NCBI GenBank assembly: GCA_900471815.1
Contig: UICE01000005.1
Location: 209,405 to 273,404, forward strand
Length of the DNA stretch: 64,000 nucleotides
Source of the DNA: Hyphomicrobiales bacterium
GTDB lineage: Bacteria; Pseudomonadota; Alphaproteobacteria; Rhizobiales; Rhizobiaceae
Direction of reading: 5' to 3'
Shown here in pieces: positions 1 to 64,000 of the stretch (positions within the stretch are counted from its first letter, which is position 1; every line of letters starts with the position of its first letter). Under the pieces are notes generated by a model. The model worked only from the letters and a program-made list of their open reading frames with translations. It was not told where the DNA came from and searched no databases. The position numbers and the translations under genes were made by a program.

Positions 1-905
1 AAGGGCGCTCCACTGGCTTTTTTTCGTCCGATAATTGCTTCCTGCTCGGCCAGCGGCGTCCTATCCCAGCGCTCAACGAAATTGCGTATGATCCGCACCA
101 CCTGATAAGTACCCGCCTGGGCCCATGAAGGCTCGTCGCTTTGGCGCACCCAGACGAGTTGGTCCATGAGCGCAGCATCATTGCCATCGGGATTTGCGGT
201 TCCATCGCGGAATCCCAGAAAATTTCGCGCCGTTTCGTGAGTGCCATCGGCTTTTGGCGGAAGAACCGGAACGGAACCCTCCTGCTTCCACCGCAGGACC
301 ATCAGATCCGGCAAATTCTTCAAAATATCCCGCAGGGCGTGAATGTTTGTGTCCGGTGTATTTGCACATATCTGCAAGCTCAGATCGCCGTGACATAAAT
401 CGGCGTCGAGTGCATCGTTGCGCGACGCTTTCATGCGCGAGAGCTGCTTCGGCTTATGGTTTATGAGCCAATCACGCTGATCAAAGAACGAAGAGCCCAA
501 GGACACGGTGATCGTCAAATTATCCGGCGGGATAACCGGGCCCAGAATACCTGAATCCGACGGCGGCAGTTTGTCGTCAAACTCTGGCGGCGTGCCACCT
601 TTCATCAGAAAGTCGATGCGCTGTGATAGTGTTCTGAACAGCCGTTCAACTTCTTCAGGCGTTTTGGCGAGAACGTGAAAAGATGCAATCATCCCTGCTG
701 CGGGCCGCGGGGTGACAATACCGGCTTGATGGACGCCGTAAAACGATTGACGTTCCTGCGTCTTGTCGCTGACAGGAGCGTCGGTAACCTGTTCACCCTG
801 CTTTTGTGCGGCGCTGGCAGCTGTTAATCCTGCAACCACGGCGGTACCCGCGCCAAATAGCACGCTGCGGCGCGTTGTCGTAAATTTATCAATATCCTTG
901 CCCAT
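1..905 (-). CDS. efeB: EfeB deferrochelatase / Dyp-type haem peroxidase, C-terminus cut by window edge
   Basis: The reading frame starts at an ATG at 905 and is still open at base 1, giving about 301 N-terminal residues of a family that is usually about 420-430 long. The N-terminus carries a twin-arginine signal (TTRRSVLFG near residues 10-18) followed by a small hydrophobic stretch, so export to the periplasm by Tat is expected. The body has typical Dyp peroxidase text (FLGFRDGTANP near residue 232; the Asp is the distal-side residue of the family). In EfeUOB systems EfeB oxidises Fe(II) or takes iron from haem before uptake by EfeU. It follows efeO by 6 bases in the same operon. Identity is secure from sequence plus neighbours; the haem-ligand half lies outside the window. 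Confidence 0.93.
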   Translation of the reverse strand, partial: MGKDIDKFTTTRRSVLFGAGTAVVAGLTAASAAQKQGEQVTDAPVSDKTQERQSFYGVHQAGIVTPRPAAGMIASFHVLAKTPEEVERLFRTLSQRIDFLMKGGTPPEFDDKLPPSDSGILGPVIPPDNLTITVSLGSSFFDQRDWLINHKPKQLSRMKASRNDALDADLCHGDLSLQICANTPDTNIHALRDILKNLPDLMVLRWKQEGSVPVLPPKADGTHETARNFLGFRDGTANPDGNDAALMDQLVWVRQSDEPSWAQAGTYQVVRIIRNFVERWDRTPLAEQEAIIGRKKASGAP

Positions 906-911
906 CTCAAA

Positions 912-2093
912 TTACTCCAAACCAACTGCAATATTCAGTTTGCCGATAGCATCGGCCAGAGCCCTGATCTTCTGCGCCAGCAAGTCCCGACTTTCTTTTG
1001 TAACTTTGTCATAGGACGGGTAGCCATCAGCGCCGCGCAAGGCGGCCAATGTCGTGTTGGCCTCGGCGAGCCGGGTTTCAATATCAGTCACGACTGCCGG
1101 CGCTGCCTGAATTGCAACCGGCTTCAAAAGCGCCATCATGCGCGAAGTTCCCGCCAGATTGCCTTCAAAATCTACCAGATCGGTTTGGGAATAATGGTCC
1201 TCGCCATTGGCTATTTTCGTATCGGCGATTGAGCCCATAAGACGGGCGGCACCCTTGGCTATTTGCTCCGGTGGTATGCGCAAACCACGCACCCGGTCTT
1301 TTAGCGCCGTTACATCAGCCAGTAATTTGGCTGAAACCGGTGCCAGCCCATCAAGGCTATTGGAAGCGTAAAGAGCATATTCGATCCGGTGAAAGCCGGT
1401 AAATGCCGGATCCTGTTCGCGCTTTTCCAGATAATCGGCAATGGGGTCAATGGCGTTATGCAAATCGGCAAACAGATCGGCCATTGGCTCAATCTGCTTG
1501 TAAGGAATCCGCGCTTTTTGATAAAGCACGCGCGCCTGATCGAGATCACCCGATTGAATTGCTGCGTCCAATGCGGTTGTCGCCTTTACCAGATTGTTTG
1601 TCTGGGACATCAAAAACACCTGAAACTCGGCAAGTGCACCAACAAAAGAGACGAGGGGAGGGCGCGCTGCTTCTGCCTCGGATTCTGCTGATGGCGTGAC
1701 GTGCAATGTCCCGCGCGGACTGCTGAGAAGCCCGCAGGTGATTTCATAATCCCCGGCCTTCAGCTTTGCCTGCATCGTTTGCGTAAAGCCTGGAAGGATA
1801 TTCTCGCGCTCTTCCAGAACCATAACGCCATCAAGGATTTCCCACTCAAGCGCACGGTCGGAATTATTGATTATCTTGAACGTGGAGCGGCCAGCAGGAA
1901 CGGTGATGGCGTTAGGGTCGCAAGCACCATCTTTAATCGTGACGACGACTGCATTGTCAGACGCCCCTGACTTCATGTTCTTTGACGCAAAATAGAAAGC
2001 GCCAGCTCCCGCAACCGCCAGAATTGCAGCCCCGGCAACGGCCAGTTTCATCAGTTTCGGGGAGGGAGCGGAAGGGCCGGTATTGCGCGTCAT
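912..2093 (-). CDS. efeO: EfeO periplasmic iron-uptake protein (cupredoxin + M75 domain)
   Basis: 393 residues. A short cytoplasmic tail is followed by a hydrophobic signal/anchor at about residues 15-35, then a cupredoxin-like domain (about 45-135) and a C-terminal M75 'imelysin' domain with the HxxE motif HRIE at residues 235-238, a proposed iron ligand. This two-domain form is the classic EfeO. It is thought to capture and hand iron to the EfeU permease. It lies between efeU (16 bases upstream) and efeB (6 bases downstream), all leftward, which is the usual efeUOB order. The hydrophobic segment may be an uncleaved anchor rather than a cleaved signal; I cannot tell from sequence. Confidence 0.94.
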   Translation of the reverse strand: MTRNTGPSAPSPKLMKLAVAGAAILAVAGAGAFYFASKNMKSGASDNAVVVTIKDGACDPNAITVPAGRSTFKIINNSDRALEWEILDGVMVLEERENILPGFTQTMQAKLKAGDYEITCGLLSSPRGTLHVTPSAESEAEAARPPLVSFVGALAEFQVFLMSQTNNLVKATTALDAAIQSGDLDQARVLYQKARIPYKQIEPMADLFADLHNAIDPIADYLEKREQDPAFTGFHRIEYALYASNSLDGLAPVSAKLLADVTALKDRVRGLRIPPEQIAKGAARLMGSIADTKIANGEDHYSQTDLVDFEGNLAGTSRMMALLKPVAIQAAPAVVTDIETRLAEANTTLAALRGADGYPSYDKVTKESRDLLAQKIRALADAIGKLNIAVGLE

Positions 2094-2109
2094 TCGCTGG
2101 TTCCTTCAA

Positions 2110-2949
2110 TCAACGGGAAAATTTTGGCGATGCTGAAGGTGCAGGAGCACTTGCAGGGCGCAGGAAGAAGAAAAGGCTGATTAACAGAAAACCTATATAG
2201 ACAATCGCTTCGCCAAGTGTCGGAGCATCCTGATAACCGAATATGCCTGACAGCAAAGTGCCAAGCGGGCTGGCAACCGGCAAAACACCGCTGAAATCGA
2301 AAAGAACCGTTTGAAAACTGTTCCAGACCCCGGCTTCATGGAAATGACGCAGTGACCCTGATAGGATGCCCGCAGCGACGATAATGATGAAAATTCCGGT
2401 CCAGTAGAAGAACCGGCGAAGATTGAGGCGGATACCGCCAGCATATATTCCGTAACCGATGACAATCGAAACGAGTATGCCAAACAATGCGCCGAGCGGA
2501 GCATCATTATTTGTGCTCTGCTGGAATATTGCGAGCAGGAAAAATACCGATTCCAGGCCTTCACGTGCGACTGCAAAGAATACCATCGCAATCAAGGCAG
2601 TGGCCTGACCTGATGAATGCGCGAGCGCATTGTCGATGGATGCGTGAAGTTCGGACTTGATCGACCGTGCCGCTTTGCGCATCCAAAATACCATGGACAA
2701 CAATACGATGGCTGCAATAACCCCGACAATCGCCTCAAAGAACTCTTGTGCCTTTTGCGGGAACTCGGCACTTACCAACTGAAGTCCCGCGCCAACAAAA
2801 AGCGAGAGCGCAATCGCTAAAAATATACCGATCCATACCGCAGGCATCCAAGCGCCGCGTCCTGTCTGTTTCAGGTAACTGGCAACGATACCGACAATCA
2901 AAGCCGCTTCGATACCTTCGCGCAACATTATCAGGAATGGAACAAGCAT
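2110..2949 (-). CDS. efeU: EfeU/FTR1-family iron permease
   Basis: 279 residues, strongly hydrophobic with about seven membrane segments. Both REXXE iron-translocation motifs of the FTR1/EfeU family are present: REGIE at residues 10-14 and REGLE at 129-133. This is the inner-membrane permease of the operon and its first gene. The C-terminus ends in a short Pro/Ala/Ser tail. Expression is expected to be iron controlled: a perfect Irr-type palindrome lies about 90 bases upstream of the start (3041-3057). Confidence 0.95.
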   Translation of the reverse strand: MLVPFLIMLREGIEAALIVGIVASYLKQTGRGAWMPAVWIGIFLAIALSLFVGAGLQLVSAEFPQKAQEFFEAIVGVIAAIVLLSMVFWMRKAARSIKSELHASIDNALAHSSGQATALIAMVFFAVAREGLESVFFLLAIFQQSTNNDAPLGALFGILVSIVIGYGIYAGGIRLNLRRFFYWTGIFIIIVAAGILSGSLRHFHEAGVWNSFQTVLFDFSGVLPVASPLGTLLSGIFGYQDAPTLGEAIVYIGFLLISLFFFLRPASAPAPSASPKFSR

Positions 2950-3040
2950 ATGACAACCTCAGCTTGCATAACGTCCAAAGGGAGTCATACAAAATCGCCG
3001 GAGTCATAGACCGGCTCAGAAAACGAAGCAATAACAATAT

Positions 3041-3057
3041 ATTAGAAGAATTCTAAT
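3041..3057 (-). promoter_or_regulatory. Irr box (iron control element) upstream of efeUOB
   Basis: A perfect inverted repeat with arms ATTAGAA and TTCTAAT around GAA. This fits the alphaproteobacterial iron control element TTAGAA-N3-TTCTAA bound by Irr, a Fur-family regulator active under low iron. It sits 92-108 bases before the efeU start. On the - strand a TTGAGT (3077-3082) could be a -35 element, with the box covering the -10 region, a position that would suit repression; that promoter assignment is a guess. Confidence 0.8.
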
Positions 3058-3422
3058 ATGATTTGGCGTCGAAATTACTCAATCTTTTCCATATGTTGAC
3101 TGATTTTCTCACAATTCTATTAGATCGAGTTAACCACCAGTAGCGGCACATCCTGACTAACGCGCTTATCCAATCCTGTCATCTCGCCAATAAGCCTTGA
3201 GTTTTTGCAAATGGGCAAAATAATTGAAACCTCGGCTGCTATGTGCCGTGAAACCTCAAAACAAGTGCTATCCTTCCATTCCAAAAAAACCGCCAAAAAC
3301 TTATCCAACAGTTCCCGCTCTGAATTATTCTGTTCCTGTCCTTCCCGCGGGGAACAGCTTCCGGAGCCGTTCGAAGTTTGGGGAAGGATGGGCGCCTCCG
3401 ATGGCGGGTTACGGACCCGCTA

Positions 3423-3586
3423 TCCGGGGACGTTCTGTCCAAGGGTTCCCCTGCCGTTACTAGGAACGGCGCGTGCTGGACGAGCACTTTAAGGGGCGCA
3501 AGGCTGACGCATGGCGTGCCGCAAATGGCATGCCTTGGGTAGCCGAGGCCTCCCAAGCGGAACGGACAGAATGCAAAATCGCCGGA
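3423..3586. ncRNA. candidate structured RNA between efeU and the EPS operon (unclassified)
   Basis: No coding frame in 2950-3726 looks real, but this block folds on paper. A closing stem pairs 3431-3440 with 3564-3573 (10 pairs, one G-U), stacked on 3445-3449/3559-3563 (GTTCC/GGAAC) and flanked by TCCGG/CCGGA (3423-3427/3582-3586). Inside are hairpins GCCGTT/AACGGC (about 3453-3470), GTGCT/AGCAC (about 3473-3487), GGCGTGCC/GGCATGCC (about 3514-3535) and CTTGGG/CCCAAG (about 3533-3557). An 11-pair stem GACGGGCGGTC/GACCGCCCGTC follows to about 3645. Strand is undecided because all stems also pair on the complement. I do not recognise the motifs of tmRNA, RNase P RNA, SRP RNA or a known riboswitch. 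It could also be a repetitive palindromic element. Confidence 0.4.
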
Positions 3587-3671
3587 CGGGCGGTCTTCGG
3601 ATCGCTTTACCTACTACAAAGACGCGCTTCGATGACCGCCCGTCTTTCCCACCATCTCAATAGCCAGACGC

Positions 3672-3703
3672 AAAAGCGGGCGTGGCAAGGGATCGCCACA
3701 CCC
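3672..3703 (-). terminator. terminator of the leftward polysaccharide operon
   Basis: On the - strand a GGGTGTGGC / GCCACGCCC stem (one mismatch, 8-base loop) is followed by GCTTTTG. It lies 24 bases past the stop of the AlgX-like gene, the last gene of the operon. The U-run is short, so strength is uncertain. Confidence 0.5.
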
Positions 3704-3726
3704 ATGTTCTTTGACAAAATGGACAA

Positions 3727-5484
3727 TTATGAAGAGCGGGCCGCGACCTTTTGCGTGCTCAGCCGGTCCAGAGTTTTGACAGCCCAATCCCAATCTGGCG
3801 CTAGTTCTGTGCCCCGCGCCGCAGCATCGGTTGCCTTGGCTCTATCTCCATTGACCTCGTGCAATTGCGACCTGAGCATATAAATTTCTGCCCTTTGCCG
3901 GGCATGAAAAAGTGTTTCAAGCAATCGGTCGGTGGCAACGAGACCCTGCTCTGGATTGGTTTTGGTGTGAACGCGCAAATTGGCGAGCTTGAGCAAGGGC
4001 CACGTCCATTCAGGCTTGGCATCCGAAGCGCGGACAAAAGCTTCGGCAGCTTCTTCAATATTTTCAAGTGCCTCATGGCACCGGCCGAGTAATTGCCAGG
4101 CATCTGCAGAATCAGGGCGCCGTGAGAGATAGTCTCTCATGATCTCTACAGATTCAGCATGTTTCTGTTGCCGGAACAGCACTTGTGCAAGCTGATAGTT
4201 CCACCAGTCAACATTGCTATCCAATTCGATTGCTTTTCGAAGCTGCTCTTCGGCTTTTTCCGGCTGCTCAAGCCGCATTAGTGTAAGAGCCAGCTGATGC
4301 CGGGCACGGGCATTCCATGGTTCGGCGGCAACGGCACGTTCGGCATAGACTTTGGCATCCTCCAACCGCTCGCCCAAGCGGGACAATTCCGCCGAAATCA
4401 GATGATGGGCTTCCGGATTTTCCGGATGGTGCTTCTTTAGCTGCTCGATCAGTACAGCGCTGACAGATTTGCCGCTATGAGTTGAAATCAATGCCTCATA
4501 GATCGGCCGCACTGGGAAGACTTCCAGCGGGACCTGCAAGGTTTGTTTGGTGGCCTCCGCAAGATCATCCCGTGACAGGAGTTTCATTTTCGAGCGGACC
4601 ACGGATGCATAGCTGAAATGTGGCGTATCGACCGGAGGATCGATCAGAAAACGTTCGACAAATTCAGACAGTACAACATCGGGCTTGTAGGCCTCAATCA
4701 GTTCCCGGTCGAACGATTTGCCATAAATATAGACCAGCGTACTGAAACTCTCCTTCAAAAATGGCAGGAGATTGCCACCAAAGGAATCCCCAAACATGAC
4801 GCAACGCGGCAATGTCGTGTCCTTATTGGTGAAAACCCGGATACGGCCACGATTTGGAATCCGGTTGTCAAAAGACAGCTTCCCGGCCGCGTTATCTATT
4901 CTGGCAGACAGGGTGGGCGCCGACACTGCCGGCTCGAACTTTATGCCGAGATCGCCAACATAGGGAACTTCTTCGAATGAAATGCGCGAAGGCTCGATCT
5001 GCAGGGGTTCAATGCCGTTTTGCGACAGTCCCCGACAGAACTCCTGATAACCGATATAGGCCCCAAAACCGCTCCAATGAGTGTCTGTTTTGGGATAGGT
5101 AAGTCCTTTGGATTTGCCAGCACGTATTGCTGCAAGCGGATATACTATCTTTGATGCACGGCGCGGTCCAAGCGCAGTCATGATCTGGTGCAGTGGTCTG
5201 GTATCGGCAATCTCCACCCAGTCCGGTAATTGCTCGGAGTAGACGAGCTCCTTGTTCGGAGCGACGAAAACCAGATGTTGTGCGCCAAGCGATGAAACAT
5301 AGGCGTCACGCTCAAGGATCAATTTACGCCAGGCTTCGATGCCTTTCTGGTCAAGAATATGTCGCCCGGTAATCTGGTCGATAACGCGATTGGAATCGTG
5401 ATCGAGAAATATCCAGCCATCCTTGCCCAACAGGTATTTCTTGCTTTTGTCGGCGCGCGACGTTGAGGTAAAATCATCGGTCAT
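3727..5484 (-). CDS. AlgX/AlgJ-like SGNH polysaccharide O-acetyltransferase with C-terminal TPR domain
   Basis: 585 residues from the ATG at 5484, which overlaps the GH16 stop as ATGA and has GGAG six bases upstream. The N-terminal half resembles the AlgX/AlgJ acyltransferase domain: an opening 'KDGWIFL' block, a DxHW motif (DTHW, residues 134-137) and a GDSF nucleophile block (232-235), the elements of the SGNH-type triad. Residues from about 355 to the end form helical TPR-like repeats (for example AEPWNARARHQLALTLMRL). AlgX/J proteins acetylate alginate at the membrane/periplasm; here the likely role is O-acetylation of the local exopolysaccharide. I see no signal peptide and no partner MBOAT protein in the window, which is odd for this family, so the acetyl donor path is unknown. 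Confidence 0.72.
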   Translation of the reverse strand: MTDDFTSTSRADKSKKYLLGKDGWIFLDHDSNRVIDQITGRHILDQKGIEAWRKLILERDAYVSSLGAQHLVFVAPNKELVYSEQLPDWVEIADTRPLHQIMTALGPRRASKIVYPLAAIRAGKSKGLTYPKTDTHWSGFGAYIGYQEFCRGLSQNGIEPLQIEPSRISFEEVPYVGDLGIKFEPAVSAPTLSARIDNAAGKLSFDNRIPNRGRIRVFTNKDTTLPRCVMFGDSFGGNLLPFLKESFSTLVYIYGKSFDRELIEAYKPDVVLSEFVERFLIDPPVDTPHFSYASVVRSKMKLLSRDDLAEATKQTLQVPLEVFPVRPIYEALISTHSGKSVSAVLIEQLKKHHPENPEAHHLISAELSRLGERLEDAKVYAERAVAAEPWNARARHQLALTLMRLEQPEKAEEQLRKAIELDSNVDWWNYQLAQVLFRQQKHAESVEIMRDYLSRRPDSADAWQLLGRCHEALENIEEAAEAFVRASDAKPEWTWPLLKLANLRVHTKTNPEQGLVATDRLLETLFHARQRAEIYMLRSQLHEVNGDRAKATDAAARGTELAPDWDWAVKTLDRLSTQKVAARSS

Positions 5485-6320
5485 GAACATCTCCTGACTT
5501 GCAATTCCTGCCATTCGGTATTTTGAAAGACACGAATATTTCTAATCGAGGTCGCAGCCCCATCGACATCGCCATCGTCTTTCCCTGCGAAAGATGCCAC
5601 TGCATTGCTGAACAGTAGCTGCGCTGGCGTATGCGCAAAATCATTGACGGCTTCGAAGATTTTCTTTTCATCGAAATAGAATTTGAAGCTGTCTTCGCTC
5701 CACAGCATGCCATAACGGTGAAACTCGTTTGCAAGCTTGAGCCGCGGGCGGTAACTCTTTGAGAGCACCTTCTTCACTGGCAGCCATTGGCGAGCTGTTA
5801 CATGCACGAGATTTGGGAATTTGGCTTCAACTACATCGAGTTCGAAACGTTTATCCCCCTCGCTATCCGGCACGGAGGTCAGCCAGAATGCATTATTGAC
5901 GCCCGCTTCATTGGCAATTTTCATCTCGCATTCAAAATAACCATAGCGCTGTCGAAAATCTTTTGTCCGCACATAGCCACCAACGAAGGGTCGATTGCCG
6001 CCCCGGTTGTCGCGATTTCGCCCCAGATTGAGCGAAAGCCCGGCACCGGAGATCGTGACATTTTCCGGCCGCCGGACAGATTTTGTTTCGCCGCCGCTAT
6101 CGGTAACCTTGACCCACCGCTGATCAAAACCCGCATTATCGGTAAAATCATCGGTGAATGATAATTGCCAATCCCCGGAGGCGCGCTGCAGAGCAGACGG
6201 CAGATTGGGGCAAAGCGCACGGGCAAGAGCGGGCCGTGCAAGCAAACCAGCCGATGCAACACCAAACCCTGCAAGGGTCAGAAAGGAGCGTCGGCTGAGT
6301 TGTGCACGGCCTTCATTCAT
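5481..6320 (-). CDS. exported GH16-family beta-glycan hydrolase/transglycosylase
   Basis: 279 residues. The N-terminus has a Tat-like signal (LSRRSFLTLAG, about residues 8-18) ending near ALARA. The mature part is a concanavalin-like lectin/glucanase fold with the GH16 catalytic signature ELDVVE at residues 160-165 (nucleophile E160, assisting D162, acid/base E165). Family members such as ExoK and laminarinases cut beta-glucans or galactans. In this operon it probably trims or matures the exopolysaccharide. It overlaps both neighbours as ATGA (start with the pyruvyltransferase stop, stop with the acetyltransferase start), so it is translated with them. Confidence 0.8.
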   Translation of the reverse strand: MNEGRAQLSRRSFLTLAGFGVASAGLLARPALARALCPNLPSALQRASGDWQLSFTDDFTDNAGFDQRWVKVTDSGGETKSVRRPENVTISGAGLSLNLGRNRDNRGGNRPFVGGYVRTKDFRQRYGYFECEMKIANEAGVNNAFWLTSVPDSEGDKRFELDVVEAKFPNLVHVTARQWLPVKKVLSKSYRPRLKLANEFHRYGMLWSEDSFKFYFDEKKIFEAVNDFAHTPAQLLFSNAVASFAGKDDGDVDGAATSIRNIRVFQNTEWQELQVRRCS

Positions 6321-7663
6321 TCAGCAGCCACCTTTGCTGCCGGTGTTTCCTTAAGACTGCGCAAGCTGGTTTCAAGATTCCATGCACGGTTGCGAAGCAC
6401 TTCAACTTCACCGGTCATGAAATCGATTTCGCTACGGAACCACGAAACCGCTTCATGAATGTTATGCGGTACCTGTACCAGATTAGGTACAGACTGGGGC
6501 TTGTCAGCTGGCGCTGCCACTGGCTTCGGCAGTACGTGGTTGAGCTTGTTCTCCGTCAGGAAGCGATGATACTCGGCAAAGTTCTGGCGGTAGATATGTT
6601 GAACCTTGGTGAAATCAGCCTTTTCAAGCAGTTTCTCGAGGTTGATCGGAAGGTAATCCTCGATCTCTATTGAAGGAATAGCAAAGAGTGAGGACAATTC
6701 GCGGATGCGTGAGTCATAGGTAAAGAAGATTGCCGGTATGCCCTGATGCAGGGCAATAACATTGCCGTGCAGACGGAAGCCGACCATGACATCGACATTT
6801 GCAGCCGCGTCTGCTGCCCACTCGTCGATATCGAAGAACGCGCTCATGCGGTTGTTGAGCATTTCCTCAGCTTCAGGATGGCCCAGCAAACCGAATTTGG
6901 TCAGGATGGCCTTGACGTTATCCTGCTTTTCCTTGCCCGAAGAGAAGATCGCCAGCGTCTCTTCCCGCTCACCCTGTGAATAGAGCTTGCTGGATGGGCG
7001 TTTGGCAACGGCATCAATCAAAGCGCGCTGCATGCGATTGGTCTTCGTCGCATTACTTGCATAATCAGCAGACAGATATTTGTTCAGGGTCAGGCCAATA
7101 CGTGCCTTCTCCGGATCAATCGACTTGATCGCAATTGAAGGACGCAAGGAACGGTAAAAACTGGGGCAGCCAATAACGCGCACGTTCTTGATACCAAGAT
7201 CGTTGAATATCTCGGCACTGTAGAAGCCGCGAACGCCGATTGTTTCGCACTTGTCAGCGATGATCTTCCAGGCTTCAACCGTGCCCTTTGGAACATTGAG
7301 CTTCTTGTATTTGCCAGCCTGCGCGCCAACGCCGATAGCAACGACCGGACCTTTGAGCTTCTTCAGCAAAGGTACAACGTGACCAAGATCAACGGTCTCG
7401 GTCAGATAGTTCGATCCACGCACAACAGTGGCTTCATAGCTGTCATCCTGAGGCCATAGCTTTTCATTTCCCGCATGGGAAAACTGCACGTTCCTGATTT
7501 CATCATAGGCTAGCGCCTTGAGCGTGGCGTCATAGACGAGAACGTCGCCTGTGTTAATGCCGCCCTTGTTGAAGGCCGCAAGCGGATCTTCAAACTTTAG
7601 ATAGGCTGCCTTGTTGCCGGGCTTGACCGCAGCACCACCATTCAGAACGAAAAGTTTCTTCAT
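6317..7663 (-). CDS. polysaccharide pyruvyltransferase family protein
   Basis: 448 residues. The protein has family text of polysaccharide pyruvyltransferases: GDVLVYD near the N-terminus, GVRGFYSAEIFNDLG, VIGCPSFY, and a C-terminal GFRLHGNVIALHQGIPAIFFTYDSR block (the conserved RxH region). Such enzymes move an enolpyruvyl group from PEP onto a hexose, giving a ketal. A second homologue lies at 13424-14611, so two sugars or two positions may be modified. The last about 60 residues are a Pro/Ala-rich linker and a helical tail outside the catalytic fold. It follows the GT2-GT4 fusion by 2 bases. Confidence 0.82.
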   Translation of the reverse strand: MKKLFVLNGGAAVKPGNKAAYLKFEDPLAAFNKGGINTGDVLVYDATLKALAYDEIRNVQFSHAGNEKLWPQDDSYEATVVRGSNYLTETVDLGHVVPLLKKLKGPVVAIGVGAQAGKYKKLNVPKGTVEAWKIIADKCETIGVRGFYSAEIFNDLGIKNVRVIGCPSFYRSLRPSIAIKSIDPEKARIGLTLNKYLSADYASNATKTNRMQRALIDAVAKRPSSKLYSQGEREETLAIFSSGKEKQDNVKAILTKFGLLGHPEAEEMLNNRMSAFFDIDEWAADAAANVDVMVGFRLHGNVIALHQGIPAIFFTYDSRIRELSSLFAIPSIEIEDYLPINLEKLLEKADFTKVQHIYRQNFAEYHRFLTENKLNHVLPKPVAAPADKPQSVPNLVQVPHNIHEAVSWFRSEIDFMTGEVEVLRNRAWNLETSLRSLKETPAAKVAAE

Positions 7664-7665
7664 CG

Positions 7666-10533
7666 CTAGTTCCTCAAATTATTCATATTGGCTGACCCGG
7701 CAGCAGCGATTTGCAACGGCCTGATTTCGGTAATTTCATTACGATCTTCTTGATCTTCGTCGATTGCTTCCACGTCGACGCGGTGAATCCGACTGGTCGA
7801 GATTGGTACAACCGTCTGCTCCAGAACTTTCGGAGCCTGTTCAACGCTCTGCGGTAACCGGTCGGGGAACCATGCTTTCAACTGCTTGACCAGCGGTGAA
7901 ACACTTTCCTCCCAGGCGAGGGCGCCGCCGCGAATGGCTGCCGCTTCCGAAAGACGCTGCAAGGCATCATGGTCGGCCGCCAAGGCGGAAATAGCTTCCG
8001 TGAGTTCGCGGATAATTACTGTGTCATCTTCAGACCGGATAAGCAGCCCATCCACTGCGTGATCGATAAGTTCATCGACGGCACCGACAGCTGTCGCAAT
8101 CGGCACACAGCCAAGCCGTTGAGCTTCAATAATGGTCAGTGGAGCGCCCTCCCAGCGCGATGGCAATACAACAACATCCGCCCATGCGAAGGCCTTGTTA
8201 AGATGACGGCTTGAATACACCGGTGGTTCAACCTGCACGCCAATTTCGGCAAACCGGTCTTTCCACGATCCGCCCGCACCCGCATCCATCACGTCGCTGC
8301 CAATAATCTTCCAGTCAACGGGCTCTCCGCGTTCGCGCAAATCCCTAACTGACGCGAATAGGCGCTCAATGCCTTTTTGTGCATCTAACCGGCCAAGAAA
8401 CAGGACGTTGAGCTTGTCCCTTTGGGACTTTATCCGCCGTGCCGACAGTATGGTGTCTCGCTCTTTGGCGGCCAATGCATAGCTTGCTGCATTTTGTATA
8501 TGCGTGAGCTTTGCTATTGGCACACCCATGCCATGCAACCATTCGACCATATCGTTCGAGCAGGTAAGAATCGCGTCATAGACGTGCTCAAAGGCCAGTG
8601 TGAGATAGGGATGACCGGCATCACGCCCCATTCGAGATTTATCCAGCACATGGACATAGTTCAGAACCTTGACGCCGCGGCGGCGCAGATCGCCCAGCAA
8701 GGCGTTCACTGGCGCCACCTGATTGTTGATGACGACATCAAGACCGGCCAGAAAACCCATGATCTGCTCGGCCTTGGCTGCTTCGTCATGCCCCATCATC
8801 AGGTCATGGCCCGCAAATTTGTTTGGCCCACCCCACAGTGGATAATCGTCGGACAGAAAGTTAACTGATTTGAATACGCCGTCATTTTCCGGGACGCGAT
8901 TGTAGATCGCTTTTCCAAACAGGAAGAGATGTACTTCACATCCGGCATTCTTCAAAGTGTTGGCAACCGCATAGGCTACCTTTTCCACGCCGCCAAAACT
9001 GGCGATTGGCAATAGGAAACCGACGCGCAGCGGGTTCGAAGCCTGCGGCAATCGTGGCATGACTGGCCTTGCGCCCACTGCATGGCGCAACAGCTCGAAA
9101 TAGCGGCTCCGGTTGGGAAAATAAACGGATCGCCAAAGCCAACGATTCCTGGTCTTTGAGCGATATCCTGAGTCACGCAATGCTCCAAGCGTAGCTAAAA
9201 GTGCATTTGTTGACGATAAAGCCGTGCTTTGCATTTCGCGTGCTGTAAATGGTCCACTCACAACAATTTCCACGACATTGGGCGATGGAACAGCCTTGTG
9301 CAGCGAGCGTATCCAATCATCGGAGGTGTCATCTGCACAGGTGGAGAAAATATCGAATGTGCACATCCAGCCGAAGGGCTTGTCGGCAAGAGGCTCACCA
9401 TCATTAATGGTGCGGATATCTATTCCCATCCTGGCATTATTCCGTTCGAAGCGTATCGCCACGAAATGATGCTTCTCAGCGATGCGTTCACTCAACCATA
9501 GCAGATTATGAATGAGGCCAAGGCGGGTTAGAGCTTCGCGATGGGCGGCGGTCATCCAAAGCATGAACGGCGGAACTCCGAATGTTTCCGGTTCCGTCTT
9601 TGCTGCCCAAAAGCGGGTTACAAAATCTTCGAGGCTGCATTTGGCGTGGTCAACCGTCGGGTCGGTAAACATATCGACTGCATAAGCCCCCATGCCGATT
9701 GCAGCATATCGGGGTGCCTCCTGATGCTCCCAGGTCAACAATGTTTCCGTGGCGAAGAGTTTCTTATGCTTCTGGCGGATATAGGTGAGAATGCCCTCTC
9801 GGGTGCGATTGGAATCGCGAAGCATGCTCTCGGCACGCTGCCGGTACTCGAACCCGAAAAAGGGATAGTTGGCACCAAGAAACCCGCGCCCGATTGCCTG
9901 TAGCCAGAAATCCCAGTCTTCAAACCCGGATGTCATGCTTTCATCGAAGCGAATGCCTGCGTCAAGCATGCGCCTTGAGACCAGACTTCCAGCCTCGCAA
10001 ATATTATCGAAGGTCAAATGCAACAGGCGTGAATATTGGGTCGTATAGTTCCCATTCCATTCAATCCCGAACTTGTCGATGTTGGGGTATACCCAATCAA
10101 CCTTGTCATCGGCCTTCATGAAAGCCAGAATGTCGCGAAGGGCAGTGCTCGTAATCCGATTGTCAGCATCAAGAAAGTAAACAGCCTCGATGCCATCGAA
10201 ATTGCGTAGCGCAAATTCAATCCCGTAATTGCGCGCTGAACTTAATCCGCCGTTTGCCTTGCGCAGATAAAAGACATTTGAATGCGCCATGGCATAGGTT
10301 CGCCCGATTTCGCCAGTCTCGGGAAAGGGGCAGCCATCATCGATAACCAGTACAGCAATCTCAAACGGTGCCTGTTGTGCCAGCGCCGATTCAATGGCTT
10401 CTGCCAACAATACCGAATGTTTATAAGCGGGAATGATGACGGCGACCTTAGGCGAAAAACGTGGTTCCGGCTCTTCACCCGAAGGCAACTGATCCACGAC
10501 TTGCTCCCGTAAACGGTTTATCTGGTCCAGCAT
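7666..10533 (-). CDS. two-domain glycosyltransferase (GT2 + GT4 fusion)
   Basis: 955 residues from the ATG at 10533, chosen because it lies just past the stop of the upstream gene (10538); a longer start at 10596 would overlap it. The N-terminal GT2 domain (about residues 29-260) has VAVIIPAYKHS and the DAD metal-binding triad in VYFLDADNRIT. A linker of about 230 residues leads to a GT4 domain (about 500-870) with LRVGFLLPIASFGGVEKVA, the LFLGRLDAQKGIERL block and the SRWEGAPLTIIEAQ (E-x7-E type) nucleotide-sugar site. The two domains probably add two successive sugars to the growing exopolysaccharide repeat. It is the largest enzyme of the left operon. Confidence 0.85.
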   Translation of the reverse strand: MLDQINRLREQVVDQLPSGEEPEPRFSPKVAVIIPAYKHSVLLAEAIESALAQQAPFEIAVLVIDDGCPFPETGEIGRTYAMAHSNVFYLRKANGGLSSARNYGIEFALRNFDGIEAVYFLDADNRITSTALRDILAFMKADDKVDWVYPNIDKFGIEWNGNYTTQYSRLLHLTFDNICEAGSLVSRRMLDAGIRFDESMTSGFEDWDFWLQAIGRGFLGANYPFFGFEYRQRAESMLRDSNRTREGILTYIRQKHKKLFATETLLTWEHQEAPRYAAIGMGAYAVDMFTDPTVDHAKCSLEDFVTRFWAAKTEPETFGVPPFMLWMTAAHREALTRLGLIHNLLWLSERIAEKHHFVAIRFERNNARMGIDIRTINDGEPLADKPFGWMCTFDIFSTCADDTSDDWIRSLHKAVPSPNVVEIVVSGPFTAREMQSTALSSTNALLATLGALRDSGYRSKTRNRWLWRSVYFPNRSRYFELLRHAVGARPVMPRLPQASNPLRVGFLLPIASFGGVEKVAYAVANTLKNAGCEVHLFLFGKAIYNRVPENDGVFKSVNFLSDDYPLWGGPNKFAGHDLMMGHDEAAKAEQIMGFLAGLDVVINNQVAPVNALLGDLRRRGVKVLNYVHVLDKSRMGRDAGHPYLTLAFEHVYDAILTCSNDMVEWLHGMGVPIAKLTHIQNAASYALAAKERDTILSARRIKSQRDKLNVLFLGRLDAQKGIERLFASVRDLRERGEPVDWKIIGSDVMDAGAGGSWKDRFAEIGVQVEPPVYSSRHLNKAFAWADVVVLPSRWEGAPLTIIEAQRLGCVPIATAVGAVDELIDHAVDGLLIRSEDDTVIIRELTEAISALAADHDALQRLSEAAAIRGGALAWEESVSPLVKQLKAWFPDRLPQSVEQAPKVLEQTVVPISTSRIHRVDVEAIDEDQEDRNEITEIRPLQIAAAGSANMNNLRN

Positions 10534-10537
10534 GAAA

Positions 10538-12064
10538 CTACCCGTTGACCATAAGACTGACATTGCGGAATTTGGCCCACGCGAAACTGTTGTCACCCGG
10601 TGTCGTCATCCGCGTTGCGAAATAGATATTCTGCCAAACACCAATCTGATCATTGATGAAAGCGCTGATCCGATTATTTTCTCCCGGCGCAATACTCACC
10701 CATCCAGAGAACCCTTCTCCCGGGTCCACCGTCCGTTGTTCGGCAAATAGCGGCCGCGCATTCTCGAGGCTCGCGGCTACGACAATCGCAAATTCGACAT
10801 CCTGCGACTCTTCGTTGTCGACGACGACATCCGAAGAAATCCTCAATATTTTAGGAGGGCACGCGGCGGGAATCTGGCCGATTGTCATGCCTGTTGACGG
10901 AGGGTGACAACCCACCGCTTTCTCTTCCGGCAAAGGAAGGATGGCGGCAAACTCGAAAGAGATTTCATTGGTGTTTGCCAATGTGGCAAGATCAAGGATA
11001 CCAGACGCAAGCGGCATCTCCCTGAATCCGCCTTCGCGAACCTTTTCCGACTGAGCCGGCAAATAATTGGCCCAACTGGGCAGAACAACACCCGGCATTC
11101 CGCACCAGACCTGGATAGCCAAACTGTTCTTTAGCAGCGGCACATCATTGGCGGCATCGCGCACCTGAAACATCTCCAGCGGCTGAAGCCCGCCGAGCGA
11201 CAAGAGGGGCAGTTCATCATCAGCGCCGTCCACCTGCACCCGCAAGTTCAGCGTGCGCCGCAATCCCGCAAGAGTTCTGGAAAGACCAAGGTAATTCCAA
11301 CCATGCTTGAGCTTGCCCAGCGGAATGACCCAGCTCTCGACGATAGCCATGTCTTCCATAGTCACGAGTTGCGCATTTAAGGTAGCGTCATCGCGATGTG
11401 ACAGGCGATCGAAATGTATGGCAATGGCACTAACGCCCGCGCTTGCGACAGGAAGCACCTGTGATACGCCATCAAAGGAAGCATCTGCCAATACGTTTGA
11501 ACGAGATGAGCTGGTTACAGGCTCGTTGGAGAAAGCAAGTTCGAAGGGTTGCATCCCCTTGCGATCAATAAAGCTTTCGACAGTGGCAAAACGATTTTGA
11601 AGGTTATCGTTCAAAGTCCTTAACGCCAACAGCTCCCGGTTTGATTTGACCATTCGCCGTGCATCAGAAACCAGCATTCCCGACAGTTTCCTGATAAGGA
11701 CACCGGCCGTCTCCATTTCCTTGCCCGTTCGCCACTCAAGGATCACCGGTTCCTCAATAATACCTCGGCCCTTTAGCCAATCGAGCAATCGCTTCTCGCG
11801 CCCTCTGTGTGCTGGATTTAAAAGAACAGCCAAGATGCACAAAGGCGCCTCAAAGGCTTCTGTTTTGCCCCCAGTTGCATCGGAGAAAATGGCGGCCTCA
11901 TCCTTGACGCCTTCGAATCCGAGTATCTTTACCGCATTGGAAAGCTCACTCGGCAAATCATCATGTTCGATGCCCAAGCGTAATAGGATCGGTTCTTTTA
12001 ACAGATCAATGTTTTTCGAAGATTTCGTAGCCGGCGAAAGCTTGTACGAAGTCTGAACCGTCAT
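10538..12064 (-). CDS. uncharacterised 508-aa protein, first gene of the left polysaccharide operon
   Basis: 508 residues, soluble, no signal or membrane segment. I do not recognise a named catalytic motif. The N-terminal part holds a short Rossmann-like text (FEAPLCILAVLLNPAHRGREKRLLDWLKGRGI); the second half is beta-rich (SWVIPLGKLKHGWNYLGLSRTL; WVSIAPGENNRISAFINDQIGVWQNIYFATRM), suggesting lectin- or carbohydrate-binding-like sandwiches. It opens the operon that contains the GT2-GT4 fusion and ends 4 bases before it, so a role in sugar recognition or as a transferase partner is likely but unproven. A WggR-type palindrome lies about 190 bases upstream. The ATG at 12064 has AAGGG eight bases in front. 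Confidence 0.75.
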   Translation of the reverse strand: MTVQTSYKLSPATKSSKNIDLLKEPILLRLGIEHDDLPSELSNAVKILGFEGVKDEAAIFSDATGGKTEAFEAPLCILAVLLNPAHRGREKRLLDWLKGRGIIEEPVILEWRTGKEMETAGVLIRKLSGMLVSDARRMVKSNRELLALRTLNDNLQNRFATVESFIDRKGMQPFELAFSNEPVTSSSRSNVLADASFDGVSQVLPVASAGVSAIAIHFDRLSHRDDATLNAQLVTMEDMAIVESWVIPLGKLKHGWNYLGLSRTLAGLRRTLNLRVQVDGADDELPLLSLGGLQPLEMFQVRDAANDVPLLKNSLAIQVWCGMPGVVLPSWANYLPAQSEKVREGGFREMPLASGILDLATLANTNEISFEFAAILPLPEEKAVGCHPPSTGMTIGQIPAACPPKILRISSDVVVDNEESQDVEFAIVVAASLENARPLFAEQRTVDPGEGFSGWVSIAPGENNRISAFINDQIGVWQNIYFATRMTTPGDNSFAWAKFRNVSLMVNG

Positions 12065-12340
12065 ATTCTGGACCCTTGATCGATTGATGTGTTGGAATTT
12101 GAATTTCTATACATATAAAATGGCAACTTCATGAAGATTGTCACATATTTCTATTGCAGTGCAACAATAAAATTATTTCAACTGTTTGGCATTATTCTAA
12201 AACCAAACTGGTATTATTATGGACACAACTTGACTATATTATAATAGGACTTTACTTCAATATTTGAAGTATTATTTTCCGGACAATAGCTTGCCGAGCC
12301 CGGCAATCGACTGCCGGGTTAGGCCTTCAGGTTGATATGC
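12065..12340. other. AT-rich promoter region between galE and the left operon
   Basis: 276 bases without a plausible gene. It must hold the promoter of the leftward 508-aa gene. It contains the regulator-type palindrome at 12252-12272 and a CCCGGCA/TGCCGGG hairpin at 12299-12318 just past the galE stop. Otherwise AT-rich sequence with no further signal I can support. Confidence 0.6.
12252..12272. promoter_or_regulatory. WggR/ExpG-type operator palindrome upstream of the 508-aa gene operon
   Basis: 21 bases with arms TTACTTCAAT and TTTGAAGTAT around a single A; 8 of 10 arm positions are complementary. It matches the perfect palindrome at the marR/T1SS intergenic region (27731-27751) in 19 of 21 positions. 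It lies 188-208 bases upstream of the 12064 start, so it probably lets the locus regulator act on the left operon. Confidence 0.7.
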
Positions 12341-13354
12341 TTAGACGGCCACGCGTTCCTGCTCTTCAAGCCGCATTGCCTGCAGCTGACGTTCCCAGGC
12401 AAGCGCATCACCTACAATTGTATCAAGATCTGCACGCTTTGGCACAAAACCGAAGTCGTTACGGACACGATCATTTGCGGCCACCAATATTGCCGGATCC
12501 CCTGCACGGCGGGGAGCCATTTTTACGGCGAAATCCACCCCGGATACACGCTTAACAGCATCAATAATTTCCAGAACCGAGTAGCCGTATCCATAACCAC
12601 AATTTGCTGTTGTGCTCGCACCGCCTGCCTCAAGATAATTGAGGGCGCACAGGTGAGCTTCCGCCAGATCGCTGACATGGATGTAATCGCGGATACAGGT
12701 TCCATCGGCGGTCGGATAATCCGTGCCATAGACCTCGATATGGGACCGGTCACCGGTGGCGGCCTGGCTGGCGATCTTGATTAGATGGGTTGCGCGAGGA
12801 AATGATTGGCCAGAACGCAGCTTCGGATCAGCGCCAGCCACATTGAAATAACGCAATGCAACAAACCGGAAATCCTTATGAGCGGCAGCGGCATCACGTA
12901 ACATCCATTCGGTCATAAGCTTGGATGTTCCATAGGGAGAAATTGGCTGGTGCGGCATATCCTCGGTGATCGGTGTCCGCTCGGGTTCGCCATAAACGGC
13001 GGCGGTCGACGAAAAAATGAAATGCCGGATGCCTTCCGCGATGGCGGTTTCCATCAATGCTCGCGACTGTACCGTATTGTTACGGTAATAAGATAGCGGG
13101 TCACTAACGGAATCGGGCACGACAATGGAGCCGGCAAAATGCAAGATTGCCGTGATGCTGTGCTTGCGGATCGTGTCAGCAACCAGGGCCTGATCACCGA
13201 CATCGCCCCGAATAAAGGCAACGCCTTCTGGTACCAGCCACTCGAACCCACAACTAAGGTCGTCGAGGACAACAACATCTCTTCCCGCATCTTTCAGGGC
13301 AAGAACCATGTGACTGCCTATATAGCCTGCGCCACCTGTAACAAGAACGGTCAT
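12341..13354 (-). CDS. galE: UDP-glucose 4-epimerase
   Basis: 337 residues. The short-chain dehydrogenase fold is clear: TGGAGYIG NAD-binding loop at residues 6-13, and the YGTSK (YxxxK) catalytic pair near residue 148, with the GalE-type SSTAAVYG strand. It interconverts UDP-glucose and UDP-galactose, supplying galactose for the polysaccharide. It is the last gene of the right-hand operon, 69 bases after the pyruvyltransferase, with AGGAG in front of its ATG. Chromosomes of this group often carry another galE; this copy is probably dedicated to the cluster. Confidence 0.93.
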   Translation of the reverse strand: MTVLVTGGAGYIGSHMVLALKDAGRDVVVLDDLSCGFEWLVPEGVAFIRGDVGDQALVADTIRKHSITAILHFAGSIVVPDSVSDPLSYYRNNTVQSRALMETAIAEGIRHFIFSSTAAVYGEPERTPITEDMPHQPISPYGTSKLMTEWMLRDAAAAHKDFRFVALRYFNVAGADPKLRSGQSFPRATHLIKIASQAATGDRSHIEVYGTDYPTADGTCIRDYIHVSDLAEAHLCALNYLEAGGASTTANCGYGYGYSVLEIIDAVKRVSGVDFAVKMAPRRAGDPAILVAANDRVRNDFGFVPKRADLDTIVGDALAWERQLQAMRLEEQERVAV

Positions 13355-13423
13355 TGATAACTCCTGGGAGGTTATTTCTAGCTTTGTTGAAGATTCTGGC
13401 TTTTGCCAATTAGTGAATTTTGT

Positions 13424-14611
13424 CTAAGCCACACGCCGGACGGAATCCGGTATGTTCTCTTTTGTGTCGACCATCTTGTGGTCGACATGGTTTTCATCAA
13501 GAAATCTGCGCATTTCGCCATATGTTCGATACCAGGCGTCATTGTATTTATCGAACAATGACTGATCCCAATAATCTTCAAGGCGAAACCTATCTCCGCT
13601 GAAGACATCGAAGCGGGGTATCTGGTAGGTTTCAGCGAACTCAACTGTGCGGCTGTCATAGGTAAAATAGATTGATGGCACCCCATTCGCCAAAGCCATA
13701 AGATTGCCGTGCAGCCGGTAACCCAATACGAGATCTTTTGTCTGCACCAGTTTCTCATAGTCGACCACAACGTCCGAATAGAAGAGTCGCTCGCGGTAAA
13801 GCTTCTCGATTGTATCGTCGAGATACCAGTCGGAAGCCCATCGATTGGCCTTCAGCGCCGCGATTGCATCTTCCTTCTGTTCATCAGTTCCCAATACAAG
13901 CTTCTTTTCCTCAATCTCGCCCTGCGCCATAAGCGTTACATCAAAGCGGTCCGCCATCTGCTTAATCAGATCGCGGTGGAAGGTCAGATAACGCTCAATG
14001 TCACGAGCATATGCTGGCGACACTTCACGGCGCACGGTAAGGCCAACATTACGAACTTCCTCAAGCGGAGGAAGGGTGACTTTCAACGTGGGATCATTGC
14101 GCCGAAATGCAGTGGGGCAGCCAACGATCCGAACGTTGTCAATGCCGATATCTTTGAGCACTTGCGCAGAATAGGCCCCTCGCACGCCAATGGATGCCGT
14201 TGAATCCGCCATGATCTTCAGGAGCGTCTTGAGTTCTTCAGGCAGTTGTATCTGTCCTTCGACAGGCGCCTGTGCCCCGATGCCCCAGGCGATTACAGGC
14301 AGTCCAAGACGCTTCAAAACCGCAATCGCATGTGGCCACCCCATATGCTGATGAATATAGTTCGACCCACGCAGAATCACGTAGTCATATTCTTCTTTCA
14401 GCCGGTCGATTTGATCAAAATTTGGCTCACCGAGCGGCAATTCCCGCAGCTTTTCGAAGTTCATCAGCTTGAGCGAGGAGTCAAAGACAAAAGCATCGCC
14501 GATATTATGATAATGGTCGATATATTTTTGAATATCACTGTGCTGGTACCAGCGAACATTATCGTGGTCGTAAACTTCGCCTGATGGGCTCATTACGAGT
14601 ACACGTGCCAT
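13424..14611 (-). CDS. polysaccharide pyruvyltransferase family protein (second copy)
   Basis: 395 residues from the ATG at 14611 (MARVLVMSPSG), which has AGGA upstream and begins 31 bases past the preceding gene; the longer open frame to 14758 runs into that gene. Conserved family blocks are visible: GDAFVFDSSLKL, GVRGAYSAQVLKDIGIDNVRIVGCPTAF, and GYRLHGNLMALANGVPSIYFTYDSR. It is clearly homologous to 6317-7663 along its whole catalytic length. Likely adds a pyruvate ketal to galactose of the exopolysaccharide, as in S. meliloti EPS II. Part of the operon that starts at the GT2 gene at 23363. Confidence 0.82.
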   Translation of the reverse strand: MARVLVMSPSGEVYDHDNVRWYQHSDIQKYIDHYHNIGDAFVFDSSLKLMNFEKLRELPLGEPNFDQIDRLKEEYDYVILRGSNYIHQHMGWPHAIAVLKRLGLPVIAWGIGAQAPVEGQIQLPEELKTLLKIMADSTASIGVRGAYSAQVLKDIGIDNVRIVGCPTAFRRNDPTLKVTLPPLEEVRNVGLTVRREVSPAYARDIERYLTFHRDLIKQMADRFDVTLMAQGEIEEKKLVLGTDEQKEDAIAALKANRWASDWYLDDTIEKLYRERLFYSDVVVDYEKLVQTKDLVLGYRLHGNLMALANGVPSIYFTYDSRTVEFAETYQIPRFDVFSGDRFRLEDYWDQSLFDKYNDAWYRTYGEMRRFLDENHVDHKMVDTKENIPDSVRRVA

Positions 14612-14642
14612 AGGGTATTCCTTTTTGTAACTTTGAAAGCAA

Positions 14643-15971
14643 TCAGCTTGCTTGTGAAAGAACGACTTCGTTCGCTGCCACTGTCTGGGTTGAGCCTTGA
14701 TGAACGGATCGGAGCAATTTTGCGTAGAGGGCAACGTGCTCTTCCGCACAATCGACATAGTTGGTCGGCTGTCGAATTGAGTGATGCAGGTGATCCCAAA
14801 TGAACGGGTCGCTCAAAACCTCTGTGAATCGGTCAGCAAGGTCTTCTGCACTCCGCACGCGGAAATGTAATCCATCTTGCCCATCCCGCACCTTTTCAGC
14901 CATACCGCCAATATTTGAGCAGATAATAGGCCGACGATGATGCAACGCTTCCTGAATAACGATTGGAGAATTCTCCCACCAGATGGAGGGCATCAACACC
15001 CAATCGACGGACTGCATCAGCCGAGGCATTTCGTTATTCTGGTAAGCTCCATGAAACCGCACACGAGATCCTGCATCTGCAATGAGCTTTTCCATGCGCG
15101 TTCGAAATTCTGCGGGCTGCTTTTCAAGATTTCCGCCAAATATCATCAGCCTTGTATCTTCGCCCCAGACTTCCTCTGGCACTCGCGAGACCGCATCGAT
15201 AAGCACGTCAATGCCTTTAAATGGTGTGATCTGGCCGAAATAAGCGAAGCGGTTCCGGCGTGGCTTCGGTCCAGAGAGTTCCCGCGGCGGTGTGACGCTA
15301 TCGATCGCCACACCATTTTCAATGACATGCAGTTTTTTCGGATCCAGGCCCCATTCCGCATATTTGTCAGCGAGAAAACCGCTTGGCGAAACGAAGGCGT
15401 CTGCGAGTTCGAGCATTCCGCGCACAAACTTTTCACGTTTCAAAAATCGAGCTGGCGGAATATCAGGAAAACAGGCGTGACAGTCGATAGGGGACGCTTC
15501 ATGACAAAGTTTGGACGTACCAACTTTGACCATCTGCCCGTCATTGTTGCAAATGGAAAGGTATTCATGAAATGTCATCAATATGATTGCCTTGGGAAGC
15601 GCCTCGCGAATAGCATAAAGAGTTTCCAAACCAAGGCCCAATACATGGTGGAAATGCACCACGTGTGGATTGAGATCGCCGACAAAACGTAAAAGGTCGC
15701 GATGAATTTCGTCTGTGTTGTTGTTTGACAGATAAAAATGATCGTACTCGTCCGAATGAAACAGGATTTCATCGCTGGAGCGCCGCAAGCTCATAAGTGC
15801 AGTCGTTCCGTGACGCGGTATCGGGTGTCCTGCGCGGGCAAGATATACAGATTGAACCCGTGGCAGGGCATTCAGGCCCTTGTGTAAATTGTACGAGGCA
15901 ATTTCACCACCTCCCAGCGAAATGCTCGGATGCGCGTGAGAGATTACCAGAACGCGGAGTTGTTCGGTCAT
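14643..15971 (-). CDS. GT4-family glycosyltransferase (WgeG/ExpE7-like position)
   Basis: 442 residues from the ATG at 15971, which forms an ATGA overlap with the preceding stop; an upstream ATG at 16022 lies inside that gene. GT-B fold: LRVLVISHAHPSISLGGGEIASYN at the N-terminus (glycine-rich acceptor loop), HFHHVLGLG, then the C-terminal FAYFGQITPFKGIDVLIDA and PSIWWENSPIVIQEALHHRRP blocks with the E-x7-E signature. It is a close relative of the GT4 at 19010-20263, with shared residues such as the CHACFPD/CHSCFKE cysteine motif near residue 190, suggesting an internal duplication of the cluster. Retaining sugar transfer in exopolysaccharide assembly is likely; donor unknown. Confidence 0.85.
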   Translation of the reverse strand: MTEQLRVLVISHAHPSISLGGGEIASYNLHKGLNALPRVQSVYLARAGHPIPRHGTTALMSLRRSSDEILFHSDEYDHFYLSNNNTDEIHRDLLRFVGDLNPHVVHFHHVLGLGLETLYAIREALPKAIILMTFHEYLSICNNDGQMVKVGTSKLCHEASPIDCHACFPDIPPARFLKREKFVRGMLELADAFVSPSGFLADKYAEWGLDPKKLHVIENGVAIDSVTPPRELSGPKPRRNRFAYFGQITPFKGIDVLIDAVSRVPEEVWGEDTRLMIFGGNLEKQPAEFRTRMEKLIADAGSRVRFHGAYQNNEMPRLMQSVDWVLMPSIWWENSPIVIQEALHHRRPIICSNIGGMAEKVRDGQDGLHFRVRSAEDLADRFTEVLSDPFIWDHLHHSIRQPTNYVDCAEEHVALYAKLLRSVHQGSTQTVAANEVVLSQAS

Positions 15972-18214
15972 GCCGGAGTCTCCGTTTTCAAAGTGTTTTC
16001 TTTCCCGAAACTCTTGGCCCATCGAGCGTCAAAAATCTGTCTATCAATCCGCTCTATCAGCGCGATCGTGGAAGCCTTTTCGGAGACTATGATATCGTCA
16101 GAGCCCAGCATTTGGGCTGATGGCAACCAATAGGATTTGAGACCCGATTGCTTTAACTTGAGCCCGAGGTCCAGGCCTTTCTCATGCGTTCCCATGTAGC
16201 CGCGTGTGAAGCCGTCTACTGAAAACAGCGCCTCTCGGGGCATGATACAACATTCAAATGTCGCCGTCGCCACTTCCGTCGTCGCCATACCGGTCACAGC
16301 ATCAATAGGGTAACCTGCATAACGACTGATCAAGGCGCGATCCGAATGTGCACCGGCTACCCATGTTCCGGCCCAGCGTATGGAATCATCTTCATATGCG
16401 AGGGTGGGGGAGAGGACGCAATTTTTGCGCATCTCATAAGCCGTCAGCAATTTATTGAACCAACCCTTGTTCCGGGGGAGCAATGAGGCGGCAAGAAACA
16501 CAACTGTTTCGCAAGATACTGCTCGCGCGCCAACTTCAAGTGCATCGTAAAGATCCTCTGAGCCACTAGCCGACACCAGCCGGACACTTAGCTTGTAGAA
16601 CTGCGCCAGTCTTCGCACCCGCACGCCGATACGATCTATAACGTCAGTGGCCCCGGCAATTACGATAGGCAAACCCCGTGTTTCGGGATCAAGCGCTAGC
16701 AAGGCTATAAGCGGTCCAACTTCTTCAACTCTCTCATCAATGCCGATGATAAGCGCCGGACCCTCAATATCATCAAATGCCCCAACATCCACGACACCGA
16801 AGATTTCCGGTGCAGGACGGCTCACATTGCGCAAAAGTGGTACAAGCTGTTGGTCGACTACGTGGCGAAGTGCCCATGCATTTGGGTCAATCGCACGGAT
16901 CTGTCTGACCACAGCTTCTCGTGATGTGACCCGGATCGGTGTCAAAGGCAGAAAGGCGCGCCGCTGATCGCTGAGGCAAAGCTCGAGATAAAACGGGGCG
17001 GTGCTGTCTCCTGATAGTTCCGGCGCAAAGGCAACAAATCCGTGAGCATGCCGATTTGGATCAAGACCAGCATTGAAAGGTGCCCGATTGTCGAATTCGG
17101 CGGTGACATCTGGCCTGTCGATACGGGTCCAGTTGCCATCAAGCTGGCACTCGCCGCGATGACGACGCAATTTTACGCTTTCGACATGACCGTCGGGATC
17201 AAGCAACCAGCCAGAAACCAAGAGGCCACTGCCGTCGACACGCAGGACATTATCAATGCCAGCGCGCACCGGAAGCGGCAAACCGGAAACGGTCTCAGTT
17301 CCGTCAAAGCGGTTGGCAGCCGAACGCATTCGAAGCAATATTTCTGTAGAACCTCTAACGCGCGGCAAAATTGCACGCACATGACTTGGCGTTTCCCGCG
17401 AACCGACAATCAGACGGCGATCATAGACTTCGGTGAAACGCCATCCGCGCCGTCCGCGAAAGAGCAGGCGTTCGATATCACTTGCTTCGACAGTTTCATT
17501 GGCAAGCAACAGTCCGGCAAAGCCCGAAGCTTGGTCGTTCAGATCCGGGCGGGCAAACACCGATATCACACATTCTGCCAGAGACGAAGCGCGTCCGCTG
17601 ATGAAAAGCCGCGTCACTGATGGCGTGAGGTCTTGAGCCCAGCCTTGTACAAAGATTTCACCCTCATCACTGCCACCGATAAGCTCGACACATCCATCCG
17701 ACCGCGCGCCCGCCTGTAGCAAGACGGTAATCGCCGCGAGCTTCTTTCGGCCTATGGGGCCGGAGATCAGGGCCTCCACAAGCCCGTCAATGACGGACGG
17801 GAGATTTGCCCCTGCTAGATCTGCGATCATGGCAATCAGATCGCCAACCGATGCGCCTCTATTGGCGAAAGTATAGCGCGTTACCTTTGCCTTATGCTGG
17901 AACATGATGGTTTTGAGCGAAGCCCGACGCAGTATGCCTGTAGGAAGAACTGCTACAAAACCATGGGTTCCTGCTGGCGAGGCATTTTTCAATGGCCAGC
18001 ACACCAAGGTCGCCTTGAGGCTTAGGGCAGGGTCGCCATTGAGGAACACCGCCACGTGCTCCAGGTTGAAATTCCCTATGCCCATGACGAGCACCAGCGT
18101 ATCGTCAACAGGGCAACCAACAACCATTTCGCCTTCCATGACAATGGAATGGTTTCCCGCTGGTTTGGCAGCGTTGGTTATCGGTAATATGTTCCTGTCA
18201 TCGCGCAAGTGCAT
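15968..18214 (-). CDS. GT2-like protein lacking catalytic motifs, with GW modules (WgeF/ExpE6-like position)
   Basis: 748 residues; ATG at 18214 with GGGAG upstream. The C-terminal about 230 residues align by eye with the GT2 domain of the 753-aa neighbour (for example LSPTLAYEDDSIRWAG against VGPKLLFEDGSLQHAG), but the metal-binding NSD triad is replaced by AAS (residues 575-577) and the later EDSD by EKGLD. It therefore probably has no transferase activity. Two 'GW' beta-modules occur at about 186-230 (FVQGWAQDL) and 325-425 (LLVSGWLLDP...HGFVAF). Same architecture as 21102-23363, so a duplicated and decayed copy acting as partner or scaffold is the best reading. Confidence 0.75.
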   Translation of the reverse strand: MHLRDDRNILPITNAAKPAGNHSIVMEGEMVVGCPVDDTLVLVMGIGNFNLEHVAVFLNGDPALSLKATLVCWPLKNASPAGTHGFVAVLPTGILRRASLKTIMFQHKAKVTRYTFANRGASVGDLIAMIADLAGANLPSVIDGLVEALISGPIGRKKLAAITVLLQAGARSDGCVELIGGSDEGEIFVQGWAQDLTPSVTRLFISGRASSLAECVISVFARPDLNDQASGFAGLLLANETVEASDIERLLFRGRRGWRFTEVYDRRLIVGSRETPSHVRAILPRVRGSTEILLRMRSAANRFDGTETVSGLPLPVRAGIDNVLRVDGSGLLVSGWLLDPDGHVESVKLRRHRGECQLDGNWTRIDRPDVTAEFDNRAPFNAGLDPNRHAHGFVAFAPELSGDSTAPFYLELCLSDQRRAFLPLTPIRVTSREAVVRQIRAIDPNAWALRHVVDQQLVPLLRNVSRPAPEIFGVVDVGAFDDIEGPALIIGIDERVEEVGPLIALLALDPETRGLPIVIAGATDVIDRIGVRVRRLAQFYKLSVRLVSASGSEDLYDALEVGARAVSCETVVFLAASLLPRNKGWFNKLLTAYEMRKNCVLSPTLAYEDDSIRWAGTWVAGAHSDRALISRYAGYPIDAVTGMATTEVATATFECCIMPREALFSVDGFTRGYMGTHEKGLDLGLKLKQSGLKSYWLPSAQMLGSDDIIVSEKASTIALIERIDRQIFDARWAKSFGKENTLKTETPA

Positions 18215-18225
18215 TACTCCCGAGT

Positions 18226-18999
18226 TCAGTGGAGTATCGTCAAGGAAACAAGGGCTCCCGCGGCAAAACCGACAAGAACAAAAAGCAGAAGGAACAGCGG
18301 CTTCACATCACCATTGGACCGCTTCTGCAGCGATTCAATACGCTTTTCCAAGCCTCCGACCACACCGTCAAGACGCATCAAATGTACATCGAGCTCGGTC
18401 AGACGATTATTTACGTCGCCCCGCATCGCTTCAATTGAACCGCCAATATCCAGGCCTTCGACAGACGAGCTACCGCTATTGCCATCAAGCACAGGCGCAG
18501 CACGTTGCAGAGACCTCTGGTTAACCTGCAGCTGACGTTGCGCTGCCATCAGCATGTCGAGCTTGTCCAATATCCGCGTCATTGGCGCAGCGATAAGTGC
18601 TTCTGCTGCCTGTTCGGCGGGTTTGGGGACACGCAAAGCCTGTTCGATCCCTGAGGCACTGATAGCAACCACAACCAGTTCGGCCGCCCTTATCGAAGCA
18701 AATTGCGGCAACATGACATTGAAGGCATGCGCGCCATCACCGATGCCGCTTCGCTTCAAATCTGGGCGATCCTGATCAGCTGTTGCTTCGGCGATTGGTT
18801 TCCCATCCAGCAATACCCGGATGGTCACCCGCGCGGTGGGTGCAGATGGATCGAAGGCCCAGCCGTAAAGACGTCCATCGTCGACGGCGTCGACCCGGCC
18901 CTTCATCGGTTCTATCTTCAGTGGTCGCGCATTATCCTGCACGGGTGCAGCAGGAGGCTGTGGTAAAGCCTGCGCTGGGACTTGTGTCGCTATAGACAT
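18226..18999 (-). CDS. GW-module coiled-coil protein with C-terminal membrane anchor (WgeE/ExpE5-like position)
   Basis: 257 residues from the ATG at 18999 (AAAGGAAG five bases upstream; the longer frame starts inside the preceding gene). After a Pro/Ala/Gln-rich N-terminus comes a beta-module (about 34-100) with GRVDAVDDGRLYGWAFDP and a GIGDGAHAF ending, the same module type seen in the two GT-like proteins of this operon. Residues about 140-225 are heptad-like helix (coiled coil), and the last about 22 residues (PLFLLLFVLVGFAAGALVSLTIL) are a single membrane segment, giving a tail-anchored topology with the module in the cytoplasm. It may hold the glycosyltransferases at the membrane. Function otherwise unknown. 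Confidence 0.75.
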   Translation of the reverse strand: MSIATQVPAQALPQPPAAPVQDNARPLKIEPMKGRVDAVDDGRLYGWAFDPSAPTARVTIRVLLDGKPIAEATADQDRPDLKRSGIGDGAHAFNVMLPQFASIRAAELVVVAISASGIEQALRVPKPAEQAAEALIAAPMTRILDKLDMLMAAQRQLQVNQRSLQRAAPVLDGNSGSSSVEGLDIGGSIEAMRGDVNNRLTELDVHLMRLDGVVGGLEKRIESLQKRSNGDVKPLFLLLFVLVGFAAGALVSLTILH

Positions 19000-19009
19000 G
19001 ATCTTCCTT

Positions 19010-20263
19010 TCAGGCGGCTGCCACACGATCCGAGCGCAATGTCCCGATCAAGTCGAGATACTTCGCTGCCGATGTGGCAATGGTGTCGGGATGGCGTGCG
19101 CGACTGGAAAGCTGCTGACGCAGGTCGCCGTCTTCCGCGATACGCCGGATAGCTGAAGCCAATGCCATAGGATCGTTGGGAGTGACGGTCAGACCGTTTA
19201 CTTCGTCCTCGATTGCCTCGGCCATGCCTCCGATATTACTGGTAATCACCGGGCAATTGAGGCCCTGGGCTTCCTGGATGACCAAAGGCGCATTTTCCCA
19301 CCAGATCGAAGGCATGATTGCACAATCAACAGTGGCAATGAGCTTGCCAATATCCTCGCGCCGATAGGCTCCACGTCGCTGGACGAAAGGGTACGTCTCG
19401 GCGAACAACCGGTCTATGTCGGCAATAAAGGTCTCGCTTTGGAATGGCGCCGCGCCATGGACCCGCAACTCAAAGTCCAATCCTTCGGAAATCAGCTGCT
19501 TTGCTGCTTCAAGCAAAACCGTGGTGCCTTTCCACGGATTAAGGTTGCCGAAATAACCAAAGACCGGCTTGGGGCGGGCTGTCTCTGATGGTTTGACCGG
19601 CGCACGTTCGGGCTGTCCATTCGGTATCACGCTAATAAGATGTTCTGACAAACCCCAATCAACATAACGCTGCTTCAGAAACGCGCTTGGTGAAACAAAG
19701 CTGTCCACTGTGCTTAGCAGCGATTTCAAATGCCGCTCCCGTAAAACAAACTTGTCGAGCGCGATCTCTTTAAAGCAGCTATGGCAACGGTCAGGACTTG
19801 CGCCGTAGCAAAGTTCCTTATTTGCGGTCCGAACCATCAGACCATCATGATGGCAGATCGGGTAATAATCATGCAGCGTCATGACGATACGGCAATCGGG
19901 AAGTGTACGCCTGACGATATGTGGAAACTCGGCACCCAGCAGCAACAGATGATGCAGGTGAACGACATCTGGCCGAAAATCGCGAAGCAGTTCCACAATA
20001 TCCGGCACGATTCCATAAAGGTCGACCTGACTCATGAAGAAGCGATCGAAATGGCCGGACCACAGAAGAATTTCGTCGCCAGTGGTGCCGATACTCTGGA
20101 AACTGGTTCCAGGGCGAGCTTCACGATGAATATGATTGGTTGCGCCCAAAAAAAGCGCGTCGCAGCCAGCCCTCTGATACGCCCGAAACAGATCGTGCGC
20201 AAAAATCTCAGTCCCGCCAGGATGAAGGGCGGGATGGTTGTGGGCGGCAACGAGAACCTTCAT
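19010..20263 (-). CDS. GT4-family glycosyltransferase (WgeD/ExpE4-like position)
   Basis: 417 residues from the ATG at 20263, in ATGA overlap with the methyltransferase stop; the upstream extension is not needed. GT-B fold with MKVLVAAHNHPALHPGGTEIFAHD, VHLHHLLLLG, then PVFGYFGNLNPWKGTTVLLEA and MPSIWWENAPLVIQEAQGLNCP (E-x7-E). It is a paralogue of 14643-15971. It likely transfers a sugar during exopolysaccharide synthesis at the inner membrane. Position after RTX, GT2 and methyltransferase equals that of ExpE4 in the S. meliloti EPS II cluster. Confidence 0.86.
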   Translation of the reverse strand: MKVLVAAHNHPALHPGGTEIFAHDLFRAYQRAGCDALFLGATNHIHREARPGTSFQSIGTTGDEILLWSGHFDRFFMSQVDLYGIVPDIVELLRDFRPDVVHLHHLLLLGAEFPHIVRRTLPDCRIVMTLHDYYPICHHDGLMVRTANKELCYGASPDRCHSCFKEIALDKFVLRERHLKSLLSTVDSFVSPSAFLKQRYVDWGLSEHLISVIPNGQPERAPVKPSETARPKPVFGYFGNLNPWKGTTVLLEAAKQLISEGLDFELRVHGAAPFQSETFIADIDRLFAETYPFVQRRGAYRREDIGKLIATVDCAIMPSIWWENAPLVIQEAQGLNCPVITSNIGGMAEAIEDEVNGLTVTPNDPMALASAIRRIAEDGDLRQQLSSRARHPDTIATSAAKYLDLIGTLRSDRVAAA

Positions 20264-21105
20264 CGGCGGATCCCGTCTTTTTCTGCAACAAACAGATCCT
20301 GATAATGATCCGACGAAACACCGCGCCAATGACCGAATGATTTAAGGACAGTGTTCAAACCGGCGCCAGTAATCGCTCGGTCCAGAAAGCCATCATCGAA
20401 ACCCACAGCTGCTAGCGGCGGCAGTTCCGGTACGAACCAGCACGGTCCATTGTCATAGCGTTGAAACCCAAGCCGGGCGTCACGTTTCTTGGAAACATTT
20501 TCCTGTGCCACCTTGTCGACGACAAATGCTGTCATGAAGAGACGGCCACCAGGAGCAAGAAGGCGCTCGATTTCGCGCAAATAGGCGCTGACTTCTTCAT
20601 CCGGGAGGTGGGTGACGATCGAGGTCATGATGATGAAATCGAACTGATTTCCATCGTAAGGAAGGACAAGCTCAAGGCCGTCGATCGCGCCTTTTGGATT
20701 GTACAGGTTATGCGCAATATCCACGTGGCGAAATTCGAAGTTTGAATAGATGGGGCTAAGTTTTTGATTACACCATTCTATACCGCCAGCCACTGGATCA
20801 ATACCGCAATAAGTGCCTTTTTCGTAGTCGAGATACTGCGTGAGCGGCACCGCCATGCGTCCGATGCCACATCCGATATCCAATATGCGGTCTGTTTTTT
20901 CCAGTCCGCCCTTTCGAATGAAATGGCCGAGAAATTCAGCGCCAACGGCCTGATAACTGCCGTCCCCAACAAATATGCTCTCAAGCTCGGGGGAGGGGAG
21001 AAACCGGTTCTTCAACACGGTCTCCATCAGCCATTCAACGTAATCATTATCATAGACCCGGACATGATCGGCTGGTGATTGTTTGAGTGCGATGACCTCG
21101 GTCAA
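20260..21105 (-). CDS. class I SAM-dependent methyltransferase (WgeC/ExpE3-like position)
   Basis: 281 residues. SAM-binding motif I is ILDIGCGIGRM (residues 74-84); the acidic residue ending motif II is in YCGIDPVAGGIEWC, and LVLPYDGNQFDFIIMTSIVTHLPDEE gives motifs III-IV. This is a small-molecule or sugar methyltransferase, plausibly adding an O-methyl group to the polysaccharide or to its terminal sugar. It overlaps the GT2 gene stop (ATGA at 21102-21105) and the GT4 start (ATGA at 20260-20263), so it is translationally coupled on both sides. Its place fits ExpE3 of the S. meliloti cluster, also a methyltransferase. Confidence 0.85.
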   Translation of the reverse strand: MTEVIALKQSPADHVRVYDNDYVEWLMETVLKNRFLPSPELESIFVGDGSYQAVGAEFLGHFIRKGGLEKTDRILDIGCGIGRMAVPLTQYLDYEKGTYCGIDPVAGGIEWCNQKLSPIYSNFEFRHVDIAHNLYNPKGAIDGLELVLPYDGNQFDFIIMTSIVTHLPDEEVSAYLREIERLLAPGGRLFMTAFVVDKVAQENVSKKRDARLGFQRYDNGPCWFVPELPPLAAVGFDDGFLDRAITGAGLNTVLKSFGHWRGVSSDHYQDLFVAEKDGIRR

Positions 21106-23363
21106 GCGGCGCTCCTTTCCGACTTGTTACTAACAAAAGGTGTGACCGTATCCTCGTCAGTCTCGTCGAGATAACTCGTCATCAATTCTGAAATGTCGCG
21201 GTTCCAGCGCTGCGTATGCAGCCATGAATTGTACTGGCTGGCCAAGCCCCGCATATAATCAGAACTCCGGCGTATTGACCGGCGCTCGAAGTGGTAAAGT
21301 GCGACATTCGGCTCGTAGGCAATCTGGAATCCTATCTGGCGGATTTTAAGGCAAAGGTCGCTGTCCTCGTAATCGCCGATCACATAGTCTTCCGTAAAAC
21401 CTCCAACGAGGTCGTAAATATCCTTTCGCGTAACGAGGCACGCGCCTGTTACACCTGGCACAAAGCGGGCGACCCGAGCTGGCGCATAGTCCCCCGGCAT
21501 TCCTTTGTAAAAATGGTGATTGAGCCATACTCCGCGCTGATCCCGGGCGAAATAAAGACCTGCATGTTGCAAAGAACCGTCTTCAAACAGCAATTTGGGT
21601 CCGACAGCGCCAAGTTTTTTCTGTTTGAATAGCGGATTGATAAGTTCATCCAGCCACCCCGCCTTGCAGGGAACGACATCCGAATTCAACATCACCAGTA
21701 TCGTGCCATTGGCGAGGCTGGCGCCGGCGTTGCATGCCCGCGCATAACCGCCATTGCGGTTCATCGTTGCAAGCTTCATGGGCAGATCGTGAAGAATGTG
21801 CAGTCCACCCAGCATGTGCTCGGTATCATCCTGAATTTCAGGGGAATCGAGCACGAAAATGATTTCGGCGTTCTCGACGAGCCAAGGATCTGTTGCCATA
21901 GCGGAAAGTTGGAAACGCAGAAAATCGAGATTCCGGTACAAAGGAATAACAAGGGAAACCAACGGTGATTCCGGCATAATACCGTAATCCTTCACGTCGG
22001 CGATCTTGACCATTTTTCCTATCTTTTGCTCGACCTCCCGCAGGGCTGGCGCCAGAATTCTTTCAAAAACCTGCGCCTTGGCATGCTGTGGCGGGACAGC
22101 GCGTAATATACAGTTGCGCTGAGCACCAGCCTCAAAGGGCTGCATCTGTGGCACAAGTGCAGAGGTTGCACCCGAAATCAGCCGCATTTGGAACCGCGGC
22201 TGCAACAGCGGCCCAAGATTGTTGACCTGCGGAAGCCAGGCAGCAAAACCTGTCACGTCAGACCGTGATCCGTCCTCACCTTTTCCAGTTTTGCCTGGAA
22301 AACTGTAGAAGTTTGGCTTCAGTGGAAGGGCTGTTCCATCTTCGGTTACGTATTCGATACCGGCGAGCATTCCGGACGGATCGTTCGTCCAGCCCCCAAC
22401 CAATAAGCCGCCATCCAGTGCCAGCGCCAGATCAATTTCGCCGGAAGGCTGAGTAGCAGATTTACCGATTTGACGGGCAGGGAGCGGAGCCCTTATCTGC
22501 ATGTCGATTGCGGTCGCGATGCCGGCGCCAGGCACCTTTGCAAGATGGCGTACCAGAAAGGCGCGCAAACTTGCATCCCCCTGTTTTTTTCCCCACCACT
22601 TCTGGAAATCCGAGGCACTGGCATTGTCGGAGAGCTTGCGCACGGCAACGCCATTCTTGCCTGAAATAACCAGTCGAAACGATTGGGGAAGGGCGCGGGC
22701 GGATTCCACCAGCAGGTGGCATTGTTGCAGGCCCTTTTTGACCGCAGGGCCAATAACCAGCTTCACCGGCAGTGAAATGACCGAATTGCCGCTGATACCA
22801 TATATGGCGGTAACAGCTCCAAGGTCCGGGTTGAGACCGGTCTCCAGCAAATGGAGGCCATCAATTGGCTGTCCACAACTGCGCACTTCCCGCGGCTCGG
22901 GTGTAAGTGCCACTGTGACCTCGCGAGCGACGCCGGCGAAAATTGAGTTCTGCGAAAGGCGAAAGGCACTTCGCCACGTGCCGAGCAGGTTGTTGAGGAG
23001 TTTGACCTGTCCGCCCGAGCCGATATTGCTCAAAGCACGCTCTATATCAAAGGCACCCAGCTCGGAAGCTGGATAGAGCATTACTTCCTGGTCTGAGGTC
23101 GAATTGCCATTGGAAAGCCTAAGCGAAACAGGATCGGCCTTCGTCCGCATTGCCCAGAACATACGCTGACCGCCCGTTTCGAGCGGCATGCTGAGGCTGA
23201 CGAGGGGCACCAAAGGATTTGATGCTTCGATAGTGCATTTTGTCAGCGCTTTGGAGGAAGCTGGAATATCCCATATTACAACAGCCACGTCGGCGCAAAG
23301 GCGCGAGATCGAAAGGTCCTGTGGGTAATCTTCAATTTCCGTTGAATGGTCTAGGTGCAACAA
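21102..23363 (-). CDS. GT2-family glycosyltransferase with N-terminal beta modules (WgeB/ExpE2-like position)
   Basis: 753 residues, TTG start at 23363 with AAAGGG upstream; no in-frame ATG near. The N-terminal about 300 residues are beta-rich and unassigned. A GW-type module (LLVGGWTNDPSG) lies at about 310-400. The GT2 catalytic domain spans about 467-695: VSLVIPLYRNLDF, the RNGGYARACNAG nucleotide loop, the metal-binding NSD at 560-562, and GDYEDSDLCLKI (EDSD at 666-669). Inverting transfer of a sugar at the start of the repeat is likely. The gene begins only about 30 bases past the strong terminator of the RTX gene, so it is read either by leakage or by its own weak promoter. Confidence 0.85.
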   Translation of the reverse strand: MLHLDHSTEIEDYPQDLSISRLCADVAVVIWDIPASSKALTKCTIEASNPLVPLVSLSMPLETGGQRMFWAMRTKADPVSLRLSNGNSTSDQEVMLYPASELGAFDIERALSNIGSGGQVKLLNNLLGTWRSAFRLSQNSIFAGVAREVTVALTPEPREVRSCGQPIDGLHLLETGLNPDLGAVTAIYGISGNSVISLPVKLVIGPAVKKGLQQCHLLVESARALPQSFRLVISGKNGVAVRKLSDNASASDFQKWWGKKQGDASLRAFLVRHLAKVPGAGIATAIDMQIRAPLPARQIGKSATQPSGEIDLALALDGGLLVGGWTNDPSGMLAGIEYVTEDGTALPLKPNFYSFPGKTGKGEDGSRSDVTGFAAWLPQVNNLGPLLQPRFQMRLISGATSALVPQMQPFEAGAQRNCILRAVPPQHAKAQVFERILAPALREVEQKIGKMVKIADVKDYGIMPESPLVSLVIPLYRNLDFLRFQLSAMATDPWLVENAEIIFVLDSPEIQDDTEHMLGGLHILHDLPMKLATMNRNGGYARACNAGASLANGTILVMLNSDVVPCKAGWLDELINPLFKQKKLGAVGPKLLFEDGSLQHAGLYFARDQRGVWLNHHFYKGMPGDYAPARVARFVPGVTGACLVTRKDIYDLVGGFTEDYVIGDYEDSDLCLKIRQIGFQIAYEPNVALYHFERRSIRRSSDYMRGLASQYNSWLHTQRWNRDISELMTSYLDETDEDTVTPFVSNKSERSAA

Positions 23364-23393
23364 ATTGCCCTTTCACTCACTGCGCAACGCGAG

Positions 23394-23428
23394 AAAAAAA
23401 GCGTGCCCTGTGGGAGACAGGGCACGCC
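23394..23428 (-). terminator. strong intrinsic terminator after the RTX gene
   Basis: On the - strand an 11-pair perfect stem (GCGTGCCCTGT / ACAGGGCACGC, 5-base loop) is followed by seven T. It lies just past the RTX stop at 23440 and before the GT2 start. It should set a high RTX : glycosyltransferase transcript ratio. Confidence 0.88.
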
Positions 23429-23439
23429 ATAAATCGATA

Positions 23440-24099
23440 TTAATGAACGACGAAGAAATCGCCTGGGTTTGCGAGTACATCGTCAGCGTTCACACCAACC
23501 AGTGTGACAGAGTCGCCATTGCCGAGATCGACAACTACGTCACCACCAACCTGGGTAACATGGGAAGCCACATCGTCAGCCGAGTGGATATCCGTTCCGT
23601 TAATGCCACTCGAAATCTGGAGATGATCCTGACCTGGAGTGAAATCGAGCACGACGTCGTTGCCGCCGCCGCCATTGAAGACAAACGTATCGCTGCCTGC
23701 ACCACCGATGAGTGTGTCATCGCCAGCACCGCCAGAAAGGATATCGTTTCCAGCACCGCCAGAAAGGATGTCATCACCTTGCCCGCCGAACAGAATGTCA
23801 TTGCCTGCACCGCCGAGAAGAACATCGTCTCCACGACCGCCAAACAGAACATCGCTGCCGTCATTGCCGGTCAAGACGTCGTTGCCATTATCACCGAACA
23901 GGATGTCACTACCAGCGCCACCGAAAATGGAGTCATTTCCGTTGCCGCCGAACAGGAGATCATCCCCATCATCGCCGAATATTGTGTCACTTCCGTTCCC
24001 ACCAAAAACAACGTCATCACCGCCACGGGCGTGGATGAAGTCATCAAAACGGGAGCCAAACAAAACGTCGTCGTAGGCGCCGCCTTCTAAAGTGGCCAT
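23440..24099 (-). CDS. secreted RTX calcium-binding protein (WgeA/ExpE1-like), T1SS substrate
   Basis: 219 residues. From residue 6 to about 140 the protein is an almost pure tandem of about 15 glycine- and aspartate-rich nonapeptides (consensus GGxGxDxLx), the first three degenerate; these form a calcium-bound beta-roll. There is no N-terminal signal. The last about 30 residues (NGDSVTLVGV..., ending DFFVVH) look like a C-terminal type I secretion signal. The cognate ABC and HlyD genes lie directly upstream. In S. meliloti WgeA (ExpE1) has the same role beside the EPS II genes and is exported with WgdA/WgdB. Monocistronic expression is indicated by its own terminator. Confidence 0.88.
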   Translation of the reverse strand: MATLEGGAYDDVLFGSRFDDFIHARGGDDVVFGGNGSDTIFGDDGDDLLFGGNGNDSIFGGAGSDILFGDNGNDVLTGNDGSDVLFGGRGDDVLLGGAGNDILFGGQGDDILSGGAGNDILSGGAGDDTLIGGAGSDTFVFNGGGGNDVVLDFTPGQDHLQISSGINGTDIHSADDVASHVTQVGGDVVVDLGNGDSVTLVGVNADDVLANPGDFFVVH

Positions 24100-24393
24100 C
24101 TGCTTCTCCTTTGTTGTCCTGCATTGAGTTATGCATTGCCGGAAAAATACCCCGGCGATCGAGTGCTTTGACGATTGTGCGCTGCACCAAATCGAAATGC
24201 AACATATGTTATGAATATAAATGTGGCAATCTATAGTAACAATTTATTACATGAATGTATTACGACATATTTATATTAGACTTATAATTGCGCTTTAAAC
24301 TCAATATACTTTAGTTATGCATCCTTATTATGCGTAAATTATTTTTAATTTTGAAGTACCCTCAAAAACATCAGCTGTACCAGCGCTTTCCGG
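24100..24393. other. AT-rich promoter region of the RTX gene
   Basis: 294 very AT-rich bases between the HlyD gene stop and the RTX start, with no plausible gene. The RTX promoter must lie here. A TTTTGAAGTA half of the locus operator occurs at 24349-24358, but its mirror half is degenerate. Confidence 0.55.
24347..24360. promoter_or_regulatory. half-operator of the MarR palindrome upstream of the RTX gene
   Basis: AATTTTGAAGTACC matches the right arm of the palindrome at 27731-27751 (TTTTGAAGTA identical) but the left arm is not conserved. It lies about 250 bases upstream of the RTX start. S. meliloti ExpG binds the expE1 promoter, so a weak site here is plausible; alone it could be chance. 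Confidence 0.4.
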
Positions 24394-25812
24394 CTAATCT
24401 TCCCTGAAGGCACGGTTGAAACTATCGGTGATTGGGCCAGCGATGTAATCAATCGCTCGACGTGCCTTATGAACGATCAGGATTTCGGCGGGCATGCCTG
24501 GATAAAGCTTGATGGACGGATTGGCTGTCAGCGACTGGGGAGAAATTTCCGCCCGTGCCACAAAGTAGGCTGTTTCGCTTTTTTCATCGATAAGCTGGTC
24601 AGCGGCAACATAGGTGACCTTGCCGTCGAGCGGCGAAAGGGATCGTTGATTAAACGCCGTCAATTTGACCTGAACTGCAGAATTCACAGCAACGCCATCA
24701 ATATCGCGTGGACTGATCTTCATTTCGACCACCATCGGCTCGTTTTCCGGAACAATATCAAGAATTGCTTCGCCGGCTGCAACAACACCGCCCGGTGTAC
24801 GCAGACGAATATTGTCGACGATACCGGCCTGTGGCGAACGTATCTCGACCCGGCGCATGACATCTTTGGCAGCGACAATTCGCTCTTCGGTGTCAGCAAG
24901 ATCAGTCTGGCTGGTGGTAATTTCACCTGCAATCTCTGATTGCACATCACTTTCAATGCCGGTCAGCGAAAACTCGGCACCTGCTTTGGCCTGTTCCGCT
25001 TTGGCCTTATCGCCGGCATATTCACCACGTTGGCCGGCAAGTTCGCTTAGCCGGGTATCGATCTCCGTAAGTTTAGATTTTTGGGCAAAACCCTTTTTGA
25101 CCAGGCTGGCGATTGCATCGCGCTGTTCGGTGATAAGGGCAATCTGTCGATCTGTGGCTACGATCTGTGCCTCTGATGCCTTTGCCTGCTCGGTATATTG
25201 TTCAATGGTTTTTTGCTGAACATCGATGCGACTTGTCTTTTGGGAAGAGCGCTTTTGGAAAAATATCTGCTCGGCTTTCATGGCATTTTGTGCCGTAACA
25301 TCATCAGCCGCACCAAAATCTTTTGGAAACTCGATTTCAGTAGCGCCCGCCTGCTCCGCCCGCAGGCGAGCAAGCTTTGCGATCAATCCGACGCGGCGGC
25401 TTTGCAGAGATTGCAACTCCGAGCGGGCCTTTGTGTTGTCCAACCTTACCAGCGGCTGCCCAACTTTGACGACGTCGCCTTCCTGGACCAACAAGCGATC
25501 AAGGATACCACCTTCAAAATGACTGATGGTTTTACGCTTTGAATCAACGATTACCGTTCCAAGCGCAACAGCAGCGCTGCCAAGCTCAGCCGAGTAAGCC
25601 CAGCCAAAAAAACCACCAAATGCGATGGCTATCGTTGCAACACCGGCAATGATCAACCTGCGTAAAGGGCTCTTTGCATCTTCCTGCTCGAGGTCGGTGA
25701 CCCATTCAGGACGAACCGTGCCAAATTTCGTAAGCAGATTATCGCCGGTCGATGCGGCGCGCGGGGCAAGCAATTGGGAAACCCGTTTGGGCAGATTGAT
25801 TTTGTCGGTCAT
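24394..25812 (-). CDS. HlyD-family type I secretion periplasmic adaptor (WgdB/ExpD2-like)
   Basis: 472 residues. A cytoplasmic N-terminus is followed by one membrane segment (about residues 53-75), a lipoyl-like half (VVKVGQPLVRLDNTKARSELQ), a long helical hairpin (about 150-310, rich in A/E/K/Q), the second lipoyl half (EIRSPQAGIVDNIRLRTPGGVVAAGEAILDIVP) and a beta-barrel C-terminus. This is the membrane-fusion protein that links the ABC exporter to an outer-membrane TolC-type channel, which is not in the window. ATGA overlap with the ABC gene shows tight coupling. The substrate is very likely the adjacent RTX protein. Confidence 0.9.
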   Translation of the reverse strand: MTDKINLPKRVSQLLAPRAASTGDNLLTKFGTVRPEWVTDLEQEDAKSPLRRLIIAGVATIAIAFGGFFGWAYSAELGSAAVALGTVIVDSKRKTISHFEGGILDRLLVQEGDVVKVGQPLVRLDNTKARSELQSLQSRRVGLIAKLARLRAEQAGATEIEFPKDFGAADDVTAQNAMKAEQIFFQKRSSQKTSRIDVQQKTIEQYTEQAKASEAQIVATDRQIALITEQRDAIASLVKKGFAQKSKLTEIDTRLSELAGQRGEYAGDKAKAEQAKAGAEFSLTGIESDVQSEIAGEITTSQTDLADTEERIVAAKDVMRRVEIRSPQAGIVDNIRLRTPGGVVAAGEAILDIVPENEPMVVEMKISPRDIDGVAVNSAVQVKLTAFNQRSLSPLDGKVTYVAADQLIDEKSETAYFVARAEISPQSLTANPSIKLYPGMPAEILIVHKARRAIDYIAGPITDSFNRAFRED

Positions 25813-27575
25813 GATGCAGTCGCTCTCTTAGGACCGGTCGGTGTTATCGAAGCAACAACATCCGTGCGCGGCCCGAACTGGGTAATACGGCCGTCCTCAA
25901 GGACGAGAAGCTTGTCCGCCACCTGCATAATTGTGGGTCTATGAGCTATCATGATCACGATCGCACCATCATCGCGCGCCTGTTCTATGGCCCGCATCAA
26001 TGCTCTCTCGCCCACGGCATCAAGATTGGCATTGGGTTCATCCAACACGATAAGGCGGGGCCGGTTGTAAAGGCAACGAGCGAGGCCAATCCGCTGGCGT
26101 TGACCACCCGACAGCGTTAAACGCCCGTCGCCCACAGGCGTATCATAACCCAGCGGCAGCCTACCGATCATCTCGTGAACATCAGCAAGCCTCGCGGCCT
26201 CTAGAACACGGTGGGGGTCACTGTCGCCCATGCGTGCGATGTTGTCCTTGATCGTTCCTTCAAGCAGCGCCACAGACTGCGGCAAGTAGCCGGCAATTTC
26301 GCCGAATGAGCCGCGCTCCCACAGATATACGTTGTTGCCATCGAGGAAAACTCCTCCAGACGTGGGCTTCACGATGCCGATCATCAACCGGGCAAGCGTC
26401 GACTTGCCAGCAGCTGAAGGACCGACAATACCGAGGACCTCTCCGGGTGAAAGGGCAAATGAGATTCCCTTGATGATTGGCATTTCGACACCAGGCGCGG
26501 CATAGACCAGCCTGTCTACGATAAGATCACCATGGGGCCTAGGCGTCGGCATTGTTTGCCGCACTGCGAGATTTTGGGCCAGCAAGGATTGAATCCGCTG
26601 CCAGTTTCCAATTGCGTTCACCCATTGCCGCCAAGTCTCAACGACCTGATCAAACGGCATGAGAAGTCGTCCGACAATGATACTCGTGGCAATCATCGCG
26701 CCAGGCGAAATTTCTTGCTCCATGGCCAGCAATGTGCCGGCCCCAAGCGTTACCACCTGGATCATGAACCGTAATGTACGTGTAATGGATGTCATGGCAC
26801 GGCTACGGCTGCCGCCAAGGTCAAGCAGATCCAGAGCATTCATCTGCAGGCCACGCCAGCGACGGGCCAAAGCAGGTAGCATACCCATGGCTTCAATCGC
26901 TTCAGCATGGCGCAATGTTGCACCGATCTTGGAGATTGCCTCGATATTCGCCTGATTCGCGTCTTTCACCAGGTTGCGGGTCATCAAATCCGTCACGACA
27001 CCGCAGCAAATCAGAATGATGACCGCCACAATACCAATAATGCCAAAGACAGGATGCAGCAAAAATAGGACTCCGAGAAAAATAGGAGACCAGGCAGCAT
27101 CAAGCGGAGCACTTACCGCTGACGACGTCAGAAACGAACGCAACTCGGTCAAATCACGTAGGGATTGTGTTGCTTTTGGAAGCCCCTGATCAACCGAGGC
27201 TTGTACTGCTGCGGTTAAAACCGGGAGGTTAAGCCGACGAACCAATGCGCTACCCATTGCCTGAAATGAGAGAGCGCGGATGAACTCCAAAATACCGAAA
27301 ACAATCAATGCGCCAATCGCGAGAATCGTTAGCATTAACAACGTATCCGTGCTGCGGCTATTCAAAACACGGTCATGAACCTGCAGCATATAAAGCGGTA
27401 CTGTCAGCTGCAAAATGTTGATGCAGGCACTGAGCAAAACAGCATAAAGCAGCCCCGCCAAAAATACCCGGCGGGCTTTGAAAATAAGTGTTTGAGGCGT
27501 GGGCACCGTAGGTGTCATCGCTTTTTTTCCAACATTGCTATTGCCATTCTCATTGATTTGACGAGTATCTACCAT
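25809..27575 (-). CDS. type I secretion ABC permease/ATPase, PrtD family (WgdA/ExpD1-like)
   Basis: About 588 residues from the ATG at 27575 (AAGG upstream); a GTG at 27599 and an ATG at 27518 are alternatives. The N-terminal half has about six membrane segments; the C-terminal ATPase shows Walker A (GPSAAGKST), the LSGGQRQRIGLARCL signature and Walker B (LIVLDEPNANLD). There is no C39 peptidase domain, as in PrtD-type exporters of RTX proteins. It is divergent from the MarR regulator gene with the perfect palindrome between them, exactly the wgdA (expD1)-wggR (expG) arrangement of S. meliloti. It should energise export of the RTX protein and may also be needed for EPS production. Confidence 0.9.
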   Translation of the reverse strand: MVDTRQINENGNSNVGKKAMTPTVPTPQTLIFKARRVFLAGLLYAVLLSACINILQLTVPLYMLQVHDRVLNSRSTDTLLMLTILAIGALIVFGILEFIRALSFQAMGSALVRRLNLPVLTAAVQASVDQGLPKATQSLRDLTELRSFLTSSAVSAPLDAAWSPIFLGVLFLLHPVFGIIGIVAVIILICCGVVTDLMTRNLVKDANQANIEAISKIGATLRHAEAIEAMGMLPALARRWRGLQMNALDLLDLGGSRSRAMTSITRTLRFMIQVVTLGAGTLLAMEQEISPGAMIATSIIVGRLLMPFDQVVETWRQWVNAIGNWQRIQSLLAQNLAVRQTMPTPRPHGDLIVDRLVYAAPGVEMPIIKGISFALSPGEVLGIVGPSAAGKSTLARLMIGIVKPTSGGVFLDGNNVYLWERGSFGEIAGYLPQSVALLEGTIKDNIARMGDSDPHRVLEAARLADVHEMIGRLPLGYDTPVGDGRLTLSGGQRQRIGLARCLYNRPRLIVLDEPNANLDAVGERALMRAIEQARDDGAIVIMIAHRPTIMQVADKLLVLEDGRITQFGPRTDVVASITPTGPKRATAS

Positions 27576-27730
27576 ACACTTCTGCCTTGGAAATGACACA
27601 GCCGCGGTTTAGCTCCTACGACCTTGGTCTAAGGCCATAGACTAGTAAAGTAATACTGCGCAGAATGTGACAGAAAAAAGTTCTTACGGTGGGGAAATAT
27701 TCGAAGGAGAACCGAAAACATACTTGTAAC

Positions 27731-27751
27731 TTACTTCAAATTTTGAAGTAA
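27731..27751. promoter_or_regulatory. perfect 21-nt palindrome, probable operator of the MarR/WggR-like regulator
   Basis: Arms TTACTTCAAA and TTTGAAGTAA are exact reverse complements around one T. It lies in the 196-base gap between the divergent T1SS ABC gene (start 27575) and the marR gene (start 27772), ending 20 bases before the latter. Near copies occur at 12252-12272 and, as a half-site, at 24347-24360. Confidence 0.82.
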
Positions 27752-27771
27752 ACTTGATCATGGAGACCGAG

Positions 27772-28344
27772 ATGATACAAAAACTTCTGCACGAAGAAGT
27801 GGAAGTCGAAACATCTATTGACGGCTATGACGCCGCCAATTTCCCCGAAATTACCGCAGAAAAACAGGGACATAGACATCCAGTTCATACAGTTGTTGTA
27901 ACGCATTTTGAACTGGCAAGAATGATTGAGAGGGTCAATCGCAGGTTCGCGAGTCTGCTCAGGACAGAGATGACAAAGCTCGGCGTCGAAGATGTTGGGC
28001 CAGCTCAGGCGATGGTTCTTCTTGCCATTGGCGACGTTGAACTTTCGGTTGGAGAATTGCTGGATCGCGGCCATTATGTCGGCTCCAACATTTCCTATTA
28101 CCTCAAGCAGCTAGCCGATGGTGGATATATCGACAGGGTAGCATCACAGCGCGACAAGCGATCTGCCAGGATTCGTTTGACGGAAAAAGGCGAACAGCTT
28201 TGCGCTAATTTGCGCGACGCTGGCGGTGCTTACAATCGGGTTCTAGCGCGGGATGATGGTGACCTGCGCAATCTTGAAATCGCATTTCAAACATTGCATC
28301 GGCTTGAACTGGTTTGGGGTAATGCTGCACGTTATGGCATTTAA
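27772..28344 (+). CDS. MarR-family transcriptional regulator of the polysaccharide locus (WggR/ExpG-like)
   Basis: 190 residues from the ATG at 27772, which has GGAG six bases upstream; TTG 27754 and ATG 27760 are also in frame. The winged helix-turn-helix is at about residues 75-145: VGPAQAMVLLAIGDVELSVGELLDRGHYVGSNISYYLKQLADGGYIDRVASQRDKRSARIRLTEKG written in the usual MarR order, with the wing DKRSARI. The N-terminal about 40 residues are an acidic extension. S. meliloti WggR (ExpG) is a MarR protein of similar size that activates EPS II genes and sits beside wgdA, as here. Self-regulation is likely through the palindrome at 27731-27751. Confidence 0.85.
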   Translation: MIQKLLHEEVEVETSIDGYDAANFPEITAEKQGHRHPVHTVVVTHFELARMIERVNRRFASLLRTEMTKLGVEDVGPAQAMVLLAIGDVELSVGELLDRGHYVGSNISYYLKQLADGGYIDRVASQRDKRSARIRLTEKGEQLCANLRDAGGAYNRVLARDDGDLRNLEIAFQTLHRLELVWGNAARYGI

Positions 28345-28386
28345 CAATCAAGAAGTATGTCGTAACGCTCGGAAAGGACTGAAATC

Positions 28387-29607
28387 ATGCATGTGGCATT
28401 CGTGCACAGACGTGGCTTTGGTCAATTTTCTGCTCTGGCTGAGCATCTTGCCTCCAATGGGCATGATGTTAGCCTCGTTTGTGAAACTGTAGACCGACGC
28501 CTCCCATCGGTCCGCGTAATCAGACACAGGGCAGAGCCGGGCCCACGATCGGATACTCAGATGGCAAAACATCTGGGTATACCGGACCACCATGTTCGAA
28601 TTGGGCACCGGGTAGCTGAAACATTTGAGGCCATGATACGTCATGACCAGCGACCAGATATTATCGTCGGTCACATAGGCTGGGGCAGCATGATGTTTGT
28701 AAAAGACGTGCTGCCACAGGTACCCGCTATAGGATATTGCGAATTCTTCTACAGGGCCGACGGCGCGGATGTCGGATTTGCACCCGATGACACACCTGAC
28801 GCGGATACACGCAAGCGCTTGCGTCTACGCAATATCGCCCAGCTCATATCACTCGAAGCCCTGGATGGCGGCATTAGCCCGACAGAATGGCAAAAGAGCC
28901 TCTACCCCGCATACACACAAAACCGCATCGCTGTCTGCCACGAAGGCGTGGACACTCAACGCTTTCGTCCAGATCGCAACGCCTCGCTGCGTCTTCCGGA
29001 CGGGCGTGTTTTGCGGGCAGGGGATCCACCAATCATCACATTCGTTGCCCGTGATCTGGAACCTTATCGCGGCTTTCCTCAAGCACTTGAAGCGGCATCC
29101 AAAGTTCTTGCCAAAAATTCCGACGCTCTCTTTATCTTTGTGGGGGGCGATGGGGTAAGCTATGGCAAGCCACCGCCTAGCGGAGGTACTTGGAAAGAGG
29201 TCATGCTGGCGCAACACAACGTCCCTGCTGACCGCGTCTTGTTTACAGGCCCAATCTCACATGATCTGCTTCGCCAGCTTTATCAAATTTCCACAGCCCA
29301 TATCTATCTGACATATCCATTTGTCCTATCCTGGTCTGTCGTGGAAGCCATGGCCTGTGGCGCTCTGATAATTGGCTCTGACACTTCTCCGGTGCAGGAG
29401 ATCATACGATCGGGAAAAAATGGCTTACTTGTTCCATTTTATGATACTGACGCTTTGGCGGATACCATTCTACGGGTTTTGCACAAGCCGGACGATTATA
29501 TACCTTTGCGTATCGCTGCTCGCAGGACAGTCGAACACCGCTTCCAGTTAGCAGATTGTCTGACACGCCAAAAAGCGTTGATTGGGTCAATGGCCAAAGC
29601 AAGTTGA
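28387..29607 (+). CDS. GT4-family glycosyltransferase (WgcA/ExpC-like position)
   Basis: 406 residues. GT-B fold: MHVAFVHRRGFGQFSALAEHLASNGHDV at the N-terminus, a middle ISLEALDGGISPTEWQK block, and the C-terminal ITFVARDLEPYRGFPQALEA with SWSVVEAMACGALIIGSDTSPVQEII (E-x7-type motif as EAMACGAL). It starts 42 bases after the marR stop on the same strand and is probably co-transcribed with it. In S. meliloti expC encodes a glycosyltransferase next to expG, so this may be its counterpart. The stop lies only 5 bases from the stop of convergent virB6. Confidence 0.84.
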   Translation: MHVAFVHRRGFGQFSALAEHLASNGHDVSLVCETVDRRLPSVRVIRHRAEPGPRSDTQMAKHLGIPDHHVRIGHRVAETFEAMIRHDQRPDIIVGHIGWGSMMFVKDVLPQVPAIGYCEFFYRADGADVGFAPDDTPDADTRKRLRLRNIAQLISLEALDGGISPTEWQKSLYPAYTQNRIAVCHEGVDTQRFRPDRNASLRLPDGRVLRAGDPPIITFVARDLEPYRGFPQALEAASKVLAKNSDALFIFVGGDGVSYGKPPPSGGTWKEVMLAQHNVPADRVLFTGPISHDLLRQLYQISTAHIYLTYPFVLSWSVVEAMACGALIIGSDTSPVQEIIRSGKNGLLVPFYDTDALADTILRVLHKPDDYIPLRIAARRTVEHRFQLADCLTRQKALIGSMAKAS

Positions 29608-29612
29608 GATAT

Positions 29613-30764
29613 TTATCGATTGCGATTTTGCCGGTTTACCGCTGCATTTCTGTCCTGAACTTCGCGCATGCTGGCTTCCATCGCATTGGAAGTGTCAAAA
29701 TGCCCTTGCACCGTGGCGGAGTTTGCATGGTTGGCCAATCGCTTGGTGAGAGTCTTTGAACCCGCGAGCATTCCCGCGCGAACGGAACTTCCTGTAACAT
29801 CATAGACATTGGCGAACCATTCTTGGCCGGCGGTCGCGATCCGCTTCGTGAGAGGTGTGATCGGGATAAGCAACAACAGGCCGGTAAAGCATAATAGCAC
29901 AAACGGCCCTGTCTCCTTCATTGTTAACGTGGCCTCGCGATCATTGGCAGCATGCATGAATGCGATAATGATGTCGTAAGTACCGAATATATAGAAGCTC
30001 AAAAAAACATACAGAAAGACGGGTATAAGCGCAGTCTGGATAATCCCGGAGAGCCATCCCGAGAAAAAGCGTGATGAAACGGGGAACATCAGCAACACGA
30101 TGAAAACTGGCGCTAAAGCAAGCAGAATCCACAGAGCGATCTTGGCGAATAAAAACAAGGCGGTCGCGTACCCGACGAAAAGTGCTGCAGCTATCCAGAC
30201 GATAGCGGAATGAAATTGTGAGCTCAGCGCGATACTTGAAGGATCATTTGGATTTGTAAGGATTGATTGCTTTTTCTTCGGCTTTACCGGCACAGACTGT
30301 GCTTCCTCTGCAGAGACAGCAGGAGAGGGTGCCGTGTTGACGCCCGCCGCCGCCTCAATCTTGAGCGACGCGCTTAAGGCGCCTTTATAAATATCGGCGA
30401 GATCGCGCGCAGGCGTTCCAAGTGCCATAGCTTTGCCGCTACGGGGATTGACAATCTTATTCAACATAATGCCGCTAATGAAATAAGGTGCTCCTTCTAT
30501 AGTCTTCGTAACAGTGAGCTGAAACGGACCCCACTGCGTTGCCGCAGCAAAGATGAGCGCGATGCGCACAAGCTTGAAAACCATAGTCACCAGATTGGTA
30601 TCGCCACGTCCTTGCCAGAAGCGAAAGCCCCAGAAAATAAGATAAAGCACCAGAAGTCCGGCCAGGGCAGGTGTCAAATAGGCAGCAAAAGTCTTGTAGA
30701 CAGCTCCGCTAAAATCTTTGCCCAGACTATCGATATTAGAGAACAGCGCAATGAATGCTTCCAT
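29613..30764 (-). CDS. virB6: VirB6-family polytopic T4SS membrane protein
   Basis: 383 residues with about six or seven hydrophobic segments (for example AYLTPALAGLLVLYLIFWGF near residue 30; ALFLFAKIALWILLALAPVFIVLLMF in the centre) and the conserved 'LALAPVF' region of TrbL/VirB6 proteins. A long loop between residues about 125 and 195 is Pro/Ala-rich. It forms part of the inner-membrane channel. It is the last gene of the T4SS operon, 9 bases after the VirB7-like gene. Identification is from hydropathy pattern, the LAPVF motif and context. Confidence 0.88.
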   Translation of the reverse strand: MEAFIALFSNIDSLGKDFSGAVYKTFAAYLTPALAGLLVLYLIFWGFRFWQGRGDTNLVTMVFKLVRIALIFAAATQWGPFQLTVTKTIEGAPYFISGIMLNKIVNPRSGKAMALGTPARDLADIYKGALSASLKIEAAAGVNTAPSPAVSAEEAQSVPVKPKKKQSILTNPNDPSSIALSSQFHSAIVWIAAALFVGYATALFLFAKIALWILLALAPVFIVLLMFPVSSRFFSGWLSGIIQTALIPVFLYVFLSFYIFGTYDIIIAFMHAANDREATLTMKETGPFVLLCFTGLLLLIPITPLTKRIATAGQEWFANVYDVTGSSVRAGMLAGSKTLTKRLANHANSATVQGHFDTSNAMEASMREVQDRNAAVNRQNRNR

Positions 30765-30773
30765 TCGCCGAAC

Positions 30774-30956
30774 TTATTGTGAGGTCAAAACGGCACGATT
30801 AAGCGCCTCATTGACTGGAAGAAGCGGCCCGCAATCGCGCCCAAAGGCCGCTGCAGATGCGGGTAGCGCACATGGAGTCTTCAATTTGTTTTGGCTGGAA
30901 CAGGCAACCGGCAAAACAAGGACAACCATCAAAAAAAACCGACGCAGAGTTTTCAA
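30774..30956 (-). CDS. virB7: VirB7-like small lipoprotein
   Basis: 60 residues from a TTG at 30956 that overlaps the virB4 stop (TTGA) with AAGGAG six bases upstream. The N-terminus (KTLRRFFLMVVLVLPVAC) is a lipoprotein signal with lipobox LPVAC. The mature part is only about 40 residues and contains CGPLLPVNEAL, resembling the C..GPxFPLN motif by which Agrobacterium VirB7 contacts VirB9. Short length, lipobox and motif fit VirB7. An upstream TTG at 30977 is possible but has no ribosome site. Too short to be VirB5, the gene normally found here. Confidence 0.72.
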   Translation of the reverse strand: MKTLRRFFLMVVLVLPVACSSQNKLKTPCALPASAAAFGRDCGPLLPVNEALNRAVLTSQ

Positions 30957-33370
30957 AGCGCATCTCCTTGTTTGCAAAAAACAGGCAGCCAGTTAGCTGG
31001 ATCGTCGCCGAGTTGTTCACGCAACGCGTCAAGCTCTTGTATTGTCTCCGTTCTTCCGGATAGCACCTTCAGCAGATCGTCCATCCCACTCAGCCGTAGC
31101 CTCGCTATGACCGATTCTCGACCATGCTTGATCAGAAATGAACGGCTCGACGGATCGGTTGTCTTTATCCAGTTGACTTCCCGCGAGGAAAGTCCGAGCC
31201 ATCCACGGTGACTATCCTCATCGGCATGCGGGTTGGGGAAAAACACATGGGTTGCGCTCTGTTCGATGAGCGTGTTCGCTATGGGGGAGTTCACAATGTC
31301 TGCAGCGCTCTGAGTGCCAAAGCCGATGATGCCGTTAAACTTGCGGATCGTCTTCATTTTGTCCTTGATGAAGCCCGCGAATATCTCATCATCCAGCAAT
31401 CGCCAACCTTCATCCAGAAAAATCAAGATCGGATCGCCATCAAACAAGTCTTCCAAGCGATGAAAAATATACATCAACGAAGCGCTTCGGGTGATGGGGT
31501 CATCCAATATTTTTGTCATGTCGAATCCGGCAACGGACGACCAAGTGAAGCGATCCTGGAGATTATTGAACAACCATCCAAGTTGATCAGGACGCAACCA
31601 CTTCTCAAAGCGCGCCAGTAGATCATCATCTCCAGCGCGAATACGTCCACGTAACAAAGTGGCGAACGCGGGCAATGTGCGAGCTTCAAGTGCCAATGTC
31701 ATAATATGGGCAATTGCAGTGCGGATAACCCCCTCTTCGCTGGCGGGAAGCACCAAACCATGGGGTCTGCGTAACATCAGCGAGAAAAGTTGAAAAAGAA
31801 ATTCCCGATTAGTCGACGTGTCTGGCAAGTGCAACGGATTGAAACCTGTCGGCACCCCCGGCTGCAACACTTCATAGTTTCCACCAAGCGCACGGATAAA
31901 AATTTCTCCGCCGCGATCCTTGTCAAAAAATACACAGCGGGGCGTGGGTTTAATGCGTTGCGATTGCGCCATCAGAAATGAAAGGGCAACGGTCTTTCCG
32001 GAACCGGAGGGCCCAATCATGGTGAAATTGCCAAGGTCGCGGACATGAAAATTGAAGAAGTAAGCGCTTTGACTGGTGGTCTCCAGCAACGATATCGGCC
32101 CGCCCCAATGGTTTCCGTTCGGTTGACCCGCTGGAAAATTGTGCAGCGATAAAAACCCGGCAAAGTTTTTGGACGAAATCATCGCCGATCTTGCGATATA
32201 AGAGAAATTGCCGGGCAACTGCGCCCAGAATGCCGCTTCGCTGTTTAAATCTTCGCGCAACCAAAGCACGGATTGATCCGTCAAAGTGGCTCCAACTGCG
32301 CGAATACAACGATCTAATTCCGCTTTATCGGCACCAAGGCACATGACCGACAGGTGATGTTCTCCATAAATTGAGCGTGAACTTAAAAGCTCATCACGCG
32401 CTCCAGCGAGCTGATTACCGACGATAGACCCGGCTTCATCTGCCATGGCAATCTGCCGCGACACGCGTTCCATCTGGTTCTGGGCAACGGGCTTGTCGAT
32501 AATCGCAAAGCTTTGACTGACCACAAATTCATGCGGGATTTTCAGCAATCCATCCAGAAGCAAAGGACCCGTATAACTTGGGTACTCGCGTACGGACAAC
32601 ATTGCACCGAGCCGAGAATCTTCTGGAGGAAACGCTCCGACGAATTCAACGGCGTTGCGACCAAAATGAATTCGTTTCATCGCCAGAGCGCCGTCGAGCG
32701 GCATGCGCGGCAATCGCATCGGCACGGGCTCCAACCCATTTACCAATTGCACCAGAAACTCCAGCGGCTCCGAGAAATAAACCCCCGGTTCAGTTTCCCG
32801 TATGCCAAGTATGCGCGCTTGGTAATCCTGAAGCACTTCGCGGACCCCCAGCACGGCATCGTTTAATTCATGCAGTTCTTCAGCTTCGCCTTGGCGTTCA
32901 GTCTTGTCTTTTCTTCCGAAGATCTTCTTGCTGACCGCGTCGATCAATCCTACCTGTCCCCGCAATGGGCGTCGGACAACTGTAATAAACATCTCGTTGA
33001 CGAACATGCGGCGCTCTTGGAGTTGCGCCATGTAGCGCCGATTCAACTCCTCAGCGAACGCACTTTCGAAATTGCCCCCCAGCGTTGGTACCAACCGTCG
33101 CCGAAGCAAGTGTCCATAGACAGCAAACCGGCTGTTACCGAGAGAACGCAAAATTCTATTCCGGCCTTCCAACTTGGCGTTGATTTGCCCCATGTCAGCA
33201 GTTTCGAAACAGAAACCTTCAAGTTTCAAGACACTGAGAAGCAGCCCGTCCTTGGTGCGAAGCACTTTATCATCAACATGTCTCGTATAAGGAATGTGGG
33301 CGGCCACGGACCGCTCACGGCTCGCATGAGCGCCGTGAGCCATCTCCTTGCGCACTAAACGCGATATCAA
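30953..33370 (-). CDS. virB4: VirB4 T4SS ATPase
   Basis: 805 residues from a TTG at 33370 (TTGA overlap with the virB3 stop; GGGAGAG five bases upstream); an ATG at residue 10 has no spacing for a ribosome site. The C-terminal ATPase has Walker A GPSGSGKT at residues 453-460, FFDKDRGGEIFIRALGG, and Walker B PILIFLDEGWRLLDD near 640, followed by the GFGTQSAADI motif; these are the VirB4/TraC hallmarks. It powers pilus assembly and substrate transfer. Length is typical (about 790-820), so the gene looks intact. Confidence 0.95.
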   Translation of the reverse strand: MISRLVRKEMAHGAHASRERSVAAHIPYTRHVDDKVLRTKDGLLLSVLKLEGFCFETADMGQINAKLEGRNRILRSLGNSRFAVYGHLLRRRLVPTLGGNFESAFAEELNRRYMAQLQERRMFVNEMFITVVRRPLRGQVGLIDAVSKKIFGRKDKTERQGEAEELHELNDAVLGVREVLQDYQARILGIRETEPGVYFSEPLEFLVQLVNGLEPVPMRLPRMPLDGALAMKRIHFGRNAVEFVGAFPPEDSRLGAMLSVREYPSYTGPLLLDGLLKIPHEFVVSQSFAIIDKPVAQNQMERVSRQIAMADEAGSIVGNQLAGARDELLSSRSIYGEHHLSVMCLGADKAELDRCIRAVGATLTDQSVLWLREDLNSEAAFWAQLPGNFSYIARSAMISSKNFAGFLSLHNFPAGQPNGNHWGGPISLLETTSQSAYFFNFHVRDLGNFTMIGPSGSGKTVALSFLMAQSQRIKPTPRCVFFDKDRGGEIFIRALGGNYEVLQPGVPTGFNPLHLPDTSTNREFLFQLFSLMLRRPHGLVLPASEEGVIRTAIAHIMTLALEARTLPAFATLLRGRIRAGDDDLLARFEKWLRPDQLGWLFNNLQDRFTWSSVAGFDMTKILDDPITRSASLMYIFHRLEDLFDGDPILIFLDEGWRLLDDEIFAGFIKDKMKTIRKFNGIIGFGTQSAADIVNSPIANTLIEQSATHVFFPNPHADEDSHRGWLGLSSREVNWIKTTDPSSRSFLIKHGRESVIARLRLSGMDDLLKVLSGRTETIQELDALREQLGDDPANWLPVFCKQGDAL

Positions 33371-33664
33371 GATTGCTCTCCCGGTTTATAGCTCCGGATG
33401 CCCCATAATGCTTGTGATTGTGGCGGGGTCTTAGATCCCTTTACCTTCAAAATGTTGAATATCTGCTCATCACGCAACGTAAGAAAATAACCGAAACTGT
33501 GAATGGGCAAAACAAGAAACAGCGAGATCAAGCTTTTGGTCGCCAAAAAAATGACTGCCGTTACAACCATTGAACATGGCGAACATATAGGGCACCCCGA
33601 ATAAAGTTGGCGCTCGGGTCAGAGCTTTGACAAGCGGCGTCAGTTCGGGTGCTTCCTCCACCAT
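33367..33664 (-). pseudogene. virB3: virB3, interrupted by a frameshift
   Basis: The span should encode one VirB3 of about 98 residues but is 298 bases, not a multiple of three. The first frame (from ATG 33664) gives MVEEAPELTPLVKALTRAP and on to FGVPYMFAMFN, the usual VirB3 N-terminus; after about 33570 the family text continues in another frame (VVTAVIFLATKSLISLFL, then LPIHSFGYFLTLRDEQIFN) to the stop at 33367. The switch lies at the TTCAATGG near 33567-33573 and fits one inserted base or two lost bases. It could be a real mutation, a sequencing error or recoding. Flanking genes are intact and tightly packed. Confidence 0.85.
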
Positions 33665-33667
33665 AGA

Positions 33668-33964
33668 TCAGTGTCCCAGCGCGCTGCGGAAAAACGCAAC
33701 AATCTGTGTTGATCCAAAGACGAGAACGATGCCCATTATAACCGAGCCAGCGATGCCCCAGGTAAAGCGGCCACTCCAGGCTAAAAACCCGCAACTTATA
33801 ACCGCAAGGATCGCAAGCATTGATGCGATTGGCCCTGTCAGCACGGAAATCAATGTTTCGAGCATACCGGTAACGGGCTGAATACTCTGTGCGAGAGCTT
33901 CATTGGAAAAAAGAGTGAATGTTATCAATATTACCATTTTTAAAAAGCGCGATTGAAAAAGCAT
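33668..33964 (-). CDS. virB2: VirB2 pilin (major T4SS pilus subunit)
   Basis: 98 residues. A signal peptide ends at ALA before residue 26 (SNEALAQS). The mature part has two long hydrophobic helices (MLETLISVLTGPIASMLAILAVISCGF and WGIAGSVIMGIVLVFGSTQIVAFF) joined by a short basic loop, the standard VirB2 pattern. It lies between virB1 and virB3 with gaps of 3 bases. The pilin would be extracted from the inner membrane into a pilus by the VirB4/VirB11 ATPases. Confidence 0.9.
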   Translation of the reverse strand: MLFQSRFLKMVILITFTLFSNEALAQSIQPVTGMLETLISVLTGPIASMLAILAVISCGFLAWSGRFTWGIAGSVIMGIVLVFGSTQIVAFFRSALGH

Positions 33965-33967
33965 AAA

Positions 33968-34633
33968 TTACTCCACGTGAAGAACGAAGCCTTGGCTCCA
34001 TGTTTCCGGAGTAATCTCCGGTTTTTGACCCTGTGCGATTGGCTTGTGTTCCGGGCCTTTTGGCACACCCTTTGCAAGTGGCTGCCATCCATAAAGATCC
34101 GTAAGAACCGCAGAGACATATTGGACTGTTTCCGGGTAGAGTGGCACACCACCATTTTGCTCTATGGCGCTTTCACCCGCATTGTAGGCGGCCAGAATGT
34201 AGATGGGATTGTGGTACTTATTCTGAAGCAACCGCAGATACCTGATAGCGCCGCGTACATTGTCCGCAGGATCGCAAATATCAACCTGAAAACGCTTTGC
34301 GGTATCCGGCATAAGCTGCATCAATCCCACGGCTCCCGCGCTGGAAATACTATCCATACGAAATCCGCTTTCCCGTCGTGCGATTGCAACCAACATATCT
34401 GCATCGAATTGCTCCTCTCGCGCAATTTTACGGACAATTGCCTCTCCCTGCCGGGTATCCATCGGCGAAGCTAATTTACAGGGAGTTGTATTAGAAGCCG
34501 GACCAAATCGCTCGGGAGCAACCAAAGCTATGGGCTCTACAATTGTTACTTTGACCGGTTCACTAAGTTCCTGCGTTGATGCTGGCGCGCTGGTAAAAAA
34601 CAGTAAAGCGACTAACAAAGGGACTCTTTTCAT
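33968..34633 (-). CDS. virB1: VirB1 lytic transglycosylase
   Basis: 221 residues from the ATG at 34633, which overlaps the virB11 stop as ATGA. A signal peptide (KRVPLLVALLFFTSAPAS) precedes an SLT/lysozyme-like domain with the catalytic Glu in ARRESGFR, then SSAGAVGLMQLMPDTA and NPIYILAAYNAGESAIEQNGG, all hallmark blocks. It opens the peptidoglycan for assembly of the secretion channel. A Pro/Lys-rich tail of about 40 residues follows the domain. Confidence 0.93.
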   Translation of the reverse strand: MKRVPLLVALLFFTSAPASTQELSEPVKVTIVEPIALVAPERFGPASNTTPCKLASPMDTRQGEAIVRKIAREEQFDADMLVAIARRESGFRMDSISSAGAVGLMQLMPDTAKRFQVDICDPADNVRGAIRYLRLLQNKYHNPIYILAAYNAGESAIEQNGGVPLYPETVQYVSAVLTDLYGWQPLAKGVPKGPEHKPIAQGQKPEITPETWSQGFVLHVE

Positions 34634-35739
34634 CGTGACCACCCCGTCGCAACGGCGGCATTCTGCTGAAAATGCAATGCAGGACTTTTCGTAGTCGTGT
34701 CGGCATTATGCCGGACAAAAGGATCGTAGAATATTTCAGTCAACATACCAGGGCGGCCATTATATCGGCCAAGTTGAACAACTAAGGGCAAAGCTGCCCG
34801 TAAGGATTCCACAATTTCCCGCTGGCTTAAGCCAAGCCCCCAAGTACCGTTCTGCATGATCAATAGTGCCAATCGAGAATAAGCTGATCGCGGTGAATTG
34901 GCGTGGACGGTGGAAAGTGAGCCAGGATGACCCGTATTTATTGCTTGGAGGAAGTCCAGTGCTTCACTGCCGCGAATTTCACCAAGCAGAAGGCGGTCCG
35001 GACGCATGCGTAAAGATGCTTCAACTAGAAGCCGTGGATTAACCTGCGCAATATTTTGATTGCCACGCGTTGCGATGAGTTGGACATGATTTGACTGACT
35101 TGGTTTCAACTCAGGCGTATCTTCGATGGTAATCAACCGCTCATGTGGCGGAATTTCCCGCAGCAGAGCATTCAAAAAGGTTGTTTTCCCTGACCCTGTG
35201 CCACCTGAAACCATGATGGACACGCGGCGTTTCACTGCTTCACGTAAGAATACGTCGATATTGCCTTGCTCCAATATTTCACAAAGCATGCGTTCATCAT
35301 CAGTAAGGCTTGAGATGCTATCTGTGATCCAAGCGGACTGCAGCGCACCCGAAGCGGCGTAATCCGTAATGCTGAGCTGACGTGCGACCTGTCGGCGGAT
35401 AGTGATTGCACCACCTTTTACTGCTGCTGGTGGCAGGACTGCTTGAATCCGCGCACCATCGAGCAGGGAGGCTGATAATAATGGTTCTTCTTCATTAATG
35501 AACTGATGGCTCGCAGCAGCAACCCGCTCAGCCATAAAGCGTATCTGATCGCCTGATAGTTCCGGAATGACATAACGTTGCATGCCCCCTGCCGACTGAC
35601 CGGGTTGCTGCACACGCTCAATGAATACAATGCCAGGCTCGTTAATGCAGACTTCGATAACGTCCGGCGCGTAAAGAAAATCCTTTAATGGTGCGAATGC
35701 CAGATCAATCAACTCGGAAAGCGGCGTGGTAAAGTTCAC
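34630..35739 (-). CDS. virB11: VirB11 T4SS traffic ATPase
   Basis: 369 residues with a GTG start at 35739 that overlaps the virB10 stop (TAGTG). Walker A is GGTGSGKT at residues 179-186; the Asp box (LITIEDTPEL), Walker B (RLLLGEIRGSEALDFL) and His box (GHPGSLSTVHANS) follow in order, as in all VirB11/PulE-type hexameric ATPases. It sits on the cytoplasmic face and switches the system between pilus growth and substrate transfer. A C-terminal extension of about 30 residues has no match I know. Confidence 0.94.
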   Translation of the reverse strand: MNFTTPLSELIDLAFAPLKDFLYAPDVIEVCINEPGIVFIERVQQPGQSAGGMQRYVIPELSGDQIRFMAERVAAASHQFINEEEPLLSASLLDGARIQAVLPPAAVKGGAITIRRQVARQLSITDYAASGALQSAWITDSISSLTDDERMLCEILEQGNIDVFLREAVKRRVSIMVSGGTGSGKTTFLNALLREIPPHERLITIEDTPELKPSQSNHVQLIATRGNQNIAQVNPRLLVEASLRMRPDRLLLGEIRGSEALDFLQAINTGHPGSLSTVHANSPRSAYSRLALLIMQNGTWGLGLSQREIVESLRAALPLVVQLGRYNGRPGMLTEIFYDPFVRHNADTTTKSPALHFQQNAAVATGWSR

Positions 35740-37091
35740 TACAACTCTCCTTTATAAACAGGAGTATACCAGTTCTCTCGTCCAGAACCGTGGCGGCCAC
35801 GCTTTAGCTCTTTAAGCTTTTCGACTACGGGATCGGGATAGAGATCGGAAAAATCCAGATCACGTTTGACGAAAATAGCAACCGCCGTTCCCTGATTAAT
35901 GCTGATCGTCGGCTGGATATTGATGGTGCCCTTTAAGGCCTCCTGCGCCACTTGGGCGAAACCTTCGGCCAGTACTTGCGTACCTTTCTGACCGAGGTTT
36001 GCGCCGATGCTGTCATTTTCATAGTCTGGATAAGCTGTGGTTTGGGTGGTCCTGCCCGTAACAGGATCGGTGACCACTGTAGTGATTGGCCTCGGCGAAT
36101 GACGGCGACGAACATTTACACTCGGTTCCGCCAATAAATGTGGCGCTGCGGACAAAGCCGTCAACAAGATGGCAGAGCCAAACCGCTTAAAATAATGATT
36201 GTTAACATCACCTCCAGAACCGGTAACGCCTAACTCGTCCGTGCCAGGGGAGCCCAGATTCAGCGAAACTCCATCAGCTCGCAGCAGCCGGGTCCAAACG
36301 ATGAATGCCCGCGTTTGCCCTTGCGCAAGACCGGCATTATATTCGCCCACTAAGCGCGTGCCAGACGGAACAAGCACTCTTCGTCCGTCAAATGACCAGA
36401 TGTTTTCCGTCGTCACCGCACGTGCCATGCCGGGCAAGTCCGTCTCGACCGCTGTCTCCAAAACCGCGCGGATTATGGTCCCCTGTGGGAGAAGCGCATC
36501 GATGCGTTTAGCCCGCTCTGCTTTGGAAACTTCGACTGGCTTTACCGATAGCGCGCCCAAAAGTAGCGAATTCGGATTGGTATCCTGAAAAGTTGCAGCA
36601 CTTTTAACGGCATCTTCGGGCATTTTGCTGGGATCAACGGAGGGGGGTTCCGAGGACGCTGCTTCCGACACAACCATTGGAGAACGATACCGCTCCCACT
36701 TTTTTTGGTCGTTTTCGGCGTCTTGGGCAATGCGCTCCGCTTCAACGATCCGCTTCTGTTCCTCGAATTCCGCTCTTTGCCGGGCGAGCTCTTCAGCTGC
36801 CGTCGTATCTATCTGAGGTTCTGCGTCGCTGGAAACATGATTTTCTACAGACGGTGCCGGTGGCGGGAGGGTCAATTCCATTCGTGGCAGCAGATTTTCA
36901 TCGGCTACAACGTTATTATTCTCAATGTTTGCCGAACCTTGGAGCCAAAAGGGCACCATAAGCAACAGCATCGCCACAGCGCCAAATATAACAACCAATG
37001 CGGCCTTGCTTAAGCTCCGTTTCGGCTCGAGCAATTGCGATTGGAATGCATCATCCAGTTCAATGTTGCGATGATACTGGCGGTCAGGCAT
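35739..37091 (-). CDS. virB10: VirB10 T4SS channel/energy-sensing protein
   Basis: 450 residues from the ATG at 37091, 2 bases past the virB9 stop; a longer open frame would overlap virB9 by 115 bases. A cytoplasmic tail and one membrane segment (KAALVVIFGAVAMLLLMVPFWL, about residues 28-49) lead to a Pro/Glu-rich periplasmic linker (about 60-200) and a TrbI/VirB10 domain with IDALLPQGTIIRAVLETAVETDLPGMARAVTTENIW and VPSGTRLVGEYNAGLAQGQTRAFIVW split over residues about 220-290. It spans from inner to outer membrane and forms the core complex with VirB7 and VirB9. Confidence 0.94.
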   Translation of the reverse strand: MPDRQYHRNIELDDAFQSQLLEPKRSLSKAALVVIFGAVAMLLLMVPFWLQGSANIENNNVVADENLLPRMELTLPPPAPSVENHVSSDAEPQIDTTAAEELARQRAEFEEQKRIVEAERIAQDAENDQKKWERYRSPMVVSEAASSEPPSVDPSKMPEDAVKSAATFQDTNPNSLLLGALSVKPVEVSKAERAKRIDALLPQGTIIRAVLETAVETDLPGMARAVTTENIWSFDGRRVLVPSGTRLVGEYNAGLAQGQTRAFIVWTRLLRADGVSLNLGSPGTDELGVTGSGGDVNNHYFKRFGSAILLTALSAAPHLLAEPSVNVRRRHSPRPITTVVTDPVTGRTTQTTAYPDYENDSIGANLGQKGTQVLAEGFAQVAQEALKGTINIQPTISINQGTAVAIFVKRDLDFSDLYPDPVVEKLKELKRGRHGSGRENWYTPVYKGEL

Positions 37092-37093
37092 CG

Positions 37094-37906
37094 TTAATTG
37101 ATACTCCTGACCGTCTGCGAACCAGCTGCCGCGACGGAGCTTTCGCTGAAATTGCCCTTTTTCAAATTGAAGAGGCACAACGCAGAATCCCCCCGCCGTA
37201 GCATCCATTGGCGAGCAATTTTGTCGACAACTATATAGTCGCCCTCGCGGCGAAAATTAGCGAGAATTTCCCTTTTACCGCCTTCAACGATAAAGATTGA
37301 CGGGATATCGGCATCAAAGCGAAACCATGTTTTGACGCCGTCGTCGAAAGCGTTCTTTGGCTTGAGTTCACGGTCGCCGCGAAAACTGTAGTCAGTATTG
37401 CTGTTCTCGAACCGGAAGTTATCTCGATTAGGTTCAGACGCCAATTGCTGAGCTTTAGCAAGAAGATTTGCATCTGCTTCTTCGTCAGGGTAGCGGAACT
37501 TGACCATGAAAGTCTGGTCGCCGTCCGCCTCTGCACGGGACCGGAGAATGAATGTATAAACTCGCTTGTCGCTGACGACATTCATGTTTGTAAAGGTCTT
37601 TGACTCGACCGGTTTTAAAAAGATGATATTGCCACGCTTGTTAGGCTCAATCTTCCACGAAATACTGTCGCCAACTGCGATCGTTTCAATCTTCTCATTA
37701 TCGCTAAGCACGATCATCGTAGAAACGCCGTGGGTTGCATCTACTGAAACTACATTGACCGGATTATAGCTGACCATTCGCACTCGTGGATCGGCTGCGC
37801 CAGGTCGGGGAGAAATCTCAGCCAAACCGAGGGTTGTGGCTCCAAAAATCCCAACCAAGCCCAGTAATAATCTGATTTGGCATAAGACCTGCCACCGCCT
37901 GCTCAT
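37094..37906 (-). CDS. virB9: VirB9 T4SS core-complex protein
   Basis: 270 residues from the ATG at 37906, which gives a proper signal peptide (SRRWQVLCQIRLLLGLVGIFG... ending near GLA); a TTG at 37948 overlapping the virB8 stop is the alternative start. Family text includes STMIVLSDNEKIETIAVGDSISW, RVYTFILRSRAEADG and near the C-terminus WFRFDADIPSIFIVEGGKREILANFRREGDYIVVDKIARQWMLR split here only by family order. The C-terminal domain binds VirB7 in the outer membrane. Length is typical. Confidence 0.93.
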   Translation of the reverse strand: MSRRWQVLCQIRLLLGLVGIFGATTLGLAEISPRPGAADPRVRMVSYNPVNVVSVDATHGVSTMIVLSDNEKIETIAVGDSISWKIEPNKRGNIIFLKPVESKTFTNMNVVSDKRVYTFILRSRAEADGDQTFMVKFRYPDEEADANLLAKAQQLASEPNRDNFRFENSNTDYSFRGDRELKPKNAFDDGVKTWFRFDADIPSIFIVEGGKREILANFRREGDYIVVDKIARQWMLRRGDSALCLFNLKKGNFSESSVAAAGSQTVRSIN

Positions 37907-37944
37907 GGTCGCGATCCACTGGAGCTTGAAAGACTCTCTTGATC

Positions 37945-38655
37945 TCAACGGTAATCTGTAATCTGGAATCCAAGCGGATTGTCAAAACGCCACTCATTGG
38001 ACTGCGGTTCGCGCACATAACGAAAGTGCATAAGTGCAACCCAATGATCTTCTGCACTGCCGGTCTGTCCCACATGCTGGGTTGAAAACCTGACGATTGC
38101 TGTTCTGTTATTTGGTATTTGTACAGATTTGAGTATGGGCAGGATTCTTGTTTCCCTGCCATAAAGATTAACGGGATTGGTCGGACTGGACGGGCTGTAC
38201 AAATTCAATAAATCGCGCCCCGCATCACCGGTCGATAACATTTGGGCCAGATTGAAATCTTCTTGTACTGACGCCGGGTCATAGGTTTCCCGGGCACGCA
38301 AATAGCGCACAACATTCATCCGGGTAATGGCTTCATTCTGAGTCAAGTCACCGTCTGCGAGCGGGCGCTTAATTTCCATGAAGCCTGTGGTTTTGTCTAC
38401 TTCAATAACGTATGGCTCAAAACTCTTCAGGGGCAACAGCATAGCAAGGCAACCCATCGCTATGGCAGTCAACAAACCGCTGATCGCAGCAATTACCCAC
38501 GCGATTGAGCGCGACCTTTTAATTGAACGAATGACATCATTCTCCCAGCGGATTGCCTCGCTGAAATAGGCAGCATCAGGCCCGGTCTTTGGTTCACCAG
38601 ACAAGGAACTGCTCACCAGAACATACCAGTTTGATAAATTTGGCCGTTCCCGCAA
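37945..38655 (-). CDS. virB8: VirB8 T4SS assembly factor
   Basis: Up to 236 residues. One membrane segment (SIAWVIAAISGLLTAIAMGCLAMLL, about residues 50-74) precedes the NTF2-like periplasmic domain with LKSFEPYVIEVDKTTGFMEIKRPL, ARETYDPASVQEDF and RFSTQHVGQTGSAEDHWVALMHFRY. It is a bitopic inner-membrane nucleator of the channel and the first gene of the operon. No in-frame ATG exists near the expected N-terminus: the listed start is a TTG without a clear ribosome site; another TTG about 51 bases in has GGTGAG seven bases upstream and may be the true start. Confidence 0.9.
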   Translation of the reverse strand: MRERPNLSNWYVLVSSSLSGEPKTGPDAAYFSEAIRWENDVIRSIKRSRSIAWVIAAISGLLTAIAMGCLAMLLPLKSFEPYVIEVDKTTGFMEIKRPLADGDLTQNEAITRMNVVRYLRARETYDPASVQEDFNLAQMLSTGDAGRDLLNLYSPSSPTNPVNLYGRETRILPILKSVQIPNNRTAIVRFSTQHVGQTGSAEDHWVALMHFRYVREPQSNEWRFDNPLGFQITDYR

Positions 38656-39022
38656 GTGCTGGCAGCAATACTCTCAAAATTACACCCTAAACACATATAA
38701 TATTAATGAGATAGATCGAAAATGGCCGATATATTACGCACAGCCGATTAAAATTAACTGGAGAGGACTGTCTACTAACAAGCCCACTTCTTTTGCGAGT
38801 ATAAAGCTATACGCTTCAAGTCAATACTACTTAAGTCTGATAAGCGCTGCCCAATCCAATCAAAACTTTGTAAATTCTTTCAATTTTCCAATAGTTTACA
38901 TTAAAGACTGTCGGTCGCGTGGGCGCTTTAGCTGACAATAAAATCAGTTCATATGTGGGTCAGTCTTTGTCAAAATCGCGTAACAATGATACCCATCTCG
39001 CATCTCGTAGGCAGGCACGGCA
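38656..39022. other. AT-rich divergent promoter region, virB operon / cyclase
   Basis: 367 bases with no plausible gene. It separates the leftward virB operon from the rightward cyclase and must hold both promoters. I see no clear operator or known regulator box. Confidence 0.5.
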
Positions 39023-40246
39023 ATGAACGAAGCCAAGATAGCAGAAATTGAAACCTGGCTGGACATGCAAGGGCTCTCCGGTACCAGCGAAACAGAACTT
39101 ATGAATGGGTTTTGTCAGCGCTGTCTTGATGCTGGAATCAGGCTTGAGCGAGCAAATGCTTTTGTCGACACATTACATCCCATCTACGAAGGCAGAGTTT
39201 TTCTATGGCGTAGGGAAGGGGAGGTCGAGCGCGCCATCATTGAATATGGCTCTTCGCAGGAGGGTGAGAGCGCGAGCAACTGGCAGACATCGACCTTTTA
39301 TAGCATGCTAAATGCGGGCGAAGATGAAATGCGCGTGCATCTGGGGCGAGAAAAAGACCCGGCATTCCGGCATCTCGTTACGCTTAAAGAGGAAGGCTGT
39401 ACTGACTATCTCGCTCTTATAAACCGCTTCTCTTCTGAAGGCACCATTGGCGAGATGGATTGTTTTTATTCGTCATGGTCTACTGACGAACCGGATGGCT
39501 TTCGTGCCGAAGATCTCGTTGCAATTCGACGGATGGTTCGCGGACTAGGGTTGGCAATAAAATGTGCTTCATTGACGCGTATCGTCCAGACTTTAGCTGA
39601 TGTTTACCTTGGACATGATGCTGCCAAGCGTGTCCTTGCGGGGCGCATCAATCGTGGTTCGGCAGAACGCATTGAGGCTGTCTTATGGTATTCTGACCTA
39701 AGAGGCTATACACGCATTTCAGACACGGCATCGCCTGATGCAATCATTCCCATGCTGAATGACTATGCGGAAGCAGTTATATCCTCGATACATGAAACCG
39801 GTGGCGATGTACTCAAGCTTATGGGGGACGGCATTCTTGCAATTTTTACCAACGGCAACTCCGCTCAAGATTGTGCTGCAGCGCTAGAGGCTGAATATTT
39901 GCTGCGCAAGCGTCTTGTTACCCTTAATCAAGCACGCATTGCTGATGGCGCTCCAGCAACTGATGTCTATCTTGGCCTTCACATCGGAGAAGTATTCTAC
40001 GGTAATATTGGTAGTGATACGCGCCTCGATTTTACCGTTGTCGGCCCGGCTGTAAACGAAGTCAGCCGCATCGCATCAATGTGTCGCTCGGTCGATCAAG
40101 ACATACTGATTTCCGATAGTTTTGCCGAAGCTCTGCCAAGTGAATTGCGCGAGCATCTCGTGTCTGTCGGGCGTTATGCCTTGCGGGGAGTGGGACGGGC
40201 ACAAGAACTCTTTACATGCGATCGAGCCACGGTTGGAAAGCACTAG
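39023..40246 (+). CDS. class III adenylate/guanylate cyclase, soluble
   Basis: 407 residues. The N-terminal about 190 residues are an unassigned sensor-like domain without membrane segments. The class III cyclase catalytic domain runs from about 215 to 395 with the two metal aspartates D225 (LWYSDLRGYT) and D269 (LKLMGDGI), and the TVVGPAVNEVSRI block that carries the transition-state Asn/Arg region. It should make cAMP (or cGMP; specificity residues not decided). It is transcribed away from the T4SS operon across a shared 367-base promoter region. Homologues are common and numerous in rhizobia. Confidence 0.88.
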   Translation: MNEAKIAEIETWLDMQGLSGTSETELMNGFCQRCLDAGIRLERANAFVDTLHPIYEGRVFLWRREGEVERAIIEYGSSQEGESASNWQTSTFYSMLNAGEDEMRVHLGREKDPAFRHLVTLKEEGCTDYLALINRFSSEGTIGEMDCFYSSWSTDEPDGFRAEDLVAIRRMVRGLGLAIKCASLTRIVQTLADVYLGHDAAKRVLAGRINRGSAERIEAVLWYSDLRGYTRISDTASPDAIIPMLNDYAEAVISSIHETGGDVLKLMGDGILAIFTNGNSAQDCAAALEAEYLLRKRLVTLNQARIADGAPATDVYLGLHIGEVFYGNIGSDTRLDFTVVGPAVNEVSRIASMCRSVDQDILISDSFAEALPSELREHLVSVGRYALRGVGRAQELFTCDRATVGKH

Positions 40247-40249
40247 GGT

Positions 40250-40626
40250 GAATGGCGGCTGATATGGCTGACACCGACCGAGCTCTACACTTCACTAATG
40301 CTGTCCTCTGGCGGTCTCACGCATCGGCTTGACCGTCTGGAGAAAGCGGGGCTGATAAGGCGTGAGAAAGCACCGCGCGATGGGCGCAGCGTGCGCTTTG
40401 TCTTGACTGAAGTGGGATTGCGCGCGCCGAAGAGGTCTTCCGGGCCGATATGGCAAACGAACTGAAATTTCTGGAACCTCTCGACACGCAGGAAAGGCAG
40501 ATGCTCGCAGGACTGTTACGCAAACTTATCGTCGGCATCGACGATAGGCAGCTGAGGCACATTAGATCGTGTAATAATAGTTATGGAACTACCGTTATCC
40601 CTTGCGCACCAAGAAAACATCATTAA
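40250..40626 (+). pseudogene. MarR-family regulator remnant (5' truncated, frameshifted)
   Basis: Directly after the cyclase stop, the + strand reads LTPTELYTSLMLSSGGLTHR and then LDRLEKAGLIRREKAPRDGR, SVRFVLTEVG: the recognition helix and wing of a MarR regulator. There is no start or N-terminal dimerisation helix. Near 40420 the frame breaks; the C-terminal text (RAEEVFRADMANELKFLEPL, then LLRKLIVGIDDRQLRH) continues in another frame and runs to a stop near 40626. So at least a truncation and one frameshift. The abrupt left edge suggests a deletion or insertion joint close to 40247. Confidence 0.82.
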
Positions 40627-40714
40627 AGGGATAATTCGTTTATTTTCATAGTTTTAAATTTGCATAATATGCTATTATCCCTATTCTAAAGTTCATCGAA
40701 CATTCTAGGGATAA
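40595..40714 (+). promoter_or_regulatory. two paired inverted repeats TTATCCCT...AGGGATAA before the nucleotidyltransferase gene
   Basis: TTATCCCT occurs at 40595-40602 and 40675-40682, AGGGATAA at 40627-40634 and 40707-40714. Each pair spans exactly 40 bases and the two pairs are 80 bases apart. The last arm holds the only ribosome-binding sequence (AGGGA) and ends one base before the ATG at 40716. The right pair could form an RNA hairpin hiding the ribosome site, or the four half-sites could be protein operators. Confidence 0.7.
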
Positions 40715-40715
40715 C

Positions 40716-41774
40716 ATGATTAAATTCAAAACGTTATCATCAGAACAAATTCGCCAACAGGTTGATACAGCGCAGGTTTATGATGTTTATCGAACCAGCG
40801 CGAAAGACTATGAACAGCGGTTTTCTGGGTCTATGTCATGGAAGAAAAGCACCAATGACAAGACTTATCTTTACAAGAAGACCAATGGCATCTGGAAATC
40901 TTTGGGTCCAAAATCAGCCGCAACAGAACTGATACATAACCAGTTTCATTCGGGTCGCGACGACTCGAAGGATCGTATGTCGCGGTTGGCACAGCGTCTT
41001 GACCAGCTTGCGCCCGTGAACCGGGCTATGTCCCTTGGGCGCGTCCCGCTACTGACAGCCCGTATTATTCGGGCGCTCGACAAACTTGGCCTTATCGGAA
41101 CAGCAGTCGACGTTGTTGGCACCAACGGCCTGTTCATCTACGAACGCATGGCTGCTGTTCATATCAGCAGCGGGCTATTGTCCACACAGGACGTCGACTT
41201 GTTGATGGATTCGCGTTTCAGTTTAAGGCTCATCGTTAAGGATTTCTCTAACAAAGGCCTAATCGGACTATTGCAGAAAATTGATCACTCTTTTCGCCCT
41301 CTTGCTAAAAATGGATACCGGGCGGCAAACCGTGATGGGTTTCTGGTTGACCTTATCAAGCCTATGCCAAAAGATATTCTCTCCTCCAACGAGAAAAACC
41401 GCTTCAGCGCCGATGCCGAAGATTTGCAGGCGATAGAGATTGAGGGGCTTTCTTGGCTGGTTAACAGTCCCAAAGCATCCGAGACAGTGATAGACGAACG
41501 AGGATATCCAGTCAGTTTCTCCTGTCCCGACCCTAGAGCCTTCGCACTCCACAAATTGTGGCTTTCACGTCGTTCGGATCGAGATGCAGCCAAACGTTTG
41601 CGGGATGAGCAGCAGGCACGTGTCGTTGCTGAGCTTATCAATAAATACCTTGCCCACCTCTCCTTCCAATCGAGCGACCTACAGGCTTTACCATTTGCCC
41701 TACGCCAGCTTGCCTCGGAGTTCGACTCGGCTGCAGTTAAAAATGCACCTCCAAGCCTGACACCTGACTGGTAG
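40716..41774 (+). CDS. GSU2403-family nucleotidyltransferase-fold protein
   Basis: 352 residues. The core has text of the GSU2403-type nucleotidyltransferase fold: VDVVGTNGLFIYERMAAVHI (about residues 131-150) and the acidic strand TQDVDLLMDSR (157-167), whose two Asp would bind metal. The C-terminal half has FALHKLWLSRRSDRDAAKRLRDEQQA, also usual in the family. Substrate is unknown. It stands alone on the + strand between a MarR remnant and gcvP, with an elaborate inverted-repeat leader and a shared terminator. Related proteins often lie in variable islands; a role in defence or toxin-antitoxin control is possible but not shown. Confidence 0.75.
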   Translation: MIKFKTLSSEQIRQQVDTAQVYDVYRTSAKDYEQRFSGSMSWKKSTNDKTYLYKKTNGIWKSLGPKSAATELIHNQFHSGRDDSKDRMSRLAQRLDQLAPVNRAMSLGRVPLLTARIIRALDKLGLIGTAVDVVGTNGLFIYERMAAVHISSGLLSTQDVDLLMDSRFSLRLIVKDFSNKGLIGLLQKIDHSFRPLAKNGYRAANRDGFLVDLIKPMPKDILSSNEKNRFSADAEDLQAIEIEGLSWLVNSPKASETVIDERGYPVSFSCPDPRAFALHKLWLSRRSDRDAAKRLRDEQQARVVAELINKYLAHLSFQSSDLQALPFALRQLASEFDSAAVKNAPPSLTPDW

Positions 41775-41775
41775 C

Positions 41776-41809
41776 AAAAAAGAGCGCCGGACATGCCAGC
41801 GCTCTTTTT
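41776..41809. terminator. bidirectional intrinsic terminator between the nucleotidyltransferase gene and gcvP
   Basis: AAAAAGAGCGC and GCGCTCTTTTT form an 11-pair stem (loop about 11 bases) with a T-run on each strand. It starts one base past the + strand stop and ends two bases before the gcvP stop codon region, so it serves both converging genes. Confidence 0.88.
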
Positions 41810-41811
41810 CT

Positions 41812-44610
41812 TTAATTATACGCCGTCATGGGTGGGCACGAACAAACCAGATTGCGATCGCCTGCAACATTGTCGATCCGGGAAACCGGTGGCCAATATT
41901 TCAGCAGATCCTCCGATTCTCCGCCGGGCAGACTTGCTACCTTGCGGCTATAGGGGTGCGACCAGTCATCAGCCAGAACATCGCCCGATGGATGCGGAGC
42001 GTTGACAAGTGGATTGTCATCTCTCGGCCACTCTCCGCTCGCAACTTTTGCAGCCTCACCCGCGATTGCGATCATCGCATCGCAGAAACGATCAATCTCG
42101 CGCTTCGATTCTGATTCCGTAGGTTCAACCATCAGCGTTCCAGCAATTGGCCAGGACATTGTAGGGGCGTGGAACCCATAATCAATCAGACGCTTGGCTA
42201 TGTCTTCAACACCAATTCCGGCACTTTCCTTAAGTACCCGAGTATCAAGAATACACTCATGTGCCACGCGATCATTACGGCCCTTGAACAACACAGGGTA
42301 ATAATCCTTCAATCGTTCAGCAATGTAATTGGCATTGAGAATCGCCATTTCGGTTGCGCGCTTCAAGCCTGCTCCACCCATCATACGGATATACATCCAT
42401 GTGATTGGCAGAATTGATGCGCTGCCGAATGGTGCGGCGGAAACCGCATTGCCGGTGCCATTCATCACATGTCCAGGCAGGAATGGAGCCAGATGCTTCT
42501 TAACACCAATCGGGCCGACACCGGGTCCCCCGCCTCCATGCGGAATGCAGAAGGTCTTGTGCAGGTTCATGTGGCAGACATCCGCGCCAATATCACCGGG
42601 ACGTGCAAGCCCAACGAGCGCGTTCAAATTGGCGCCATCAAAATAGACCTGACCGCCATGTTCATGAACGACAGCGCAAATATCTTTGACCCCCTCCTCG
42701 AATACGCCATGTGTTGACGGGTAGGTAATCATCAATGCGGCAAGATTTGCGCTGTGTAATTCAGCCTTTGCTTTCAGATCATCGAGATCAATGTCGCCTG
42801 CCTCTTCGCAAGCAACAACGACCACCCGCATCCCCGCCATATGCGCACTGGCAGGATTGGTGCCATGGGCCGATTCAGGGATGAGGCAAATATCGCGATG
42901 ATCATCGCCGCGATCCAAATGATAGCGACGGATTGCAAGAAGACCGGCATACTCGCCTTGGCTACCGGCATTTGGTTGCAGTGACACGGCATCAAAGCCT
43001 GTGATCTCTGAGAGCCAAGCTTCAAGATCATCGGTCAGCGACTTATAGCCCAGCGCATGATCTGCCGGTGCGAAAGGATGCACATTGGCAACGCTTTGCC
43101 AGCTTACGGGAAGCATTTCTGCTGCAGCGTTCAGCTTCATCGTGCAGGAACCGAGCGGAATCATCGCACGGTCAAGCGCCAGATCCTTATCGGCAAGCCG
43201 ACGAAGGAAGCGCATCATTTCGGTTTCCGAACGCTGTTGATGGAAGACAGCCTGGGTCATGAAACCCTCGGCAGGCCGCGAGCTTGGCAACTTTGAGCCG
43301 GGATCATTCAGCACCTTGGCACCGAACAAACCGGCAAGCGCTACCAGATCCTCGTCCGTCGTTGTCTCATCTACAGTGATACCTAGTCTGTCCGCATCAA
43401 TATGGCGGAGCAGTCGTTCGCCTTTTTCGGCGCTGACCGCAATAGCATCTGCTCTACCCGGAACGCTGACCGTGACCGTATCGAAGAATTGCGACCCACT
43501 TAATTCAAGGCCCACAGCCTCAAGTGCAGCCGCCAATCTTGCAGCCTTTGCGTGAACTTGGCTGGCAATAGCCTGAAGCCCCTGCGGACCATGCCAGATG
43601 GCATAGGATGCCGCCATGTTCGCAAGCAGTGCCTGCGCTGTACAGATATTCGACGTAGCCTTGTCGCGGCGAATATGCTGCTCGCGTGTCTGCAATGCGA
43701 GACGGTATCCCGCCCTGCCTTTGCTATCGACCGATTGGCCGACCAGCCGACCTGGAATAAGCCGGGTTAGATTTTCAGTCACCGCGAGGTAAGCGGCATG
43801 GGGGCCACCATAACCTACGGGAACGCCAAAGCGCTGCATGGAACCCGCAGCAATGTCGGCACCCAGCGACGCGGGTGATGCTGTGACCGTCAGAGCAAGC
43901 GGATCGGCAACTGCAATAACAAGTACGCCTGCGGCCTTCGCAGCCTTGATAACAGCAGAGTGATCCCTGTAGACCCCGTAAGTATCCGGCCAAGGTACGA
44001 TGACAGCGGCTGCAGTATTATCAATCTCGCCGCCATTGACCGTCATGCCCAGGGGTTCAGCACGAGTTCTGACCACGTCCAGGATTTGCGGATGAACATC
44101 TCCGGCAAGGACAATTCGCGTACGCTTTTCTCGGTGATGGCGATAGGCAATCCCTACGGCTTCCGCAACAGCGGTTGCCTCGTCAAGGAGCGACGCGGAA
44201 GCGACGGGCAGTCCTGTCAGCTCAGCCACCAGCGTCTGGAAGTGAAACAGGAGCTCAAGACGGCCTTGGCTGATTTCAGACTGATATGGCGTGTAGGCCG
44301 TATACCACGCCGGATTCTCAAAGAGGTTGCGTTGGATCACTGCCGGAACATGGGTACCGTGATATCCTTGGCCAATATAACTTTTGAAGGTCTTGTTGTG
44401 GCCCATCTTGGCGGCCAGTTCGGCGAGTGCTTCGGCTTCATTAACCGCCTCGGGAATATCAAGGGGTTTTTCGAGCCGGATAGACTTTGGAACAGCCTGT
44501 GAAATCAACGTATCGAGTGAAGGAATACCAAGCGCAGCCAACATGGCGCGCGAGCCTTGCGTACTAGGGCCGATATGCCTGTCGGCAAATGGGAATATGC
44601 TCTTGTTCAT
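41812..44610 (-). CDS. gcvP: glycine dehydrogenase (decarboxylating), P protein
   Basis: 932 residues from the ATG at 44610 (GGTTGA five bases upstream); a TTG at 44619 overlapping the gcvH stop is an alternative. Single-chain P protein of usual length (about 930-960). The PLP-binding lysine lies in [18 protein letters not shown]; the N-terminal FADRHIGP block is standard. It decarboxylates glycine and passes the aminomethyl group to lipoyl-GcvH. Last gene of gcvTHP. Confidence 0.97.
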
Positions 44611-44615
44611 GATGT

Positions 44616-44984
44616 TCAACCAATAATCGCTTTGTAACCGGCTTCATCAAGCAAGCCTGTCAATTGTTCAGTGTTGGAAAGCTTCATCTTCCAAAGCCAG
44701 CCATCGCCGGTAGCGGCAGAATTGATCAGGGCCGGATCACTTGCGGTCGCTTCGTTCACTTCTGTGACTTCACCATCCAGCGGCGCGTATACATCGGAGG
44801 CAGCCTTGACAGATTCAACAACAACAGCTGCATCACCTTTGGAAAGGCTGGTGCCGATATCGGGCAACTGAACAAAAACGAGATCGCCGAGCTGATCCTG
44901 TGCATGATCCGTAATACCGACCGTTGCGATATCGCCATCAACGCGTACCCATTCATGATCTTCGGTAAAGTAAGTGGTTGCCAT
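44616..44984 (-). CDS. gcvH: glycine cleavage H protein
   Basis: 122 residues. The lipoyl-carrier motif [15 protein letters not shown] places the modified lysine at residue 60. The protein has the full H-protein length and begins with [13 protein letters not shown]. It shuttles the aminomethyl group between GcvP and GcvT. It lies 5 bases after gcvT and is followed at once by gcvP. Confidence 0.97.
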
Positions 44985-44989
44985 TTGTA

Positions 44990-46096
44990 TTATCCTTTGT
45001 GGTAGCGATGTGGCGTGAAGGGAAGTGGATGAATGTGGACCGGAATGCGATTTCCGCGCACTTCAGCAAAAATCGGCACCGTTGCGGCAAGAATGTCCTT
45101 ATTGACGTATCCCATCGCCACCGGATGACCAGCGGAGGGACCGAACCCACCCGAAGTGACAATGCCGACATGTTTTCCGTCCGCATCAATGAGGACAGTC
45201 TCAGAGCGAACCGGTTGGCGACCATCGGGTTTCAAGCCAACCCGCTTTCGCGCGCTACCCGAGGCAATCTTTTCGAGCAGAGCTTTGGCGCCGATAAACC
45301 TGGCCTTCTCACGGACAGCTTTTCCAATTGCCCAAGTAAGGCCTGCATCTACCGGGTTAAAGTCAGGGGTAATGTCGTGACCATGCAGACAAAGACCGGC
45401 TTCCAACCGAAGACTGTCACGGGCCGCAAGTCCGACCCAAGCCACTCTCTCGTCCTTGAAGAGCGTCTCTACAAGCTCAACGGCATCGGTCGCAGGCAAT
45501 GCAATTTCGAAACCATCTTCACCCGTATAGCCTGAGCGACTCATGAACCAGCCCGGCTTCGGCTCAAAGCCATGCATGAAAGCTAGCTCGGTCCCCGAAA
45601 TCCCTGCTTTATGCAGAACATCGGCTGCTTGCGGGCCTTGAATGGCCAGAAAAACACGGTCTAGCGCATCGATCTTGCAGTCAAAATCTTTTGCGACACC
45701 GCGCAGGTGCGCCTCGTCGGCCGCCGCATTGCCGGCATTGGCCACCACCATGTAACGAGCGGCACCCAAACGGGTTACGATAAGATCGTCGAGTATGCCT
45801 GCCTGCTCGTCGAGAAAAAATGTGTATTTGGATTGTCCCGGTTGCAATGCCCCTGCATCCAGCGGGCATGCACGTGACAAAAGCGCTGTTGCGCCTGGAC
45901 CCGAAACATCGAACAATTGCATATGGGAAATGTCAAAAAGCCCGGCGTTTTCGCGCGCATGAAGATGTTCCTTCATCACCCCCAGCGGATAGGTGATAGG
46001 CATTGACCATCCGGCAAATCCACCAAAGCGCGCACCGGCAGCTTTATGCAGATCATCAAGTGGTAGTGATTTTAGTTGTTCTTCTTCGTTGCCCAT
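44990..46096 (-). CDS. gcvT: glycine cleavage aminomethyltransferase, T protein
   Basis: 368 residues from the ATG at 46096 with GGAG upstream; the longer frame has no ribosome site and enters the leader. T-protein features include [12 protein letters not shown], the folate-site region, and [14 protein letters not shown]. It transfers the methylene group to tetrahydrofolate and releases ammonia. First gene of gcvTHP, preceded by a tandem glycine riboswitch (46150-46350). Confidence 0.96.
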
Positions 46097-46149
46097 TACT
46101 TCTCCAGAGTCGCGCAAAGACCTCCGCCACAACGACGGAATGTTTCTTT

Positions 46150-46350
46150 GCCCCTCTGTCGGAAGCCTGAGAGACTCGCACAGCCGTTACGGGACCTTGG
46201 TCCCAGCTGAACTTACACCTTCGGCGCGAGGTTTCCCCCGACTTTCCAGAGTTGCCTTACCCGTTTGCGGTTCTTGATACCTGAGAGATTTCGGGCGATT
46301 TCCCCTTCGGTGGCTCTGCACATCACTGCACAGAACACTCTCCCGCAAAC
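46150..46350 (-). promoter_or_regulatory. tandem glycine riboswitch in the gcvT leader
   Basis: Read on the - strand, two aptamers follow each other. The first starts with GCGGGAGAGTGTTC (from 46346) and carries CCGAAGGGG and ATCTCTCAGG (about 46282-46290); the second has CCGAAGGTG and GTCTCTCAGG (about 46165-46175). These paired GGGAGAG / CCGAAGG / CTCTCAGG blocks are the signature of the gcvT-type glycine riboswitch. Glycine binding normally turns gcvTHP on. Exact ends are approximate. Confidence 0.93.
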
Positions 46351-46451
46351 TGACAGGGCCTTATGATTCTTCAATCCCAAGGCCCTCGACAAGCCCGGAC
46401 CATAGCCTAGCGCAACGACCCTGTCATCCGCACAAATGGCAAATTTGGCGC

Positions 46452-47600
46452 TTAATGAACAAAATTTGTCGAAGTGGGGATATTTGCCGCACGCTTCAAC
46501 GCCATGACTCCGAGCGTCTGCCCCCTACCCTTCACGGCATGCATTCCAAGAAATTCCGGCTGAATATCGCCTTCGAACTCCACTCGCTTTGCGAGATCTC
46601 CGGAAATCAATACTGGTGCATCAAGTGTCCGACAAAGCGTTTCCAGCCGCGCAGTGGTGTTCACCGTGTCACCAAAATAGGTAATCTTGTGATGGTCGAC
46701 CCCTATTTCCGCAGTAATGATGGGACCACCGTGAAGGGCTGCGCGAAGTTGTGGAACACGTCCAAAATTTTTCAGCCACTTTTCCCGGTCTGCCTCAATG
46801 GAATCGAGAATAGCGAAGACGCATTTTACGCTATTGCCATTCTTGGTGCCTCTCGCCATTGGCCAAGTAATAATGGCGGCATCGCCAATATAATCGTCAA
46901 TGGTCCCCCTATATCTGCGTACTGGCTCGGCAAAGGCTGCGAACAACGCTCCAAGGAACTGCTGGGCCCGCAGATCACCAAATTCCTGGGCAAAGGAAGT
47001 CGACCCAACCAGATCGATAAACAGGAATACCCGTTCCTCTTCGATGGGCTTGCGGTAACGCCCGATAAGAAGACTTGAAAAGACGTCACGCCCCAACAAT
47101 TCGCGTACCCGCGCAACGAAACTGACGACGAGCGAAACACCCAGCGCGGCGAACATGGCGCTAGCGGGCAAAATTGCGATTTCACGCCAGGATTCGTAAG
47201 TTTGGTAACCTATAAATCCCAACAGGAGCCGACATAATGCGGAGCCTACATACATCAAAATGTATGTAACGATGAGCATGGCAATCAGATAAAGCGGGGT
47301 CGAAAGCGCGGCAATTCTTGCATAGAGTCGAGGAAACAATGCCCCACGCTCGAGTGCGATAATGGGTACGCAAGTAAAAAGCGCAAAAACGGAACCTACA
47401 ATTGATGGCTCTCCGTAAAAGGCCCAGCTAAAAAGTGCGCCGCTTATGGAAACGACGCACAGAATGAATATCCAAAATCCTCCGGAGTATCTGTTCATGT
47501 CTGCTCGCTCCGCAGCAGAAGTAAGTTGGGCGGATTGATCAACATGCACATCTCCGGATAACCGTTTGATCTTATGTAGACGCTTTTGCTCGCTGTCCAA
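46452..47600 (-). CDS. membrane-bound class III adenylate/guanylate cyclase
   Basis: 382 residues. Four hydrophobic segments (about 43-62, 65-86, 100-122, 140-162) precede a short linker and the class III catalytic domain (about 190-365) with metal aspartates D196 (FLFIDLVGST) and D240 (DDYIGDAAI), and ITYFGDTVNTTARL. This topology suits a membrane sensor making cAMP. The listed start is a TTG without a clear ribosome site; the first ATG (residue 35) at 47498 would also keep all membrane segments, so the start is uncertain. It is divergent from the Rrf2 gene. Confidence 0.87.
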   Translation of the reverse strand: MDSEQKRLHKIKRLSGDVHVDQSAQLTSAAERADMNRYSGGFWIFILCVVSISGALFSWAFYGEPSIVGSVFALFTCVPIIALERGALFPRLYARIAALSTPLYLIAMLIVTYILMYVGSALCRLLLGFIGYQTYESWREIAILPASAMFAALGVSLVVSFVARVRELLGRDVFSSLLIGRYRKPIEEERVFLFIDLVGSTSFAQEFGDLRAQQFLGALFAAFAEPVRRYRGTIDDYIGDAAIITWPMARGTKNGNSVKCVFAILDSIEADREKWLKNFGRVPQLRAALHGGPIITAEIGVDHHKITYFGDTVNTTARLETLCRTLDAPVLISGDLAKRVEFEGDIQPEFLGMHAVKGRGQTLGVMALKRAANIPTSTNFVH

Positions 47601-47666
47601 GATGAGTTGAAGAATTTATTTCACGCAATCTTGACGTGCGCTGAATCACGCATCATATATTGTTAC

Positions 47667-48122
47667 ATGAAAAGAAACAGCCGCCTTTCCGCCGTCCTTC
47701 ACGTCATTCTCCACATGGCAGAGCGCGCCAAACCCATGACATCGGAGGAATTGGCCAAACATATGCATACAAATGCCGTTGTCGTCCGCCGGACAATGGC
47801 GGGATTGCGAGATGCCGGATTTGTGCGATCCGAGAAGGGCCATGGTGGTGGCTGGATTATCGCACGCGACCTCAACACTTTAACTCTTCGCGACATTTAC
47901 AACGCGCTTGGCTCCCCTGACTTTTTTGCTTTGGGCAATAGAGCCGACGCACCCGATTGCCTTGTGGAACAGTCGGTCAATCATGCGCTCGACACTGCAT
48001 TTCAAGAAGCCGAAGCCCTTATCATTGAACGGCTCGGCACGATAACACTCGCCGATCTCGCCGCCGATTTTCACCGGCGTTTTGATGCGATCAGAAAGGA
48101 GAGAAAATCCCATGACCTATGA
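47667..48122 (+). CDS. Rrf2-family transcriptional regulator
   Basis: 151 residues from the ATG at 47667 (the longer frame overlaps the divergent cyclase). The winged HTH spans about residues 8-60 (ERAKPMTSEELAKHMHTNAVVVRRTMAGLRDAGFV in family order) followed by the Rrf2 helix; the wing KGHGGGWIIAR is typical. Only one cysteine (C98, DAPDCLVEQ) is in the region where IscR/NsrR carry three, so an Fe-S cluster is unlikely. It overlaps the start of the flavoprotein gene, its probable target. Confidence 0.88.
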   Translation: MKRNSRLSAVLHVILHMAERAKPMTSEELAKHMHTNAVVVRRTMAGLRDAGFVRSEKGHGGGWIIARDLNTLTLRDIYNALGSPDFFALGNRADAPDCLVEQSVNHALDTAFQEAEALIIERLGTITLADLAADFHRRFDAIRKERKSHDL

Positions 48123-49017
48123 CGTTATTGTTGTTGGGGGAAGTTATTCCGGTCTTGCAGCAGCGTTGCAAGTCGCCCGTTCACGTCGCAATGTACTTGT
48201 TGTGGACGCAGGCGAGCGCCGCAACCGATTTGCTGAAACCTCTCACGGATTCCTGACACAAGACGGCAGTTCGGCTGTACAGATTGCGCATGTTGGGCGC
48301 GAGCAGCTATTGGCTTATCCGAATGTCACCTGGGTTGATGCCCGTGCGGAAAATGCCGAAGGTATCCTCGATGCCTTCACTGTCAGCACCTCATCCGGAG
48401 CAGATTACAAGGGCCGGCGTCTTATTCTGGCAACAGGTGTCACGGACATATTGCCAATAATACCCGGTCTTCGCGAACGGTGGGGCAAGAGCGTTTTTCA
48501 TTGTCCCTATTGCCACGGTTATGAAGCAGGTGGCGGCGATATCGGCGTGTTGGCGACAAGTTCCTTGTCTGCCCATCAAGCTTTAATGCTTGCCGACTGG
48601 GGCAATACCAAGCTTTTTGTCAACAACATGTTTGAGCCTAGTGACGACCAATTGGCGGCTCTGGCTGCGCGTAATGTGATGCTCGATTATGGGACGATTG
48701 CCGCCATATCGGGCGAAGAGGCACAGCCGATTGTAGAGTTTTCTGATGGTCGTGCCCTATCGCTTACCGGATTGTTTACTCTTTCGCGCACCGTTGTCAC
48801 TGGTCCACTCCCGCAACAATTGAAGTGCGCGCTGGAAGATGGACCGCTCGGAACATTCATTCAAACGGACGCAAGCAAACTAACGTCGGTTCCTGGTGTC
48901 TATGCCTGCGGCGATACAGCCCTTATCGCCGGTTCGGTCTCCTTTGCCGTGGGCGACGGCGCTAGGGCGGGGGTTTCAGCACATCAATCGCTAATATTTC
49001 CCAGCCCAATGCACTGA
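48112..49017 (+). CDS. thioredoxin-reductase-like FAD/NAD(P)-binding oxidoreductase
   Basis: 301 residues from the ATG at 48112 (GGAG about ten bases upstream), overlapping the regulator gene by 11 bases. FAD-binding VIVVGGSYSGLAAA (about 6-19), the redox-active CPYC at residues 131-134 (HCPYCHGYE), and the C-terminal YACGDTALIAGSVSFAVGDGARAG FAD block, cut here to its key parts. It is a low-molecular-weight TrxB-like enzyme, but the NADP-domain motif is weak (GVLATSSLSAHQA in place of GGGxSA), so it may be a ferredoxin- or F420-type or NADPH-poor relative. Probable role in thiol or redox stress under Rrf2 control. Confidence 0.85.
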   Translation: MTYDVIVVGGSYSGLAAALQVARSRRNVLVVDAGERRNRFAETSHGFLTQDGSSAVQIAHVGREQLLAYPNVTWVDARAENAEGILDAFTVSTSSGADYKGRRLILATGVTDILPIIPGLRERWGKSVFHCPYCHGYEAGGGDIGVLATSSLSAHQALMLADWGNTKLFVNNMFEPSDDQLAALAARNVMLDYGTIAAISGEEAQPIVEFSDGRALSLTGLFTLSRTVVTGPLPQQLKCALEDGPLGTFIQTDASKLTSVPGVYACGDTALIAGSVSFAVGDGARAGVSAHQSLIFPSPMH

Positions 49018-49018
49018 T

Positions 49019-49861
49019 TTACATCGGCTGCGTCTCGGTTCGAGCTTGCCGATAGGACACCAGTACCAGCGCACCGATGAAAGTTCCCGTCATCAACAGA
49101 ACGATGGTCGGCGCCGGCGCGCTGTCAATGAAGAAAGCAAAATAAGTACCGAAGAAAGAGGCCAATACCGCAACGACGACGGAGACGAGAAGCATTTTAC
49201 TGAATGTCCGGGTAAGCAAAAAAGCAATTGCTCCCGGCGCGATCAACATGGCAATTGCTAATATGATGCCAACAGCTTTTAGAGCGCCCACAATCGTCAG
49301 GGAAATCAGGCAAAGCAGCCCATAATGCAGCAATCCCACACGTAATCCAACTGCGCGGGCTTGCACCGTATCAAATGCGTGAAGCAAGAAATCGCGCCAT
49401 TTAAACATGATAGTTCCGGCTGTGATCGTTGCGATGATCGCCGTCTGGGCGATATCGCTCCAGCTGATACCGAGCATGTCACCAAACAATATATGGTCGA
49501 GGTGAACGTCTGACTGGATTTTCACATATAGCACGAGACCAAGGCCGAACATGCCGGAAAAAACGACGCCCATAACTGTGTCCTGCTTGATACGGCTGTT
49601 TTCCTTCAAAAACCCGGTGGCAATTGCGCAGAACATGCCTGCCACAAAGGCTCCGACCGCATAGGGCAAACCAACAATATAAGCGATGACTACTCCTGGA
49701 AAAACAGCGTGCGAAATGGCGTCGCCCATCAGCGACCAGCCCTTTAGCACCATGAAACAGGAGAGCAAAGCTGTCGGAATTGCTACGAGTACTGAGATGA
49801 TCAACGCATTGATCATGAATTCGAACTGAAAGGGCAAAAGCAGGGTTTCAAAGACGCTCAT
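49019..49861 (-). CDS. sitD: SitD Mn/Fe ABC transporter permease
   Basis: 280 residues with about eight membrane segments and the ABC-3 family text GDAISHAVFPGVVIAYIVG near residue 47 and GIILAIAMLIAPGAIAFLLTR near 195. It overlaps sitC as ATGA. With SitC it forms the inner-membrane channel of a manganese/iron importer. Paralogous to sitC next to it. Confidence 0.92.
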   Translation of the reverse strand: MSVFETLLLPFQFEFMINALIISVLVAIPTALLSCFMVLKGWSLMGDAISHAVFPGVVIAYIVGLPYAVGAFVAGMFCAIATGFLKENSRIKQDTVMGVVFSGMFGLGLVLYVKIQSDVHLDHILFGDMLGISWSDIAQTAIIATITAGTIMFKWRDFLLHAFDTVQARAVGLRVGLLHYGLLCLISLTIVGALKAVGIILAIAMLIAPGAIAFLLTRTFSKMLLVSVVVAVLASFFGTYFAFFIDSAPAPTIVLLMTGTFIGALVLVSYRQARTETQPM

Positions 49862-50715
49862 AATGCGACCTCCTGCATTTCTGCGGCGCGGCGCCGGGCT
49901 GCGATCAGTCCATGTTTGGGCGCAAAGATAAAAGCGACCAGAAAAATAAGCGTCTGCAACAGGACAATGATTCCGCCGGTAGCCCCGTCGAGAAAATAGC
50001 TAATATAGGCACCGGCAAAGCTTGTCATTGCACCGATGACAACAGCGATGACGAGCAGCCGCGGAAATCGATCCGTTAAAAGATAAGCGGTGGCGCCGGG
50101 CGTCACGACCATGCAAATAACCAGAAATGCGCCGACTGTCTGTAAAGCTGCCACGGTCGACGCCGATAAAAGCGTAAAGAACATGATTTTGAGCGCCGTT
50201 GGATTGAGACCGATAGAGCGTGCATGACTCTCATCGAAAAAAACAACCATGAGGTCTTTCCATTTTACCAGCAGAATAGCCAGCGAAACGAATCCGATAA
50301 TAGCAAGTTGGAGCGTGTCTTCCGGTGTAATCGCCAGGATATTCCCCAGAACAATTGTCTGGATATTCACGGACGTCGGAGAGAGTGACACCATGAACAG
50401 GCCGAGACCGAAAAAGGATGAGAAGATCAAACCGATGATGGCATCTTCCTTGAGCTTCGTACGCTGGTTGAGAAACAACATCGCAGCGGCGGCCAGTCCT
50501 CCCGAAAAGAATGCACCAATTGAGAAAGGCAGCCCAAGCATATAGGCACCAGCCACACCCGGAACGATGGAATGCGAAAGCGCATCCCCGATAAGAGACC
50601 AACCTTTCAGCATGAGATAGGCCGACAGGAAGGCGCAGACACCGCCTACCAACGCCGAAACCCACATGGCATTGATCATATATTGATAAGAGAAAGGTTC
50701 GAGCAGCAATGTCAT
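49858..50715 (-). CDS. sitC: SitC Mn/Fe ABC transporter permease
   Basis: 285 residues, about eight membrane segments, with GDALSHSIVPGVAGAYMLG near residue 42 and AFLVICMVVTPGATAYLLTD near 197, the conserved ABC-3 permease blocks. The start abuts the sitB stop and the stop overlaps sitD. Partner of SitD in the same channel. Confidence 0.92.
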   Translation of the reverse strand: MTLLLEPFSYQYMINAMWVSALVGGVCAFLSAYLMLKGWSLIGDALSHSIVPGVAGAYMLGLPFSIGAFFSGGLAAAAMLFLNQRTKLKEDAIIGLIFSSFFGLGLFMVSLSPTSVNIQTIVLGNILAITPEDTLQLAIIGFVSLAILLVKWKDLMVVFFDESHARSIGLNPTALKIMFFTLLSASTVAALQTVGAFLVICMVVTPGATAYLLTDRFPRLLVIAVVIGAMTSFAGAYISYFLDGATGGIIVLLQTLIFLVAFIFAPKHGLIAARRRAAEMQEVAL

Positions 50716-51615
50716 CTAACGTGGTCCATTGCTTTTGGGATTTACGGTATTGTCGTAGAGCACGAAGGGCCGCTCATCATCGGTAATCACGCCGACAGGA
50801 CGTCCTTCACCTGCGTGCGGTGCATCAAGCTTGAAATGACGCAGCACGCCGCCGAATGTCCGTTCCAGATTTTTCTGTGTGAATGTCTCGGCTGTCGGAC
50901 CATAAGCAAGTACGGTGCGATTGAGTAGAACAGTGCGGTCACAGAACTCCGGTACACTACCAAGATTATGCGTTGAAACCAAAATTACCCGCCCCTCGTC
51001 GCGCAGGGCACGCAGCAATATGATAATCGCCTCTTCCGTTTTCACATCCACGCCGGTGAATGGCTCATCCAGCAAAATGACCCGTCCATCTTGTGCTAAT
51101 GCGCGGGCAAGAAATACCCGTTTCTTTTGGCCACCCGAAAGCTCGCCAATTTGGCGTTTGCGAAAATCGGTCATTCCCACGCGCGCGAGGGCATCCGATA
51201 CTGCCTGCCGATCTGCAGCCTTGGCGATACGCATCATGCCCATGTGGCCATAACGGCCCATCATGACAACATCTTCCACCAAGACCGGAAAATTCCAGTC
51301 TATATCCTCGCTTTGAGGAACGTAGGCGACAAGGTTCTTTTTCAAGGCTTCATTTACTGACTGGCGAAGAACTGAAATCGTTCCTTCGGAAGCCTTTATA
51401 AAACCCATGATTGCCTTGAAAAGCGTTGACTTGCCGGAACCATTAACTCCCACCAGCGCAGTGATAGTGCCTGTAGGGATTTCAAACGTCGCATCGCGCA
51501 ACGCCGTATGACCGTTGCGATAGATTACCGTAGCGCCCTTTACCGAAATGCCCCCACCCGCGTCAGACGACGCGGGTGAATATCTGTGAGCCGATTGAAA
51601 CGATTGGGCGTTCAT
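50716..51615 (-). CDS. sitB: SitB Mn/Fe ABC transporter ATPase
   Basis: 299 residues. Walker [10 protein letters not shown] (about 55-63), Q-loop [15 protein letters not shown], signature [18 protein letters not shown], Walker [13 protein letters not shown] and the switch His in STHNLG. The QSEDIDW block is typical of Mn/Zn transporter ATPases. The start overlaps the sitA stop as ATGA. Confidence 0.93.
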
Positions 51616-52532
51616 TGCGTGATACCTTTGGCAAGGCCTTCCGCAACCCGGCTGGATGTGACGCGCAAGAGATCTATGTAGGTTGGGACTTCACCACTCG
51701 CGTCGGTAAGCGAGTCCACATAAAGAACGCCGCCATAACTTGCTCCGGTTTCCCGTGCGACCTGCTTGGCAGGATCAGCCGAGATCGTGCTTTCCGAGAA
51801 GACCACGCCGATCTTGTTCGCCCGGACCGCATCAATCACCTTGCGTACTTGTTGAGGAGTGCCTTGCTGATCTGCATTGATAGGCCAGAGATAAACTTCT
51901 TTCAGATCAAAATCGCGAGCCAGATAGGAGAACGCGCCCTCGCTGGACACCAACCAGCGCTTTTCTGCTGGAATGGCTGCAAGCTCGTCCTTAATCGGAT
52001 CAATCGCTGCCTTGATTTGTCCCTTGTAGGTCTCGGCGTTTGCCTCATAGGTTTCAGCATTGGCCGGATCATATTTTACAAAAGCGTCGCGGATATTATC
52101 AACGTAAATCAGCGCCGCTGTCGGGGACATCCAGGCATGCGGATTTGGTTTACCTGTATAGGGCCCTTCGGCAATGCCCATCGGCACCACACCCTGCGAA
52201 ACAACGACTCCTGGAACGTTTTTTAAATTGGCAAAGAACTTTTCAAACCAGAGCTCGAGATTGAGGCCATTCCATAAAATAAGTTGGGCACCCTGCGCTT
52301 TCTGGATATCGCCCGGCGTTGGCTGATAATTATGAATCTCCGCGCCTGGCTTGGTAATAGATTCAACAATCGCCGCATCACCAGCAACATTGCGCGCAAT
52401 GTCGGCAATAACCGTAAATGTGGTCACCGCCTTGAATTTGTCCTGTGCCGCTGCGGGAATGATCGCCAAGATCATTCCGAAGAACGCGCCCATTATTCCG
52501 GTCAACACGGACCGCCTCACTCCATCCAGCAT
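51612..52532 (-). CDS. sitA: SitA Mn/Fe-binding periplasmic protein
   Basis: 306 residues with a signal peptide ending near AAAQ (residue 30). It is a cluster A-I metal-binding protein: the four ligands expected for Mn/Fe types are visible in [11 protein letters not shown] (His), [11 protein letters not shown] (His), [11 protein letters not shown] (Glu) and LYVDSLTDA (Asp). The His-His-Glu-Asp set points to Mn(II)/Fe(II) rather than Zn(II). There is no His-rich loop as in ZnuA. First gene of sitABCD, with GGAG before its ATG. Confidence 0.93.
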
Positions 52533-52596
52533 AGCCTCTCCTTATTGCAATTGAGTTGCAACTGCATCCTTAGCGAGGATCATCAATTATTGCAAG

Positions 52597-52611
52597 TGCG
52601 AATGATTTGCA
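52597..52611 (-). promoter_or_regulatory. Mur/Fur-type operator upstream of sitABCD
   Basis: TGCGAATGATTTGCA is a near-perfect 15-base palindrome (one G/T-type mismatch pair) centred at 52604, about 65-80 bases before the sitA start, in a TTGCAA-rich stretch (further TTGCAATTGAGTTGCAA at 52545-52561). Rhizobial sit operons are repressed by Mur, a manganese-responsive Fur homologue, through TGCAA-rich boxes. Assignment to Mur rather than Fur is inference. Confidence 0.65.
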
Positions 52612-52750
52612 AAAAGACTTGGCAGTATCTGTCAGGAATGAATTGTGAGCAGCTCGTGCAACTTTGACAGAAAATGCTGGCATTGATATCTGTTCGCTCT
52701 TGCCGCCGCTGATCCCTACCTGACATTTCGCCAATTTAAGGACTGTGACG

Positions 52751-53746
52751 ATGGCCGACACCGCTGCGCCGAACAATGGCGTTTCATCTTTAGCAATCGA
52801 AGCGCATGGGCTAACCAAAAATTTTGGCAATGTCCGCGCCGTGGACGGTATTGATCTTACCGTGCCGCGCGGCATGATCTTTGGCATCCTCGGACCAAAT
52901 GGTGCTGGCAAGACCACCTTGTTGCGCATGCTGGCGACGTTGCTGCCGGCAGATGCGGGATCGGCAAAGGTGCTGGGTTTTGATTTGAAGGACTCGCCTC
53001 AGGAGGTGCGCGGATCGATTGCCATGACCGGTCAATTTGCCTCGCTTGACGAAGATCTGACGGGACGTGAGAATCTGATCTTGCTTGCAAGACTATGGGG
53101 TTTCCGCGGACGCAACGCCAAGAAACGTGCCGATGATTTACTAACAGCTTTCGACCTGATGGAGGCGGCTACCAAGCAGGTAAAGGATTATTCTGGAGGC
53201 ATGCGCCGAAGGCTGGACATCGCCGCGTCGCTTGTTGTTACTCCCGGGGTTCTTTTTCTCGATGAACCAACAACCGGTCTCGACCCGATGGCACGCAAGA
53301 GTGTTTGGCGTATGATCCGCTCTCTTTCCGAGGCGGGCGTTACGATACTTTTGACCACGCAGTATCTTGAGGAAGCTGACCAGCTCGCCGCTCGCATCGC
53401 TGTCATCAATCATGGCAAAAAGATCGCCGAGGGCACCAGCCGCGAATTGAAAGCTGCAACTGGCTCCGGCTTTCTGCACCTAACATTGGTTGAGCATTTA
53501 CGCATTGACGAAGCGGAGCAGGTGCTTGAAGAAATAACAGGTAACAAGCCCCAGCGAAGCTCGGAAGGTGCGGCCTTATCATTGATGATTGATACGCCTC
53601 AAAATGCCAATCGTGCTCTGGCCGCTTTAATAAAAGCCGATATCGAACTTGCTGATTTCTCTATGGGTGCGCCAAGCCTAGACGAAGTGTTTTTCGCTTT
53701 GACTGGCCAGATTACCGAGACTCAGATTACTGACGGAGAAGCGTGA
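52751..53746 (+). CDS. DrrA-type ABC exporter ATP-binding protein
   Basis: 331 residues from the ATG at 52751 (AAGGA eight bases upstream). Walker A GPNGAGKTT, signature YSGGMRRRLDIAASL, Walker B VLFLDEPTTGLDP, and the switch region LLTTQYLEEADQLA mark the daunorubicin-resistance (DrrA/NodI-like) subfamily, which also carries the C-terminal about 80-residue domain seen here. The substrate of the exporter is unknown. The permease gene follows with a 1-base overlap. Confidence 0.9.
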   Translation: MADTAAPNNGVSSLAIEAHGLTKNFGNVRAVDGIDLTVPRGMIFGILGPNGAGKTTLLRMLATLLPADAGSAKVLGFDLKDSPQEVRGSIAMTGQFASLDEDLTGRENLILLARLWGFRGRNAKKRADDLLTAFDLMEAATKQVKDYSGGMRRRLDIAASLVVTPGVLFLDEPTTGLDPMARKSVWRMIRSLSEAGVTILLTTQYLEEADQLAARIAVINHGKKIAEGTSRELKAATGSGFLHLTLVEHLRIDEAEQVLEEITGNKPQRSSEGAALSLMIDTPQNANRALAALIKADIELADFSMGAPSLDEVFFALTGQITETQITDGEA

Positions 53747-54552
53747 TGGACGATAATAAGGCAACGGTTGCACTTATCCATGCTGCCCGCCCTCCTCAAC
53801 CTTCAGCATTTTCCAATGCGCTTGTGTTTGGCTGGCGGGCAGTATTGAAATTTAAACATGTCCCTGAACAGCTTTTTGATCTGGTGATGACGCCGATCAT
53901 GTTCACCCTGCTCTTCACCTTCGTCTTTGGCGGCGCGCTCTCAGGGTCAACATCAGCCTATTTGCAGTATTTTTTGCCAGGCATCCTTGTACAGACCGTG
54001 GTGTTCAATTCAATGTACTCGGGAATGGGTCTGAGTACAGATCTTGGCAAGGGTCTGTTTGACAGGTTTCGTTCATTGCCAATCTGGTCTCTCTCGCCTT
54101 TCGCCGGTCTGATGGTCGGCGATATCCTGCGCCATCTCATCGCGTCCCTGCTTATTCTGATAATAGGGATTATTCTTGGCTATCGGCCGGAAGCTGGGAT
54201 TATAGGTATCGTCGAGGCTTTGCTGTTGCTTATTGTTATAGGTTTTGGCTTTGGCTGGATATTTCTGGTGCTGGGATTGGTCATGCGTACGCCCAATACG
54301 GTCATGACAATGGCGTTCACCGGCATCATGCCGTTGGTTTTCGCATCGAACATCATGGTTGATCCAGCAACAATGCCCAGTCTGCTTAGGGCATTCGTCG
54401 AGGTCAATCCTGTATCGTTGATGACGACAGCTATGCGCGGTCTTATGGCTGGTAATGCGACAATGGTTCAAATTGGCGCAGCATTGATCGCGCCCGTCCT
54501 ATTGACCATCACACTCGCGCCGCTCACGCTTTGGCTCTATCGCCGTAAATAA
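53746..54552 (+). CDS. DrrB-type ABC-2 exporter permease
   Basis: 268 residues from the ATG at 53746, overlapping the ATPase stop (TGATG) with GGAG upstream. About six membrane segments and the ABC-2 text YFLPGILVQTVVFNSMYSGMG and VEVNPVSLMTTAMRGLM. With the upstream ATPase it forms a two-gene efflux pump for drug-like or lipid-like molecules. Ends just before the hairpin terminator at 54581. Confidence 0.9.
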   Translation: MDDNKATVALIHAARPPQPSAFSNALVFGWRAVLKFKHVPEQLFDLVMTPIMFTLLFTFVFGGALSGSTSAYLQYFLPGILVQTVVFNSMYSGMGLSTDLGKGLFDRFRSLPIWSLSPFAGLMVGDILRHLIASLLILIIGIILGYRPEAGIIGIVEALLLLIVIGFGFGWIFLVLGLVMRTPNTVMTMAFTGIMPLVFASNIMVDPATMPSLLRAFVEVNPVSLMTTAMRGLMAGNATMVQIGAALIAPVLLTITLAPLTLWLYRRK

Positions 54553-54580
54553 ACAGGCCAAAACAATCCGAGTGATTGAA

Positions 54581-54614
54581 ATAGGGAGCCGAATGTGAAC
54601 ATTCGGCTCCCTAT
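54581..54614. terminator. hairpin terminator between the DrrAB-type genes and the aldehyde dehydrogenase gene
   Basis: A perfect 15-pair stem (ATAGGGAGCCGAATG / CATTCGGCTCCCTAT) with loop TGAA. It lies between converging genes. There is only a poor T-run on either strand, so its efficiency is uncertain, but its perfection and place suggest a shared terminator. Confidence 0.65.
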
Positions 54615-54654
54615 CCTATCACTACCGACAGTACTGTCCGCCTATGTAAGTTTC

Positions 54655-57051
54655 TTACTCGCCGTAAGGAACCCATATATTTTTGACTTGTACAGCCCGG
54701 CGCAAATATTCCTTGCCTTGCGCCTTGCCGCCCAGCCAGTCGCGCTGACGGCCATTGCTGACCCATGTGGTCTTCAAATTTCCACATGAGGCTCGCTCCA
54801 CCATGGCGCTGCCTTCCTTGGAGCCGATATACCAGATCGCATCAACTTCATCATGTTCGGCCAAAGTTTTGGCAAGAACATCGCTTTCACCCGTGATGAT
54901 ATTAATCACTCCGCCGGGCACGTCGGATGTGTCGAGCACCTGATACAGATTGGTTGCAAGCAGCGGATGCCGAGCAGACGGCACGACCACCACACGATTG
55001 CCCATCGAAATGGCCGGAAGCACCAGCGAAACAAAGGACAGAAGTGGGTTTTCATCCGGACAAACTATACCGACAATGCCAAAGGGCTCATTCATAGCCA
55101 GCGTCACATGGCGTGACTTGGTCGCGTGGACAGCACCATCATATTTGTCGGCCTGTGCAGCATAATAGAAGATGCGTCGCAGCGCCGTATCAAACTCTTC
55201 TGCCGCCGCCTTGGACGACACGCCGGTGCTTTCGACCAAAAGTGCTTCGAATTCCGCACGGCGGGCATCAAGGTTTTCGCCAAGATAATAAAGCACCTGA
55301 GCGCGGTTGTGTGCAGTTGCACTTCCCCAGCCTCCAGCTTTGGTTGCCGCTTCTACCGCATTACGAATGTCTTTCCGATTGCCGATGCCGGCATGGCCGA
55401 CGATCTGACCGCCTTTGCCAAGGACGGAATAGGAGTAGCCTCCGTCCGGTCGAGCTTGTTTGCCGCCGACATAGTTCTTGGCCGTACGGTCAATGGATCC
55501 ACCCTGAGCAACCTTTGCATCTCCGTCCGGGGCCGCCGATAGTTTCAAAGGCTGTTCCGCCTTTGCTAGCGGCAAGCGCTTTTCCCAATCAGCGGTGAGA
55601 TATTCATAAAGACCTTCGCGACCACCTTCCCTACCAAAGCCGGATTCGCGATAGCCGCCAAAGCCTGCGCCGGCATCGAGAAGATTGGTTGAGTTGATCC
55701 AGACAACACCAGCTTTCACCCGTGCAGCCATATCAAGGGCCAGGTTGATATTCTCTGACCAGATTGAAGCGGCAAGCCCGTATTTTGTATTGTTCGCCAA
55801 GGCAATTGCCTCATCGGGTGTACGGAAAGTAGTCGTCGTCGCGACAGGACCAAATATTTCGACTTCGCAGACAGTCGACGCCGGATCCACATCTGTAAAG
55901 AAAGCTGGAGCAAAGAAATTACCTTTGTCCGGGAGTTTCACGGGCGCTTGCCAAAGTGTGCCCCCTTCTGTCTTGCCCTTTTCAACAAGCGACGTCACGC
56001 GTTTCAACTGACCTGGCGAAACCAAAGCACCGATATCCATTGTCTTGTCGAGTGGATCTCCAACACGCAGCGTTTCCATGCGTTTGCGCAGCTTGTTGTA
56101 AAAGCGCTCGGCAACACCTTCCTGCACAAGAATACGGGATCCAGCGCAGCACACCTCACCTTGATTGAACCAGATTGCATCAACAACCCCTTCAATGGCG
56201 CCGTCAATATCCGCATCTTCAAAAACAATGAAGGGCGACTTGCCACCGAGTTCCAAGGAGAGCTTTTTTTCCGATCCGGCAATCTGCTCGCGGATGATCC
56301 GGCCAACCTCGGTGGAGCCGGTAAATGCTACCTTGTCCACATCCTTATGGCCGCAAATAGCAGCACCAGTTGTGCCATCGCCATGAACAATATTCACCAC
56401 ACCCGCAGGCAGACCCACCTCATGGCAGATCTCCGCGAAAGCGATAGCCGTTAACGGCGTCAGTTCGGCAGGTTTAAGGACAACGGTGTTGCCGGCAGCA
56501 AGTGCCGGAGCGACCTTCCATGCCAGCATAAGCAAGGGAAAGTTCCATGGAATGACCTGACCGCAAACCCCGACCGGAGAATATCCTTCGAATTCTGTCT
56601 CGACCATTTCTGCCCAACCGGCATGATGATAGAAATGACGGGCGACAAGCGGAATATCAATATCCCGCGTCTCCCGGATAGGCTTGCCATTATCCATTGT
56701 TTCCAACACGGAGAAAAAGCGCTCACGCTTTTGTATATGCCGTGCAATGGCGTAAAGATATTTGGCCCGCTCATGCCCGGGCAATACCGACCATTTTCCG
56801 AATGCTGCGCGAGCAGCCTTTACCGCCGCATCCACATCAGCGGTCGTGCCGTGCACCACTTTTCCCAACGGAGAACCGTTTGCAGGGTTCATGACGGCAA
56901 TCAGATCGCGACCTTCAATGCTGGTGAACTTACCATTGATGAAATGTCCGAAACCTTGGTTATTGGCATCGAGCCAGGCTTGAACGTCAGTATTACTTTC
57001 CGGTGCCGGGCCATATTCCATGGTGCGAAGAATATCCTTGATCTGTCCCAT
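54655..57051 (-). CDS. bimodular aldehyde dehydrogenase
   Basis: 798 residues from the ATG at 57051 (AAGGAA upstream); longer starts enter deoC. The first module (about 25-500) is a full ALDH with the general-base Glu in SLELGGKSPFIVFEDADIDG and the catalytic Cys in NQGEVCCAGSR. The second module (about 550-798) keeps the NAD fold and GIVGIVCPDENPLLSF but ends before a catalytic cysteine segment. Such long ALDHs accompany deoC in several rhizobia. Oxidation of the acetaldehyde or other aldehyde released by the DeoC-type aldolase is the likely task. Last gene of the sugar operon. Confidence 0.87.
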   Translation of the reverse strand: MGQIKDILRTMEYGPAPESNTDVQAWLDANNQGFGHFINGKFTSIEGRDLIAVMNPANGSPLGKVVHGTTADVDAAVKAARAAFGKWSVLPGHERAKYLYAIARHIQKRERFFSVLETMDNGKPIRETRDIDIPLVARHFYHHAGWAEMVETEFEGYSPVGVCGQVIPWNFPLLMLAWKVAPALAAGNTVVLKPAELTPLTAIAFAEICHEVGLPAGVVNIVHGDGTTGAAICGHKDVDKVAFTGSTEVGRIIREQIAGSEKKLSLELGGKSPFIVFEDADIDGAIEGVVDAIWFNQGEVCCAGSRILVQEGVAERFYNKLRKRMETLRVGDPLDKTMDIGALVSPGQLKRVTSLVEKGKTEGGTLWQAPVKLPDKGNFFAPAFFTDVDPASTVCEVEIFGPVATTTTFRTPDEAIALANNTKYGLAASIWSENINLALDMAARVKAGVVWINSTNLLDAGAGFGGYRESGFGREGGREGLYEYLTADWEKRLPLAKAEQPLKLSAAPDGDAKVAQGGSIDRTAKNYVGGKQARPDGGYSYSVLGKGGQIVGHAGIGNRKDIRNAVEAATKAGGWGSATAHNRAQVLYYLGENLDARRAEFEALLVESTGVSSKAAAEEFDTALRRIFYYAAQADKYDGAVHATKSRHVTLAMNEPFGIVGIVCPDENPLLSFVSLVLPAISMGNRVVVVPSARHPLLATNLYQVLDTSDVPGGVINIITGESDVLAKTLAEHDEVDAIWYIGSKEGSAMVERASCGNLKTTWVSNGRQRDWLGGKAQGKEYLRRAVQVKNIWVPYGE

Positions 57052-57061
57052 GTTTGTTTCC

Positions 57062-58066
57062 TTAAGCGAGCGCGTGGCGCGAAGACGCGGCATAACGGCC
57101 CGTCACATAATGTTCGAGTTGCCGTTCGATATCTCCAAGCATCGAGCTGGCACCAAGGCGGAAAAGATCCGGCTGCAGCCAGGGCAGGCCCAATTCCTCC
57201 TTCATCAGGATCAGCCAATTCATGGCGTCCTTGGCAGTCTTCATGCCGCCGGCAGGCTTGAATCCAACGATCTGGCCCGAATATTCGCCAAAATCACGCA
57301 AGGCACGCAACATGATCAAACTGACAGGCAAAGTTGCATTGACATCTTCCTTGCCTGTGGATGTCTTAATGAAATCGGCACCAGCCTGCATTGCGACCAT
57401 GGAAGCACGATAAACATTGCGTAGCGTATTGAGGTCGCCAGTTGCGAGAATTGCTTTCAAATGCGCTTCGCCAGAGGCTTCGCGCATCTGCACGATCTCG
57501 TCGTAGAGCGCTTCCCAATTCTGCGTAAGAACCTGCTCGCGATTGATAACAATATCAATTTCCTTGGCACCCTCGCCTACCGCATATTTGATTTCGGCAA
57601 GGCGCTGCGGCAATGGCGTCAAGCCAGCGGGAAAGCCGGTCGCAACCGATGCAACAGGAATGTTCGTTCCGCGCAAGGCCTTAACAGCGTGCCCAACCAT
57701 AGTAGGATAAACGCACACCGCGCCCGTCGTAATATTGGCATCGCCAAGGCCAAGCGCTTCAAGTATGTCTATGCGAACTGGACGTTTTGCCTTCGCGCAA
57801 AGCCGCTGAACACGCCCTGCGGTGTCGTCACCTGCCAGTGTGGTGAGGTCAATACATGTGATCGCTTTTACCAGCCAAGCAGCCTGATATTCCTTCTTTA
57901 CGGTCCGGCGTGTCGTCAGAGTGGCAGCACGGCGTTCCGTGGCAGAACGGTTGACAGCAATATCCTCAAACCACTCAGGTTTCAGTTCAGTGCCGGTGTT
58001 GCGCGCATGAGCTTTCTGCACGGCTAAGTGCGTGCCCTTGGCAACCGATAAGTCTTGCGTGTTCAT
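57062..58066 (-). CDS. deoC: deoxyribose-phosphate aldolase family protein
   Basis: 334 residues, the long form. The Schiff-base lysine lies in GADFIKTSTGKEDVNATLP; the second conserved Lys is in VGFKPAGGMKTAKDAM. The reaction of DeoC is 2-deoxyribose-5-phosphate to glyceraldehyde-3-phosphate and acetaldehyde. The operon context (FGGY kinase, polyol-type dehydrogenase) allows another phosphorylated keto-sugar as substrate, as with LsrF, a relative. ATGA overlap with the permease gene upstream. Confidence 0.88.
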   Translation of the reverse strand: MNTQDLSVAKGTHLAVQKAHARNTGTELKPEWFEDIAVNRSATERRAATLTTRRTVKKEYQAAWLVKAITCIDLTTLAGDDTAGRVQRLCAKAKRPVRIDILEALGLGDANITTGAVCVYPTMVGHAVKALRGTNIPVASVATGFPAGLTPLPQRLAEIKYAVGEGAKEIDIVINREQVLTQNWEALYDEIVQMREASGEAHLKAILATGDLNTLRNVYRASMVAMQAGADFIKTSTGKEDVNATLPVSLIMLRALRDFGEYSGQIVGFKPAGGMKTAKDAMNWLILMKEELGLPWLQPDLFRLGASSMLGDIERQLEHYVTGRYAASSRHALA

Positions 58067-59070
58067 CCACGACCCTTCCTGTGATCTATGAAGCGATTGA
58101 GCAAAATAGCTGCAACTATGATGAGTCCGGTGACGGTCATCTGATAGAAGGAGCCCAATCCCAGAAGATTGAATATGTTTCTAAGAACTTGAAGCAACAT
58201 TACGGCAAAGAATGTGCCGAGAACACCACCGCGACCGCCAAAAAGGCTTGTACCGCCAAGGACAACTGCTGCGATGGCGTCAAGCTCCAGGCCTTGCGCT
58301 GCTGTTGGCTGACCGATGCGCAAACGCGATGTCAAAAGAATTCCACCGAGAGCCGCCATGAAGCCGGAAACAGCAAAGACGGCCGTGACAATCAAGCGGG
58401 TGGGTAGACCGGAAAGACGGGCAGCTTCCGGATTGCCACCTGTCGCAAACACATACTCACCAAAGACTGTAAGCCGCAGCACAAGCCCTGCCACAATGCA
58501 AAGGCCTATAAAGATCAGCCCCATGGACGAAATGGCAAAGCCGGGAAAGATTGGCACCATCGTTGAGCCGATGGCGGCAAAACCTTGCGGCAGCCCGCTG
58601 ACTGGCACGCCATCGGTCAGAAGATAGGTAATGCCCCGGAAAGAGACGAGGCCGGCCAAAGTTACAATGAAGCTCGGCACTTGTGCCAGAGCGCTCGTCG
58701 CACCCATGGCTGCGCCACAGGCTGTTCCCGCCAAAACCGTTATTGCAACTGCGATGAATGGATCGAAACCGTTGGACATGAGCACTGCCACCAGCATACC
58801 GCACAGTGCTACAATGCTGCCCACAGACAAATCAATATTCCCTGTGAGAATGACAAAGGTCATCCCAATGGCAACGACGCCTACCACGGCTGCCTGTTGG
58901 AAGAGGTTGGCTATGTTTGCGAAAGTCAGAAAATTATCAGACAACGTTGTCGCGATCGCTACCACCGCCAAAAAGATGACAATGAAATTATACTCGATAC
59001 CGAGATCAATGGCCCGTTTACCCAACCCCGGCGAAGGCAGCTGAGCGGCGGATATTGCTGTTTTAGACAT
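58063..59070 (-). CDS. RbsC-type sugar ABC transporter permease
   Basis: 335 residues from the ATG at 59070, which overlaps the ATPase gene stop by 8 bases; the longer frame is not used. About nine membrane segments; RbsC/BPD-transp-2 text includes GNIDLSVGSIVALCGM and LDAIAAVVLGGTSLFGGRGGVLGTFF split over the C-terminal half. Partner of the RbsA-like ATPase. The periplasmic binding protein is not in the window and may lie beyond the right edge or elsewhere. Confidence 0.9.
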   Translation of the reverse strand: MSKTAISAAQLPSPGLGKRAIDLGIEYNFIVIFLAVVAIATTLSDNFLTFANIANLFQQAAVVGVVAIGMTFVILTGNIDLSVGSIVALCGMLVAVLMSNGFDPFIAVAITVLAGTACGAAMGATSALAQVPSFIVTLAGLVSFRGITYLLTDGVPVSGLPQGFAAIGSTMVPIFPGFAISSMGLIFIGLCIVAGLVLRLTVFGEYVFATGGNPEAARLSGLPTRLIVTAVFAVSGFMAALGGILLTSRLRIGQPTAAQGLELDAIAAVVLGGTSLFGGRGGVLGTFFAVMLLQVLRNIFNLLGLGSFYQMTVTGLIIVAAILLNRFIDHRKGRG

Positions 59071-60553
59071 GGTGTTCACCCAATATTGTAGCCCGCAGAA
59101 TTGTATCGCGGTCGGTGATGGACGGATCATATCGTCCAATATTGCGGCCCTCATGGAAGACCCAGATTGCATCGCAGGCAGCATAGAGTTCTTCGAGTTC
59201 GCTGCTGGCAACAATTACCGCTGCGCCATCTTCTGCCAATTTATCCACCAGATTATAGAGATCGGCTTTCGCCCCAATATCTAGACCACGGCTTGGCTCA
59301 TCCAGCAGAAGTACACGGGCGCCATTGATGATCCACTTCGCCAGGACAATTTTCTGCTGATTGCCACCGGAAAGCTGCACCACAGCCTGTTCCGGCTTGC
59401 CATACTTGGTGGAAAGACTTTGAAGGACCGGTGTTGCCTTCTGTTTTTGGAGCGAATGGCGCGTCAACCAGCTCTGGCGCATGGAAGGTAACGTCGCGTT
59501 TTTGTAGATGGGCGCGTGTAGTATCAAACCCTCGGTCTTGCGGTTCTCCGGTACGAGGCCCAAACCACATCGAATAGAGTCTGCCGGATGACGTGGATGG
59601 AAGTTCTTGTCTTCCAGCAATATCTCACCTTCGAAATGGTGCGCTCCAAACAAAGCTTTCAGAAACGACGTGCGGCCTGATCCGTTAAGTCCGGTAAGGC
59701 CGACAACTTCACCCCAGCGCACATCAAGTCCAGAAATATTGAGACCCTCTGCACCACGCAGCCTGTTGACTTTCAACGCTACCTTGCCTGTAACCGGCTT
59801 GCGGACCTTACGTTCAATCAGCGAACGCTCCTTGCCTATGATGGCGGTAACAAGTTGCTCATCGGTGGTGTCAGCAATATCGTACGTTCCGATAGTCTTG
59901 CCGCCGCGCAAAACCGTAACCCGATCACCGATCTCACGCAATTCACCAAGCCGGTGACTGACATAAACAATTGCGACGCCATGCTTCACCAAATCGCGGA
60001 TAACTTCGAATATGCTCTTCAGCTCAGTCTCATTGAGCGATGCCGAAGGCTCATCCATGATAATGATTTTCGCATCCATGGTGAGCGAGCGGGCGATCGC
60101 GGTCAGCTGCTGGTTGGCAACAGATAGAGTTTCAACACGCGCATCGGCGGCGAAATTTGCACCAACCCGCCGCAGAGCTTCGTGGGCGCGCTTGCACCTT
60201 GCCTTGTGATCAATCAGACCATACTTGCCCGGCGCATGACCGAGAAATAGATTTTGTTCGACAGTTAGTTGCGGGACAAGATCCAACTCCTGATAGATCA
60301 TGGAAATGCCAAGTCGCGATGCTTCTGCCGGACTGCGCAATTCTACAGGATTACCTTCCAGCGCAAGCTGTCCGCCTGTTGGCCGAAAAGCTCCCGCTAT
60401 GATTTTGAGCAGCGTCGACTTCCCGGCACCATTTGCCCCGAGCAGACAGTGGACCTCACCTGCACGGACTTCAAGCGATGCCGATTCCAGTGCAATAATG
60501 TTCGGCAGAAATGTCTTTGAAACGTTTTTAACCGTCAGAACGTCACGTATCAT
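59063..60553 (-). CDS. RbsA-type sugar ABC transporter ATPase (two nucleotide-binding domains)
   Basis: 496 residues with two fused ATPase domains. The first has Walker A GANGAGKST (about 38-46) and Walker B IIIMDEPSASL; the second has a degenerate Walker A GLNGSGRTS (about 291) and Walker B VLLLDEPSRGLD. This is the RbsA/MglA architecture for monosaccharide import. The start overlaps the regulator stop by 11 bases, so it belongs to the same operon. Confidence 0.92.
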   Translation of the reverse strand: MIRDVLTVKNVSKTFLPNIIALESASLEVRAGEVHCLLGANGAGKSTLLKIIAGAFRPTGGQLALEGNPVELRSPAEASRLGISMIYQELDLVPQLTVEQNLFLGHAPGKYGLIDHKARCKRAHEALRRVGANFAADARVETLSVANQQLTAIARSLTMDAKIIIMDEPSASLNETELKSIFEVIRDLVKHGVAIVYVSHRLGELREIGDRVTVLRGGKTIGTYDIADTTDEQLVTAIIGKERSLIERKVRKPVTGKVALKVNRLRGAEGLNISGLDVRWGEVVGLTGLNGSGRTSFLKALFGAHHFEGEILLEDKNFHPRHPADSIRCGLGLVPENRKTEGLILHAPIYKNATLPSMRQSWLTRHSLQKQKATPVLQSLSTKYGKPEQAVVQLSGGNQQKIVLAKWIINGARVLLLDEPSRGLDIGAKADLYNLVDKLAEDGAAVIVASSELEELYAACDAIWVFHEGRNIGRYDPSITDRDTILRATILGEHHV

Positions 60554-61538
60554 CGCTTATCCCCAATGCATAACGGGCGGTGGCCTCATCGGTAACAATG
60601 ACTGATACGTAGCCGGCTTTTAACACCGAGGTTGCGATCTTGAATTTTTCCTCTCCCGCGACCACACCAATTGACCACTGCTTGTTTTTCAGCAGTTCAA
60701 GGCGCATGCCAACGGTACGGTCATCAATCGCTGTATCAACGATTTTGCCATCCTTATCGACGAAGCGTCCGAGAATATCACCCACAGCGCCGGCATCTTT
60801 AAGCCGGTCTATATCTGCTTCATCCAGATAACCGGAACTTAGCAGCACTGATTCATGGGTAATTCCGCCCATGCCAAAGCAGACAATATCAGCCTGCATG
60901 GCAAGCTTCAGCACGCGCTCAATAATTGGATCTTCTTCAAGAACCTCCCGCGTACTTTTCTTTCCAACGATAGCAGGAACAGGCAGCAGTGTTGCCGTGC
61001 CATTGCCAGCCTTGGCGAACTCTTCTGCCACGGCACTGGTGTGTGTTACCGTCGAGCGCAAATTGGTCGCGCCATTAACCAGCACGACATGCACACCAGG
61101 ATTCCAATTATTGGGCAGAAAGCGCGCCACGGCCGACATTGTGCGACCCCATGAAACGCCGATCAGTTCTGCCTTTGGATTAAGTCCTGCCAAATACCGC
61201 GCGGCAGCCTGGGCAACACTCTCCATAAGCAGAGCTGAATCGGTTGAACCGCCCGAAGGAACGACAATTGCATCGCGAAGACCAAACTCCTGCTGCAACC
61301 TCACCTCGAGTTCCGTCTTCCGGTAAGCACGCGGCGTTATCTCAATACGGACAACACCCAATTCCTTCGCCTCAGTCATGAGGCGGGCGATCTGCCAGCG
61401 GGTCAGACCAAGTTCCTTGGCGATCTCGCTCTGGGTTTTGTCGAGATCATAATAAAGCTTTGCTACGCGAACCATGAGATGTTCACGCTGCTCATCGGAG
61501 GGCAATCGTACGGACGGGTTTTGACGTGCATCGTTCAT
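60543..61538 (-). CDS. SorC/DeoR-type sugar-binding transcriptional regulator
   Basis: 331 residues. The N-terminal HTH is at about 22-60 (LDKTQSEIAKELGLTRWQIAR), followed by a SorC-type sugar-phosphate-binding domain (about 70-325) with GVSWGRTMSAVARFLP and VCFGMGGITHESVLLSSGYL. Such proteins (SorC, LsrR, EryD) repress or activate polyol/sugar operons and respond to a phosphorylated intermediate, here presumably the product of the adjoining kinase. It lies inside the operon, overlapping the kinase stop as ATGA. Confidence 0.9.
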   Translation of the reverse strand: MNDARQNPSVRLPSDEQREHLMVRVAKLYYDLDKTQSEIAKELGLTRWQIARLMTEAKELGVVRIEITPRAYRKTELEVRLQQEFGLRDAIVVPSGGSTDSALLMESVAQAAARYLAGLNPKAELIGVSWGRTMSAVARFLPNNWNPGVHVVLVNGATNLRSTVTHTSAVAEEFAKAGNGTATLLPVPAIVGKKSTREVLEEDPIIERVLKLAMQADIVCFGMGGITHESVLLSSGYLDEADIDRLKDAGAVGDILGRFVDKDGKIVDTAIDDRTVGMRLELLKNKQWSIGVVAGEEKFKIATSVLKAGYVSVIVTDEATARYALGISDDT

Positions 61539-63055
61539 CGTTCGGCTCCTGCCCTTTGCCGTGCACTCAAGGCGTGGAGCACCGGCGTCAATGATTCCGT
61601 TGCATTTCTATAAAGTTCCATCGTCTCGCGATAGCGTTTTGACCGTTGCGCATCCGGAAGCATTTCTTTGGTCGGAGCAGCACAGGCTTCAGACGCAGTG
61701 ATCAAATCCGGAAACAGACCGAGAGCATGGGCAGAACAGACGGCTGTACCGACAAGCGAAAGATTATCGTCATACGCAACATGTACCGAACGCTGCAGAG
61801 CATCCACTGTTGCTTGCAACCATAGTGGATTTTTACAAATGCCGCCGGCAACGACAATCCGCTCGACGTTGACACCGCGCTGTTCAAGGACAGCAACGAC
61901 ATTGGCTGAGCCTAATGCGATGGAATCGACGGCCGAAGCGTATAGGTCTGCCCGGTCGTGTCCAAGGGACAGTCCAAGTACGGCACCGCGTAGATCAGCG
62001 TCGCGGTATGGCGTACGGTTTCCCATCCAGTAGTCCAGAGTCAACAAACCCGAACCGCCCCCAGATGCATTGGAGGCCTTCTTGATCAGATCGGTATGTC
62101 CTTGCTCATCAAGGCCGAATAGCTTCTGGCTGAACCAGTTAAGGATCGAACCGGCCGACACCTGCCCGGCTTCTACCAGCCAAAGCCCATCCACCAACGC
62201 ATTTGGATAAGGACCCCAGAAACCGCTTACGTCACTTTGTTCATTCAAATGGGTCAAATGAACAACTGATGTTCCGCCAATGATTAGCATTCCGCCAGCG
62301 GCAACTGTACCGGCACCGAGCATTCCTATATGGGCGTCGATACCGCCCTGCACAACGATTGCTTGTCCGGAAATACCCAAGGCATCCGCAATGCCTGGTT
62401 GCAAATTTCCGATAACATCGCCTACTGGAATAATCCGCTGCGGTAGTTTTTGCTGCAATCGGGAAATGCCAAGCGCATCATAAATTTCCGGAACGAAACT
62501 GCCGTTTTTGGAATCATAGTTCCACTTGCAGGCGGCATTCATGCGCGAGCCGGACCACTCCCCACAGAGCCGGAAATTGATAAAATCCAGCGCTTCGCAG
62601 ATGACGTCCGCTTTCTCAAAAATCGCAGGCTCATTGGCAGAAAGCCACATCGCCTTGGGCACCAGCCATTCGGCAGCGTCGCCACCGCCGCTATAATCCA
62701 TAACCGGATGTTTTACTGTTTCAGTGGCTCGGGCTTCTTCGCTGGCACGGCAATCCATCCATAGAATTGCCGGATAAAGCGGCTTGCTTTCCTTGTCACA
62801 AACGACAACCGAAGAAGCCGTTGTGGCCGCGCATACAGCTGCAATTTCGTTGGAGCCGCATCGAGCGATTGCCTCACGCCCGGCTGTCAGCACCGCAGCC
62901 CACCAGTCCTCAGCCTGCTGCTCTGCCCAGCCAGCACACGGATAGGTTGTATCATAACTGGCTTCCGACAAAGAGAGCATTACTCTGCCCTCTACATCGT
63001 AAACTCCAGCCCTGACACCTCCCGTGCCGAGATCAAAGTTCAGAACCAATGTCAC
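61535..63055 (-). CDS. FGGY-family carbohydrate kinase
   Basis: 506 residues from the GTG at 63055 (GGGAGG eight bases upstream); a GTG at 63076 has no site. FGGY fold with the phosphate-1 loop NFDLGTGGVRAGVYD at the N-terminus, catalytic Asp in GGIDAHIGMLGAG, the GGTSVVHL second phosphate loop, and the adenosine motif IVVAGGICKNPLWLQ. It phosphorylates a sugar or polyol before cleavage by the DeoC-type aldolase; substrate unknown (relatives include erythritol, ribulose and AI-2 kinases). It starts 25 bases after the dehydrogenase stop. Confidence 0.9.
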   Translation of the reverse strand: MTLVLNFDLGTGGVRAGVYDVEGRVMLSLSEASYDTTYPCAGWAEQQAEDWWAAVLTAGREAIARCGSNEIAAVCAATTASSVVVCDKESKPLYPAILWMDCRASEEARATETVKHPVMDYSGGGDAAEWLVPKAMWLSANEPAIFEKADVICEALDFINFRLCGEWSGSRMNAACKWNYDSKNGSFVPEIYDALGISRLQQKLPQRIIPVGDVIGNLQPGIADALGISGQAIVVQGGIDAHIGMLGAGTVAAGGMLIIGGTSVVHLTHLNEQSDVSGFWGPYPNALVDGLWLVEAGQVSAGSILNWFSQKLFGLDEQGHTDLIKKASNASGGGSGLLTLDYWMGNRTPYRDADLRGAVLGLSLGHDRADLYASAVDSIALGSANVVAVLEQRGVNVERIVVAGGICKNPLWLQATVDALQRSVHVAYDDNLSLVGTAVCSAHALGLFPDLITASEACAAPTKEMLPDAQRSKRYRETMELYRNATESLTPVLHALSARQRAGAER

Positions 63056-63080
63056 TCTTGTATCCTCCCTTTCCACACCA

Positions 63081-64000
63081 TTATGGGCGGAACATCACTT
63101 TCGAGAAGAACATGGATTTGTCGGTCCGGAATTTTTCAAACATGCCTGGCAATTCAGCGAGATCAAGGTCGTGGGTGATCATAAACTCCCATTCGAGTTC
63201 GCCAGAGCCGAGTTTGTCCAATGTAACGGTCCACTGGCGACCAGGATATGGGGAGCCAAAGGAATTCCATGAACCGTGCAGCGATATCTCCTGGCGGAGA
63301 AAATGCTGGAAAGTTTTGTTTTCCAAAGCCACTTCCGCAACCGGTATCCCAATGAAAACAACATGCCCGCTTGGCGCTGCCAACTTCACCGCCATATTGA
63401 CTGACGAAGGATGCCCTGCAGCTTCGACAATTGTATCGCAGAGCAAATCAGCTGGAATCTCAGCACCGGCAAGAAACGTATGCTTGGCGCCTGCACGCCG
63501 CGCCATCGCCAGTTTCTCTTCGGAAACATCGATTGCTACAACTTCGCTGGCTCCCATCAGCCGCATCCATTGGATAGCGAACAGACCAATGGGACCGCAA
63601 CCGATGACACCGCCACGCTGACCCATCGTCATTCCGTCTGCTTTCCAGATCGCGTGGAGCGCAATTGAAGCAGGGTCGGTCATTGCCACCGCTCGCGGAT
63701 CTATATTTTTTGGCGTCTTCAACAAATTGGATACCGGAACACAGACATATTCCGCATAGGCCCCATCACGGCGTGAACCGAAATAATCATAGTCCCGGCA
63801 ACGCGAAAACTGTCCCTGCTGACATTGGTCACATTTATAGCATGGCAGCATCGGTGGAATGGCCACAAGTTCGCCAATTTCGAAACCTTCAACGCCCTCA
63901 CCAATTTCGGTGATATGACCGGAAAACTCATGACCGCAAATGAGTGGCATCTTGTGTGCGCCCTTGATCAGCATACGCGGCATGTCAGAACCGCAAACAC
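63081..64000 (-). CDS. zinc-dependent medium-chain alcohol/polyol dehydrogenase, GatD-like; N-terminus beyond window
   Basis: About 306 residues of the C-terminal part; the frame is open at base 64000, so the true start is outside. The visible beginning VCGSDMPRMLIKGAHKMPLI carries the first zinc ligand Cys and matches the GatD (galactitol-1-phosphate dehydrogenase) text CGSDxPRxxxxGAH. GHEFSG, the structural zinc cluster CYKCDQCQQGQFSRC and the Rossmann GCGPIG follow. It probably oxidises a polyol or polyol-phosphate as part of the operon read leftward to the aldehyde dehydrogenase. An internal ATG at 63983 is not the start. Confidence 0.9.
   Translation of the reverse strand, partial: VCGSDMPRMLIKGAHKMPLICGHEFSGHITEIGEGVEGFEIGELVAIPPMLPCYKCDQCQQGQFSRCRDYDYFGSRRDGAYAEYVCVPVSNLLKTPKNIDPRAVAMTDPASIALHAIWKADGMTMGQRGGVIGCGPIGLFAIQWMRLMGASEVVAIDVSEEKLAMARRAGAKHTFLAGAEIPADLLCDTIVEAAGHPSSVNMAVKLAAPSGHVVFIGIPVAEVALENKTFQHFLRQEISLHGSWNSFGSPYPGRQWTVTLDKLGSGELEWEFMITHDLDLAELPGMFEKFRTDKSMFFSKVMFRP

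What the first reader, a model, noticed from the sequence alone, without database searches (positions are those of the whole stretch)
12341..29607. A galactoglucan (EPS II)-type exopolysaccharide cluster outside its S. meliloti reference setting
Gene content and order from the regulator leftward (MarR; divergent T1SS ABC; HlyD; RTX; GT2; methyltransferase; GT4; anchored protein; GT-like; GT4; pyruvyltransferase) match wggR-wgdA-wgdB-wgeA-wgeB... of S. meliloti. galE and two pyruvyltransferases fit a pyruvylated galactose polymer. The local version adds a GH16 hydrolase, a GT2-GT4 fusion and an AlgX-type acetyltransferase, so the product is probably a new variant.
Basis: partly seen in the sequence, partly recalled or inferred. 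Interest (0 to 1): 0.8.

Follow-up and report, generated by a model that had tools for sequence, protein, structure and literature searches.

The report
Galactoglucan-type slime sugar gene cluster
This is a variant of the known gene cluster by which the alfalfa symbiont Sinorhizobium meliloti makes its second slime sugar; it is usual equipment of the soil and root genus Phyllobacterium, its conserved heart includes a sugar-transferring enzyme that has lost its catalytic residues, and its decorating genes come as an exchangeable cassette.

Summary
Partly confirmed. wgcA, wggR, wgdAB and wgeA-G of S. meliloti have one-to-one counterparts here in the same order, 48-76% identical. The cluster runs 3727-29607, beyond the given limits. 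Wrong details: the GT2-GT4 fusion is WgaB, which S. meliloti also has (39%); the pyruvyltransferase after wgeG is not the S. meliloti order. Occurrence outside S. meliloti is normal: WgeF is in 20 of 20 genus genomes searched, the core order in 84 of 89 alphaproteobacterial loci. Added here: (1) the palindrome ACTTCAANNNTTGAAGT, shared with S. meliloti, has its only two perfect copies in the 4.6 Mb genome upstream of wgaA and between wggR and wgdA. (2) WgeF, without a Pfam glycosyltransferase match, is a GT-A-fold paralogue of WgeB that lacks both catalytic motifs in 88 of 88 sequences. (3) Of 20 genus genomes 12 carry a P-type wga cassette, 6 an S-type, 2 neither, none both. (4) The core holds no recognised flippase, polymerase or synthase, only a type I secretion system. 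Product inferred: a pyruvylated, probably acetylated Glc/Gal polymer. New variant of a known kind.

The parts
3727..5514 (-). AlgX/SGNH-domain protein with TPR repeats (595 aa), probable O-acetylation factor; part of the P-type wga cassette
   Evidence: Pfam PF16822 ALGX 47 bits plus TPR; 79% to P. zundukense homologue in the same place
5481..6320 (-). GH16 glycoside hydrolase (279 aa); N-terminus reads like a twin-arginine signal (SRRSFLTLAG, my reading)
   Evidence: Pfam PF00722; 75% to P. zundukense, 67-68% to S. americanum
6317..7663 (-). second polysaccharide pyruvyltransferase (pptB, P type)
   Evidence: Pfam PF04230; 25% to S. meliloti PPT, 93% to P. zundukense
7666..10596 (-). wgaB-like GT2-GT4 fusion (976 aa)
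   Evidence: Pfam GT2 + GT4; RBH to S. meliloti WgaB, 39%
10538..12064 (-). wgaA-like DUF6212 protein (508 aa)
   Evidence: Pfam PF19717; RBH to S. meliloti WgaA, 27%
12254..12270 (.). perfect palindrome ACTTCAATATTTGAAGT upstream of wgaA, putative WggR operator
12341..13354 (-). galE, UDP-glucose 4-epimerase
   Evidence: Pfam Epimerase; 86% to annotated galE of P. zundukense
13424..14611 (-). pptA, polysaccharide pyruvyltransferase (ORF extends to 14758; start inferred from homologue length)
   Evidence: Pfam PF04230; next same-strand ORF after wgeG in 51 of 84 loci
14643..15971 (-). wgeG, GT4 (ORF to 16022; start inferred)
   Evidence: RBH 67%
15968..18214 (-). wgeF, GT-A-fold pseudo-glycosyltransferase, paralogue of wgeB
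   Evidence: RBH 48%; motifs absent in 88 of 88; model and fold match
18226..19026 (-). wgeE, C-terminally membrane-anchored protein with a GW-type beta domain (by eye)
   Evidence: RBH 59%; one TM-like segment in 78 of 84, two in 6
19010..20263 (-). wgeD, GT4 (ORF to 20329; start inferred)
   Evidence: RBH 76%
20260..21105 (-). wgeC, SAM methyltransferase
   Evidence: RBH 62%
21102..23363 (-). wgeB, GT2 glycosyltransferase with intact NSD and ED motifs
   Evidence: RBH 59%
23440..24099 (-). wgeA, all-repeat RTX calcium-binding protein, presumed T1SS substrate
   Evidence: Pfam PF00353; RBH 68%
24394..25812 (-). wgdB, HlyD-type adaptor
   Evidence: Pfam; RBH 65%
25809..27599 (-). wgdA, type I secretion ABC transporter (likely start 27518)
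   Evidence: NCBIfam TIGR01842 over cut-off; RBH 76%
27733..27749 (.). perfect palindrome ACTTCAAATTTTGAAGT between wggR and wgdA, putative WggR operator
   Evidence: perfect in 19 of 19 other same-genus genomes
27754..28344 (+). wggR, MarR-type regulator (likely start 27772)
   Evidence: Pfam MarR_2; RBH 64%; whole-genome best hit
28387..29607 (+). wgcA, GT4
   Evidence: RBH 75%

Best explanation
A galactoglucan (EPS II)-type exopolysaccharide cluster of Phyllobacterium, built from a conserved core plus an exchangeable decoration cassette. WggR and its palindromic operator switch both parts together (inferred from the sites). GalE supplies UDP-galactose; WgcA, WgeB, WgeD, WgeG and WgaB transfer glucose and galactose; the two pyruvyltransferases add pyruvate ketals and AlgX-TPR probably O-acetyl groups; GH16 probably trims the chain. 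WgeF is a catalytically dead partner of WgeB that I take to act as scaffold or acceptor-holder. WgdAB with an outer-membrane channel secretes the calcium-binding RTX protein WgeA, without whose secretion (in S. meliloti, reported) no galactoglucan appears outside. Shown here: orthology, order, operator sites, loss of WgeF motifs, no other recognised export gene in the core, cassette distribution. Inferred: sugar linkages, enzyme activities, the roles of WgeF and GH16, WggR binding.
For: Eleven reciprocal best hits in collinear order; order kept in 84 of 89 loci; regulator orthology against the whole genome; operator at wggR/wgdA with at most 2 mismatches in 71 of 85 loci against 0 of 425 shuffles, and the only two perfect copies in the genome lie in this cluster; two PF04230 pyruvyltransferases and galE. 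In S. [quoted passage not shown]
Against: No product chemistry. The wga module is only 22-39% identical to that of S. meliloti. rmlABCD, the reported dTDP-glucose route, is not in the cluster, and wgeH is missing. The wgeA-upstream site in the window is degenerate (3 of 14 mismatches), and the operator at wgaA is well kept in only 5 of 12 P-type and 0 of 6 S-type loci. No LuxI homologue was found in the genome, so the S. meliloti quorum control cannot be identical.
Confidence: 0.83

Rival explanations
1. The cluster makes exactly the S. meliloti galactoglucan; the P-type cassette is only a diverged functional equivalent of wga.
For: Core proteins are well conserved (48-76%) and the cassette has the same kinds of genes, DUF6212, GT2-GT4 fusion and pyruvyltransferase.
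Against: Cassette proteins are 22-39% identical while core proteins are 48-76%; P- and S-type cassettes occur in different strains of one genus and differ in hydrolase and acyl-modifying genes.
Confidence: 0.4
2. The polymer is assembled on a lipid carrier and exported by a Wzx/Wzy or other system encoded elsewhere in the genome; WgdAB only secretes WgeA.
For: The genome has two priming-GT (PF02397) and three outer-membrane export (PF02563) homologues elsewhere.
Against: None of these lies in the window cluster, and no extra gene of that size was found inside the core block of 84 loci (ORF length and hydropathy only); wgd genes are reported as needed for EPS II (PMC1403797), which fits this rival too if only WgeA is needed.
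Confidence: 0.45
3. The core builds a glycan on a protein (the RTX protein WgeA or an S-layer-like surface protein) rather than a free exopolysaccharide.
For: Close linkage of the GTs to an RTX protein and its T1SS; a dead GT-A partner, recalled to resemble GtfA/GtfB adhesin glycosylation; GT-A models whose best solved matches include polypeptide GalNAc-transferases.
Against: Those fold matches reflect the general GT-A fold; the WgeA rows that I viewed (12 of 87) show no conserved acceptor region outside the repeats and the C-terminal part; the S. meliloti product is reported as secreted polymer of high and low mass (PMC1403797).
Confidence: 0.12
4. The cluster is silent or decaying.
For: Some relatives show split frames (L036, L040).
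Against: All cluster genes are open in the window and WgeF is full length in 20 of 20 same-genus genomes; both operators are perfect.
Confidence: 0.04

Closest known systems
S. meliloti galactoglucan (EPS II, exp/wga-wgc-wgg-wgd-wge) cluster
   Same: Regulator, divergent T1SS, RTX protein, WgeB-G order, WgcA, operator palindrome, presence of WgaA, WgaB and two pyruvyltransferases
   Different: wga cassette lies after galE instead of next to wgcA and is only 22-39% identical; pptA follows wgeG; galE present; wgeH and rmlABCD absent from the cluster; GH16 and AlgX-TPR present; no LuxI found in the genome
Phyllobacterium zundukense Tri-48 plasmid cluster (NZ_CP017942.1; its annotation, does not name galactoglucan)
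   Same: Collinear gene for gene from algX to wgcA, 75-94% identity
   Different: No T4SS between wgcA and the adenylate cyclase
Sinorhizobium americanum CFNEI 73 plasmid C cluster (L106)
   Same: P-type cassette: WgaA 70%, WgaB 82 and 67% in two frames, pptB 90%, GH16 69%
   Different: Core closer to S. meliloti (WgeF 64%); cassette sits next to wgcA, with rml genes beyond it

Membership tests
Galactoglucan (EPS II)-type cluster | MarR regulator WggR divergent from wgdAB | tested here: met
   64%; whole-genome best hit
Galactoglucan (EPS II)-type cluster | T1SS WgdAB plus RTX protein WgeA | tested here: met
Galactoglucan (EPS II)-type cluster | WgeB-C-D-E-F-G in order, and WgcA | tested here: met
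Galactoglucan (EPS II)-type cluster | wgaA, wgaB and two pyruvyltransferases | tested here: met
   present but diverged (27, 39, 25, 22%; the last not a reciprocal best hit) and at another position
Galactoglucan (EPS II)-type cluster | WggR operator upstream of wgaA, wggR/wgdA and wgeA | tested here: inconclusive
   perfect at the first two, 3 of 14 mismatches at wgeA; the published operator letters were not seen, the match is to the reported promoters; binding not tested
S. meliloti EPS II cluster in the strict sense | wgaG-J (rmlABCD, dTDP-glucose supply) in the cluster | tested here: not met
   RmlB homologue on another contig
S. meliloti EPS II cluster in the strict sense | wgeH after wgeG | tested here: not met
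   pptA there
S. meliloti EPS II cluster in the strict sense | AHL synthase (Sin) quorum control | tested here: not met
   no PF00765 match in the genome, found in 4 of 4 comparison genomes, the sister strain YR531 among them; ExpR not tested
S. meliloti EPS II cluster in the strict sense | alternating Glc/Gal disaccharide, pyruvylated and acetylated | not testable with these tools
   needs sugar and linkage analysis
Wzx/Wzy, ABC-2 or synthase polysaccharide pathway | flippase/polymerase, ABC-2 exporter or membrane synthase in the cluster | tested here: not met
   Pfam on the window's cluster genes shows none; one unassigned same-strand ORF of 100 aa or more (L054, 170 aa, no TM-like segment) inside the core block of 84 loci

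The most novel reading that the evidence does not exclude
Galactoglucan-type polymers are made by a pathway of their own, outside Wzx/Wzy, ABC and synthase types: soluble glycosyltransferases organised by the dead GT WgeF and the membrane-anchored WgeE build the chain, and a dedicated type I secretion system with its RTX substrate WgeA, as acceptor, carrier or calcium-bound organiser, brings it out.
Probability: 0.13. Interest if true: 0.85.

Novelty: new variant of a known kind. Interest (0 to 1): 0.42.

Why it matters
In the passages that I saw of four reviews (PMC3233446, PMC1403797, PMC8227245, PMC4443731) no mechanism of galactoglucan polymerisation and export is set out beyond assigning wgd and other cluster genes to it. 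The comparative core (one RTX protein, its T1SS, four GTs with WgcA, one conserved dead GT, one anchored protein) reduces that question to a testable set of genes. The P/S cassette exchange gives natural variants of one kind of polymer for relating structure to root colonisation, and the operator gives a precise regulon to test.

Tried and rejected

Led nowhere: literature on marginalan gene clusters (0 papers), on Phyllobacterium and galactoglucan (5 papers, listing only), on wider wge homologues (listings, of which I opened passages of six papers) and on WgeF/ExpE6 by name (107 papers hold a term; of the 15 listed one, PMC12542648, is about these genes, passages seen; it names WgeE, WgeB and others, and the listing counts no WgeF in it). 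The antiSMASH/MIBiG search listed no paper naming galactoglucan among the 12 shown. The first LuxI search had no ringing control, so it was repeated with four comparison genomes. The class-wide search is a lower bound, since at most three candidates per genome were scored.
Full report
What is there. The window is G000:C10:209405-273404 of a 4.6 Mb genome. I infer its genus to be Phyllobacterium: same-genus genomes G007, G013 and G018 have contigs with the lengths of the Phyllobacterium sp. T1293, sp. 628 and P. zundukense Tri-48 records. The finding covers the right part of a gene cluster that runs from 3727 to 29607.

Observation. Reciprocal best hits between the window ORFs and the ORFs of a 40-kb S. 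meliloti R14 pSymB locus (L004) give WggR 64%, WgdA 76%, WgdB 65%, WgeA 68%, WgeB 59%, WgeC 62%, WgeD 76%, WgeE 59%, WgeF 48%, WgeG 67% and WgcA 75% in the same order and orientation. WgdA is split into two ORFs in L004. These hits are reciprocal within the two loci only; for WggR the reverse search covered the whole window genome (79%, next best 50%). The wga part is far less alike: WgaA (DUF6212) 27%, WgaB (GT2-GT4 fusion) 39%, pyruvyltransferases 25 and 22% (the latter not reciprocal). The best L004 hit of galE is rmlB, 25%. wgeH and the other rml genes have no match. The S. meliloti gene names follow the order given in the reviews PMC3233446 (passages) and PMC1403797 (passages); pptA, pptB, P type and S type are my labels.

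The fusion GT is WgaB and is shared. A pyruvyltransferase after wgeG is not the S. meliloti order but is found in 51 of the 84 loci with a complete core. GH16 and AlgX-TPR are real and have no match in L004; the S-type cassette of Phyllobacterium sp. A18/5-2 has instead a weak glycosyl-hydrolase match (20.6 bits, cut-off 21) and a GDSL-like match (29.1 bits, cut-off 32.9).

Distribution. A WgeF alignment (A1, nine sequences) found 146 relatives in the genome collection, of which the 80 best were kept: Phyllobacterium, Brucella (former Ochrobactrum), Falsochrobactrum, Sinorhizobium, Ensifer, Neorhizobium, Rhizobium, Thalassospira, Azorhizobium, Chelatococcus and others. With eight plasmid loci (L004-L011) and the window, 89 loci were annotated; a few taxa are in twice. 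Of these, 84 keep wgdA-wgdB-wgeA-wgeB-wgeD-wgeF-wgeG in order on one strand, fragments of one gene in succession being counted once. The five others are two short contigs (L038, L087), two without a wgdB label (L060, L065) and Paracoccus yeei (L009, rearranged, no recognised WgeB). Within the 84, wgeC went unlabelled in 10, where an extended wgeD ORF overlaps its place (L006 has a methyltransferase annotated there), and wgeE in 3. All 20 genomes searched in the genus, the window's included, have a full-length WgeF. In 289 genomes drawn across the class, 10 match at 1e-30 and 4 of these, the window's included, full length (a lower bound), so the cluster is patchy in the class. Predicted galactoglucan clusters in an Ochrobactrum genome are already in print (PMC4384485, one passage).

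Regulation. The reviews say that WggR binds conserved palindromes upstream of wgaA, wggR/wgdA and wgeA (PMC3233446, PMC1403797); I did not see their letters. In L004 the same three regions share a palindrome, perfect at wggR/wgdA, with 1 mismatch at wgaA and 2 at wgeA. The window has two perfect copies of ACTTCAANNNTTGAAGT, at 12254-12270 upstream of wgaA and 27733-27749 between wggR and wgdA; 0.16 matches with up to 2 mismatches are expected in the window, and 1 of 100 shuffles had two. In the whole genome these two are the only perfect copies, with one further place at 1 mismatch (control pattern read backwards: 1 forward, 1 reverse). Upstream of wgdA the best match has at most 2 mismatches in 71 of 85 loci and in 0 of 425 mononucleotide shuffles; upstream of wgeA in 39 of 87 loci and 1 of 435 shuffles; upstream of wgaA in 9 of 14 loci and 0 of 70 shuffles (in L004 the wgdA row failed because its gene is split). 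All 19 other same-genus genomes have a perfect site at wgdA (one further row, L133, was another ABC gene). Against my reading: the distant loci have no good site (6 to 7 mismatches at wgdA in Chelatococcus L006, Azospirillum L008, Paracoccus L009 and Azorhizobium L088, 4 to 6 at wgeA; Thalassospira L078 4 and 4). In the same-genus stretches plus S. americanum only 5 of 12 wgaA-P and 0 of 6 wgaA-S upstream regions have at most 2 mismatches (2 of 195 shuffles do). The window's wgeA site has 3, and the sister strain YR531 (L012) has 3 at wgaA. MucR is present. No LuxI gene was found, while 4 of 4 comparison genomes, YR531 among them, have one.

WgeF. In 36 sequences scanned against Pfam none has a glycosyltransferase match even at E 10; two have a match to DUF6101 (best E 0.00022), the rest only chance-level ones. 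The window sequence has no NCBIfam match. Profile comparison aligns it with WgeB over 402 columns (probability 99.8, E 7e-29). WgeB keeps the NSD motif in 85 of 85 and the ED motif in 85 of 85 sequences; WgeF has neither in any of 88 (of 89 loci, rows under 70% coverage or 26% identity were left out beforehand). That NSD and ED are the metal-binding and catalytic motifs of GT2 enzymes is established knowledge, recalled. The WgeF model (pLDDT 83.9) matches GT-A enzymes best (GalNAc-T2, E 2e-8), as does WgeB (pLDDT 85.1; B4GALNT1, 3.7e-12); TM-scores by query length are only 0.22-0.28, since the match covers one part of each protein. The review lists six glycosyltransferases for the S. meliloti cluster and WgeF is not among them (PMC3233446). 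WgeB, WgeE and WgeF share a GW..DP beta domain by eye and, for WgeB and WgeF, in the profile alignment.

Export. By hydropathy, WgdA has 3-6 TM-like segments, WgdB one (82 of 83) or two, WgeE one (78 of 84) or two (6), WgcA one marginal (7 of 7) and WgeF one in 42 of 88 and two in 5; WgeA, B, C, D and G have none except in 4 of 87, 8 of 85, 0 of 74, 3 of 87 and 0 of 86 (some ORFs start too early). Only one unassigned ORF of at least 100 aa lies on the strand inside the core of 84 loci (L054, 170 aa, at the place of wgeE). An S. meliloti tolC mutant secretes neither WgeA nor galactoglucan, and the authors explain the latter by the former (PMC2912261, passages). The genome has two priming-GT and three outer-membrane export homologues elsewhere, so a lipid-linked route from another locus is not excluded.

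Cassettes. In 20 same-genus genomes (window included; two stretches of up to 20 kb each for the other 19) 12 carry the P-type cassette after galE, 6 the S-type cassette next to wgcA, 2 neither within the stretches, none both. S. americanum CFNEI 73 has a P-type cassette at the wgcA side of a core closer to S. meliloti, which points to horizontal transfer. GC content is 0.524 for the cassette and 0.525 for the core.

Judgement. The cluster is a galactoglucan-type exopolysaccharide locus and a new variant of that kind. It is not filed as the S. meliloti EPS II cluster in the strict sense, because rml, wgeH and the AHL synthase were tested and not met. Interest is moderate: the identification is expected for the genus, while the dead glycosyltransferase, the compact regulon and the missing exporter make a question about polymer export testable.

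Noticed in passing
29613-38655: VirB-type T4SS genes (virB6, virB4, SLT, virB11, virB10, virB9, virB8) lie between wgcA and an adenylate cyclase. The same T4SS follows wgcA in 10 of 19 other same-genus genomes; in the 6 S-type genomes the S cassette lies there instead.
   Followed up: partly
L142 (G017): Only a virB6 homologue, with the cyclase close beyond it, next to wgcA: perhaps a remnant of the T4SS.
   Followed up: no
912-2949: Imelysin (M75)/cupredoxin protein and FTR1 iron permease, an iron uptake pair next to the cassette.
   Followed up: no
L004:7198-8175: S. meliloti WgeH has no Pfam match; by eye it has a GHSQGG esterase-like motif, so it may be an acyl-modifying enzyme.
   Followed up: no
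L007, L047-L049, L053, L059, L070, L072: A gene weakly similar to RmlA (25-38%; annotated UTP-glucose-1-phosphate uridylyltransferase in L007) sits at or near the end of the wge operon, so the sugar-nucleotide gene differs by lineage: galE, UGPase-like or rml.
   Followed up: partly
G311 (genome of L012, Phyllobacterium sp. YR531): The nearest relative of the window has a LuxI homologue while the window's genome has none found, so quorum sensing varies within the genus.
   Followed up: no
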